Positions 1 through 44,118 of a stretch of DNA of 44,118 nucleotides are shown piece after piece. How positions within the stretch are numbered: the stretch's first letter is position 1; each line of letters starts with the position of its first letter. The stretch covers positions 1 to 44,118 of the forward strand of contig SLKT01000159.1 of assembly GCA_007134485.1 (NCBI GenBank). Reading direction: 5' to 3'. This stretch comes from Wenzhouxiangella sp. (GTDB taxonomy: Bacteria; Pseudomonadota; Gammaproteobacteria; Xanthomonadales; Wenzhouxiangellaceae). The notes under the pieces are model-generated. The model made no database searches. It worked only from the letters and a program-made list of their open reading frames with translations, and was not told where the DNA came from. The translations under genes were made by a program, and so were the position numbers.

Positions 1-40
1 AGACGGGAGACGGGAGACGGGAGATGGAAGACGGGAAAGG
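1..40. repeat. GACGGGA-type heptad array, single arm, at window edge
   Basis: Four to five tandem units of a 7-nt purine-rich repeat (GACGGGA and variants) run from the first base to just before the AAAGGAG ribosome-binding site of the TPR gene at 49. The same unit recurs at 6051-6115, 9730-9805, 15223-15287, 20088-20118 and 34911-34938. No complementary CCGTCTC arm is visible here; it may lie outside the window. Confidence 0.75.
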
Positions 41-48
41 AGTGAGCA

Positions 49-366
49 TTGGACCCGGAAGTGATTGAGAAGATGATTGCCGGTGGGCGTGATTCGTATG
101 AGTCACGGCTGGCGGCCGGTCAGGCGCGTCTGAAGCGTGGGGATATCGAGGCGGCGATCGACCATCTCGAAAAGGCCACCGAACACAAGCCGGAACAGAC
201 CATGGCCTGGCAGGATCTGGGCAAGGCCTGCAATACGGCCGGTCATGGTGAACGCGCCCGCTCAGCCTGGCAACAGGGCGTTGAAGCCGCCATTGCCAAC
301 GGCGACAAGCAGGCCGAAAAGACCATGAAGGTGTTTCTGAAACGACTGGATCGCGGCTCTGCCTGA
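49..366 (+). CDS. Small TPR-repeat protein
   Basis: A 105-residue soluble protein made mostly of tetratricopeptide helices. The clearest repeat spans about residues 19-52 (AAGQARLKRGDIEAAIDHLE, then a second helix with AWQDLGKA). TPR domains mediate protein-protein contacts, so a scaffold or chaperone-like role is possible but unproven. The start is TTG at 49, chosen because a strong AAAGGAG sits 6 nt upstream. No signal peptide is seen. The ribosome-binding site directly abuts a GACGGGA repeat array that continues off the window edge, so any upstream partner gene is not visible. Confidence 0.8.
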   Translation: MDPEVIEKMIAGGRDSYESRLAAGQARLKRGDIEAAIDHLEKATEHKPEQTMAWQDLGKACNTAGHGERARSAWQQGVEAAIANGDKQAEKTMKVFLKRLDRGSA

Positions 367-376
367 ATCGCGGGAC

Positions 377-613
377 TCAGGTGTGGCGGCGCGTGTCGGT
401 CCGATTGCTGGCCTGGTCCGAATTCGGGCAGGTCACCGCCAGCAGTTCGCGGGTGCGCAGCTCGGCCAGCCGCGCTTCGATCTCGGACACCTTGAAGTCG
501 AATACCGCCAGCATATGAACGATCTGTTCCTGGTCAAGATCCTGCAGGTCAAGGTGGGAGGACTGTTGCAGCAAGTCAGCGGCGGCGACTAGTGCGTTGC
601 TGTGGTCGTTCAT
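377..613 (-). CDS. Small helical hypothetical protein
   Basis: A 78-residue acidic protein, not recognised. Residues 1-60 look helical, with heptad-like leucines (HLDLQDLDQEQ, then EIEARLAELRTRELL), suggesting a short coiled coil or helical hairpin; the last 18 residues are polar. GGAG lies 6 nt before the ATG. It is convergent with the TPR gene (10-nt gap) and divergent from the MarC-type gene. A competing reading frame exists on the plus strand, so reality of the gene rests on the ribosome-binding site and the protein-like composition. Confidence 0.55.
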   Translation of the reverse strand: MNDHSNALVAAADLLQQSSHLDLQDLDQEQIVHMLAVFDFKVSEIEARLAELRTRELLAVTCPNSDQASNRTDTRRHT

Positions 614-649
614 GATGGACTCCGACTGGTAGAGTGTGCATTCAGGTTA

Positions 650-705
650 GGTTGGCCGGGCCGACCTGCCCATAGGAAAATGACCCGGGTCCGCATAGGA
701 AATTG
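650..705 (+). promoter_or_regulatory. Leader of the MarC-type gene: small hairpin plus duplicated RBS-like segment
   Basis: A 7-bp stem (GGTTGGC/GCCGACC, one G-U pair) at 650-666 is followed by a direct repeat: CATAGGAAAATG at 671-682 and CATAGGAAATTG at 694-705. The second copy provides the AGGA used by the ATG at 709. The first copy has its own ATG at 680, but that frame is not the MarC frame. Function is not established. Confidence 0.4.
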
Positions 706-708
706 TCC

Positions 709-1338
709 ATGGTCGATATTTTTCTGCCGGCATTCGTCACTTTGTTCGTGACGGTGGACCCGGTCAGCATCATCCCGATTTTCGTCTCCCTGACCATCGG
801 CGCCTCGCGCCGGGCCAAGGTGCGCATGGTGTTGATGGGCTCGTTGATCGCCACCGCCTTGCTGCTGATGTTCGGTCTGGTGGGTGATCGCCTGCTGGAC
901 AATTTTGGAATCACACTGCCGGCCTTCAGGGTTGCCGGTGGCATCCTGCTGTTCCTGATCGCCATGGAGATGCTGTTCTCCAAGCGCAATGACCGCAAGA
1001 CCAGAAGCGCCGAGGAGATTCACGACGCCTACGAACCCGAAGACATTTCGGTTTTCCCGTTGGCCATTCCATTGTTGTGCGGGCCGGGTGCGATTGCCTC
1101 CATCATGCTGCTGATGGCCGACCAGACCCGGGATCTGGTCGGCCAGGGCATGGTTCTGAGTGCAGCGGTACTGGTCATGGTCATTGGCGCGATACTGATG
1201 CTGATTGCCGTGCGCTTTGATCATTTCATCTCCCAGACCGTCAGCAACATCGTCACCCGCCTGCTTGGCATGCTGCTGGCGGCATTAGCCATCCAGTTCA
1301 TCTTCGACGGCGTGGCCAAGGGCTTCGGTTTGGCTTGA
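709..1338 (+). CDS. MarC/UPF0056 family integral membrane protein
   Basis: A 209-residue inner-membrane protein of the MarC family, with about six hydrophobic segments. It has the family's N-terminal FVTVDPVSIIPIF stretch and a later polar loop (SKRNDRKTRSAEE) before the second helix bundle. Despite the historical name (multiple antibiotic resistance), the molecular function of this family is unclear; transport has been suggested. The ATG at 709 is preferred over an in-frame TTG at 703 because AGGA is spaced 8 nt from the ATG. Its TGA directly abuts the stop of the convergent gene, forming TGATCA. Confidence 0.9.
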   Translation: MVDIFLPAFVTLFVTVDPVSIIPIFVSLTIGASRRAKVRMVLMGSLIATALLLMFGLVGDRLLDNFGITLPAFRVAGGILLFLIAMEMLFSKRNDRKTRSAEEIHDAYEPEDISVFPLAIPLLCGPGAIASIMLLMADQTRDLVGQGMVLSAAVLVMVIGAILMLIAVRFDHFISQTVSNIVTRLLGMLLAALAIQFIFDGVAKGFGLA

Positions 1339-1797
1339 TCAGCGACTGGCCCGGCACCGCGCCAGCGCTTGATCACGGCGCTCGATTTCGCGCACGGCCT
1401 GTCTGTGGGTGGCGCCGTAAGCCCAGCGATAATGTCCCTGGTAGGAGGTTGACCAGCGCGGATGGTTTCGGGCGCAACCCAGCCGCCAGCCCTCGCGTGC
1501 CTGGGCCATGGCCCGGCTGGCATACCAACTGGCCATGCGCGCCTGTTCTCGACGCGGATCCGGGCGAAAGCTCCGATCATGGGCTCTTGCATGGGGCGGT
1601 GGGCGGTGACGGTGGCGATGGTGAATTTGCGGGGGCGAACCCGGCCGATAAAACGGCGCCTGGCGTGGCGTTGGCGGGCCGCTGACGGTGACCGTGGACA
1701 CTTCGATGACGCGTTCACGAACCTGGGCAGATGCCGGCTCGGCCAGCGAAACACTTGTCAGAACCAGGGCAGCAGACAGACCGATCAGTGTTTTCAT
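1339..1797 (-). CDS. Secreted His/Arg/Pro-rich hypothetical protein
   Basis: A 152-residue protein with a clear signal peptide (MKTLIGLSAALVLTSVSLAEPASA, cleavage probably near residue 24). Residues 45-75 are His/Pro/Arg-rich (HHRHRHRPPPHARAHDR), followed by an Arg-rich helical part with several Trp and Tyr and two Cys. It is probably periplasmic. The histidine cluster could bind metal, but this is inference. AAGGA lies 8 nt before the ATG. It does not match a family I can name. Confidence 0.7.
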   Translation of the reverse strand: MKTLIGLSAALVLTSVSLAEPASAQVRERVIEVSTVTVSGPPTPRQAPFYRPGSPPQIHHRHRHRPPPHARAHDRSFRPDPRREQARMASWYASRAMAQAREGWRLGCARNHPRWSTSYQGHYRWAYGATHRQAVREIERRDQALARCRASR

Positions 1798-1934
1798 GAC
1801 AGCGATTCCTTGAGTTGTTTGAAAAGGCGCTGCCAGTGTGCACGGGGGTGGCTAAATCATGTCTGAATTGCCTTTTCAGCCTTGGTTCAGGCTGCTTGCC
1901 CTTGGAAACGGCTTGGAGAGTGAGGAGAAGCATC

Positions 1935-2141
1935 GGGTGGCATCCGACCGATCACGGCCTGACCGGGTGATCGGCGTGGTCGATGAGTTTGAGCTAGGTG
2001 GCCTTGGGGTCGGTCGGGTCTGCGAGTCGATGTTTGGACGGAGAGTGACTTCCGTTTGGCAATGGGTGGCCTGCATGGCCCGGGTAACGCCTGGTGCCCG
2101 CTGCCGCACCCGGTCAGTCCATGATCGGTCAAATACCACCC
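1935..2141. repeat. Imperfect 35-bp inverted repeat spanning 207 bp
   Basis: The left arm 1935-1969 begins GGGTGGCATCC and ends GACCGGGTG. The right arm 2107-2141 begins CACCCGGTCAG and ends ATACCACCC. The arms are complementary at about 30 of 35 positions, with a loop of about 137 nt between them. No obvious flanking direct repeat was seen. It could be a terminal-inverted-repeat element remnant or a long RNA stem. Confidence 0.65.
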
Positions 2142-2222
2142 GCTGCGACAGGTGAGAGTAGGTTGAAGTACTGTTGGTGGCTTCGCTCTGGCTCCCCCAT
2201 CAATCTACTCCCACCCGACAAG

Positions 2223-2428
2223 CGACGAGTGGGCTTGACCGGGGCCGGGCTCGAGGTGACGGAAGCGGGCAGGGCCTTGCCGTAATTGGAGCGCCCGAAA
2301 AGTCTGCTAACGGCAACCTCCTACCCATTGGAACAAACGAAATTCGGTCGGCACCAGAACGCCCCTGAACTCAAACAATCAACCCGGCCGTTCACCTCGA
2401 GCACGGTTCCGGTCAAGGCGACTCGTCG
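2223..2428. repeat. Second imperfect inverted repeat (about 40 bp arms)
   Basis: The left arm 2223-2262 (CGACGAGTGGGCTTGACC, then a CTCGAGGTGACGG end) pairs imperfectly with the right arm 2388-2428 (CCGTTCACCTCGAGC, then GGTCAAGGCGACTCGTCG), allowing a few mismatches and single-base gaps. The loop is about 125 nt. Size and layout match the neighbouring 1935-2141 element. In opposite orientation the two loops share several short words (GTTTGAG; a GCCC/CCGC end), so they may be diverged inverted copies. Confidence 0.5.
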
Positions 2429-2472
2429 CCCGGCCACCATAAACTCCAGTCGACAGTGAGCTTATCGACGAT

Positions 2473-3354
2473 TTAAGAATAGAGTTTTGGTTCCCCCTCG
2501 GGGCGGCGGCTGAAGCGTTTGTATATCCACAGGTACTGGGCCGGTGCAGTCTTGATGGCCTGTTCCAGCCAGCGGTTCATGCCGGTCAGGGCAACCATCG
2601 GATCGGGGTCGGCAATGTGTTCATCGGCCGGGCTGAAATGCAGTTTCCAGCCGCGCCCGTGCGGCAGGCGCTCGGCCCAGGTGAAGATGACCTGACAGCT
2701 GGTCTTGCGGGCCAGGCGCTGAACCAGGGTCATGGTCAGGGCCGGGGTGGCGAAGAAATCGACGAACACCCCTTCGCCCTTCTTGGGCTGGATGTCGGCT
2801 GCGATGCCGGCCGCCCGGCCGGATCTGAGCTGGCTGAGCAGATGGCGAAGTGCGGGGCTGCCGCTGGCGACCATACGGCCGCCGAAACGCTGTCGCGGCC
2901 AGGTGATGAATCTATCCAGCGCGCGACTCTCCGGCGCCCGGTACAAGGTGACCATCGGCAGCCGGGTGCTCAGGTACAGATTAAGGATTTCCCAGTTGCC
3001 GAGATGGCCGCCGACCAGTAGCAGGCCCTTGCCGCTTTCCGAGGCCGAGGCCACGCGGTCCCAGGATTCATCGAGCATCACGTGGCGATCCAGGCGCGCC
3101 TTCGACCAGCCCCACATGGCGCCGGCTTCGAGCACCAGGCGCATCAACTCGACCAGGTGGGCCCGGTGCAGGCTTTTTCGTTGTCGCCGATCAAGGTCAG
3201 GGAAACACACGCCGAGGTTGGTGGCGATGATGCGGTGTTTGCTCCAGGGCAGGTAGTACAGCAGTCCGCCCAAGGGCACGGCAAGGGCATGGACAAACCG
3301 CAACGGCAGCAACCCGAGCAGGGCGATCGGCAGTCTGACCAGATACTGCATCAT
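2473..3354 (-). CDS. LpxL/HtrB-family lipid A acyltransferase (second copy)
   Basis: A 293-residue inner-membrane enzyme of the lysophospholipid acyltransferase superfamily. It is predicted to move an acyl chain from acyl-ACP to the lipid A precursor at the cytoplasmic face. An N-terminal membrane anchor (about residues 8-35) precedes the catalytic HLGNWE box (His117 and Glu122), and a C-terminal QYLWIYKRF motif is typical of the family. The start at 3354 is chosen because its ATG overlaps the upstream stop (ATGA), which implies translational coupling. It is clearly paralogous to the preceding gene, so the pair probably adds the two secondary acyl chains; which position each serves cannot be read from sequence. 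Confidence 0.88.
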   Translation of the reverse strand: MMQYLVRLPIALLGLLPLRFVHALAVPLGGLLYYLPWSKHRIIATNLGVCFPDLDRRQRKSLHRAHLVELMRLVLEAGAMWGWSKARLDRHVMLDESWDRVASASESGKGLLLVGGHLGNWEILNLYLSTRLPMVTLYRAPESRALDRFITWPRQRFGGRMVASGSPALRHLLSQLRSGRAAGIAADIQPKKGEGVFVDFFATPALTMTLVQRLARKTSCQVIFTWAERLPHGRGWKLHFSPADEHIADPDPMVALTGMNRWLEQAIKTAPAQYLWIYKRFSRRPEGEPKLYS

Positions 3355-4283
3355 GACCGCACCGGATATGGCGAATCGATGCCGGGCGGTTGCAGTGCAT
3401 AGCGCTTGTAGCTCCACAGGTATTGGGACGGCACCTCGCCGATTCGTTCTTCAAGCCATTCATGCATGAGGCTGATTGAGACCTGCGGATCGGCATCGGC
3501 GATGCGTGGTCCGGCCGGGCTGAAGCCGACCTGCCAACCGCGTCCACGTCCCAGGCGCCGGGTATGTACCAGCAGCACTTCACAGCCGGTCTTGCGGGCC
3601 AGGCGCTGGACCAGGGTCATGGTCAGCGCCGGTCGGCCGAAAAACGGTGCGAACACCCCCTCGCCCTGCTTGGGCTGCTGATCCATGAGCAGACCCACGC
3701 CGCCGCCGCTGCGCAATTGTTCAAGAACGCCGCGCATGGCCGCACTGCCGCTGGCCACCAGCCGTCCGCCAAAGCGTTCGCGGGAACGGGTGACCAGTGC
3801 GTCCAGTTCAGGGTTGGAAGGTCGCTTGTACAGACAGATGACGGGCAGGCGAATGGTGCCCCACAGGTTGAGTATTTCCCAGTTGCCCAGATGCGCACCG
3901 ACGATCAGGTAGCCCTTGCCGCGGCGACGCGCCCGCTCGACATGTTCCCAGCCATCGACCTGGCGGATATGGCGAGTGATCTTGTGCTCGGGCCAGTACC
4001 AGACCGCGCCGGTTTCGAGCACCAGGCGCATCATCTCGACCAGGTGAGCGCGATGCAGGCGCCGGCGTTGTCGTTCATCCAGTTCCGGAAATGCGATTTT
4101 CAGGTTGGTCGTGATGATCGTGTGTCTGCGTGCCGGCAATGACCAGGCCAGCCAGCCCAGCGGCACGGCCAGAAAATGCAGTATCGGCAACGGGATCAGG
4201 CTGAGCAGCCGGACCAGGAACAGCGCCAGGGCAATCTTCACGATGTCGGTCGTTGCATGGGGAAGTGGCAAGGATACCCACAC
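3351..4283 (-). CDS. LpxL/HtrB-family lipid A acyltransferase (first copy)
   Basis: A 310-residue paralogue of the downstream gene, with an N-terminal transmembrane anchor (about residues 15-48), the HLGNWE catalytic box (His131, Glu136) and a C-terminal QYLWSYKRY motif. Predicted role: late (secondary) acylation of Kdo-lipid A at the inner membrane. The annotated start is a GTG at 4283; an in-frame GTG 14 codons later fits the family N-terminus equally well, and neither has a strong ribosome-binding site. It overlaps the second acyltransferase by 4 bp. Both copies share long conserved blocks (for example LHRAHLVE and RPALTMTLVQRLARKT, with small changes), consistent with tandem duplication. 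Confidence 0.88.
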   Translation of the reverse strand: MWVSLPLPHATTDIVKIALALFLVRLLSLIPLPILHFLAVPLGWLAWSLPARRHTIITTNLKIAFPELDERQRRRLHRAHLVEMMRLVLETGAVWYWPEHKITRHIRQVDGWEHVERARRRGKGYLIVGAHLGNWEILNLWGTIRLPVICLYKRPSNPELDALVTRSRERFGGRLVASGSAAMRGVLEQLRSGGGVGLLMDQQPKQGEGVFAPFFGRPALTMTLVQRLARKTGCEVLLVHTRRLGRGRGWQVGFSPAGPRIADADPQVSISLMHEWLEERIGEVPSQYLWSYKRYALQPPGIDSPYPVRS

Positions 4284-4325
4284 TGAACGCCTTTGTGGAC
4301 GCCACTCCGGATTGCATCAGTCGGC

Positions 4326-5969
4326 TCAGGCGGCCTGGACGGCATCCTCATCGCATTGATCGTTTGTCTCGGCACGCTTTCCGACATCCAGAATCATGTC
4401 GGCGGCCTTCTCGGCAATCATGATGGTCGGGGCATTGGTGTTGCCCCCGACCAGGGTCGGCATGATCGAGGCATCGACCACCCGCAGCCCCTCGACGCCG
4501 CGCACTTTCAATTCCGGATCGACCACGCTGTGCGGATCCGGACCCATGCGGCAGGTACCGACCGGGTGGTAGATGGTTTCGGCCTTGTTGCGGATGAAAT
4601 CGATCATCCCGTTGCGATCAGCGATATCGTTGCCGGGAAAGATCTCATGGCCGCGGAAGGGCTTGAATGCCGGCTGACCGAGAATTTCGCGCGACAGACG
4701 CACACAATCGAGCATCATTTCCAGATCCCCGGCCTCGCTGAGGTAATTGGCGTGAATGGCGATCGGCTCCGAGGGATCCTTGGAGCGAATTGCCAGGTAG
4801 CCACGGCTTTGCGGCCGGAGCGGACAGGCGTGGACGGTGTAGCCGTCACCGGGCAAGCGGTTGCGACCGTGGTCGTCGAGCAGGGCCGGCACGAAGTGCA
4901 TCTGGATATCCGGGCGGTCATCGCGGTCTCGGCCGGAGACCAGAAACCCGCCGGCCTCGGCGATGTTCGAAGTGCCTTCGCCCTCGCCATGCAGAAAGTA
5001 GCGAAGCCCCACCCGCAATTCGCTCAACTGGTCGTAAGTGACCGGTTGCGAGCAGCGGGTCAGGGTGCAGACATCAAGATGGTCCTGCAGGTTGCGCCCG
5101 ACTTCGGTGCGTTCCAGCCGCACGTCGATGCCGGCCGATTCCAGCATGCCCGCCGGGCCGATCCCCGACAGCATCAGCAATTGCGGCGAGTTGATGGCGC
5201 CGGCGGCCAGCAACACCTCGCGGCGTGCATGGGCGCTGCGTGTGATTCCACGTCGGCGATAGCGAACCCCGCTGACCCGATCGCTGCCCGCGAACTCCAG
5301 GCCGAGGGTCATGGCCCCGGTCAGGACGGTCAGGTTGGGTCGTGAGCGCGCCGGGCGAAGGAATCCTGCTGCGGTGGAGCAGCGTCGACCGTCTTTCTGG
5401 GTGACCTGGTACATCCCGAAGCCACGCTGGGTGGGGCCATTGAAATCACGATTGCGTGCATGGCCGGCCTGCTCGGCGGCCTGGATGAACACATCACTCA
5501 AGGGGTTGGTGAAACCCAGATCCTCGACGCTCAGAGGCCCGCCGACGCCGTGCAGATCGGACTCACCGCGGCCCTGGTTCTGTGACTTGCGAAAATACGG
5601 CAATACATCGTTCCAGCTCCAGCCCGGGTTGCCCAGCGCAGCCCAATCGTCGTAATCACTGCGGTGGCCGCGCGAGTAGCACATCGCATTGATCGAACTC
5701 GACCCGCCCAGTACCCGGCCACGTGGCCAGTACAGGCGGCGGTTGTTCAGGGCGGGTTCGGGCTCGGTGTAATAATTCCAGTTCAGCGACTTGAAGTTGA
5801 CCAGCTTGGATAATCCGGCCGGCATGTGGATGAACGGATTCCAGTCACGCGGACCGGCTTCGAGCAGCAACACTTCATTGGCCGGGTCGGCACTGAGCCG
5901 ACTGGCCAGCACACACCCGGCCGAACCGGCCCCGACAATGATGTAGTCATAGGTTTTGGGCATGCGCAT
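4326..5969 (-). CDS. GMC-family FAD-dependent oxidoreductase (choline/alcohol dehydrogenase type)
   Basis: A 547-residue flavoenzyme. The N-terminal Rossmann motif YIIVGAGSAGCVLASRL (from residue 9) binds FAD. The GMC signature WPRGRVLGGSSSINAM and the C-terminal YHPVGTCRMG segment with its active-site His are intact. The family oxidises primary alcohols or choline; the BetA/AlkJ branch is most similar in style, but the substrate is not determined. No choline-uptake or betaine-aldehyde gene is adjacent, which argues against calling it betA. Start: the ATG at 5969 has AGGTGA 8 nt upstream; a GTG 12 nt earlier is an alternative. It lies downstream of the MidA gene, separated by a hairpin repeat. 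Confidence 0.9.
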   Translation of the reverse strand: MRMPKTYDYIIVGAGSAGCVLASRLSADPANEVLLLEAGPRDWNPFIHMPAGLSKLVNFKSLNWNYYTEPEPALNNRRLYWPRGRVLGGSSSINAMCYSRGHRSDYDDWAALGNPGWSWNDVLPYFRKSQNQGRGESDLHGVGGPLSVEDLGFTNPLSDVFIQAAEQAGHARNRDFNGPTQRGFGMYQVTQKDGRRCSTAAGFLRPARSRPNLTVLTGAMTLGLEFAGSDRVSGVRYRRRGITRSAHARREVLLAAGAINSPQLLMLSGIGPAGMLESAGIDVRLERTEVGRNLQDHLDVCTLTRCSQPVTYDQLSELRVGLRYFLHGEGEGTSNIAEAGGFLVSGRDRDDRPDIQMHFVPALLDDHGRNRLPGDGYTVHACPLRPQSRGYLAIRSKDPSEPIAIHANYLSEAGDLEMMLDCVRLSREILGQPAFKPFRGHEIFPGNDIADRNGMIDFIRNKAETIYHPVGTCRMGPDPHSVVDPELKVRGVEGLRVVDASIMPTLVGGNTNAPTIMIAEKAADMILDVGKRAETNDQCDEDAVQAA

Positions 5970-6050
5970 GTGTGGGGTCACCTGGTGGAGAGTTTATCGC
6001 ACGGTCCAGTGTAGGGTGCGGAATTAGAGTGGGGGAACTAATGGGACGGG

Positions 6051-6115
6051 TAGACGGAAGACGGAAGACGGAAGACGAGGTTTTGCGCCGTCTCCCGTCT
6101 GCCGTCTTCCGTCTA
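6051..6115. repeat. GACGGAA heptad hairpin, overlapping the MidA-gene stop codon
   Basis: The left arm 6051-6077 (TAGACGGAAGACGGAAGACG and on) pairs with the right arm 6088-6115, with about two mismatches over 27 bp. The loop is GAGGTTTTGCG-like. On the minus strand the TAG stop of the methyltransferase gene is the first triplet of the repeat. The position suits a transcription terminator or 3'-end stabiliser, although a T-run after the stem is lacking. Confidence 0.8.
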
Positions 6116-7294
6116 CCCCTCAAGCCTGTGCAACTGCCCCATCACTTCAAACCCCGACAGAGGCCAATCGAAGCCCCGCGTCAACCCAATCACCTTGAAT
6201 CGCTCGCCCATTTCGCCGGGCATGGCCAGGCGTTTGAACTCGCCGGCCAGGCGCAGGCGGGTGGCGTCATCGTCGGCCTGTTCGACGATTTCGTGCGCGT
6301 CCAGAGACAGCAGAAAACCGCTCTGGTTGGTGAAACCGGCAACTTCCAGGCCGCAATCGACGGCGGTTTCGGCCACGGCGGTGAAATCGACAAAGGCTGA
6401 CAGGTCGGTCAATCCCGGCCAGACGAAGGGATCGAAATGGGCGCGGTGGCGGTAATGACAGACCAGCGTGCCGTCGCTGCGTTCGGGCAGGTAGTACTCG
6501 GCGCGCGGATAGCCATAGTCGATCATCAGCGCCAGGCCGCGCTTGAGTGGGCGGGTGACGGTGTCAAACCAGGCCGGCAGATCCACGCAGATTTCGCTGC
6601 GGTAGCCGACCGGCAGCGGATGGGGCAGGGTGTTGGCGATGGACTGCCAGGCTTGTTCCAACCGGGGACTTGGCGCGACGGGCGTCCAGTCGAAGCGATC
6701 CTCGGCGACGGTCACGGCCAGCTCGGCCGGACCGTCATCGGTCATCTCGAAGCGTTTGACCGGCAGCGCGTCGATGACCTCGTTGGCAACGATCACGCCA
6801 TCGAAAGGCTCTTCCGGTGGGCTGCTCAGCCATTCGATCCGCGTGCGCAGGTTGTCGGACAGGCCGGCCAGCGTTTCGGCCTGAATCTCGCGCAGGGGCG
6901 CGCTGGGCTCGAGAATCAGGTAACGGCTTGGCGGCTGGCCGAGTATCTCGAGCAGATCGCGGGCCAGGGCCCCGGAACCCGCGCCAATCTCCAGCAACGT
7001 CCAGTCATGACCGAGCTGTCCCGCGGCCTCGTCGATCTGTCGGGCCACGGCAGTGGCGAAAATCCGACCTTGCTCGGGTGCGGTAACGAAGTCCCCGGCC
7101 TGGCCGAACTTGTGCAGGCCGTTGACGTAATAGCCCAGGCCGGGTTCATACAGCGCCATGCGCATGTAATGGTCGAACGGCATCGGGCCGGATGTCGAGA
7201 TGGCATCGACCATCTTGTTGCACAATGATCGGCTCAGGGCCAGCAGCTCCTCGGGCGGCTCCGGCAACGACAGGGAAGGGTTCGACGATGACAT
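6113..7294 (-). CDS. MidA/NDUFAF7-type SAM-dependent methyltransferase
   Basis: A 393-residue protein of the class I SAM-dependent methyltransferase family formerly called DUF185. The SAM-binding loop is LLEIGAGSGALARDLLE (about residues 100-116). The family N-terminus is recognisable in the segment ending ALYEPGLGYY (to residue 56), followed by GDFVTAPE. The mitochondrial homologue methylates an arginine of complex I; the bacterial substrate is not known. Its ATG (7294) overlaps the start of the divergent pteridine reductase by 7 bp, so the promoter of each gene must lie inside the other coding sequence or the true starts differ slightly. The gene ends exactly at a repeat hairpin. Confidence 0.88.
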   Translation of the reverse strand: MSSSNPSLSLPEPPEELLALSRSLCNKMVDAISTSGPMPFDHYMRMALYEPGLGYYVNGLHKFGQAGDFVTAPEQGRIFATAVARQIDEAAGQLGHDWTLLEIGAGSGALARDLLEILGQPPSRYLILEPSAPLREIQAETLAGLSDNLRTRIEWLSSPPEEPFDGVIVANEVIDALPVKRFEMTDDGPAELAVTVAEDRFDWTPVAPSPRLEQAWQSIANTLPHPLPVGYRSEICVDLPAWFDTVTRPLKRGLALMIDYGYPRAEYYLPERSDGTLVCHYRHRAHFDPFVWPGLTDLSAFVDFTAVAETAVDCGLEVAGFTNQSGFLLSLDAHEIVEQADDDATRLRLAGEFKRLAMPGEMGERFKVIGLTRGFDWPLSGFEVMGQLHRLEG

Positions 7295-8043
7295 CAGACC
7301 AACAAGCGCGTGACGGGAAAGTCGCGATTGTAACCGGGGCGGCTCGACGCATCGGCGCTGAGATCGCCCATGCTCTGCACCGGCGTGGGCTCGACCTGGT
7401 CATTCACTATCGTTCATCGGCCGACGATGCCGAGCGACTGGCCGCCGAGTTGAATGGACATCGCCAGGGCTCGGTGGCGTTGCTTGGTGGCGAACTGGCT
7501 GATCCGGCGTTGCCGGATCGTCTTGTCGGGACTGCGCTTGAGCATTTTGGCCGCATCGATGTGCTGATCAACAATGCCTCGGCGTTTTACCCGACGCCTG
7601 TCGGACAGGCCACGGCCGAACAATGGGATGAATTGATGGCCAGCAACCTGCGTGCGCCTTTTTTCCTGTCACAGGCTTGCGCCGCGCATCTTGGCGCGGT
7701 CGGCGGGGCGATCGTCAACCTGGTCGATATCCATGCCCTGGTGCCCATGCAGCGCCATGCCGTGTACTGCCAGGCCAAGGCCGGGCTTGTCATGCAGACC
7801 CGATCACTGGCCAAGGAGCTCGCCCCTGATGTGCGCGTCAATGCGGTCGCGCCCGGCGCCATATTGTGGCCGGAAAGTGACCAGTCCCCGGAAGCCGCCC
7901 AGGGCATTCTCGAGCGCATCCCCATGGGTCGCCAGGGTCGACCGGAGGATATTTCCGGCGCGGTGTGTTTTCTGGCCCTGGATGCGCCTTACGTGACGGG
8001 CCAGATCCTGGCGGTGGATGGGGGGCGGTTGTTGAATATGTAA
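7288..8043 (+). CDS. Pteridine reductase (SDR family)
   Basis: A 251-residue short-chain dehydrogenase. The cofactor motif TGAARRIG (residues 16-23), with Arg residues suited to NADPH, is typical of pteridine reductases. The catalytic pair is Tyr160 and Lys164 (YCQAK), with Asp148 where most SDRs have Ser, as in the PTR1/FolM group. Predicted reaction: NADPH-dependent reduction of dihydrofolate or dihydrobiopterin-like pteridines. The nearby folK and folB support a folate or pterin role. The start has GGAAGGG 7 nt upstream of the ATG at 7288. An alternative is a generic SDR, but the motif set favours pteridine reductase. Confidence 0.85.
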   Translation: MTSDQQARDGKVAIVTGAARRIGAEIAHALHRRGLDLVIHYRSSADDAERLAAELNGHRQGSVALLGGELADPALPDRLVGTALEHFGRIDVLINNASAFYPTPVGQATAEQWDELMASNLRAPFFLSQACAAHLGAVGGAIVNLVDIHALVPMQRHAVYCQAKAGLVMQTRSLAKELAPDVRVNAVAPGAILWPESDQSPEAAQGILERIPMGRQGRPEDISGAVCFLALDAPYVTGQILAVDGGRLLNM

Positions 8044-8058
8044 GGTGAAAGGTGACCT

Positions 8059-8236
8059 GATTATCGTCGTGTCTCAGTGCTCGGGCTTTGTTCCGGTTAA
8101 AGCCGTCCTCGGGTGGCGAATTCCGCTTCAGTTCGACGCGGTGGCGAGGCCTTCAGCGAAATCCGCCACCCGAGGACGGCTTCCAGCATTGATGGTCATC
8201 GATATTGCATATGTCTGCTGAGACACGACGCGAATC
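8059..8236. repeat. Palindromic dispersed element, copy A (178 bp)
   Basis: The ends form an inverted repeat: GATTATCGTCGTGTCTCAG at 8059-8077 against its complement ending at 8236 (17 of 19 positions). An inner perfect 19-bp stem, AAGCCGTCCTCGGGTGGCG at 8100-8118, pairs with 8164-8182. Copies B (21318-21484) and C (32889-33063) match it at roughly 90% by eye. It lies between the convergent pteridine reductase and isochorismatase-family genes and is flanked by AGGTGAA heptads (8043-8056 and 8243-8258). No transposase is encoded. Confidence 0.9.
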
Positions 8237-8259
8237 AGGGGGTTGAAAGGTGAAAGGTG

Positions 8260-8817
8260 CTACCGCAACAACCGCGTTACATCGCGAAACCGGGTATGGC
8301 TGGCATCGACCATCAGTTCGAACAGGGCCATTTCCACGTTGCTGAGCTTGACGCCCGTCGACTCCATGCGTCGAAAGGCGATATCGCGGTTGAATTCGGA
8401 GCGTGAGGAGACGGCATCGCAGATCAGGTGGACCGAGTAATCCTGGTCGCGCAGGGCGGCGGCACTCTGCCAGACGCACACATGGGTCTCGATGCCGATC
8501 AACATGATCTGGCGCCGGCCGCTTTGTGTGATGGCCTGCATGATGGCCGGGTCGCCGCAGCAGCCGAAGCTGGACTTGGCCATGGGTTGCAGCCCATCGA
8601 GTTTTTCGCTTAGTTCCGGCACCGTTGGGCCGAGTTTTTCGGGCAACTGCTCAGCCCAGATGATTGGCACATCCAGCATCCGGCAGGCTTCGATCATGAT
8701 GGCCTGTTGTCCAATCATGGCCTCGGATTCGTGCATCAGGCGGGCCAGCTTGCCCTGGACGTCGACCAGGAGCAGCAGGGCATCTTCAGGTGTCAGGCGT
8801 TCGGTTGGGTCGGACAT
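8260..8817 (-). CDS. Isochorismatase-family cysteine hydrolase (YcaC-like)
   Basis: A 185-residue cytosolic hydrolase. The family triad is visible as Asp19 (LLLVDVQ), Lys81 (MAKSSFGCCG) and the nucleophile Cys114 (GIETHVCV), with the characteristic non-proline cis-peptide site just before it. Family members hydrolyse isochorismate, nicotinamide or other amide/ester substrates; the compact size and ETHVCV motif resemble the YcaC-like group, whose natural substrates are poorly known. It ends close to repeat element copy A and lies 5' to neither fol gene in a tight operon (folK precedes it by 10 nt), so co-transcription with folB-folK is likely. Confidence 0.88.
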   Translation of the reverse strand: MSDPTERLTPEDALLLLVDVQGKLARLMHESEAMIGQQAIMIEACRMLDVPIIWAEQLPEKLGPTVPELSEKLDGLQPMAKSSFGCCGDPAIMQAITQSGRRQIMLIGIETHVCVWQSAAALRDQDYSVHLICDAVSSRSEFNRDIAFRRMESTGVKLSNVEMALFELMVDASHTRFRDVTRLLR

Positions 8818-8827
8818 GGTTGAGGGG

Positions 8828-9322
8828 TCAGGATTCAGAGGTCAGTCGGTGCAGGGATCGGTCGCCCTGGAATTCCTGCCAGTGTTGGGCGAAGGTTTTT
8901 CCGCTGACCGGGTGGGTGAGGTCCGGCGCGAGCTCGGCCAGGGGTCTGAGGACATGGGCGTATTTCAGAACTTCGGGACGAGGCAGTTCAAGGCCGTCAA
9001 AGGTACCGACCTTGTCGCCATGGAGCAGGATGTCGATGTCCAGTGAACGATCGGAAAATCGGGGCTGACTGCGGTCGCGTCCGTGGCGATCTTCCAGTTC
9101 GGTCAGCCAGGCCTTGAGTTCGCCGACGTCCAGGTCGGTGCGAATCCAGGCGGCGGCATTGAGAAAGTCATCACCGTCGAAACCGACCGCCGTTGAGCGG
9201 TAGACCGAAGAAACCCGCAAGTCTCCGAAGCGATGCTGCAGGGCAACGATGCCCGCGGCGATATGTTTCTTGGCATCCTGATTGCTGCCCAGGCCCAGAT
9301 AAACGTCGATTTTTGCGTTCAT
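8828..9322 (-). CDS. folK: 2-amino-4-hydroxy-6-hydroxymethyldihydropteridine pyrophosphokinase
   Basis: A 164-residue HPPK of the folate pathway. It transfers pyrophosphate from ATP to 6-hydroxymethyl-7,8-dihydropterin. Diagnostic blocks are YLGLGSN near the N-terminus, FLNAAAWIRTDL, the metal-binding RSLDIDILLHGD segment and LPRPEVLKYAHVLRPLAELA. The ATG at 9322 begins 4 nt after the folB stop, so translation is probably coupled. Length is normal for the family. Confidence 0.95.
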   Translation of the reverse strand: MNAKIDVYLGLGSNQDAKKHIAAGIVALQHRFGDLRVSSVYRSTAVGFDGDDFLNAAAWIRTDLDVGELKAWLTELEDRHGRDRSQPRFSDRSLDIDILLHGDKVGTFDGLELPRPEVLKYAHVLRPLAELAPDLTHPVSGKTFAQHWQEFQGDRSLHRLTSES

Positions 9323-9326
9323 GGGG

Positions 9327-9686
9327 CTATTCCGGCTTGCGACCGCGTTCGATGATGATGCCAACCGAGCGCGAACCGCGCACCGCACCCGGTTTGTCGA
9401 GCTTCAGGCGCAACCACTGAACCGGGAATTCGTCCAGGACGATCTCGGCGCAGCGCTCGCCCAGGGTTTCGACCAGGCCGAACTCGCTGTTCTCGACAAA
9501 GCCGATCAGTCGCTTGGCCACCGCCTTGTAGTCAAGGGCATCCTCGATGCGATCGGTGGCGGCCGCGCGACGTACATCGGTGTTTATCTCGATGTTCAGG
9601 CGCACGGTCTGGCGAATTTCGCGCTCCCAGTCGTAGATGCCGATGACGGTGTCGATGTCGAGGTCGGAGATGAAGACGGTGTCCAT
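9327..9686 (-). CDS. folB: Dihydroneopterin aldolase
   Basis: A 119-residue enzyme converting dihydroneopterin to 6-hydroxymethyl-dihydropterin, the step before FolK. It shows the family start DTVFISDLDIDTVIGIYDWE, the DYKAVAKRL helix and the active-site ETLGERCAEIVL block. The ATG at 9686 has no recognisable Shine-Dalgarno site: the bases directly upstream on the minus strand are CCTTTAA heptad repeats and a hairpin shared with the end of tsaD. Translation initiation may therefore depend on coupling or on an unstructured leader. Confidence 0.95.
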   Translation of the reverse strand: MDTVFISDLDIDTVIGIYDWEREIRQTVRLNIEINTDVRRAAATDRIEDALDYKAVAKRLIGFVENSEFGLVETLGERCAEIVLDEFPVQWLRLKLDKPGAVRGSRSVGIIIERGRKPE

Positions 9687-9690
9687 GAAG

Positions 9691-9722
9691 AAGGTTAAAG
9701 GTTAAAGGTGAAAGGTTAAAGG
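9691..9722. repeat. AGGTTAA/AGGTGAA heptad array
   Basis: Four to five tandem copies of a 7-nt unit (AAGGTTA, with one AAGGTGA variant) sit immediately upstream of folB and next to the GACGGGA hairpin at 9730-9805. Related units occur at 8043-8056 and 8243-8258 around dispersed element A. Confidence 0.8.
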
Positions 9723-9729
9723 ATTCAGG

Positions 9730-9805
9730 GGGAAGACGGGAGACGGGAGACGGAAGACGGAGGGGGTTTTGCTTTCACGTCTCCCGTTTCCCGTCTCCCG
9801 TCTGC
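9730..9805. repeat. GACGGGA heptad hairpin overlapping the 3' end of tsaD
   Basis: The left arm from about 9731 to 9760 (GAAGACGGGAGACGGGAGAC and on) pairs with the right arm 9777-9805 (CGTCTCCCGTTTCCCGTCTC and on), around a loop containing GGTTTTGCTTT. On the minus strand the right arm encodes the last 11 residues and stop of TsaD. It probably acts as a terminator-like structure between tsaD and folB. Confidence 0.8.
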
Positions 9806-10818
9806 CCATCAACTGATGCCATCGGCAGCAGTTGATCCAGGGGCCAGCGCGGGCGGACGGCCACCTTGCCGTCAGTCGTGCCTTCGCTGCGGCGGTACCA
9901 GCCGGCGTAGGCGATCATGGCGCCGTTGTCGGTGCACAGCGACAGGCGCGGATAATACACCTGGCCGGGCAAGGCCTGGTCAAGGGCGGCGCGCAGGCGG
10001 CGGTTGGCGCTCACGCCCCCGGCGATGATCAGGCGCTCCAGCCGGGTTTGCTTGAGGGCGCGCTTGCATTTGATGACCAGGGTGTCGACCACCGCCTGTT
10101 CGAAGCCGGCGGCGATGTCGGCGTAGTCGTCGGGGCTTTGGCGTGCAACCAGTTCGCGAGTGTGGGTCTTGAGGCCGGAAAAGCTGAAGTCCAGGCCCGG
10201 CCGGTTGACCATCGGGCGTGGAAAGTCGAAGCGTTCGCGATCGCCCTGTTCGGCCAGGCGGGCGACCTCCGGTCCCCCCGGAAAGCCCAGCCCCAGCAGT
10301 CGGGCAGTCTTGTCGAAAGCCTCGCCGGCGGCATCGTCCAGGGTCTCGCCCAGCAGTTGGTAGTGGCCGGGCCTGGTGACCTCGACCAGCATGCTGTGAC
10401 CGCCCGAGACCAACAGGGCGACGAACGGGAATTCCGGCGCATTGTCCTCGAGCAGCGGCGACAGCAGGTGGCCTTCCATGTGATGCACGGCAATGGCCGG
10501 GATATCGGCTGCCGTGGCCAGGGCCACCGCGGTTGACGCGCCGACCAGCAATGCGCCGGCCAGGCCGGGTCCGGCGGTGTAGGCGACCGCATCCAGATCG
10601 CCGGCTTGCAACTCGGCCCGGTCCAGCACTTCGCGAATCATGCCGGGCAGCTTTCGCACATGGTCGCGCGAGGCCAGCTCCGGCACGACACCGCCGTAGG
10701 CGGCATGGTCGGCCTGGGTATAGACCAGCTCGGCGACGATTCCGCGCTCGGGGTTGTAGACCGCCACGCCGGTTTCATCACAGGAGGTCTCGATACCAAG
10801 AATATTTTGCACGAACAT
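9775..10818 (-). CDS. tsaD: tRNA N6-threonylcarbamoyladenosine transferase subunit TsaD
   Basis: A 347-residue catalytic subunit that installs the threonylcarbamoyl group of t6A at A37 of ANN-decoding tRNAs, working with TsaB/TsaE. The family start [14 protein letters not shown] (from residue 8), the metal-binding HMEGH (His113 and His117), SGGHSMLV and the C-terminal [10 protein letters not shown] and [12 protein letters not shown] blocks are all present. The last residues ([11 protein letters not shown]) come from the repeat hairpin and lie beyond the usual end of the family. It is divergent from rpsU with a 56-nt gap; the -35 of the rpsU promoter lies inside the first tsaD codons. Confidence 0.95.
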
Positions 10819-10836
10819 CAGCCTGCAGGTTATACT
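10807..10836 (+). promoter_or_regulatory. Sigma-70 promoter of the rpsU-yqeY-dnaG-rpoD operon
   Basis: TTGCAC (10807-10812) and TATACT (10831-10836) are separated by 18 bp, close to the consensus. Transcription would begin near 10843, giving a leader of about 30 nt before the rpsU ATG at 10875. The -35 hexamer overlaps the 5' end of divergent tsaD. Confidence 0.75.
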
Positions 10837-10874
10837 GGGCGACTTTCCACTTTAAACAGGATTCGGGAAGTTTA

Positions 10875-11090
10875 ATGCCCAGCGTCAAGGTCAAGGAAAA
10901 CGAGCCGTTCGAATACGCTCTGCGTCGTTTCAAGCGTTCGTGTGAAAAAGCCGGTGTGGTCGCCGAAAGCCGCCGCCGCGAGTTCTACGAAAAGCCCACC
11001 CAGGAGCGCAAGCGCAAGAAGGCCGCAGCGGTCAAGCGCCATCTGCGCAAGCTCTCGCGCGAACGCGTCAACCGTCGCCGATTGTACTAG
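10875..11090 (+). CDS. rpsU: 30S ribosomal protein S21
   Basis: A 71-residue, very basic small-subunit protein needed for initiation on natural mRNAs. The sequence is the canonical S21 ([20 protein letters not shown], then the [20 protein letters not shown] basic tail). Upstream GGGAAG serves as the ribosome-binding site. It is the first gene of the conserved macromolecular-synthesis operon, under the promoter at 10807-10836. A stem-loop begins at its stop codon, probably setting its higher expression relative to dnaG. Confidence 0.97.
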
Positions 11091-11120
11091 AAAGCCTTCC
11101 GGCCGCGAAGCCAGGCTTTC
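11090..11120 (+). terminator. Stem-loop between rpsU and yqeY
   Basis: GAAAGCCT (11090-11097) pairs perfectly with AGGCTTTC (11113-11120), with a GC-rich loop. There is no following T-run, so it is more likely a partial attenuator or an RNA processing/stability element than a strong terminator. This matches the known pattern in which rpsU is expressed well above dnaG in this operon. Confidence 0.55.
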
Positions 11121-11147
11121 GTGGTCGGTTGCAATCCGGTTTGCGTC

Positions 11148-11594
11148 GTGGCCCTCAAGGAACAGATACTCGATGATGTCAAGCAGGCTATGCGCGCCGG
11201 AGACAAGGCGCGCCTGAAGACCCTGCGCATGGTCACCGCCGCCGTCAAGCAGCGTGAAGTCGATGAACGCATCGAGCTTGACGACACCGCGGTACTGGCC
11301 ATCCTCGAGAAAATGATCAAGCAGCGGCGCGAATCAGCCGAGCAATATCGCAATGGTCAGCGCCCCGAGCTGGCCGAGGCCGAAGAGGCCGAGATCAACA
11401 TTCTGCAGACCTATCTGCCCGAACCCCTGAGTGAGTCCGAGCTCGATGCCATCATCGATGAGGTCATCGCCGAGCTGGGCGTGTCCGACATGAGCGGCAT
11501 GGGTCAGGTCATGGGGCAGGTCAAGGGCAAGGTCCAGGGGCGGGCCGACATGCGCGCCGTGTCCGGACGTGTCCGCGACCGTTTGTCCGCCTGA
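11148..11594 (+). CDS. GatB/YqeY domain protein
   Basis: A 148-residue helical protein of the GatB/YqeY family, which resembles the tRNA-binding tail of amidotransferase subunit GatB. Typical blocks: LKTLRMVTAAVKQREVDER, ILEKMIKQRRESAEQY, INILQTYLPEPLSESELDAI and a glycine-rich GMGQVMGQVKGKVQGRADM end. Its exact function in bacteria is not settled. The start is GTG at 11148, selected by family alignment; no strong ribosome-binding site is visible. It sits in the conserved slot between rpsU and dnaG. Confidence 0.9.
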   Translation: MALKEQILDDVKQAMRAGDKARLKTLRMVTAAVKQREVDERIELDDTAVLAILEKMIKQRRESAEQYRNGQRPELAEAEEAEINILQTYLPEPLSESELDAIIDEVIAELGVSDMSGMGQVMGQVKGKVQGRADMRAVSGRVRDRLSA

Positions 11595-11611
11595 GCCGGA
11601 ATTGAAGACCG

Positions 11612-13330
11612 TTGCCCGGTCGCATACCCGAGGATTTCATCGATTCCCTGCTCGAGCGTATCGACATTGGTGAAGTTGTTGGCGCAAGGCTGGATCTGAA
11701 ACCGGCCGGACGCGGCGAATTCAAGGCGCTGTGCCCTTTCCATAACGAAAAGTCCCCCTCGTTCACGGTCAGCACCGACAAGCAGTTCTATCACTGCTTC
11801 GGCTGTGGCGCCCATGGCACGGCGATCGGTTTTGTCATGGAGCACGATGGACTGGAGTTTCCCGCCGCCATCGAGGAGTTGGCCACAATGGCCGGGCTGG
11901 AGGTGCCGCGCGAAGCGGGCGCCGGACCGGTTCGCCGCCATGACCGCCTCTATGAAGTGCTGTCGGCCGCACAGAGCTGGTTCCGCCGCCAGCTTGGCGC
12001 CAGCGAACCCGCCCGTGAGTATCTCAAGCGGCGTGGTTTCGACAAGGCGACCGTCGATGAATTCGGCATTGGCTATGCCCCGGATTCCTGGCAGGGACTC
12101 GGCGATCACTTGCGCGGATTGGGGTTTTCCGATAGTGAAATGGAACAGGCCGGACTGATTTCTCTGAAGAACTCTCGCGCCACCGATCGGTTCCGCGGCC
12201 GGGTGATGTTTCCGATTCATGACCGGCGCGGTCGGGTGATCGCTTTCGGTGGCCGGGTCATCGGCCAGGGCGAGCCGAAGTACATGAACTCCCCTGAAAC
12301 CCCGGTCTTTCACAAGGGCCGCGAACTGTATCGCCTGTACAACGTGCGGCGCGGCGGACTGCCCGAGCGCATCCTGGTGGTCGAGGGTTACATGGACGCC
12401 GCCGCACTGCACCAATACGACATCACCGATGTCGTGGCGACCCTGGGTACGGCGGTGACAGCGGATCATCTCGATGCCCTGTTCAAGGCATCGCCGGTTG
12501 TGGTGTTCTGTTTCGATGGCGACCGTGCCGGTCGCCAGGCGGCCTGGAAAGGCCTGGAAGCGGCCCTGTCACTGATGAAGGACAACCGCGAGCTGCGGTT
12601 TCTGTTCCTGCCCGATGAAGAGGATCCGGACAGCCTGGTTCGAAGCAAGGGCGCCAAGGCCCTGCAATCGCTGATTGACCAGGCCAGTCCGTTGTCGACG
12701 TTCTTTTTCGACCAAATGGCTCGGCGTGTCGACTTGTCCACCATCGATGGCCGGGCGCGCCTGGTGGCCCTTGCAGAGCCGTATCTGAAGAAACTGCCCG
12801 CCGGCGCCTTTGCCGACCTGATGCGCAGCGAATTGCGGCGATTGGCCGGTCACACCGGCCAGGCGGCGGCTCATGCTCCGGAGCCGAAACAGGTGCGTCG
12901 ACAGCAATTCAGTGATCGCTCTCTGACCCCTGTACAATACGCGGTTGCCTTGATCGTTCAACGTCCTGAACTGACGGCTGATCCGGCTGTCTTTTTAAGG
13001 GACCTGGATGTGGAAATGAAGGGGTTGAGTTTCCTGTCGGAGTTGATTGACTTTTGCCGCGATTGCCCCCACGTTACATCGGCTAAGCTTCTGGAGCGGT
13101 GGCGTGACCGTCCGGAAGGCCCTTGGCTGGCGCACCTGATGACCCGCGAGGTGTGCAGCGATCAGGAGGAAATGCCGGGGGTTCTGGCGCAAACCATGGC
13201 CAGAATCCGTCGTTTACAGATAAAGACCCGGATTCGGGAGCTCCAGCAAGCCCAGATGAATGAAGGCGGGCTGGACGAAGCAAGGACTGATGAACTACGC
13301 ACGCTGTTGAGCCTGCGCAGCGATGAGTGA
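11612..13330 (+). CDS. dnaG: DNA primase
   Basis: A 572-residue primase that lays RNA primers for Okazaki fragments. The N-terminal CHC2 zinc site is formed by Cys41, His44, Cys62 and Cys65. The central TOPRIM catalytic core carries LVVEGYMDAAAL and FCFDGDRAGR acidic motifs. The C-terminal helical region (about residues 430-572) should bind DnaB helicase. The start is TTG at 11612, which gives the standard N-terminus (GRIPEDFIDSLL); the weak start and poor ribosome-binding site fit the deliberately low expression of primase in this operon. Confidence 0.96.
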   Translation: MPGRIPEDFIDSLLERIDIGEVVGARLDLKPAGRGEFKALCPFHNEKSPSFTVSTDKQFYHCFGCGAHGTAIGFVMEHDGLEFPAAIEELATMAGLEVPREAGAGPVRRHDRLYEVLSAAQSWFRRQLGASEPAREYLKRRGFDKATVDEFGIGYAPDSWQGLGDHLRGLGFSDSEMEQAGLISLKNSRATDRFRGRVMFPIHDRRGRVIAFGGRVIGQGEPKYMNSPETPVFHKGRELYRLYNVRRGGLPERILVVEGYMDAAALHQYDITDVVATLGTAVTADHLDALFKASPVVVFCFDGDRAGRQAAWKGLEAALSLMKDNRELRFLFLPDEEDPDSLVRSKGAKALQSLIDQASPLSTFFFDQMARRVDLSTIDGRARLVALAEPYLKKLPAGAFADLMRSELRRLAGHTGQAAAHAPEPKQVRRQQFSDRSLTPVQYAVALIVQRPELTADPAVFLRDLDVEMKGLSFLSELIDFCRDCPHVTSAKLLERWRDRPEGPWLAHLMTREVCSDQEEMPGVLAQTMARIRRLQIKTRIRELQQAQMNEGGLDEARTDELRTLLSLRSDE

Positions 13331-13352
13331 TCACAAAAAGTAGCAAGATTCT

Positions 13353-15218
<1,866 letters not shown>

Positions 15219-15222
15219 ACTC

Positions 15223-15287
15223 CGGAAGACGGAAGACGGAAGACGAAATTTTTCACGTTTCCCGTCTCCCGTCTCCCGTCTTCCCGT
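15223..15287. repeat. GACGGAA/GACGGGA hairpin between rpoD and hemE
   Basis: The left arm 15223-15245 pairs with the right arm 15256-15287 around an AATTTTTCAC-like loop. It lies 5 nt after the rpoD stop and contains the hemE stop and last codons, so it may terminate both convergent transcripts. Confidence 0.8.
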
Positions 15288-16323
15288 ACTCTCTCACCGT
15301 CTCCACCAGCACCTGCACGTGCTCCGGGTCTACCCCGGGCGTAATCCCGTGGCCGAGGTTGAAAATGTGCCCCGGGCCGTCGCCAAAGCTCTCCAGTACA
15401 CGCCGAGCCTCGCGGGCGATGACTTCCGGGGTGGTCAGCATGACGGCCGGGTCGAGGTTGCCCTGTAGCGCGACCCGGTCGCCGACTCGCCGGCGCGCCT
15501 CGGCCATGTCCATGGTCCAGTCCACGCCCAGGCCCGTGCACCCGGTATCGGCCAGCAATTCCAGGTGCTGCCCGCAGCCCTTGCCGAACAGGATCAGCGG
15601 GGTGTCCGGGCAGGTCTTGTTCAGTTGATCGACAATGCGTTGCTGCGAAGCCAGCGAGAATTCCCGGTACAGTCGCGGTGACAGCGCACCACCCCAGGAA
15701 TCGAAAATCATCAGGGCATCGGCACCCGCCCGCACCTGGGCGCTCAGGTAAGCGGCGGTGGCATCGGCCAGGTGGTTCATCAGCCGATGGGCGGCCTCGG
15801 GCTCGGCCAGCAGCAATTTCTTGGCGGTGGCGAAATCCTTGCTGCTGCCGCCCTCGATCATGTAGGTGCCCACTGTCCATGGGCTGCCGGCAAACCCGAT
15901 CAACGGGGTTGTTTCGGGCAGGTTGGCGCGGATCAGGCGGACTGCGTCCATGACATAGCCGGTGTCGGACTCCGGGTCTGTCATGGGCAGGGCGTCAATG
16001 GCCGCCGGGGTTTGCACCGGGCGCTCGAAATAAGGACCTTCGCCGGTGGCGAACCCCAGCCCCAGGCCCATGGCATGCGGCAGGATCAGGATGTCGGAAA
16101 ACAGGATGGCGGCGTCGAAGCCGTAGCGTTCAATCGGTTGCAGGGTCACTTCGCAGGCCAGCTCCGGGTTGCCCGCAAGCTTCAGAAAACTGCCCGCCCG
16201 TGCACGGGTGGCCCGGTATTCGGGCAGATAGCGCCCAGCCTGGCGCATCATCCAGATGGGCGTGCGTTCGGTGGGCTCGCGGCGGAGCGCGCGCATGAAC
16301 AGCGATTGGCTGCGGTCGGTCAT
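15253..16323 (-). CDS. hemE: Uroporphyrinogen decarboxylase
   Basis: A 356-residue cytosolic enzyme removing four acetate carboxyls from uroporphyrinogen III to give coproporphyrinogen III in haem synthesis. Diagnostic motifs are [14 protein letters not shown] near the N-terminus, [28 protein letters not shown] and [16 protein letters not shown] near the end. The last residues, KTGDGRRET, are encoded by the repeat hairpin and extend past the usual end. It is the third gene of aroK-aroB-hemE, overlapping aroB by 4 bp (ATGA). Confidence 0.96.
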
Positions 16324-17387
16324 GAATGAAGTACCTCGCGAATGTCGTCAGCAGGGCAGGGCACGATGCTGGCCTTGCCAATGGTGTCAAGCAGTATCAG
16401 GCGAATCTGGTCAGCGCGATTTTTCTTGTCAAGGCGCATCAGGTTCAGGAGTCGGTCAGGGTCCTGGTCTTCGGGCAGGGCGGTCGGCAATCCCAGGCGC
16501 TTGAGCAGATCACGCAGGCGATCGCAGGTGCCGGTTTCAACTCGACCCAGTACTTCACTCAGTCGAGTGGCCAGAACCATGCCAATGGCCACCGCTTCGC
16601 CGTGGCGCCAGACGCTGTAGGCGGTGGCCGTTTCCAGCGCATGGCCGAAAGTATGCCCGAAATTCAGCAATGCCCGCTGTCCTGACTCGCGTGTATCGGC
16701 TGCCACCACCTCGGCCTTGTTGCGAACCGACTGGAAGACTGCCTCCATCAGTGTGCCCGGCAAGCGCGCGTTCAGGCCTTCGGTATTGGCCTCCAACCAC
16801 GCGAACAGGGCGGCATCACGAATCGCGCCATACTTGACCACTTCGGCCAGGCCGGCGCGGTAGTCCCGTTCGTCCAGGCTGGACAGGGTGTCCAGATCGG
16901 CGATCACGGCTGCTGGTTGATGAAAGGCGCCGATCAGGTTCTTGCCGCTGGCATGATTGACCCCGGTTTTCCCTCCAACAGAGGCATCGACCTGGGCCAG
17001 CAGTGTCGTCGGCATCTGGACGACCCGGATGCCGCGCATGTAGCATGCCGCGGCGAACCCTGCCATGTCACCGATCACCCCGCCGCCCAGGGCCAGCACC
17101 GTGGCGTCGCGCTGGGCCTTGAGGGTAATCAGTTCGTCAATGATTCGCTGCCAGCTTTCCACGGTCTTGTGCTGTTCGCCATCGGGAAGTATCAGGCGAC
17201 GCTTGTGGCGGACCCGCTCGAGCGCCGGGCGCAGGCGATCGAGATACAGGCGGGCGACATTGGGGTCGGACACGACCAGAACGCGGCCTTCCACGTGGCG
17301 ATCGATCACGCTGGCCATGCCGAGCAAGCCCTGGCCGACATAGACCGGATATTCGCCGTCGCCATGGCTGACCTGAATGACTTTCAT
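16320..17387 (-). CDS. aroB: 3-dehydroquinate synthase
   Basis: A 355-residue NAD- and metal-dependent enzyme converting DAHP to 3-dehydroquinate, the second shikimate step. Visible family blocks are [50 protein letters not shown], the metal-ligand region [13 protein letters not shown] and [13 protein letters not shown]. It overlaps aroK upstream and hemE downstream by 4 bp each, so the three are co-translated. Confidence 0.97.
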
Positions 17388-17914
17388 GATGGTTTTCCGC
17401 TACGCATGTATTCAACAATCTTGCGATGAGCCCGGTTGGCCATGGCTGCCGGGCTGATGTTGGCAGAGCGTATTGTCAGGTGTGCGCACTCGCGATACAA
17501 CGGGTTTCGCGTTTGGGCCAGTTTCTCCAGCCTTTCGCGTCGGTCCGGCGCCTGCAGCAGTGGTCGTCGCTGATCTCGTTCCAGTCGCTTGAGCTGCTGG
17601 TCCACATCGGTTTCCAGCCAGACGACAATGCCGCGTTCGGCAAGCATGCCTCGATTGGTCGGGTCGACAATGCTTCCGCCGCCGGTGGCAAGCAGAATCC
17701 GGTCACGCTGGGTCAGCTCATCAAGCATCGACTGCTCGCGCGCCCGGAAGCCCGCTTCACCCTCGATATCGAAGATGGTACTGACATCGACGCCGCAACG
17801 CTGCTCGATCTCCTGGTCCAGATCATGAAAATCAAGACGCATCCGCCTGGCCAGAACGCGCCCCACCGTGGTCTTTCCCGAACCCATCGGGCCGATCAGA
17901 AAAATACGATTCAT
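17384..17914 (-). CDS. aroK: Shikimate kinase
   Basis: A 176-residue P-loop kinase phosphorylating shikimate at O3. The Walker A motif is GPMGSGKTT (residues 8-16, Lys14). Shikimate-binding residues lie in DLDQEIEQRCG and in the GEAGFRAREQ block; ATGGGSIV follows. It leads the aroK-aroB-hemE operon. No clear Shine-Dalgarno site is seen. It is divergent from the exosortase H gene, with a 212-bp spacer in which I could not fix a convincing promoter. Confidence 0.96.
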   Translation of the reverse strand: MNRIFLIGPMGSGKTTVGRVLARRMRLDFHDLDQEIEQRCGVDVSTIFDIEGEAGFRAREQSMLDELTQRDRILLATGGGSIVDPTNRGMLAERGIVVWLETDVDQQLKRLERDQRRPLLQAPDRRERLEKLAQTRNPLYRECAHLTIRSANISPAAMANRAHRKIVEYMRSGKPS

Positions 17915-18126
17915 TGCAGCTTGCGCGGTGGGGGATTGGGCCGGTGGCGAGGAGCGCCAGTCACAAGTCCTGGACGGTTCGGAGCATGGTCCACGTGGGG
18001 TTCGTGCAGTCTATGGCAATCCAGCAGCCATGCTACCATGCTCGCCTCCCGCGCAAAGTTATTCAGAGCCTCCCTGGCGCGTTTTGCTACCATAACGCCT
18101 TTGTTTCCACAGGCCGGTCCGGACTG

Positions 18127-18684
18127 ATGCTGCGCTTTTCCATACTGTTTGTCGTCATGCTGCTGGGGTTGTTTACCCTGGAGGTGCTCCAGCCGGTCCA
18201 GGATGCCGTCATCCTGCCATTTACCGCCGGGATCGCCCATGTCAGCGTGTTCCTCATCGAGTTGTTCGATGAGGGTGTGGTTTCGGCCGGAAAGGTGATT
18301 CGTGATCTCGATACCGGTTTCGCGATCAGTATCGAGCCGGGCTGTAATGGTGTCGAGGCGCTGATCATCCTGTTTGCCGCCATCTTTGCCTTTCCGGCAT
18401 CGCTCAAGCACAAGCTGATCGGCTTCGCGATCGGGTTCGTCGCCATCCAGTCATTGAATCTGGTGCGCATCATCAGCCTGTTTTACCTCGGCCAGTGGAA
18501 CATGACCTGGTTCAACTGGTTTCATTTGTACCTGTGGCAGGCGCTGATCATACTGGACGCACTGGTCGTCTGGCTGATCTGGTTGCGCATGCTGCCACCC
18601 ATGAAGATCGGCGGCGGAGGGGATGATTCCGGCGGTTCACGCGATTCCGATTCGGATGACGACCTCGTTACCGCAACGACATGA
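18127..18684 (+). CDS. xrtH: Exosortase H (XrtH-type membrane cysteine protease)
   Basis: A 185-residue multi-pass inner-membrane protein with the exosortase catalytic set: Cys73 in EPGCNGVEALIIL, Arg114 in LNLVRIISLFYLG and His133 in WFNWFHLYLWQ. The short length and this motif style match the H-type exosortase, whose established targets carry an IPTLxxWG C-terminal sorting tail. Such enzymes process and anchor or release surface proteins after Sec export. The C-terminus is an unusual Gly/Ser/Asp tail (SGGSRDSDSDDDLV). The ATG at 18127 was chosen by homology; sequence before it shows no membrane segment. It overlaps the next gene by 4 bp. No IPTL-tailed substrate is encoded in the window. 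Confidence 0.85.
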   Translation: MLRFSILFVVMLLGLFTLEVLQPVQDAVILPFTAGIAHVSVFLIELFDEGVVSAGKVIRDLDTGFAISIEPGCNGVEALIILFAAIFAFPASLKHKLIGFAIGFVAIQSLNLVRIISLFYLGQWNMTWFNWFHLYLWQALIILDALVVWLIWLRMLPPMKIGGGGDDSGGSRDSDSDDDLVTATT

Positions 18685-19490
18685 AGCGACTGCTGATTGC
18701 CGGTTGCGGGGACATCGGCATCCGGTTGGCCGGAACGCTCGATCCCGAGGCCTGGACAACGGTTGGGTTGCGACGTACCCCAGCCGCACTGCCTGACCCG
18801 GTTTCACAAGTCACGGCCGATCTGCTTGCTCCCCAATCCCTCACGAGCGTGGCCGGTCATTGGGACGCTGTGATCTACCAGGCAACGCCTGATCAGCGCG
18901 ATCCCGAGGCGTATCGCAAGGCCTATGTCGAGGGGCTGAAAAATCTGCTGTCCACGGTGCAGGCAGACCGGCTGATCTTCGTATCAAGCACTGCTGTATA
19001 TGGTCAGGATGACGGCAGCGAAGTGGACGAACGCTCGATCACGCAACCGTCGGCGTTCAATGGCCGCATTCTTCTCGAAGCCGAACAACTGGCACTTGAC
19101 GTCGGAGGGCTGGTGGTCCGATTTTCCGGGATATACGGTCCCGGCCGGGAGTTCCTGATCAACCAGGTGCGCAACGGCAAGGCCCGTTGCCGAGAGCATC
19201 CGCCACAATGGACCAATCGGATCCATGCCGACGATTGTGCCGCGGTGTTGGCGCATGTGCTGCAATTGCCATCCCCGGAATCGCTTTACTGCGCCAGTGA
19301 TGATCATCCCGCCCCGCGCTGTCAGGTCGTGGATTGGCTGGCGGGCCAATTGGGCGTGGCCGCGCCGGCCCGGGAAGCATCGAATGCATCCGGCCAGGGC
19401 AAGCGCATATCCAATCAGCGCTTGCGTGCCTCGGGTTATGATTTCCGTTATCCCGACTTTCGCACCGGCTATGGAGCCTTGTTGCAATGA
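18681..19490 (+). CDS. NAD(P)-dependent epimerase/dehydratase-like SDR (YeeZ type)
   Basis: A 269-residue extended SDR. The N-terminal nucleotide motif is LIAGCGDIGIRLA (GxGxxG), with FVSSTAVYGQ in the core and RFSGIYGPGREFL after it. The usual YxxxK catalytic pair is not intact: the equivalent region reads AFNGRILLEAEQ, as in the YeeZ-like group, so classical epimerase activity is doubtful. The substrate is unknown. Its ATG overlaps the exosortase stop and its stop overlaps pdxH, so the three genes are coupled. Confidence 0.8.
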   Translation: MKRLLIAGCGDIGIRLAGTLDPEAWTTVGLRRTPAALPDPVSQVTADLLAPQSLTSVAGHWDAVIYQATPDQRDPEAYRKAYVEGLKNLLSTVQADRLIFVSSTAVYGQDDGSEVDERSITQPSAFNGRILLEAEQLALDVGGLVVRFSGIYGPGREFLINQVRNGKARCREHPPQWTNRIHADDCAAVLAHVLQLPSPESLYCASDDHPAPRCQVVDWLAGQLGVAAPAREASNASGQGKRISNQRLRASGYDFRYPDFRTGYGALLQ

Positions 19491-20077
19491 GCACACCAAT
19501 GACTTCTGAAATGCTGTCTCGCTTTCGTCAGGGTTTCGAGCGCGCCCAGGCCGCCGGGGTGCCCGAACCCACGGCCATGACCGTGGCCACGGTCGACGCG
19601 CACAATCGTCCGACCGCGCGAACCCTTCTGCTCAAGGATGCCGACCAGGGTGGCTTTGTCTTCTACACCAACCTGCAGTCTCGCAAGGGCCAGCACCTGG
19701 CGAAGAATACTGCTGTGTCGCTGGTGTTCTGGTGGCGTGAAATCGAAGAGCAGGTTGTGGTCGAAGGCACTGTCGAGCCGGTCAGCGTGGTCGAGGCCGA
19801 TGCCTATTTCGCCAGTCGACCCCGTGGCAGCCAGATCGGCGCCTGGGCCTCGCTGCAATCGAAGCCACTGGCCGATCGCCAGGAGCTCGTCGACCGGATT
19901 GCTGAGATTGAGAAACGCTACGAAGGCCGCGAAGTGCCCCGTCCGGAACACTGGTCCGGCTTCCGCACCCGCCCCCATCGGGTCGAATTCTGGTACGGCA
20001 AGAAGTATCGGCTGCACGAGCGGGTGTGTTATGAGCTGGTAGACGGCGATTGGGAAGAGGGGTTGTTGTATCCGTGA
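19487..20077 (+). CDS. pdxH: Pyridoxamine 5'-phosphate oxidase
   Basis: A 196-residue FMN enzyme oxidising pyridoxamine- or pyridoxine-phosphate to pyridoxal phosphate. Conserved elements: RTLLLKDAD, FVFYTNLQSRKGQHLAKN (FMN-phosphate contacts), ASRPRGSQIGAWAS and the C-terminal WSGFRTRPHRVEFW block with the substrate-binding Arg/His. Length is slightly short of the E. coli enzyme but complete. It overlaps the upstream SDR by 4 bp. Confidence 0.96.
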   Translation: MSTPMTSEMLSRFRQGFERAQAAGVPEPTAMTVATVDAHNRPTARTLLLKDADQGGFVFYTNLQSRKGQHLAKNTAVSLVFWWREIEEQVVVEGTVEPVSVVEADAYFASRPRGSQIGAWASLQSKPLADRQELVDRIAEIEKRYEGREVPRPEHWSGFRTRPHRVEFWYGKKYRLHERVCYELVDGDWEEGLLYP

Positions 20078-20087
20078 TGAGAAAGGG

Positions 20088-20161
20088 GGAAGACGGGAGA
20101 CGGAAGACGGGAGACGGAGGTCAGAGGTCAGGCTTTTCCGTAAACCGTAAACCGTTAACCG
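20088..20161. repeat. Composite heptad array between pdxH and trmH
   Basis: Three different 7-nt-period arrays are joined: GACGGGA/GACGGAA (20088-20118), AGGTCAG (20118-20132) and CGTAAAC/CGTTAAC (20138-20161). The last one contains the trmH stop codon. Unlike 6051 and 9730, the two ends are not complementary. Confidence 0.75.
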
Positions 20162-20757
20162 TTCTTCTTATACCTATCCAGATCCCGCTGTATCCACCCC
20201 TCGGCCAGCTCCTTCCACGGTGACTCGTCCAGCGACTTCGGCTCGTACATCCCGGCCGCCTGGCGTTGGCGCTGGGCTTCATAGAGAACCAGCGCGGTGG
20301 CCACCGAAACGTTCAGTGACTGGGCCATGCCGGCCATGGGGATGATGATTTGCTGGTCGATCAAGGCAAGCGCCTCGTCGCTGACGCCGAACTTCTCGGT
20401 GCCCAGGACAATGACGGTCGGCTGGGTGTAGTCCGGCTGGCGAAAGTCGACGGCCTGGTCGGAAAAGTGAGCGGCATAGATCGTGAACCCCTGCTCACGC
20501 AACAGCTCGAGACCACTGGGGGTGTCGCGATGGCGAACCAGTTCCACCCAGCGCTGTGCGCCTTGTGAAGTGTGGTTGAGTTTCGGGATGCCGTCGCTGC
20601 CGGGTACGGCATGGGCGCGCATGACACCGACGGCATCGCAGGTGCGCAACACCGCGGCCACGTTATGCGGTTTGTGAACCCGCTCCATGAATACGCTCAG
20701 GTCAGGCTGGCGGCGGGCGGCAACCTGTTGGATGCGGGTCTTGCGTTCCGGTGTCAT
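20155..20757 (-). CDS. trmH: tRNA (guanosine(18)-2'-O)-methyltransferase
   Basis: A 200-residue SPOUT-class methyltransferase modifying G18 of tRNA D-loops. The N-terminal ARRQPDLSVFMERVHKPHNV segment is nearly identical in style to E. coli TrmH. The SAM-binding trefoil knot is built from IVLGTEKFGVSDEAL, IIIPMAGMAQSLNVSVA and LVLYEAQRQRQ. The stop codon falls within the CGTTAAC repeat array. It is divergent from the next gene by a few bases. Confidence 0.94.
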   Translation of the reverse strand: MTPERKTRIQQVAARRQPDLSVFMERVHKPHNVAAVLRTCDAVGVMRAHAVPGSDGIPKLNHTSQGAQRWVELVRHRDTPSGLELLREQGFTIYAAHFSDQAVDFRQPDYTQPTVIVLGTEKFGVSDEALALIDQQIIIPMAGMAQSLNVSVATALVLYEAQRQRQAAGMYEPKSLDESPWKELAEGWIQRDLDRYKKNG

Positions 20758-20775
20758 GGCGGTATGGTAGCGGTA

Positions 20776-21297
20776 ATGGGTGTGAGATGGATCATTCTGT
20801 TGCTGATGCTGCTTGGCTCTCCATCGGTCGGGGCCGAGGAAGACCCGCCATTTGACGAATTCATGGCCCTGATCGAGCGAACGCTGGATACCACCGGCCC
20901 CGGAAACCAGGCGGGTGATCGATCCGAACTATTCCGTTATACCGAAACCGGTTGGGAAGTTCGCATGATGACGCTCTGGGACGGCGATCAGTGGCGATTG
21001 CTCGCCCTGCGCATGCATCATCCGGAGCGGATCACCGAAATCGAGGGTCAGTGGCAGGAGCGCTATGAGCGTCTGCTGGCCAGCATCGACCGAGAGCGCC
21101 TGCCCGAATTGCCCTTGCCGGACCTGTTCGATGTGCCGCCGCCGGACTACAACCCGGCATTGCCGGAGGAGCTGCGCAGCCGGCGCTTCACGCATGATGG
21201 TTTCTGGTACGAAGTCCGATGGTATAACGCCGGCGGCGTCGATGATCGCGCCCGCTGGGCCATCCGCAGCTACGAACTGGTTGCCCTTCCGCAATGA
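20776..21297 (+). CDS. Exported hypothetical protein
   Basis: A 173-residue protein with an N-terminal hydrophobic signal segment (WIILLLMLLGSPSVGA, cleavage around residue 20). The mature part is acidic and rich in Trp, Arg and Glu, with a Pro-rich stretch (LPLPDLFDVPPPDYNPALP). No family is recognised. An in-frame ATG at 20764 is an alternative start; neither has a good ribosome-binding site. It is divergent from trmH, whose start is 18 nt away, and ends 20 nt before dispersed repeat copy B. Confidence 0.65.
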   Translation: MGVRWIILLLMLLGSPSVGAEEDPPFDEFMALIERTLDTTGPGNQAGDRSELFRYTETGWEVRMMTLWDGDQWRLLALRMHHPERITEIEGQWQERYERLLASIDRERLPELPLPDLFDVPPPDYNPALPEELRSRRFTHDGFWYEVRWYNAGGVDDRARWAIRSYELVALPQ

Positions 21298-21317
21298 TCC
21301 CCAGCAATAACCTTCAT

Positions 21318-21484
21318 GATTACTCAGTGCGCGGGCTTCGTTCCGGCCAACGCCGTCCTCGGGCGGTGAATTCCGCTTCAGTTCGACGCGGTGGCGAGGC
21401 CTTCAGCGAAATCCACCACCCGAGGACGGCTTGCAGTATTGACGTCCATCGATACTGCCAACGCCTGCTGAGACGCGACGCTAC
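21318..21484. repeat. Palindromic dispersed element, copy B (about 167 bp)
   Basis: Nearly identical to copy C (about six differences by eye over 160 bases). The left terminus has lost about nine bases of the GATTAGCGTCGTGTCTCAG end; the right terminus is CTGAGACGCGACG. The inner stem near 21351-21369 pairs with 21412-21432. It lies between the convergent exported-protein and DUF4426 genes. Confidence 0.88.
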
Positions 21485-21490
21485 TTTGCA

Positions 21491-21510
21491 TCTTCGCGTC
21501 TTCGCGTTCA
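21491..21510. repeat. Short TTCGCGTC repeat
   Basis: CTTCGCGTCTTCGCG directly follows dispersed copy B, at the 3' end of the DUF4426 gene. It resembles the CTCCGCGTCTCTGCGG-type arms of the palindrome at 36040-36125. Confidence 0.5.
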
Positions 21511-21522
21511 GCAGGTTTTTTA

Positions 21523-21972
21523 TCAGTCGGTATAAAACTGCCGCCGGAAGGTGAATTCGTGGGGCGCGCCAGTGTGCCCGTCCGGACTGACATTGATGCG
21601 AAAGTTGATGTTTTCTTCCTGTCGAAAGCGAAAGGTGCCGATGTAGTAAATGGCATCCTGGTCCCGAATTTCGCGCATTTCGATGTCGCGGCGCTGTCCG
21701 GCCAGGTTGACGGCCGTGGCACTGACTCGGGCGGTTACGGCCTCATCGCCTTCATCATCGGCGCGCAGCACGGCGATGTTGAGCAGGGCTCGGGTGCCGG
21801 AGCGCTGGATATCGTAGGCACTTGCGGTCTCCGGGTCGAGCAGGTTGGTATTCATGGTGTTGTAATGAATCGAGTACTCGCCGAACTGCTCGGCCTGGCC
21901 CGCTCGCACATCCATCATGCCCGGTACCGCGATGGTCAGGATCATGGCGACAGTCATGGTTCGAATCATCAT
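21523..21972 (-). CDS. DUF4426 periplasmic protein
   Basis: A 149-residue exported protein. The signal peptide covers about residues 1-25 (VAMILTIAVPGMM core). The mature start GQAEQFGEYSIHYNTMNTNL and an FRFRQEENINFRINVSPDG block match the DUF4426 family, commonly found beside yggT/proC/yggS or metXW in gammaproteobacteria. The function is unknown. The ATG at 21972 is preferred because GGAG lies 7 nt upstream; an ATG eight codons earlier is open. It is the last gene of yggS-proC-yggT-DUF4426. Confidence 0.85.
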   Translation of the reverse strand: MMIRTMTVAMILTIAVPGMMDVRAGQAEQFGEYSIHYNTMNTNLLDPETASAYDIQRSGTRALLNIAVLRADDEGDEAVTARVSATAVNLAGQRRDIEMREIRDQDAIYYIGTFRFRQEENINFRINVSPDGHTGAPHEFTFRRQFYTD

Positions 21973-21996
21973 CGGTTTTCTCCGTGTCCGCTGCAT

Positions 21997-22536
21997 TCAA
22001 ACGCCGAGCAGAATGATCAGAAACTGAATTCCGATGATGGCGACCAGCGGCGACAGGTCGAAGCCCCCCAGGGGCGGCAGCACGCGTCGGATCGGCGCCA
22101 GCACCGGGTCGGTGAGCTGAAAGATCAGGGGCACGATGGGGTGGCGGAAGTTCTGCCCGACCCAGGACAGGATCACGCCGATGATGATCAGGATCAGGTA
22201 CAGAACCAGCAGCAACCGGACCAGTTTCATGGCGGCCAGAAGAGTCAGCACCAGCGGGTCCGGCGGGTAGCCGCCGATGGCCCCCACAATCACCAGCCCG
22301 ATCAGCTGAATCACGTACAGCACCACGATCGCGGCGATGTTGACGCGACCGATCGGCGGCAGGACTTTCGACAGCGGTCGCACCAGTGGGTCGGTCAGTT
22401 TGACCAGCAATTGCACTACCGGGTTGTAGAAGTCGGCCTTGACGGATTCCAGCAGCAGTCGAAGCATCAGGGCCACCAGGTACAGGTGGATGATGGTTTC
22501 GATCAGAAACGAAAACGCGGCGGTTGGCGAACCCAT
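21997..22536 (-). CDS. YggT family membrane protein
   Basis: A 179-residue inner-membrane protein with two YggT repeats, each a hydrophobic pair around a conserved loop: TDPLVRPLSKVLPPIG and TDPVLAPIRRVLPPLG. About four membrane segments. The family is linked with osmotic or ion homeostasis in some bacteria and with cell division/photosystem roles in plants; the molecular activity here is unknown. The start ATG overlaps the proC stop by one base (TGATG). Confidence 0.92.
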   Translation of the reverse strand: MGSPTAAFSFLIETIIHLYLVALMLRLLLESVKADFYNPVVQLLVKLTDPLVRPLSKVLPPIGRVNIAAIVVLYVIQLIGLVIVGAIGGYPPDPLVLTLLAAMKLVRLLLVLYLILIIIGVILSWVGQNFRHPIVPLIFQLTDPVLAPIRRVLPPLGGFDLSPLVAIIGIQFLIILLGV

Positions 22537-23360
22537 CAGCCGGCCCCCAGTTCACGGCCGCGGCGAATCGCGGCATCAACCGCCTGGCGAACCAGCCGTT
22601 CGAAGTCGTTGGAGTTCAGGCTGTTCAGCGCGGCCTCCGTGGTGCCGCCCGGAGAGGTCACCCGGCGCCTCAACTCCGTGGTTTCCAGTTCGGAACGTGC
22701 CAGCATCGTGCCGGCCCCGAAGGCGGTCTGGCGCGCCAGGCGGGCGGCAGTTTCGGCGGGCAAACCGGCGTCCACTCCGGCTCGGGCAAGATGCTCGGCC
22801 AGGGCGAAGAAATAGGCCGGACCCGACCCGGACACCGCCGTGACCACATCCATCAGATCCTCGGATTCGATCCACACGGCATCACCCGCGCTGCCGAGCA
22901 CTTTCGCGGCCTGCTCTCGCTGTGCTGCACTGACCTGCTGGTTGGCGACCATGCCGGTTATGCCGGTACCATACAGGGCCGGGGTGTTGGGCATGGCCCG
23001 GACCAGCGCATGATGCTCACCCAGCCCGGCAGCCAGGCGTGCCAGCGGAATGCCTGCAGCCACACTGATGATCAGCACATGCTCGTCCACGGCATTTCTG
23101 ATCGAGGCCAATACCTCATCCATGATCTGTGGTTTGACCGCCAGCACGACCACACTCCGGCCGGTCACGGCCTCCGCGTTGTCCTGACTGGTACGAATGC
23201 CAAAGTCCGATTCGGCGGCATTGCGCTGGGCCGCGCTGGGGTCGGAAACGGTGATGTGATCGGCATCCACGCCGGACTTGATCAATCCGCCGATCAGGGC
23301 ACGCGCCATGTTGCCGCCACCGATGAAGGTGATGGTTGGATCGAGGGCTTTTGAGGTCAT
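22536..23360 (-). CDS. proC: Pyrroline-5-carboxylate reductase
   Basis: A 274-residue NAD(P)H enzyme catalysing the last step of proline synthesis. The Rossmann motif is FIGGGNMARALIGGL. Other markers are VLAVKPQIM, RAMPNTPALYGTGITGM and the C-terminal signature AVSGSGPAYFF with RRRVTSPGGTTEAAL. The ATG at 23360 lies within the end of yggS (4-bp overlap). Confidence 0.96.
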   Translation of the reverse strand: MTSKALDPTITFIGGGNMARALIGGLIKSGVDADHITVSDPSAAQRNAAESDFGIRTSQDNAEAVTGRSVVVLAVKPQIMDEVLASIRNAVDEHVLIISVAAGIPLARLAAGLGEHHALVRAMPNTPALYGTGITGMVANQQVSAAQREQAAKVLGSAGDAVWIESEDLMDVVTAVSGSGPAYFFALAEHLARAGVDAGLPAETAARLARQTAFGAGTMLARSELETTELRRRVTSPGGTTEAALNSLNSNDFERLVRQAVDAAIRRGRELGAG

Positions 23361-24067
23361 GGTGGGTATTGTAATGGACGACGGGTGCCAAACAACGCCG
23401 TGCCGACCCGAACCATGGTGCTGCCGGCGGCAATGGCGGCTTCCAGGTCCGCGGTCATGCCGGCCGACAGGGTATCGACCGGGTAATTTTCCGCCAGCTG
23501 TTCCTGGAGCCGCCGCAACTTTTCGAACACAGCCAGCTGCGCGTCGTAAGCCTCGCGAGGGGCCGGGATGGCCATCAGTCCACGCAGTTTCAGCTTGGGG
23601 GCAGCGGCAATTAGCTCGGCCAGCTCGCCGATTTGGTCGGGCTGGCATCCGGCCTTTTGCGGCTCGTCATCCAGGTTGACCTGGATGAGTACGTTCAAGG
23701 CAGCGTGGTCGTCGGGACGCTGCTCGGCCAGTCGCCGGATGATCTTCGGCCGGTCCACGCTCTGGACCCAGTCGAAATGCGCTGCGATTGCACGGGTCTT
23801 GTTCGACTGGATCGGGCCGATGAAATGCCATTCCAGGTCCAGTTTTTCCAGCGCCTTGATCTTGTCGAGCGCCTGATCGACGTAATTTTCACCGAATGCT
23901 CGCTGGCCCAGTCCGGCAACAGCGTCAATGGCCTGGGCCGTCTGCTGCTTGCTGACGGCCAGTAGCGAGATTTCCTCAATGCTGCGCCCGGCCTGTCTGC
24001 AGGCCGCGGAAAGTCGCATTTGAAGATCGGACCAATTATTCTGCAAATTGTGATTGTCTGGTGACAT
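23357..24067 (-). CDS. yggS: YggS-family PLP homeostasis protein
   Basis: A 236-residue alanine-racemase-like TIM-barrel protein that binds PLP and balances vitamin B6 and amino/keto acid pools. The PLP lysine is Lys40 in LLAVSKQQTA. Also visible are FGENYVDQAL, WHFIGPIQSNKTR, and the phosphate-binding C-terminal block with GSTMVRVGTALFGTR. It leads the operon with proC, yggT and the DUF4426 gene, and is divergent from pilT by 85 bp. Presence of pdxH nearby is notable but they are in separate operons. Confidence 0.94.
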   Translation of the reverse strand: MSPDNHNLQNNWSDLQMRLSAACRQAGRSIEEISLLAVSKQQTAQAIDAVAGLGQRAFGENYVDQALDKIKALEKLDLEWHFIGPIQSNKTRAIAAHFDWVQSVDRPKIIRRLAEQRPDDHAALNVLIQVNLDDEPQKAGCQPDQIGELAELIAAAPKLKLRGLMAIPAPREAYDAQLAVFEKLRRLQEQLAENYPVDTLSAGMTADLEAAIAAGSTMVRVGTALFGTRRPLQYPP

Positions 24068-24152
24068 GCGCTAATATCGGAGTCTGGGCTTGAAATGAAG
24101 AAAATACCGGATCACGGTCGGCTCTTTCGGGGCACATTGGACAAGGACGAAT

Positions 24153-25190
24153 ATGGACATTACCGAACTACTCGCATTTACCGTCAAGAACAAGGCCTCG
24201 GACCTGCACGTGTCCGCCGGTCTGCCACCGATGATTCGCGTGGACGGCGATATTCATCGAATCAATACACCGGCCATCGAGAACAAGGACATGGCCGAGT
24301 TGGTGTATTCGACCATGAACGATCACCAGCGGCGTGATTACGAGGCCAATCTGGAAGTCGACTTCTCCTACAACGTGCCCGGCCTGGCCCGGTTTCGCGT
24401 CAACGCCTTCCATCACCACCGCGGCATTGGTGCAGCGTTTCGAGTCATTCCCAACGAAATCTGGACGCTTGAGGACATTCATGCTCCGGCGGTGTTCAAG
24501 GATATCATCGAGGTGCCGCGCGGCCTGATTCTGGTGACCGGGCCGACCGGGTCGGGTAAGTCAACCACGCTGGCGGCCATGATTGATCACCTCAACAAGA
24601 CCGTGCCCGGACACGTCCTGACCATCGAGGATCCGATCGAATTCGTGCACACCTCGCAGCGTTGCCTGATCAATCAGCGCGAGGTCAAGCGTGACACCCA
24701 CGGGTTCAATCAGGCGTTGCGCTCAGCATTGCGCGAGGATCCCGACATCATTCTGGTCGGAGAATTGCGCGATATCGAAACCGTTCGCCTGGCGTTGACA
24801 GCCGCCGAAACCGGTCACGTGGTCTTCGCCACCTTGCATACCTCGTCGGCCCCGAAGACCATTGACCGTATCATCGATGTGTTTCCCGGAGAAGAAAAAC
24901 CGATCGTGCGCTCCATGCTCTCGGAATCCCTGAGGGCCGTCATTTCCCAGACCCTGCTCAAACGGGTCACCGGCGGACGAGTCGGCGCCCACGAGATCAT
25001 GGTGGCCACACCCGCCATCCGCAACCTGATTCGCGAGGACAAGGTGGCCCAGATGTATTCGGCCATCCAGACCGGACAGAATGTCGGCATGACCACGCTG
25101 GATCAAAGCCTGATCGACCTGGTCCGTCGCGGTGTCGTGGCCAAACCCGAAGCCATGCGCAAGGCCCAGAACAAGACCGCTCTGGCATGA
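24153..25190 (+). CDS. pilT: Type IV pilus retraction ATPase PilT
   Basis: A 345-residue hexameric motor that powers pilus retraction and twitching. The N-terminal PAS-like domain begins ITELLAFTVKNKASDLH. The Walker A motif is TGPTGSGKST with Lys136. An Asp box (IEDPIEFVH), Walker B (IILVGELRDIET) and His box (HVVFATLHT) follow, and the AIRNLIRE motif near the C-terminus is required for retraction in known PilT. The ATG at 24153 follows weak GGACAAGGA. pilU follows after 37 nt. Confidence 0.97.
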   Translation: MDITELLAFTVKNKASDLHVSAGLPPMIRVDGDIHRINTPAIENKDMAELVYSTMNDHQRRDYEANLEVDFSYNVPGLARFRVNAFHHHRGIGAAFRVIPNEIWTLEDIHAPAVFKDIIEVPRGLILVTGPTGSGKSTTLAAMIDHLNKTVPGHVLTIEDPIEFVHTSQRCLINQREVKRDTHGFNQALRSALREDPDIILVGELRDIETVRLALTAAETGHVVFATLHTSSAPKTIDRIIDVFPGEEKPIVRSMLSESLRAVISQTLLKRVTGGRVGAHEIMVATPAIRNLIREDKVAQMYSAIQTGQNVGMTTLDQSLIDLVRRGVVAKPEAMRKAQNKTALA

Positions 25191-25227
25191 TCGGTCGGGG
25201 TCCGAAGTCAGCGCGCAGGAGGTAGAC

Positions 25228-26367
25228 ATGAGCGATAACGTCAAGGACGAAATCAAGAGCTGGCTGCGCCAGTTGCATGACAAGAATGGCTCCGACCTTT
25301 TTGTCACGGTCGGTGCACCGCCATGCGTGAAGGTGCATGGCCGGATCAAGCCTTTGACCCGTGAGGCATTGAATCACGAGATGGTGGTCCGGATCATCGA
25401 CGCCATCATGACCGAAAATCAGCGCAAGGAGTTCCGGGACACCAAGGAATGTCAGTTTGCGGTGTCGCTGGAGGGGGTGGCCCGGTTTCGGGTCAGTGCC
25501 TTCTATCAGCGCAACAGCGTCGGCATGGTCTGTCGCCGGATCGAGACCAAGATCCCGAGTTTCTCCGACCTGGACCTGCCCGAGTCGCTGTCCGAACTGG
25601 CCATGGCCAAGCGAGGTATTGTTACGCTGGTGGGCGCGACCGGCACCGGAAAATCCACGACCCTGGCCGCCATGGTCGGGCATCGCAACTGCAATGCTTC
25701 GGGCCACATCATCAGCATCGAAGACCCGATCGAGTTTGTCCACAAACACCGCAAGAGCCTGGTGACCCAGCGTGAAGTGGGTATCGACACCGAATCATTC
25801 GACATTGCGCTCAAGAACACCCTGCGCCAGGCGCCTGACGTGATCATGATCGGTGAGATTCGAACCCGCGAGTCCATGGAGCAGGCTATCACCTTTGCCG
25901 AAACCGGCCATCTTTGCCTGACCACACTGCACGCCAACAATGCCAACCAGGCCATGGATCGCATGCTGCATTTCTTCCCCGAGGATCGACATCCCCAGGT
26001 GCTGCTTGATTTGTCCTTCAACCTGAAGGCCGTGATCGCCCAGCAATTGGTGCCATCGATCGACGGAGACCGTCGCCATGTGGCCTTGGAAATGCTGATC
26101 AACACGCCCCTGGTCCAGGAGAAGATCCGCAAGGGCAAGGTCGATGAGCTCAAGGGCATCATGAAGGATTCCACGCATCACGGCATGGTCACGTTCGACC
26201 AGAGTCTGCTTAATTTGTACCAGAATGGTCAAATCTCCTACGAGGATGCATTGCGCCATGCCGATTCGGCCAACGATGTTCGGTTGGCCGTCAAACTCAG
26301 TGAAGGCGCCAGCTCGGAGTCGCTCAGTGGCAAGCTCGGTGACCTGGACCTGATCGACAATCGTTGA
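25228..26367 (+). CDS. pilU: PilT-like accessory retraction ATPase PilU
   Basis: A 379-residue PilT paralogue. Walker A is VGATGTGKST with Lys142; it retains the IEDPIEFVHKH Asp box and VIMIGEIRTRE. A longer C-terminal extension beyond the PilT length and the LEMLINTPLVQEKIRKG block are typical of PilU, which assists PilT. A perfect AGGAGG lies 5 nt before the ATG at 25228, much stronger than that of pilT. The pair is co-transcribed. Confidence 0.96.
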   Translation: MSDNVKDEIKSWLRQLHDKNGSDLFVTVGAPPCVKVHGRIKPLTREALNHEMVVRIIDAIMTENQRKEFRDTKECQFAVSLEGVARFRVSAFYQRNSVGMVCRRIETKIPSFSDLDLPESLSELAMAKRGIVTLVGATGTGKSTTLAAMVGHRNCNASGHIISIEDPIEFVHKHRKSLVTQREVGIDTESFDIALKNTLRQAPDVIMIGEIRTRESMEQAITFAETGHLCLTTLHANNANQAMDRMLHFFPEDRHPQVLLDLSFNLKAVIAQQLVPSIDGDRRHVALEMLINTPLVQEKIRKGKVDELKGIMKDSTHHGMVTFDQSLLNLYQNGQISYEDALRHADSANDVRLAVKLSEGASSESLSGKLGDLDLIDNR

Positions 26368-26405
26368 CAATCGGTAACTTTCGGTCAAGAAGTTCCGTGT
26401 GGCCC

Positions 26406-26436
26406 TTAACCGCCCGTTAACCGTGAAAGGCTTAAC
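26406..26436 (+). promoter_or_regulatory. Possible OmpR/PhoP-type operator: three TTAAC boxes
   Basis: TTAAC occurs at 26406-26410, 26417-26421 and 26432-26436, the first two 11 bp apart (one helical turn). Direct repeats with this spacing upstream of an OmpR-family regulator gene suggest an autoregulatory binding site. This is inferred from spacing and position only. Confidence 0.45.
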
Positions 26437-26501
26437 ATCTGAACCTGTTGGTGCCGCCAGAACGCAGCGAGTTCGCACCGACGGTTACGGGGCGATGTGG
26501 G

Positions 26502-26537
26502 CCCGGGCGAGGTAACCTCGCCTGGGTCATTTTTTTC
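26502..26537 (+). terminator. Rho-independent terminator upstream of the response regulator
   Basis: An 11-bp stem (CCCGGGCGAGG against CCTCGCCTGGG, one G-U pair) with a TAA loop is followed by TCATTTTTTT. It is 135 nt after pilU and ends 30 nt before the response regulator ATG. It either ends the pilTU transcript or attenuates a transcript from a promoter upstream of it. Confidence 0.8.
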
Positions 26538-26566
26538 TGTAATGGTGAAAAAGCAGTCAACCTCTG

Positions 26567-27259
26567 ATGCGCATTCTGATCATTGAAGACAACCGGGACA
26601 TCGCGGCCAACCTCGGTGATTTTCTCTCCGACCGGGGCCACGAGATTGACTATGCCTATGACGGCGTCACCGGTTTGCACCTGGCCATCGTCAACGAGTT
26701 CGACGCCATCGTGCTCGACCTGGCCCTGCCGGGGATGGACGGATTGGAGGTCTGTCGCAAATTGCGCGAAGAGGCGCGCAAGGAAACGCCGGTACTGATG
26801 CTGACCGCGCGTGATCAACTCGAGGAAAAGCTGGCCGGATTCGAATCCGGCGCCGATGATTACCTGGTCAAGCCTTTCGAACTCAAGGAAGTCGATGCGC
26901 GTCTGGCTGTCCTGGCGCGTCGTGGTCAGCGTATCAAGCCGCGTGAACTCAAAGTGGCCGATCTCGAGTACAACCTGGAAACCCTGACCGTCAAGCGGGC
27001 CGGCAAGAAGATCGACCTCAACCCGATCGGGCTGAAGCTGCTAGAGAAATTGATGAGCGCCTCACCGGCGGTGGTCACGCGCAGCGAGCTCGAACACCAC
27101 GTCTGGGGTGAGGAACTGCCCGACAGTGACAGCCTGCGGGTGCACATCCATACCCTTCGAAGCGCCATTGACAAGCCGTTTGATGTCCCATTGATCAATA
27201 CCCGACATGGGATCGGGTATTGCCTGGTGCCACCGGATGAAGTTTCGGCGTCGACTTAG
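26567..27259 (+). CDS. OmpR/PhoP-family response regulator
   Basis: A 230-residue DNA-binding regulator. The receiver domain (about 1-118) has the acidic pair Glu7/Asp8, phospho-acceptor Asp51 (AIVLDLALPGMDG) and Lys102 (DDYLVKPF). The C-terminal winged helix (about 125-225) shows LNPIGLKLLEKLM and RVHIHTLRSAIDKPF, with INTRHGIGYCL at the end. It overlaps its cognate kinase gene by 23 bp. The style resembles PhoP/QseB-like regulators of envelope functions; the target regulon is not deducible. Three TTAAC boxes and a terminator lie upstream. Confidence 0.93.
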   Translation: MRILIIEDNRDIAANLGDFLSDRGHEIDYAYDGVTGLHLAIVNEFDAIVLDLALPGMDGLEVCRKLREEARKETPVLMLTARDQLEEKLAGFESGADDYLVKPFELKEVDARLAVLARRGQRIKPRELKVADLEYNLETLTVKRAGKKIDLNPIGLKLLEKLMSASPAVVTRSELEHHVWGEELPDSDSLRVHIHTLRSAIDKPFDVPLINTRHGIGYCLVPPDEVSAST

Positions 27260-28523
27260 AAGCCGGCTGATCCTGTCGTTTCTGCTGTTCGGGACGCTAC
27301 TCAGCGTCCTTTTTGCAGTGGCCGCCATGCTCTTGCAGAGCTGGCTGGAGGATGCGCTGATCGCACGGACCCTGGCCGATGAGGTGGATCAGTACATTTC
27401 CGATCTGCGTGAGGATCCAACCCTGGTCGAGCCGTTCTATACCCGAATACAGGGCTATGTGACCCGTCCGGAACGGGCCGAAATCGTGCCGACGCCGTTC
27501 CGTGATCTGCCATCGGGTGTGCATGATGTCAGTACTGGCGAAGGTTACTTCAAGGCGGCCGTGGCCAAGGAAGAGGATTTCTGGGTCTTTCTGACCTATG
27601 ATGTCTCGGAAAATCGCGAATTGTCCCGACGATTGCTGGTGGGGCTGGTCGCAACGGTGATCTTTTTCTCGCTGCTGTCCCTGGCGCTGGGCATCTGGTC
27701 GGCCGGGCGCGTCATGGCGCCGGTCACCCTGCTGGCAAGGCGGCTCGAAGCACTCGATGAGACCGCGCACGGTTCACTGAAGAAACACTTCCCCGATGAC
27801 GAGGTCGGTCAATTGGCTGCAGCCCTCGACGACTACGCCGCGCGTCTTCACGATCTGGTCGAGCGTGACAAGGCCTTCAATGCCGATGTATCCCATGAGT
27901 TGCGAACACCGCTGGCGGTGATTTCCGGAGCCACGGAGTTGATGCTCACCCAACCGGATCTTTCGGAACGAAATCGCGATCGGCTGCTGCGCATCGCACG
28001 GGCCGCGCGCCAGTCCACCGACATCACCACGGCGTTGTTGCACCTTGTGCGTTCCGACAATGCCGACAATGTCGACATGCCGGCGCAACAGGTGGGGGAG
28101 ATTGCCGAGCAGGTTGTCGATAACTATCGCCCGCTGATCGGCGAACGTGACCTGGAGCTGGTCTATGAACAAGTAGACAGTGTCAGTGTCATTGCATCCG
28201 AGGCGGTCATTGCCGTCACCCTGGGCAACCTGGTCGGCAATGCAATTCGCTATACCAATGAGGGGGAAGTCCGTGTGCGAGTCGAGCGTGGACGAGTCAG
28301 GATCCTGGATACAGGGCCGGGCATTCCCGAGGAAGAACTGCCGCAGGTGTTCGATCGACATTTCAGGGGACGCCAGGCCGGTGGTGGCAAGGGCTCGGGG
28401 CTGGGGCTATCGATCGTCAAGCGCCTGTGCGACCTGTATGGCTGGCGAATCGAGTTTTCCAACCGCGAGCAGGGTGGTCTGGAGGTCACGCTACATTTCT
28501 TCCCTGATCGGGACCGCTCCTGA
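27237..28523 (+). CDS. Membrane sensor histidine kinase
   Basis: A 428-residue inner-membrane kinase. Two transmembrane helices (about 11-33 and 133-155) bracket a periplasmic sensor of about 100 residues. A HAMP-like linker (about 156-208) leads to the H box NADVSHELRTPLAVISG with phospho-accepting His220. ATP-binding motifs follow: N box NLVGNAIRYTNEG, G1 LDTGPGIPEEE and G2 GKGSGLGLSIVKRLC. It partners the overlapping response regulator; the signal is unknown. The ATG at 27237 lies within the regulator gene. Confidence 0.92.
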   Translation: MKFRRRLRSRLILSFLLFGTLLSVLFAVAAMLLQSWLEDALIARTLADEVDQYISDLREDPTLVEPFYTRIQGYVTRPERAEIVPTPFRDLPSGVHDVSTGEGYFKAAVAKEEDFWVFLTYDVSENRELSRRLLVGLVATVIFFSLLSLALGIWSAGRVMAPVTLLARRLEALDETAHGSLKKHFPDDEVGQLAAALDDYAARLHDLVERDKAFNADVSHELRTPLAVISGATELMLTQPDLSERNRDRLLRIARAARQSTDITTALLHLVRSDNADNVDMPAQQVGEIAEQVVDNYRPLIGERDLELVYEQVDSVSVIASEAVIAVTLGNLVGNAIRYTNEGEVRVRVERGRVRILDTGPGIPEEELPQVFDRHFRGRQAGGGKGSGLGLSIVKRLCDLYGWRIEFSNREQGGLEVTLHFFPDRDRS

Positions 28524-28554
28524 AATTCACCGGTAACTGAGATACCCTGTAATC

Positions 28555-28917
28555 ATGGCCATTGTCAATTGCCCCAACTGCGACAAGAAAGTTTCTTCCC
28601 AGCATTCGGTTTGCCCTCACTGCAAAGTCGCCCTGACGGAACTCAGTGAAGAAGATCGCAAGCATTTGCAGCTGGAGCGCTGGAAGGATCAAGTCTATCG
28701 GGCCACCAACTTTTCCTATCTCGCGTTGACGGCCCTGATCGTCGGTGCGCTGTGGTGGTGGATGGCCGGTGCAGGTGGCTGGGTCATGCCGCCGCCGATC
28801 CCGGCTTTCGTGCTGATTGCAATGGGTGCGGTCGGCTACCTGGTCGGGCGCGGTTGGTTGCTGTGGCTGCGGATCGGTCGTGGCCGACCGGATCGCCGCA
28901 AGGGCTCGCGTTTCTGA
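28555..28917 (+). CDS. Zinc-ribbon membrane protein
   Basis: A 120-residue protein with an N-terminal zinc ribbon (Cys6, Cys9, Cys20, Cys23: CPNC and CPHC) and two C-terminal transmembrane segments (about 55-72 and 80-103), ending in a basic tail (GRGRPDRRKGSRF). It lies 31 nt after the kinase gene and may be part of the same operon. No specific function is recognised. Confidence 0.82.
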   Translation: MAIVNCPNCDKKVSSQHSVCPHCKVALTELSEEDRKHLQLERWKDQVYRATNFSYLALTALIVGALWWWMAGAGGWVMPPPIPAFVLIAMGAVGYLVGRGWLLWLRIGRGRPDRRKGSRF

Positions 28918-28941
28918 CCCACTCCCGACCGGAGCCTGGCC

Positions 28942-29460
28942 TCATTCCACGCGTCTGACCCGGGCGCGCGTATTGTAGCCTTCGACTTGCAGGTGCCAAC
29001 CGCCGAACATCCCGCGTTTGATCTCCACGGCGGGATTTTCCATCTGGCGGGTAGAGAAGCTGCGGCCATCGGTTTGTTGCCAGACCATGCCGTTTTCCAA
29101 CTCGAATATGTCGTTGCCTCTCCAGCCGTTGAAGGACCCGACCAGGCGAGACCGAATGGTTCGCTCATCGTCATCATCCCCGCCGTTGAATCCGCGGTCA
29201 TCGTCAGCCGGGGCGTCGCGACGGTCATCATCGCGATCCTGGGCGTCCGGCAACTCTCCTTCAGCCAGTGAGCGCTGCCGGATCCAGCGGTTCAACTCCG
29301 CCAGTTCCTCATCGGTGAGTTTGTGCAGGCCGGCATCACGAAATTCGCGACCGGTCATGCGTTCCTCGAGCGAGGAAAAGCCCGTCTGGGCGACGGCCCC
29401 GGCGCTGATCAGCAGGGATAGTCCGACGACGGCCAGTCTCATCAGGTTCTTCGGATTCAT
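28942..29460 (-). CDS. Exported acidic hypothetical protein
   Basis: A 172-residue protein with a signal peptide (about residues 1-24, LAVVGLSLLISAGAVAQ core). A conserved-looking helix (FSSLEERMTGREFRDAGLHK, then LTDEELAELNRWI) is followed by an Asp/Arg-rich linker (about 72-98) and a C-terminal beta-rich domain with the FNGWRGNDIFELENGMVWQQ segment. Such proteins occur in Xanthomonadales-like genomes without known function. It is convergent with the zinc-ribbon gene across 24 bp. Confidence 0.7.
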   Translation of the reverse strand: MNPKNLMRLAVVGLSLLISAGAVAQTGFSSLEERMTGREFRDAGLHKLTDEELAELNRWIRQRSLAEGELPDAQDRDDDRRDAPADDDRGFNGGDDDDERTIRSRLVGSFNGWRGNDIFELENGMVWQQTDGRSFSTRQMENPAVEIKRGMFGGWHLQVEGYNTRARVRRVE

Positions 29461-29501
29461 TGAAATCTTTCGGTCAGGTCGTGAGAGCAGAGTCTAACCG
29501 T

Positions 29502-30530
29502 TCAAAGATCATGTTTGTAGCGGACGTAGGGAATCCGTCCAAAGACCTGCTCGGCCGGCTCGTCCATGGCGGCGGCCTCACTTTCATCCAGGCGTGGCGC
29601 GTTGTCGAGCAGGTTGCTGATACCGATGCTCAGGGCGGCATTTCGTGGACGCCACGAGAACTCCAGGTCGAATGACTGGAAGGGCGCCGATGCGGGATTT
29701 CCGGCCAGCCACAGCGGAGCATCCCGATGGTGGCCCATGATGTCGCCACTGAGGCTGCCACGCCGCCAGCCAAACGAGAGCTGGGCGGAATTGGCGTAGA
29801 AGTAATCGGATTCCGGGCTTGGCATCGCCGCTTGCGGTGAAAGGCCCAGGTCGGCCATGCTCATGCGCTGGCGGTAGCGGGCCACTTGCAGCCCGACCAG
29901 AAAATCTCCGACCCGCTCGGTACTCAGCCCGAAGCTGACATTGAGGTCGACACCATCGACCGGGCTGCTTCCGCCGGGCTCGATGCCGTCATGAAGCGAG
30001 ATCGGCTGCCATGTGTTCTGCCGTTGACCGGTTCGGGCAGTGTCGCCTGCCGGGCCGCTGTCGGGGTTGTGATTGCGAAACGCGCCCATTCCGAGACGCA
30101 GGCCGGGCGTCGCCATCCATTCGCCACGCACCTGGACCAGGTTGACCGAATTTTCGGGTACTGGCTGGTCCACGAATCGACAGTCTTCGGCCAGAAAGGA
30201 GTCCAGCGTCATGGTGTGATTGCGGCATTGAATGTGCGCCAGGCTGGCGGTGTTGAGCTGCCATGCCTCCAGCGACCAGGAAAAGGCGCTACGGTCGTTG
30301 GAATCGGCGGCCGACGCCTGATCGCCCAGGCCCAATGGAACGCTCATGGTCATGCGCGGGCGAACGCCGGGCAATCCCATGGCGTCGCGCTGGCTGATCG
30401 ACAACGTCGGTTGGAGCCTGTCGTCGAGAATGGATTCGTCTCCGGGTGGGTCCCCGGACAGCTGGCCATGGGCAAGACTCATGGACAGAACGGTTGCCAC
30501 CGCGAATCCTGTGAAGCGATAAACCAGCAT
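29502..30530 (-). CDS. Probable outer-membrane beta-barrel protein
   Basis: A 342-residue protein with a signal peptide (about 1-22). The body has many alternating hydrophobic/polar strands rich in Trp, Tyr and Arg, such as AQLSFGWRRGSLSGDIMGHH and FDLEFSWRPRNAALSIGISN; the latter with LLDNAP resembles the terminal strands of TonB-dependent receptors, but no plug domain is present. It ends VRYKHDL rather than with a classic terminal Phe. A small porin-like or receptor-derived barrel is the best guess. Confidence 0.6.
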   Translation of the reverse strand: MLVYRFTGFAVATVLSMSLAHGQLSGDPPGDESILDDRLQPTLSISQRDAMGLPGVRPRMTMSVPLGLGDQASAADSNDRSAFSWSLEAWQLNTASLAHIQCRNHTMTLDSFLAEDCRFVDQPVPENSVNLVQVRGEWMATPGLRLGMGAFRNHNPDSGPAGDTARTGQRQNTWQPISLHDGIEPGGSSPVDGVDLNVSFGLSTERVGDFLVGLQVARYRQRMSMADLGLSPQAAMPSPESDYFYANSAQLSFGWRRGSLSGDIMGHHRDAPLWLAGNPASAPFQSFDLEFSWRPRNAALSIGISNLLDNAPRLDESEAAAMDEPAEQVFGRIPYVRYKHDL

Positions 30531-30838
30531 GGTCCCGGTATTCCAATCCTTTGTCGACTAGTGCCACTCAGGCACTTTGAGTCCCTTTTTGACCAAAAGT
30601 TTACATTCCCACTGGGAGGGAGTCTATCAGAGCGTTTTTCAATATGCACTAGGAATCGATCACAAATCACGGAATTCAAAGCGTTTTGAACCTGGATTGC
30701 GGGGCGGGCCGAAAATCGGCTGATGCCATCAAGCAGAGTGTTCTGCTGCAAGGCAGAAGCGGGTCGCCCGGCAGCGCTTGCCTCGAGCCCGCACAGGCGG
30801 CACAATGCCGGGCTTACCTTGTATCCCGCGAAATTCTC
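30531..30838. other. Intergenic region upstream of tkt
   Basis: This 308-bp spacer separates the divergent outer-membrane protein gene and tkt. It holds two small hairpins: AGTGCC/GGCACT near 30560-30577 and AGCAGA/TCTGCT near 30732-30747. AT-rich tracts (TTTTTGACCAAAAGTTTACA region near 30590) look promoter-like, but no hexamer pair with correct spacing could be fixed. The frame upstream of the tkt ATG is open but has no family resemblance. Confidence 0.5.
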
Positions 30839-32836
30839 ATGACTGATCGCCGCCAGCTTGCCAACGCCATCCGTGCCCTTTCAATGGACGCCGTCCAGCG
30901 CGCCAACTCCGGCCATCCGGGCATGCCGATGGGCATGGCCGATATCGCCGAAGTGCTGTTCAATGATCACCTCATGCACAACCCGGCCAACCCCGACTGG
31001 TGGGATCGCGACCGTTTCGTGGTTTCCAACGGCCATGGCTCCATGCTGCTGTACTCGGTGCTGCACCTGACCGGATACGGGGTTTCGATGGATGACCTGA
31101 AGAATTTTCGTCAGCTTCATTCCCCGACCCCGGGACACCCCGAGTACGGCGAGGCGCCGGGCGTGGAAACCACTACCGGACCGCTCGGCCAGGGCCTGGC
31201 CAATGCCGTCGGCATGGCGCTGGCCGAGAAACTGCTTGCGGCGCGTTTCAACGCCGACGATTACAACCTGGTTGATCACTGGACCTGGGTGTTCGCCGGT
31301 GACGGCTGCCTGATGGAAGGCATTTCCCATGAGGTCTGCTCGCTGGCCGGCACCTGGGGCCTGGGCAAGCTGGTGGTGTTCTACGATGACAACAACATCT
31401 CAATCGACGGCGAGGTCGACGGCTGGTTTACCGATAACACCCCGGAGCGTTTCCGTGCTTACGGCTGGCAAGTGATCGAGGCCGTTGACGGTCACAACCC
31501 GGCCGCGGTCGACGAGGCCATCAAGGCGGCCCGCGCCAACACCGACCAGCCCACCCTGATCTGCTGCAAGACCACCATTGGCTACGGTGCGCCGAACAAG
31601 GCCGGCACGGCCGACACCCACGGCGCGCCGCTGGGCGACGAGGAAATCGAGGCCACCCGCAAGCAACTGGACTGGCCACATCCGCCGTTCGAGGTGCCGG
31701 ACGAGATCCGCGCCGGCTGGGATGCGCGCGAACGCGGCGCCGAGCGGGAAAAACGCTGGGCGGCAACCTGGAAGGCCTATCGCGAAGACCATCCCAAGCT
31801 CGCCGCCGAGTTCGAGCGCCGTATGAGTGGCCGCCTGCCCGACAACTTTGATCGCGTCGTCGCTGACGTACTCGGTCGCATGCAGGCCGATGACAAGAGC
31901 GTGGCCACCCGCAAGGCCTCGGCCTTGAGCCTGGAGGCGTTCGGGCCGCATCTGCCGGAAATGCTTGGCGGGTCGGCCGATCTGACCGGGTCGAATAACA
32001 CCAACTGGTCGGGCAGCGTCGACATCCTGGACGATGCCGCCAACGGAAATTACATTTATTACGGCGTGCGCGAGTTCGGCATGACCGCGATCGCCAACGG
32101 CCTTTATCTGCACGGCGGCTTCATCCCATACACCGGCACGTTCCTGGTGTTTTCCGATTACGCCCGCAATGCCGTTCGTATGTCGGCGCTGATCCCCACC
32201 GGGATGATTCATGTCTACACCCACGACTCCATCGGCCTGGGCGAGGATGGCCCCACCCACCAGCCGGTCGAACACCTGACCAGCCTGAGACTAATTCCCA
32301 ACATGGATGTCTGGCGTCCGGCCGACAAGGTCGAGACCGCCGCCGCCTGGGCCGCCGCGCTGGCTCGGCGCAATGGCCCCAGCGCCCTGGTGCTCAGCCG
32401 CCAGGGTTTGCCCCACCAGTCGCGCAACAACGAACAACTGGCCATGATCGCGCGCGGTGGTTATGTGCTGAGTGACCCCGAAAGCGGTGATGCGCAGGCC
32501 GCCATTCTGGCCAGCGGCTCCGAGGTCGGCCTGGCCATGGCCGCCGCCGAGGTGCTGGCCGCCGAGGGCATTCGGGTGCGGGTCGTTTCCATGCCCAATC
32601 CCGACCTGTTCATGGCCCAGGACGAGGACTACCGCCAATCCGTCCTGCCCGAGGCCCTGGATGCCCGGGTGGCTGTCGAAGCCGGCGTCAGCCTGTATTG
32701 GCGTCACATCGTCGGCCCACGTGGCCGGGTTATTGGCATCGACCGCTTCGGCGGCTCGGCACCGGCCGGGGACCTGTTTGCCGAGTACGGTTTTTCAGCC
32801 GATGCAGTGGTGGCTGCGGTCAGGGACGTGATCTGA
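30839..32836 (+). CDS. tkt: Transketolase
   Basis: A 665-residue thiamine-diphosphate enzyme transferring two-carbon ketol units in the pentose phosphate and Calvin-type pathways. Markers: [35 protein letters not shown], the ThDP/Mg motif [30 protein letters not shown] and the C-terminal [12 protein letters not shown] block. The ATG at 30839 gives the standard start ([18 protein letters not shown]). The neighbouring gap and pgk place it in a central carbon cluster, interrupted here by a repeat element and an RCC1-like gene. Confidence 0.97.
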
Positions 32837-33189
32837 AAGAGGGCGAAGGGGTCAAGAGGTCAAGGGGGCAAGAGGTTAAGAGGTTCCTGATTAGCGTGTC
32901 TCAGTGCGCGGGCTTCGTTCCGGTCAAAGCCGTCCTCGGGCGGTGAATTCCGCTTCAGTTCGACGCGGTGGCGAGGCCTTCAGCGAAATCCACCACCCGA
33001 GGACGGCTTGCGGCATTGACGTCCATCGATACTGCCAACGCCTGCTGAGACACGACGCTAATCCGGGAGAGGTTCTGGTTCGGGCTGGGGTCGGGTTTTT
33101 GATTTTGCGTGGCGGCTTTTGGCTGGAATCTCGTATAGATACGGGAAAGCTCTATCCATCAATGCGAAAAAACAACGAGGGATTGATCC
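32837..33189. other. Intergenic region between tkt and the RCC1 gene
   Basis: This 353-bp spacer contains an 8-nt-period purine array (GTCAAGAG/GTTAAGAG type, 32851-32885), then dispersed palindromic element C (32889-33063), then about 125 bp with the GAGG ribosome-binding site of the RCC1 gene. No gene is supported: the frame crossing it only reflects the repeat. Confidence 0.7.
32889..33063. repeat. Palindromic dispersed element, copy C (175 bp)
   Basis: The termini are GATTAGCGTGTCTCAG on the left and the complement of GATTAGCGTCGTGTCTCAG on the right, identical but for a 3-nt gap. This defines the element ends best. The inner stem near 32928-32946 pairs with 32990-33009. It lies between tkt and the RCC1-like gene in the same orientation as copies A and B. 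Confidence 0.9.
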
Positions 33190-34857
33190 ATGAATCGACT
33201 GCTGAGTTTTGCCTTTATCCTGGGCCTGGCCTTGTCCATGCAGGCCGTCGCCGTGACCTACCAGGGCCAGCTCGAAGACAGTTCCGGTCCCTTCAGCGGG
33301 ACGGTGCCGATGCTGTTCTCATTGCATGAGGCCCCTGAAGGCGGCGAACCGATCGCCATGTTCGATGCCGGGCCGGTCAACGTGGTCGGCGGGCTGTTCC
33401 AGGTCGATCTGGAATTCGGCGGGATCTTCGACGGGCGCACGTTGTGGCTGGAAATCGAGGTCGACGGCAGCACACTCAACCAGCGCCAGCGTATCAGCGC
33501 CGTACCCCAGGCCCACCATGCCGCCACCACCCCGGGCTATTGCCAGTCCGGCGGCCCGCTGATCGGCATGCGCGATGACGGGAAACCCTTGTGTGGTCTG
33601 GACGGCGTAGTCAGCGTCAGCGCATCCAGCGACCATGCCTGCGCCGCGTTGGACGATGGTTCCGCCTGGTGCTGGGGCAGTACTAATGACGGACGACTGG
33701 GCAACGGCGAGGGTATCGGAGATGGTACCGGACCCTATCCTGGGGGCGTGCGGGTTCGTGTGGATGATGGTGGGGAAGATGGTGGACCCTTGCTGGATGT
33801 GGTCCAGGTGACGAGCGGGGGAGAATTTTCCTGTGCGCGTGATGCAAGCGGGCAGATCTGGTGCTGGGGTCGCAATAATAGAGGGCAGCTTGGTATCGAC
33901 AGTGATTCACCTGCACTGACCCGGGCTGCAAAAGCCCTGCTGAGCAATGGCAACGCCCTTGAAGATGCCGTGCACGTGGTTGCCGGAAGAGAGCATGCCT
34001 GCGCGATTCGCGACAACGGTTCACTATGGTGCTGGGGAGATAATCCGGATGGTCAGTTGGGAATCGGATCGACCATCCAACAGAGAAGCGCTCATCAAGT
34101 CATCGGTGAAAACGGTCTGCCGCTTCAGGGGATTTCAGGAGCATCGGCCGGCCAAAACCATACCTGTGCCTTCGACCAAGATGGTTCTGCCTGGTGTTGG
34201 GGGTTTGGCGTTGCAGGCCAGTTGGGCAACGGTCAATCCGGGTCGGACGCTACATCTCTGGTGGCCACCCCGGTGCTGGCTGCCGAGGACCAGCCGCTGG
34301 AAGGTGTTGCCGGCATAGCCGCCCAGGGTGATGCAAGCTGCGCGCTCACCAGGCCCGGTGCTGATGGAGAAATCTATTGCTGGGGATCCGCGTCTGGAGG
34401 AATTCTCGGTAACGGCGAGAGTTCCGGCATCCAGCTTTTCCCGGTCCAGGTCCACATCGATGACCGGGGCGAGGATGGCGGACCGCTTGTCGGTGCGCGG
34501 GGCATTGCCGAAGCACTTCCGTGGCCCTCGGGCTCCGGGCACCTGTGCGCGGTTCGAGAGGATGGGAGTGTCTGGTGCTGGGGCCGAGGCACTGCCGGTC
34601 AACTCGGGGATGGCGAGAGCAGCGGTCGGACCCGGGCGGTGCAGGCGCGACTGGGCCGGGGTGGCCGCGATGCCGGACCCCTGACCGGGGTTTCGCAGGT
34701 TTCGGTGGGGCGCGATATGTCCTGCGCGGTTTCAGATTCCGGCAGCGTCTGGTGCTGGGGTCGAAACAGTACAGGGGAGCTGGGCATAGGCTGGATCGAG
34801 TCGGCCAATTTCCCACGCGCCACGCCGGTCACCCGCTACGTGGACCCCGACCAATAA
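33190..34857 (+). CDS. Exported RCC1-repeat beta-propeller protein
   Basis: A 555-residue secreted protein. A signal peptide (about 1-22) precedes a beta-sandwich-like domain (about 23-115, YQGQLEDSSGPFSG onward) found at the N-terminus of various bacterial secreted proteins. Seven RCC1-type repeats follow, each with a C-A...WCWG core (for example CAALDDGSAWCWGS and CAVREDGSVWCWGR), enough for one complete seven-bladed propeller. Conserved Cys pairs may form disulphides outside the cell. No C-terminal sorting tail is seen; the function is unknown. GAGG lies 9 nt before the ATG. Confidence 0.85.
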   Translation: MNRLLSFAFILGLALSMQAVAVTYQGQLEDSSGPFSGTVPMLFSLHEAPEGGEPIAMFDAGPVNVVGGLFQVDLEFGGIFDGRTLWLEIEVDGSTLNQRQRISAVPQAHHAATTPGYCQSGGPLIGMRDDGKPLCGLDGVVSVSASSDHACAALDDGSAWCWGSTNDGRLGNGEGIGDGTGPYPGGVRVRVDDGGEDGGPLLDVVQVTSGGEFSCARDASGQIWCWGRNNRGQLGIDSDSPALTRAAKALLSNGNALEDAVHVVAGREHACAIRDNGSLWCWGDNPDGQLGIGSTIQQRSAHQVIGENGLPLQGISGASAGQNHTCAFDQDGSAWCWGFGVAGQLGNGQSGSDATSLVATPVLAAEDQPLEGVAGIAAQGDASCALTRPGADGEIYCWGSASGGILGNGESSGIQLFPVQVHIDDRGEDGGPLVGARGIAEALPWPSGSGHLCAVREDGSVWCWGRGTAGQLGDGESSGRTRAVQARLGRGGRDAGPLTGVSQVSVGRDMSCAVSDSGSVWCWGRNSTGELGIGWIESANFPRATPVTRYVDPDQ

Positions 34858-34873
34858 GCATCCTGCGGTAAAC

Positions 34874-34898
34874 CGGGCTGACGACCTCCGTCAGCCCG
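34874..34898 (+). terminator. Stem-loop after the RCC1 gene
   Basis: A perfect 10-bp stem, CGGGCTGACG with CGTCAGCCCG around an ACCTC loop, begins 16 nt after the stop codon. There is no T-run, so it may be a Rho-independent-like or stability hairpin. A CCGTCTC heptad arm follows at 34911-34938. Confidence 0.6.
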
Positions 34899-34910
34899 CG
34901 CCCCCGAGCT

Positions 34911-34938
34911 CCGTCTTCCATCTCCCGTCTCCCGTTTC
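34911..34938. repeat. CCGTCTC heptad array, single arm
   Basis: Four units of the complementary CCGTCTTCC/CCGTCTCCC repeat lie between the RCC1 gene and gap, without a matching GACGGGA arm nearby. Confidence 0.7.
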
Positions 34939-35021
34939 CCCCGCCTTTAATCTAGCCCCACACCCCACATCCCGGTACAATTCCCGCATCCCCGACAAAA
35001 CCAATCAAGCGGAGAATGTCC

Positions 35022-36029
35022 ATGCCCATCAAAGTCGCCATCAACGGTTATGGCCGAATTGGTCGCAATGTCCTGCGAGCCCTGTACGAATCCAACCGGA
35101 CCAATGAAATCCAGATCGTCGCCCTGAACGATCTCGGCGATCCCGAAACCAATGCCCACCTGACCCGTCGCGACACCGCGCATGGGCGGTTCAACGCCGA
35201 GGTCAAGGTCGAGGGCGACCACATGGTTGTCAACGGCGACAAGATCCGGGTGCTGGCCGAGCGCGATCCGGCCAAACTGCCCTGGGGCGAGATGGGCGTT
35301 GACGTGGTGATGGAGTGCACCGGGTTTTTCGCCAGCAAGGACAAGGCCGGCGCGCATCTGCAGGCCGGCGCGCGCAAGGTGCTGATCTCGGCCCCGGCCG
35401 GCAAGGACCTGCCGACCATTGTCTACGGCGTCAACCACGACACGCTCAAGGCCGGCGACGACATCATCTCGAACGCTTCGTGCACCACCAACTGCCTGGC
35501 CCCGCTGGTCAAGCCGCTGCACGAAAAGATCGGCCTGGAAACCGGCCTGATGACCACCATTCACGCCTATACCAACGACCAGGTGCTCACCGACGTCTTT
35601 CACAAGGACTTGAGGCGCGCCCGCTCGGCCACCATGAGCCAGATCCCGACCAAGACCGGGGCCGCGGCCGCCGTTGGCCTGGTGCTGCCCGAACTCGACG
35701 GCAAGCTCGATGGCTTCGCCATGCGCGTGCCCACCATCAATGTCTCGGTGGTGGACCTGAGTTTCATCGCAAGCCGCGATACCACGGTCGACGAGGTCAA
35801 CCAGGCCGTCGAGCAGGCCAGCGAGGGTGAACTCAAGGGCATCCTGGGCTACAACGACGAACCGCTGGTCTCGATCGACTTCAACCACGACCCGCGCTCG
35901 TCGGTCTTCGACGCCAGTCTGACCAAGGTCTCGGGCGGGCGCCTGGTCAAGGTCCTGAGCTGGTACGACAACGAATGGGGCTTTTCCAACCGCATGCTCG
36001 ATACCGTGACCGCATTGGCGAAGATCTGA
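35022..36029 (+). CDS. gap: Glyceraldehyde-3-phosphate dehydrogenase
   Basis: A 335-residue NAD-dependent glycolytic enzyme. The Rossmann start is [17 protein letters not shown]; the catalytic Cys154 lies in SNASCTTNC and His181 in [10 protein letters not shown]. The C-terminal [15 protein letters not shown] is canonical. The ATG at 35022 has GGAG 7 nt upstream and is preferred to an ATG at 35016 lying too close to it. A TACAAT near 34976 could be a -10 box but lacks a good -35. pgk follows after a palindromic repeat. Confidence 0.96.
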
Positions 36030-36039
36030 AAAAACCTTG

Positions 36040-36125
36040 CTCCCGCGGAGGCGCAGAGGCGCAGTGATAAAGAACATAAAAGTATTTTCCTTCTCTTTCT
36101 CAGCGCCTCCGCGTCTCTGCGGGAG
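36040..36125. repeat. Palindromic CTCCGCG-type repeat between gap and pgk
   Basis: The left arm 36040-36062 (CTCCCGCGGAGGCGC start) pairs with the right arm 36103-36125 (GCGTCTCTGCGGGAG end) at about 19 of 23 positions, around a 40-nt AT-rich loop. It lies 11 nt after the gap stop. Similar GCG-CTCTGCG units occur as dispersed repeats in many unrelated genomes. Confidence 0.75.
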
Positions 36126-36156
36126 ATAATGTTTTCCCGACGCACCGGAAACTGCC

Positions 36157-37317
36157 ATGAAAACCCTCGACCAGGTTGAATTGAAAGAAAAACGCGTTCT
36201 GATCCGCGCGGATCTCAACGTGCCCATCCGTGACGGCAAGGTCACTTCCAGCGCTCGCATCGAGGCCGCCTTGCCCACGATTCGGCAATGCATGGATGCC
36301 GGCGCGGCGGTCATGGTCACGTCGCATCTCGGTCGGCCCGAGGAAGGTGAATTCGACGAACAGTTTTCTCTGGCCCCGGTTGCCGAGCGTTTGTCCGAGT
36401 TACTGGGCGCGCCGGTTGAGCTGAAGCCCGACTGGATCGACGGGGTTGACGTTCAGCCCGGCCAGGTGGTCCTGCTCGAGAATGTTCGGTTTCTGAAAGG
36501 AGAAAAGGCCAACGACGAAGCGCTGGCAAAGAAAATGGCCGCACTTTGTGACGTGCTGGTCTTCGATGCTTTCGCCACCGCGCATCGTGCCCAGGCCTCA
36601 ACCGAAGGCGTCATCCGCCAGGCGAAGCTTGCCGTGGCCGGTCCCTTGCTGGCGCGCGAAATCGAGGCGCTGGACAAGGCGCTGGCCAATCCTGCCCGGC
36701 CGCTGGTGGCCATCGTCGGCGGCGCCAAGGTATCGGGCAAGCTCAAGGTGCTCGAGGCGCTGATCGACAAGGTCGACCAGCTTATTGTCGGCGGCGGCAT
36801 TGCCAACACCTTTCTGGCGGCCGCCGGCCATCGCATCGGCAACTCGCTCTTTGAGGCCGACCTGGTCGACACCGCCCGTGACCTGATCAAGCGGGCGGAA
36901 GAAAAGGGTGCGACCATTCCGCTGCCCACCGATGTGCTGACCGCCGAGCGCTTCCACCAGGAAGCTCACGCCTCACTGCGCGATGTCAAGCGCATCCATG
37001 CCGACGAAATGATCCTCGATATCGGTCCGGAAAGCGCCGGCCGCCTGGCCGCTATCGTTCGCCAGGCCGGCACCGTCATCTGGAACGGGCCGGTCGGCGT
37101 ATTCGAATTCGAGGCCTTCCATTCCGGCACCCAGGCCATTGCCCACGCCGTGGCCGCCTGCGAAGGTTTCACATTGGCCGGGGGCGGCGACACCATTGCC
37201 GCGATCGAGAAATACAAGGTCGCCGACCGCATCGACTACATTTCGACCGCCGGCGGTGCGTTTCTCGAGTACGTGGAAGGCAAGGAATTGCCGGCGATCA
37301 AGGCACTTGGCGCCTGA
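36157..37317 (+). CDS. pgk: Phosphoglycerate kinase
   Basis: A 386-residue glycolytic kinase converting 1,3-bisphosphoglycerate and ADP to 3-phosphoglycerate and ATP. The family signature is [17 protein letters not shown] near the N-terminus; substrate-binding Arg lies in [11 protein letters not shown], with [14 protein letters not shown], the nucleotide-binding [13 protein letters not shown] and [12 protein letters not shown] near the C-terminus. The length is normal. It is downstream of gap across the palindromic repeat, probably in the same transcript. Confidence 0.97.
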
Positions 37318-37390
37318 GGCACAAGGAACCACACAGCGATTATCTGGTCAACCGCCACGTTGAGAGCCACCAGGCAAATCCGGATCTGAA

Positions 37391-38698
37391 GTGAGAAGGC
37401 AGATATTCGCGGTCATAACCAGTGTCGGCCTGGCACTTGCGGCCACCTGTGTCATTGCTTCCATCGATGAGGCATCTTCGCCTCATGATCCTCCATGGCT
37501 GGCGGTGCTGGGCTACCTGACCGTGGAATCGGCCAATGGCGTCCAGGCAACGGGCGATCTCGAACCGGAACCGCTATCGCAGCCGTTCGAGTTGCTCGGC
37601 GAGACCGTGTTGCCCGGGGATTTCAGGCGACTGTCCTGGTCTGACAACCAGACGTTCGCTGGTCTGGACGTGGCAGTTCCGGTGCTGGTCGCCCACGGCA
37701 ATCGGCCCGGTCCGGTGCTGTGTATCACGGCCGCCATCCATGGCGACGAGCTCAACGGCATCGAGATCGTGCGCAACGTTATGTTCGGGATCAACCTCGA
37801 CGACCTCAACGGCACGGTCGTTGGTGTGCCCATCGTCAACATCCACGGCTTCCAGCGCAACTCGCGCTACCTGCCGGACCGGCGTGATCTCAACCGCTTT
37901 TTCCCGGGCAATCAAACGGGCAGTTCGGCCTCTCGCATCGCCCACTCGTTCTTCAACTCGATCGTTGTGCACTGCGATGCCCTGGTTGATCTGCACACCG
38001 GCTCCTTGCTCCGAACCAACCTGCCGCAATTGCGCGCCGACCTCAACAACGAGGCCATTCGCGATCTGACCCGCGGATTCGGCGCCACGGTGGTCCTCCA
38101 TAGTTCCGGCGCAGAAGGCACCTTGCGACGGGCTGCCAGTGACGCCGGCATTCCGGCGGTCACCCTGGAAGCTGGTGAGCCGATGCGCTTCCAGCCAGAC
38201 GAGGTCAGCCACGGCGTACGCTCGATTCGCAGCCTGCTCAATCACCTGGGCATGGATGCACGCGCCAGCCTGTGGGAAGAGCCGCGGCCGATCTACTATC
38301 GGTCGAGCTGGGTGCGCGCCGATATCAGCGGGATCCTTTCAAGTCGTGTTCAGTTGGGCGATACGGTCAAGAAGGGCGAGCTGCTCGGCAACATCACCGA
38401 CCCGATCACCAACACCCGTACCGAGATCGTCTCTCCCTATCACGGCCGGATACTCGGCAAGGCGCTGGGTCAGGCAGTCATGCCGGGATACGCGGTCTAC
38501 CACATTGGTATCGAAACAACCGAGGAATCCCTTCAACCATTTGATCCGTGTGAACAGTTCGAGCAGCAACATGACGGCGACTGCCCATGGCCGGACATCG
38601 GCGAGGTTGATGCCGATTTCGAGCGCAATCCGGCCATTGACCCCGAACACGGCGGGGGGATCGAAGATCACCGTGACTTTGACGGTGAAGATGGTTGA
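37391..38698 (+). CDS. Exported AstE/aspartoacylase-family metallohydrolase
   Basis: A 435-residue M14-like amidohydrolase. An N-terminal hydrophobic segment (about 6-24) suggests a signal peptide or anchor. The zinc ligands are His117 and Glu120 (AAIHGDELNG) and His202 (LVDLHTGS); RRDLNRFFPG and the catalytic Glu260 (TLEAGE) are present. A C-terminal barrel-like domain (about 300-380) and an acidic Asp/Glu/His-rich tail follow. It is likely to cleave N-acyl amino acid or peptide amides in the periplasm; the substrate is unknown. The start is GTG at 37391, with a weak GGA upstream. Confidence 0.85.
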   Translation: MRRQIFAVITSVGLALAATCVIASIDEASSPHDPPWLAVLGYLTVESANGVQATGDLEPEPLSQPFELLGETVLPGDFRRLSWSDNQTFAGLDVAVPVLVAHGNRPGPVLCITAAIHGDELNGIEIVRNVMFGINLDDLNGTVVGVPIVNIHGFQRNSRYLPDRRDLNRFFPGNQTGSSASRIAHSFFNSIVVHCDALVDLHTGSLLRTNLPQLRADLNNEAIRDLTRGFGATVVLHSSGAEGTLRRAASDAGIPAVTLEAGEPMRFQPDEVSHGVRSIRSLLNHLGMDARASLWEEPRPIYYRSSWVRADISGILSSRVQLGDTVKKGELLGNITDPITNTRTEIVSPYHGRILGKALGQAVMPGYAVYHIGIETTEESLQPFDPCEQFEQQHDGDCPWPDIGEVDADFERNPAIDPEHGGGIEDHRDFDGEDG

Positions 38699-38704
38699 TG
38701 GGCA

Positions 38705-38863
38705 TCACCCGGTCCAGAAGACCACGAAGAAAAGCAGCGAACGGTATAGCTGAATGAATGCGGTCAGCCACACCGCCATTCCGATGCCGGCCAGAAACGC
38801 GCCGGTCCAGCTCAGCCCGTAAACCCGGCGAAAGGCGCCGGCGCTCCAGGCCAGACAGCCTTT
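38705..38863 (-). pseudogene. 3' fragment of a polytopic membrane-protein gene
   Basis: This 52-codon open stretch ends in TGA and has no plausible start: a stop precedes it directly in frame. It encodes FRRVYGLSWTGAFLAGIGMA and VWLTAFIQLYRSLLFF, two membrane-type helices after a short basic loop, reminiscent of the C-terminus of DUF3667-type proteins. Other frames further upstream (to about 38960) also contain protein-like runs, consistent with frameshifted decay of one gene. The family match is tentative. Confidence 0.5.
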
Positions 38864-39296
38864 TCAAGGGGCGGATCATTGAGATGTTGATTGACCCACT
38901 CCGAGGCCAGGCTGCGGTGCGACAAGCCGAATCCCACAACTGGTGCAATATTTTCCGAAGGATTGCGTCAAGGTATGAGCTGCTCGAATGGCTCAAAGGT
39001 CGACTTCGAGATTGCTGCCATCAGGTTGGTGGCGAGATTTTCCTGATTCACGGTTTCGGTCCCCGATGCAGACCCGGATTTTCGGCAATCGCGGGTGACA
39101 ATGCAAACCGACCGTATCAATGAACCGTGACTGCTTGCTGAGCTGGTGGAGTTCGAGGTGCGAATCAGCCAGGCTGGGCACGCGGCTTGCAGGTCACGTA
39201 GAATACAGGGTCCCGCCTTCCCGTCCGCCCGGTCAATGCAGCCGGATGCTGGTTGGAGGCTGAACAAAGAACAAGAATGGAGAAAGGGGTTTCTCG
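38864..39296. other. Probably decayed coding remnant and spacer
   Basis: No intact gene is supported. Open frames on the minus strand between 38860 and 39267 carry protein-like runs such as FGLSHRSLASEWVNQHLND, broken by TGA codons and frame changes, and could be the 5' part of the fragment at 38705-38863 or an unrelated remnant. The last 20 bases hold the GAGAAAGG ribosome-binding site of the gene at 39297. Confidence 0.4.
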
Positions 39297-39893
39297 ATGT
39301 CGGAAATTTCGATTCTGCTCAAGCTGCGACGCCGGTCCGGCGTGCTGGCCGCCGCCGTAGCGGCCGTGCACAGGGCTGGCCTGACTTTTCAATCCCAGCA
39401 GGCTCGCGAGGTCGAGGGCGGCCCGGGGCTGTTGTTGAAGGCCGAAAGCGACGTCGCTCCTGAATACGATGATCTGGTCAGTCACCTTGAGCTCGTCAAA
39501 GGTGTCGATCAGGTGGCCGAAATCCAGATGGATGGCGAGCCATTGCTTCCGAAAACCGCTGACCCGGAACCCCAGCCGGAGCCGGAACCGGAACTCCAGC
39601 CCGATCCCGACCCGGAGCCGGAGGCCATGGCCGCTGATCCGGAACGCGTTGAGGTTGAATCGGAGCCTCCCCCAATCGAGGAGCAGGTTTCGCCCCGTGC
39701 TCAAACCGAACCTGAGACTTTCAATGACCATGCAGAGCAGGATGCCGACCCACCGTCGGCGGCCGTACCTGATGATCCACCCGCATCCTCTGCTGAAGCA
39801 CAAGCCGTGAAAGAACCTGACTCGAATCAGGACGCAAAGTCAAAGCGTGAGATGACTCGCGCGGTAAGAAGGCGCTGGCGTCGCTATCGCTGA
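39297..39893 (+). CDS. ACT-like domain protein with Pro/Glu-rich tail
   Basis: A 198-residue protein. Residues 1-82 look like an ACT-type regulatory fold (ISILLKLRRRSGVLAAAVAA, then AGLTFQSQQ and a final VAEIQM strand). Residues 83-175 are low-complexity and rich in Pro, Glu, Asp and Ala (PEPQPEPEPELQPDPDPEPE). The end is strongly basic (AVRRRWRRYR). ACT domains bind small ligands, often amino acids; the tail suggests a flexible tether. I do not recognise a family, and there is no partner enzyme adjacent. GAGAAAGG precedes the ATG at 39297. Confidence 0.65.
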   Translation: MSEISILLKLRRRSGVLAAAVAAVHRAGLTFQSQQAREVEGGPGLLLKAESDVAPEYDDLVSHLELVKGVDQVAEIQMDGEPLLPKTADPEPQPEPEPELQPDPDPEPEAMAADPERVEVESEPPPIEEQVSPRAQTEPETFNDHAEQDADPPSAAVPDDPPASSAEAQAVKEPDSNQDAKSKREMTRAVRRRWRRYR

Positions 39894-39956
39894 ACGGCCA
39901 ATCCCATCGGGCCTCATGGATTGTGGGTGTCCTTATCCGGTGAGAACCTGCATGAC

Positions 39957-42932
39957 TCAATCGCTGGTTTCAATGCGAAGTTCGCCGGCCTTGATCATTG
40001 GGTCCAGGTCGTTGCGAGCGCGATCGATCAACTGATCGCCGTCGCTGATGTCCAGGTTGGGACCCGGCCTTATCCAGACCCAACGGTCACGACCGCGATG
40101 CTTGGCCTCGTACATGGCGATGTCGGCCAGTTGTACCGCTTGCTCCCAGTCAAGCGAGTCGAGCTGTTCAGCGACAAACGGGTAGCTGACAATGCCGATT
40201 GAACAGGTCGGCCCGATCGCCTCGTCGTGGCCCGCCAATGAAATCTGCTGGTTTCGCGCCGCATGGACAACACGATCGGCGATGACGGGACTCAAGGAGG
40301 CCTCGGCATGGCGCGCCACGACCAGGAATTCCTCGCCGCCCCAGCGGATCAGGTCATCAGCCTCGCGCAACTGTGCGCTGATCAGCCTGGCCTGTTGCTG
40401 CAACACCTGATCACCACCGGCGTGGCCGTACCGGTCATTGATCGACTTGAAGTGATCAAGATCGACCATCATGAAAATCATGTCGCTGTTGCTGACCGGT
40501 TCTTCAGATTTCAGGTTGCGGCGAATTTCGGCAATATCGTGGTGGATCCGATCCATGAGATAGCGACGATTGGGCAGTCCGGTCAACTGGTCGGTACGAG
40601 ATGCGCGCTCCAGACGGCGATTGGCCTCTCGCAACTCGCCCGTCCTGACTCTCACCATGCGATGCAACTCCAGCTCCCGAGCCCTTGCGGCTCGCTCCCG
40701 GAAATGCACGACTGAACCACCCAGTATCAGAATCGCCGATAGCGTCACGGCCCAGAACCACCATGTGGCCCAGTAAGCCGGCTGAACGCTGAATGCGAAC
40801 TTCGCCGGCGTCTCGCTCCAGACACCCAGCGGGCTGCGAGCCATGACTTCGAACTGGTAATCGCCCCCACCCAGCCTGGCGTAGGTCACCGACCGGGAGG
40901 TGCCGGCCTCGGTCCAGTCTTGCTCCAGGTCCAGCAGTCGGTAGCGGAACCGGACTTCGCTCTCATCCTTGAAACTCAATCCGGCGAATTGAAACTGCAG
41001 ACTGCCTGGCCGATGCGGCAGACGCTCGCCAGGCTCCATGCGGCGATCTCCCAGCATGACTTCCCTGACCACAACAGGTGGTTGCACAGTCGGTCGATAG
41101 AGGTCTCGATCAGCATAGCGCATCAGGCCGTCGGCAGATCCAAACCACAATGTTCCATCATTGGCCTCGATGGCGGCCGTCGCTGCGCCCTCCAGGTGAA
41201 GCAGCCCATCGCTTTCCCTGAAATTGCTCCACTGCGCGCCGTCATATCTCGAAAGGCCGCGATTGGTATAAGCCCAGATATGTCCGTCCCGGTCCTCGAG
41301 TACCTGCCAGACGAATTCGTCGACCAGGCCATCAGCCGACGTATAGTGGTGAATGGTTCCATCAGCGCGAAGTTGAAATAACCCGTCGCCATTGCTCCCG
41401 ACCCAGACCGACCCGTCACGGGCCGGCGCCACATCCCAGAGCATTTCATCACTGAGACCGTGTTCGCCTCGCCACTGCTGAAATTCACCGTTGGTATCCA
41501 GCATGAGCAGACCGTCATGCAGGGTGGCAAACCAGATGCGGCCATCGATACCCTCGCGGATCCGCATGGCATAGGCTGATGCCTGCTCGGTGGGCGAGGG
41601 CGGCTTGATTTCGTTTTCCTGGTACACAACGGTGCCCTGAACGGTGCTGATCCAGGTCTTGCCACCTCTATCGACCAGCAACGCGCGGGTGCGATTACTG
41701 GGCAAACCATCCGCTTCTCTGATGATCCCCACGATCCCGGCATCCTCGGTCCATCGGGCCACGCCATGAGAAGTCGCAAGCAATGCTGTTTCAGGGTCGG
41801 GGAAGGCGATCGAGTAAATTCGCTCGTCGAGCAGCCCGTCGTCGAGCGAAATGGTGAACGAGGAATCGATCATCCACTCCCCGTCACGGGATTCAATGAC
41901 CTGGGCGCCCTGACGGGTGCCCAGCCACAGGCGCCCGCGTGGATCCTGGGCGATGGTTCGGACGAATGAGGACAGCAAACCGCTTTGTTCGGTGTAGCCG
42001 ACGAACACACTGGGCAACAACTTGCTCAAGCCACTGTCATGAGCAAGCCAGACAATGCCCTCACGATCCATGAAAGCCTGATGAAGAATGCTTGATGCCA
42101 GTCGATTGCGTTCGCTCAGCAGCTCGAAATCAGCCTGCACGAACCGGACTAGGCCGGAGGCCGTCGAGCCCCACAAGCGCCCGGCACGATCCCACATCAG
42201 GTCGGAGAAATCCAGAGTGGCCAGCCAGGCTGGCTCAGAGATTCGCTGAGCCTTGCCGTGAGTCTTCAGAAACAATCCCTCTGTAGTGCCGACCCAGACC
42301 CCGTCATAACCGGTTGTCAGCGCAGTGATCGAAACCGGTGCTCCGGCGCCTTCAAGAGGCACCGTCTCGATTCCCGAAGATGTCTTCAGAAACAGTTCGC
42401 CGGCGCCGCCGATCCAGATGCCGCCCTCGAGGTCACTGGTGACACTGAGAACCGCCTGTTCGGGCCCACCCGGCAATTCAACTGATTGTGCCTTTCCATT
42501 CCGAACACGAAACAGACCGGCATCGCTGGCTACCCAGAGGTCGTCATCGGAGGCATGCAGCGAATGAACCTGGGCTTCGGACGCACCCTGTAAATCAAGG
42601 CAATCAAAGCGGTTCGACCCGATCAGACGGCAAACTCCATTGCCAGTACCGATCCACAGGGTACCCTTCGGGTCGGTGACCAGGTCGGTAATGTGATTGG
42701 AGTTGAGTCCGTCCCGGCTGACAAAATGCCTGAACTGGCGACCGTCATATCGACTCAGCCCGCTGAACGTGCCGAGCCAGATGTAACCCACATCACACTG
42801 ATGCACGGTCAGCACCTGGACCTGGGGAATGCCGTCGCGGGTATCGTAGTGGGCAATATTGAGCTGCTTGCCCGGCGCCTGGAGGCTGACGGTCAATAGT
42901 CCGGATGCAAGAATACTCAACAGTCTTGACAT
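39957..42932 (-). CDS. Two-component-type propeller sensor diguanylate cyclase
   Basis: A 991-residue membrane sensor. A signal segment (about 1-18) leads to roughly 14 propeller repeats (core G-x-x-W-I/L-G-T-x-x-G-L), forming two seven-bladed propellers. A Y_Y_Y-type beta-sandwich follows (FQFAGLSFKDESEVRFRYRL), then one transmembrane helix (about 721-743), a short coiled coil (RMVRVRTGELREANRRLERA) and a GGDEF domain with an intact GGEEF active site (865-869) and an RxxD inhibitory site (READ) five residues before it. It should make cyclic di-GMP in response to a periplasmic ligand. The ATG at 42932 is chosen because it gives a signal peptide; upstream open frame overlaps the next gene. Confidence 0.93.
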   Translation of the reverse strand: MSRLLSILASGLLTVSLQAPGKQLNIAHYDTRDGIPQVQVLTVHQCDVGYIWLGTFSGLSRYDGRQFRHFVSRDGLNSNHITDLVTDPKGTLWIGTGNGVCRLIGSNRFDCLDLQGASEAQVHSLHASDDDLWVASDAGLFRVRNGKAQSVELPGGPEQAVLSVTSDLEGGIWIGGAGELFLKTSSGIETVPLEGAGAPVSITALTTGYDGVWVGTTEGLFLKTHGKAQRISEPAWLATLDFSDLMWDRAGRLWGSTASGLVRFVQADFELLSERNRLASSILHQAFMDREGIVWLAHDSGLSKLLPSVFVGYTEQSGLLSSFVRTIAQDPRGRLWLGTRQGAQVIESRDGEWMIDSSFTISLDDGLLDERIYSIAFPDPETALLATSHGVARWTEDAGIVGIIREADGLPSNRTRALLVDRGGKTWISTVQGTVVYQENEIKPPSPTEQASAYAMRIREGIDGRIWFATLHDGLLMLDTNGEFQQWRGEHGLSDEMLWDVAPARDGSVWVGSNGDGLFQLRADGTIHHYTSADGLVDEFVWQVLEDRDGHIWAYTNRGLSRYDGAQWSNFRESDGLLHLEGAATAAIEANDGTLWFGSADGLMRYADRDLYRPTVQPPVVVREVMLGDRRMEPGERLPHRPGSLQFQFAGLSFKDESEVRFRYRLLDLEQDWTEAGTSRSVTYARLGGGDYQFEVMARSPLGVWSETPAKFAFSVQPAYWATWWFWAVTLSAILILGGSVVHFRERAARARELELHRMVRVRTGELREANRRLERASRTDQLTGLPNRRYLMDRIHHDIAEIRRNLKSEEPVSNSDMIFMMVDLDHFKSINDRYGHAGGDQVLQQQARLISAQLREADDLIRWGGEEFLVVARHAEASLSPVIADRVVHAARNQQISLAGHDEAIGPTCSIGIVSYPFVAEQLDSLDWEQAVQLADIAMYEAKHRGRDRWVWIRPGPNLDISDGDQLIDRARNDLDPMIKAGELRIETSD

Positions 42933-43131
42933 TATCGGTTGTCTAGGCGGCGAGTCTTCACCGCGCTGTTGAATGTTGGTTCCCGGGGCCGAATATAAAG
43001 CGCCCTGACAAGTTTTCCCTGTGTATGAAACTACCTGAAAAAGCGTCGATTGTCGAACGAGTCCGGAAGCGGCCCTGGGCGCATTGCAGGATGATTTTGA
43101 ATCAATCCTGCGCAACGATTTCTTGCCATCG

Positions 43132-44118
43132 CTACTCGAAGCGGTCGCCGAATACGCGATCCGGACGAAGCTCGTAGGCGCCGATATCCACGGCTTCTCC
43201 GAAGACCCGGATGAACGGCTCGCCGCGCTGGTCGAATGGTGGAAAAAAAGTTCCGGTATCGCCGGCATCAATGGCAGGACTGTCGGGGTCCAGGGCATGG
43301 GTGTAGCCGTTATTGCCGCCGTTGTCGGCCAGCGGCATTATCATTGGATCTTCGTCAAGGATCACACCGCCGTCGGGCTCGAACTCGGAGTACTTGAAAT
43401 TCGCAATCAGGGAGTCCCTCACCGGGCAACCCGGTATGTGGACCTCCTGGAATTCCTGCTCGCCCTCGTAGATGAAGGTGTTGTCGGCAAACAGTGAATT
43501 GGCTACTTGGCAATTTTGTACAAAGGCGTCGATACCGCCGCCGCGGTTGTCGGCATGGTTATAGGCGAAGGTCGAGTAGCGCACGACCAGGCCCGTTTCG
43601 GTACCGACCACCTTGACGCCGCCACCCCGGTACAGGGTAGTGTTGCCCGAGATCGTCGAATTGGTAATGATCAGACCACCGTCGACGCCGAAGTCGGCCA
43701 GAATCGCACCGCCTCCGCCGGACTCGCCATTGGCCTGGTTGTTGCTGAATTCGCTCGTGGTGATGACAACTGCGGCGTCTTCATCCTCCCATCCCTGGAA
43801 AGCCAGGGCGCCGCCGCAATCCCCAGCGGTGTTATTGCGGAAAACCGAGCCGGTAATGATGATGATGGATGAACTGTCGCCGGTAAAACGCGCGCCACCC
43901 CCGCAATTCTCGGCCTGGTTGCCGATGAAAACATTGTCAGCGAGCTCCGCGTTTGAGGCCCACATGGCCAAGCCGCCGCCATTATTGTAGAGGGCCTGGT
44001 TGTTTTCGAAGCGATTGCCCCTCACCTCACTGAATATGCCGGAGTAAGCAACGAGAAACATTCCGCCGCCGGAACCCCCACCAGGGCTTTCAGTTCCTGC
44101 TGAATTGTTTCTGAATAC
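43132..44118 (-). CDS. Parallel beta-helix surface protein, 5' part outside window
   Basis: The 3' part (329 codons including the stop) of a large gene that continues past the window edge on the minus strand. It shows repeated beta-helix rungs (NVFIGNQAENCGGGARF, SVFRNNTAGDCGGALAF, STISGNTTLYRGGGVKV) typical of right-handed parallel beta-helix exoproteins, then a C-terminal block (LADNGGNNGYTHALDPDSPA, IDAG, VDIGAYE) of the choice-of-anchor-Q type. The very end, DRVFGDRFE, is a short basic/acidic tail with a terminal Phe-Glu. It is likely a surface or secreted adhesin-like protein. Composition is more Asn- and Gly-rich than neighbouring genes. Confidence 0.85.
   Translation of the reverse strand, partial: VFRNNSAGTESPGGGSGGGMFLVAYSGIFSEVRGNRFENNQALYNNGGGLAMWASNAELADNVFIGNQAENCGGGARFTGDSSSIIIITGSVFRNNTAGDCGGALAFQGWEDEDAAVVITTSEFSNNQANGESGGGGAILADFGVDGGLIITNSTISGNTTLYRGGGVKVVGTETGLVVRYSTFAYNHADNRGGGIDAFVQNCQVANSLFADNTFIYEGEQEFQEVHIPGCPVRDSLIANFKYSEFEPDGGVILDEDPMIMPLADNGGNNGYTHALDPDSPAIDAGDTGTFFPPFDQRGEPFIRVFGEAVDIGAYELRPDRVFGDRFE

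What the first reader, a model, noticed from the sequence alone, without database searches (positions are those of the whole stretch)
8059..33063. Three-copy palindromic element of about 175 bp with 19-bp terminal inverted repeats
Copies at 8059-8236, 21318-21484 and 32889-33063 share the whole length. Copies B and C differ at about six positions; A is roughly 90% similar by eye. Each has terminal inverted repeats (GATTAGCGTCGTGTCTCAG type) and an inner 19-bp stem (AAGCCGTCCTCGGGTGGCG in A) that stays nearly perfectly paired, and all three are in the same orientation. The compensated stem changes (GGGTGGCG/CGCCACCC in A; GGGCGGTG/CACCACCC in B and C) hint at selection on structure. No transposase is inside, so it looks like a MITE, or a structured RNA/bidirectional terminator (A and B sit between convergent genes).
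Basis: seen in the sequence. Interest (0 to 1): 0.85.

Follow-up and report, generated by a model that had tools for sequence, protein, structure and literature searches.

The report
Mobile DNA carrying an invariant-loop hairpin
The three repeats are copies of a small transposon-like element whose ends are shared with related bacteria, while its centre is a hairpin whose loop hardly changes although its stem changes in matched pairs, which hints that one kind of mobile end carries many unrelated palindromes and that this one has gained an unknown job.

Summary
The repeat is real: 20 matching places in this Wenzhouxiangellaceae genome. The element is about 184 bp with 22-bp inverted ends (CCTGATTAGCGTCGTGTCTCAG). 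The 35 Wenzhouxiangella elements with both ends show an 8-bp target duplication (z 8.4, 0 of 3000), and the copy-A site is empty in a close relative. It is a MITE; no partner transposase was found. Two things go beyond an ordinary MITE. (1) The central hairpin's loop is nearly invariant: 0.027 differences per site against 0.16-0.21 in the ends (12 own copies with both ends). Its stem varies in compensated pairs (21 of 24 pairs, 18 hairpins), also at orthologous sites. None of 60 placed hairpins lies inside a gene. (2) The same ends, some with exact 8- or 9-bp duplications, enclose unrelated palindromic repeats in other genera. Best reading: a MITE chassis with exchangeable REP-like cargo, the Wenzhouxiangella hairpin being kept for an unknown loop-recognised function. 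Mobilisation by a RAYT and a simple terminator are not supported.

The parts
8056..8239 (+). copy A of the MITE, 184 bp, both 22-bp ends (8056-8077, 8218-8239)
   Evidence: listed as L009; flanking 8 bp match at 1 of 8; site empty in G014
8100..8182 (+). central hairpin of A: 5' arm 8100-8125, core with loop 8126-8157, 3' arm 8158-8182
21318..21484 (+). copy B, ends decayed
   Evidence: aligned part 21323-21483
21350..21432 (+). central hairpin of B, core 21376-21407
32886..33066 (+). copy C of the MITE, 181 bp; left end 32886-32904 (3 bp missing), right end 33045-33066
32927..33009 (+). central hairpin of C, core 32953-32984
32878..32885 (+). left copy of probable 8-bp target duplication of C (AAGAGGTT)
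   Evidence: by eye, 7 of 8; the flank itself contains AGAGGTT-like repeats, so this single case is weak
33067..33074 (+). right copy of probable target duplication of C (GAGAGGTT)
   Evidence: by eye, 7 of 8

Best explanation
The repeat is a MITE: a non-autonomous transposon of about 184 bp with 22-bp inverted ends, inserted with an 8-bp target duplication by an unidentified transposase acting in trans (shown: ends, duplication, dispersed copies, an empty site; inferred: a DDE-type enzyme). Its centre is a module of its own, a REP-like hairpin of about 21-26 pairs with a loop of about 27 nt. After insertion, mostly just downstream of genes, the ends decay but the hairpin is kept: its loop stays nearly unchanged while the stem changes in matched pairs (shown). 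The most likely reason is that a host factor, protein or RNA, recognises the loop when it is displayed on a stem, either in the 3' end of a transcript or in a DNA cruciform (inferred). The same ends carry unrelated palindromes in other genera (shown), so they act as a chassis for exchangeable palindromic cargo (inferred).
For: 20 places in the genome. 8-bp duplication: 47 elements, z 9.2, 0 of 2000; Wenzhouxiangella alone 35 elements, z 8.4, 0 of 3000; 5 of the 47 match 8 of 8. Copy-A site empty in G014. Covariation on 18 divergent hairpins: 91.2% of cells paired, 21 of 24 pairs changed on both sides, score 0.717 against 0.199 shuffled and at most 0.165 slid. Differences per site among 12 own copies with both ends: loop 0.027, stem arms 0.081 and 0.070, outer arms 0.20 and 0.24, ends 0.16 and 0.21. 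Six orthologous groups: loop 0-3 of 27 sites variable, 2-7 of 21 pairs changed on both sides. 60 placed hairpins: none inside genes, 30 convergent against 37 of 220 background spaces, Fisher p 6e-7. Same ends around other palindromes, with 9 of 9 duplications in L359, L360, L361, L373, L374 and 8 of 8 in L369.
Against: No autonomous partner or transposase was found. Many copies have no recognisable duplication (of 47 elements, 28 match at 5 or fewer of 8, but 12 of the 47 belong to G055, which favours 9 bp), copy A among them. The 7- and 11-bp offsets are also somewhat raised (z 2.6 and 3.2). Most hairpins were collected through the core, which inflates loop constancy; one search is the fairest figure. 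No factor that reads the loop is known, and tandem settings show little strand preference (15 of 25 in the sense of the genes, counted), which does not favour a strand-specific RNA. In other genera several end-bounded elements lack a duplication (L363, L367, L370, L372).
Confidence: 0.82

Rival explanations
1. It is a REP/REPIN family spread by a REP-associated tyrosine transposase (RAYT), as proposed for GTAG REPs.
For: Hairpins lie 3' of genes, and pairs and arrays in alternating orientation occur. RAYT genes exist in 9 of 30 genus genomes, one broken and one a fragment, 124 bits to the NCBIfam model for the G023 protein. In G023 the left half of an element lies just upstream of the RAYT gene. 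8 of 9 RAYT-bearing and 13 of 21 other genus genomes carry the core (G020's single weak match not counted).
Against: That association is not significant (Fisher p 0.21). The own genome has no RAYT or Y1 match. Five of eight RAYT loci (L311-L315) have ordinary GTAG-type palindromes beside them by eye, and none of the eight has a core-like hairpin within 500 bp. No core within the 30 fetched Y1 loci. The element makes a target duplication, which this enzyme class is not known to do (recalled).
Confidence: 0.06
2. The hairpin is mainly a transcript-end structure: a bidirectional terminator or mRNA 3'-end protector between genes, carried there by the MITE.
For: Half of the placed hairpins are between convergent genes and only 5 of 60 between divergent ones; very stable fold; no strand preference is expected from a palindrome.
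Against: No terminator-like site in the A and B regions; a terminator or protector does not explain why a 27-nt loop hardly changes while the stem is free to change. Avoidance of promoters and genes alone would give the same placement.
Confidence: 0.25
3. No function: stems stay paired because template switching during replication corrects quasi-palindromes, and loops look constant because the copies are young or were collected by loop.
For: Quasi-palindrome correction is an established process (recalled). Stems can be almost wholly exchanged yet paired: L043 against L294, 15 of 21 pairs changed on both sides and no other pair different. Most sites were found through the core.
Against: The copies are not young by their ends: loop 0.027 against ends 0.16-0.21. 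At orthologous sites the loop is kept while nearby DNA is 0.20-0.49 identical without gaps, with one value of 0.80.
Confidence: 0.15

Closest known systems
Prokaryotic MITEs, for example Correia and ERIC (review PMC10969869, passages read)
   Same: short, no gene inside, inverted ends, dispersed between genes, transcript could fold stably
   Different: partner transposase unknown; the centre is a long-looped hairpin with a near-invariant loop; the same ends hold unrelated palindromes in other genera
GTAG and CGTC REPs, BIMEs and REPINs (PMC3733652, abstract and passages read; other REP papers seen in listings only)
   Same: extragenic palindromes, mostly 3' of genes and between convergent genes, pairs in opposite orientation
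   Different: no GTAG tag seen beside the hairpin; the paper gives mostly very short loops and, for CGTC families, 8-9-bp stems with 4-5-base loops, whereas here the loop is about 27 nt and constant and the stem is variable; moved with a target duplication
TIR-flanked tyrosine transposase genes ('TIRtrons', PMC3733652, passages read)
   Same: inverted repeats associated with palindromic repeat families
   Different: those ends flank a transposase gene; the 30 fetched Y1 loci showed no close match to these ends except the half element in L135

Membership tests
MITE | terminal inverted repeats | tested here: met
   22-bp ends; frayed in copy B and in the left end of C
MITE | target site duplication | tested here: met
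   8 bp in Wenzhouxiangella as a group, z 8.4; not visible at copy A
MITE | many dispersed copies, insertion sites empty in relatives | tested here: met
   20 places; empty A site in G014; core absent in all 19 relative loci fetched for each of A, B and C, some cut by contig ends
MITE | partner transposase with matching ends | tested here: inconclusive
GTAG/CGTC REP | short palindrome with conserved GTAG or CGTC tag beside the stem | tested here: not met
   no such tag among the conserved flanking positions of 31 representatives; a GGCTTCGA-like stretch stands there in part of them, by eye
GTAG/CGTC REP | extragenic, 3' of genes, opposite-orientation pairs | tested here: met
GTAG/CGTC REP | association with a RAYT gene (GTAG families) | tested here: not met
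   one half element beside a RAYT in G023
Rfam RNA families | score above the gathering threshold | tested here: not met
   0 matches in the window; at copy C only matches far below gathering score, mostly miRNA models
Correia, ERIC and other named MITEs | sequence identity of the ends | not tested
   no IS or MITE sequence library was on hand

The most novel reading that the evidence does not exclude
One transposition system moves unrelated palindromic repeats: its 22-bp ends are a chassis into which the abundant extragenic palindrome of each lineage has been loaded, which would explain how REP families without their own transposase disperse; and the Wenzhouxiangella cargo is a stem-displayed, nearly invariant loop read by an undescribed host factor.
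Probability: 0.35. Interest if true: 0.85.

Novelty: new variant of a known kind. Interest (0 to 1): 0.64.

Why it matters
Many extragenic palindromes have no known mover and no known reader. Here the mover's signature (ends plus duplication) can be told apart from the cargo, and the cargo shows which part is constrained: the loop.

Tried and rejected
RAYT/HUH mobilisation: not supported. Autonomous transposon between end pairs of G055: none in the intervals read; L209 holds an IS110-type insertion, L279 holds ORFs that look like host genes by eye. Element against plasmids and phages: no match; a G041 element against plasmids: no match; ends in viral contigs: no exact match. Rfam: no match. 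Terminator and promoter scans: nothing in the A and B regions.

Literature, all within the held open-access library: no paper holds the core 14-mer; five pieces of the ends gave one paper, on an aptamer, seen in the listing only; searches on Wenzhouxiangella repeats, conserved-loop REPs, REPIN/RAYT and MITEs were judged from their listings and named no such element. The AB-CW3 genome paper (PMC7691419) has no hit for transpos, palindrom, mobile or insertion sequence in its main text (term search). 'Not in print' is limited to these searches.

An apparent stem replacement between L073 and L085 (flanks 89% and 88%, loop identical) is ambiguous, since they may be separate insertions. My first structure string was off by one column; one search is the corrected one. 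In one search the loci of minus-strand hits were not turned, so the blocks for L241, L242, L221, L222 and L261-L263 mean nothing; only L240 was used for the empty site, while B and C have no base-level empty site. (19 copies, loop 0.017, ends 0.20-0.26) includes copies with missing ends and was replaced (12 copies).

Full report
What was checked. The three copies exist as described, in the same orientation. Over 161 nt A is 88% and C 97% identical to B. Better boundaries are 8056-8239 for A and 32886-33066 for C; B is frayed at its ends. The window lies in a 3.35-Mb, 206-contig assembly in which the element matches 20 places; two of them (on C185 and C95) stop at contig ends inside the palindrome and may be one copy cut in two. 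A degenerate core pattern gives 69 stretches in named genomes, 59 titled Wenzhouxiangella or Wenzhouxiangellaceae and 10 titled Gammaproteobacteria bacterium. With up to 3 mismatches the core is in 20 of 299 sampled genomes of the order, all of one genus. BLAST finds matches in 24 of 101 relatives, including two genomes of a second genus of the family, whose loops are one base shorter.

It is a MITE. Copies share 22-bp ends CCTGATTAGCGTCGTGTCTCAG. In 47 distinct elements bounded by both ends, the eight bases on the left equal the eight on the right at 53% of positions, against 30% when flanks are dealt anew (z 9.2, 0 of 2000); neighbouring lengths are lower (9 bp z 6.9, 11 bp z 3.2, 7 bp z 2.6). 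By group, 35 Wenzhouxiangella elements give 8 bp (z 8.4, 0 of 3000), and 12 of genome G055, of another family, favour 9 bp (z 2.9, 20 of 3000). Five of 47 match at 8 of 8; copy A matches at 1 of 8; copy C, not in that table because of its shortened end, at 7 of 8 by eye. In the close relative G014 the A site is empty and made of AAGGTGA-type heptads. The core is absent from all 19 relative loci fetched for each of A, B and C, some of them cut by contig ends. No transposase was found between the end pairs read.

The centre is a module of its own. In relatives the core CTTCAGTTCGACGCGGTGGCGAGGCCTTCAGC stands on stems of different sequence that remain complementary: 119 distinct sites fall into 33 stem clusters. 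On 18 representatives 91.2% of cells pair, 21 of 24 pairs have changes on both sides, and the covariation score is 0.717 against 0.199 in shuffles and at most 0.165 with slid partners. Opposite-orientation pairs and, in G018, an array of six occur. Hairpins occur where the ends are not found at up to 3 mismatches: G003, G011, G019 and G027.

The loop is kept after insertion. Collecting by core inflates loop constancy, so the fairest figure comes from own copies found with the whole element and having both ends (12): differences per site 0.027 in the loop, 0.081 and 0.070 in the stem arms, 0.20 and 0.24 in the outer arms, 0.16 and 0.21 in the ends. With 19 copies, some lacking ends, the loop is 0.017 (L020 left out because its core is flipped). 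Similar flanks on both sides link 42 hairpin pairs, several of them within one array. In six orthologous groups of two to five hairpins the loop has 0-3 variable sites of 27, while 2-7 of 21 pairs changed on both sides; 45-nt neighbouring stretches are 0.20-0.49 identical without gaps, one 0.80. The extreme pair, L043 against L294, has 15 of 21 pairs changed on both sides with pairing kept and no other pair different, the loop differing by one base in length.

Placement. A simple codon-usage gene caller placed 60 hairpins, with 16 more at locus edges: none inside a gene, 30 convergent, 25 tandem, 5 divergent; background spaces of at least 60 bp are 37, 130 and 53 of 220. Convergent excess: Fisher p 6e-7, or 1.6e-6 after moving copy C, which the caller misplaced because it missed the RCC1-repeat gene, to tandem. 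In tandem settings 15 of 25 hairpins are in the sense of the genes (counted).

The ends are a chassis. With up to two mismatches the ends occur in 18 of 299 genomes of the order, in 7 of 85 genera, and in 2 of 369 of the class sample, the own genome being one. In other genera they enclose other palindromes: CCCCTCTCCC types in G055 and G064, CCCTCCC types in G112, G292, G199 and G247, a CATTCCGGCG type in G262, a GTAGGGTGGATAAGCG type in G041, and in G247 also a 547-bp AAAGAAAAGTAACCC type. In G335, of another order, an imperfect pair of ends encloses a TGTAGGAGC-type palindrome; the stricter script did not accept its right end, and one 2-mismatch hit in 369 genomes could by itself be chance. 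Duplications are exact in L359, L360, L361, L373 and L374 (9 of 9) and L369 (8 of 8), near-exact in others, and not seen in L363, L367, L370 and L372. The G262 cargo palindrome, at up to 3 mismatches, occurs 19 times in G262 and 48-257 times in four other genomes of that family, and in none of the three remaining genomes searched; the ends number 5 in G262 and 12-25 in the other four. So that palindrome is an independent repeat family.

What moves it and what reads it. RAYTs exist in 9 of 30 genus genomes. Five of eight inspected RAYT loci have GTAG-type palindromes beside them by eye, and none a core-like hairpin within 500 bp; in G023 half an element lies upstream of the RAYT. RAYT and core presence are not significantly linked (8 of 9 against 13 of 21, p 0.21). 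The duplication points to a DDE-type enzyme (inference).

Comparison. As a mobile unit it passes the MITE tests except a known partner. As a hairpin it works like a REP but fails the tag and RAYT tests, and its constancy is reversed: long constant loop, variable stem. The searches named under Tried and rejected showed no description of it.

Noticed in passing
window 6036-6081, 9704-9763, 15204-15249, 20075-20134: Short tandem heptad repeats (GGAAGAC type, elsewhere AAGGTGA and AAGGTTC types) in the window; several MITE copies sit in such heptads.
   Followed up: partly
window 2473-4283 (-): Two neighbouring lipid A acyltransferase-family genes that are diverged duplicates.
   Followed up: no
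window 33190-34857 (+): RCC1-repeat protein gene right of copy C.
   Followed up: no
L020 1490-1669: One own-genome copy has its central core inverted relative to its outer arms, so the palindrome's centre can flip.
   Followed up: partly
L209 1257-2189 (-): An IS110-type transposase gene inserted between the two ends of an element in G055.
   Followed up: partly
L286 662-1390: Six hairpins in both orientations within about 0.7 kb in G018, a BIME-like array.
   Followed up: no
L135 1302-1968: Left half of an element lies directly upstream of a RAYT gene in G023.
   Followed up: partly
L066 near 2905: Of an inverted hairpin pair kept in related species, the second hairpin lacks its loop and one arm here, a clean deletion.
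   Followed up: no
flanks of L003 and L012: Another palindromic repeat (AGAGTTATTCAGAGGCTCC type) stands next to some copies.
   Followed up: no
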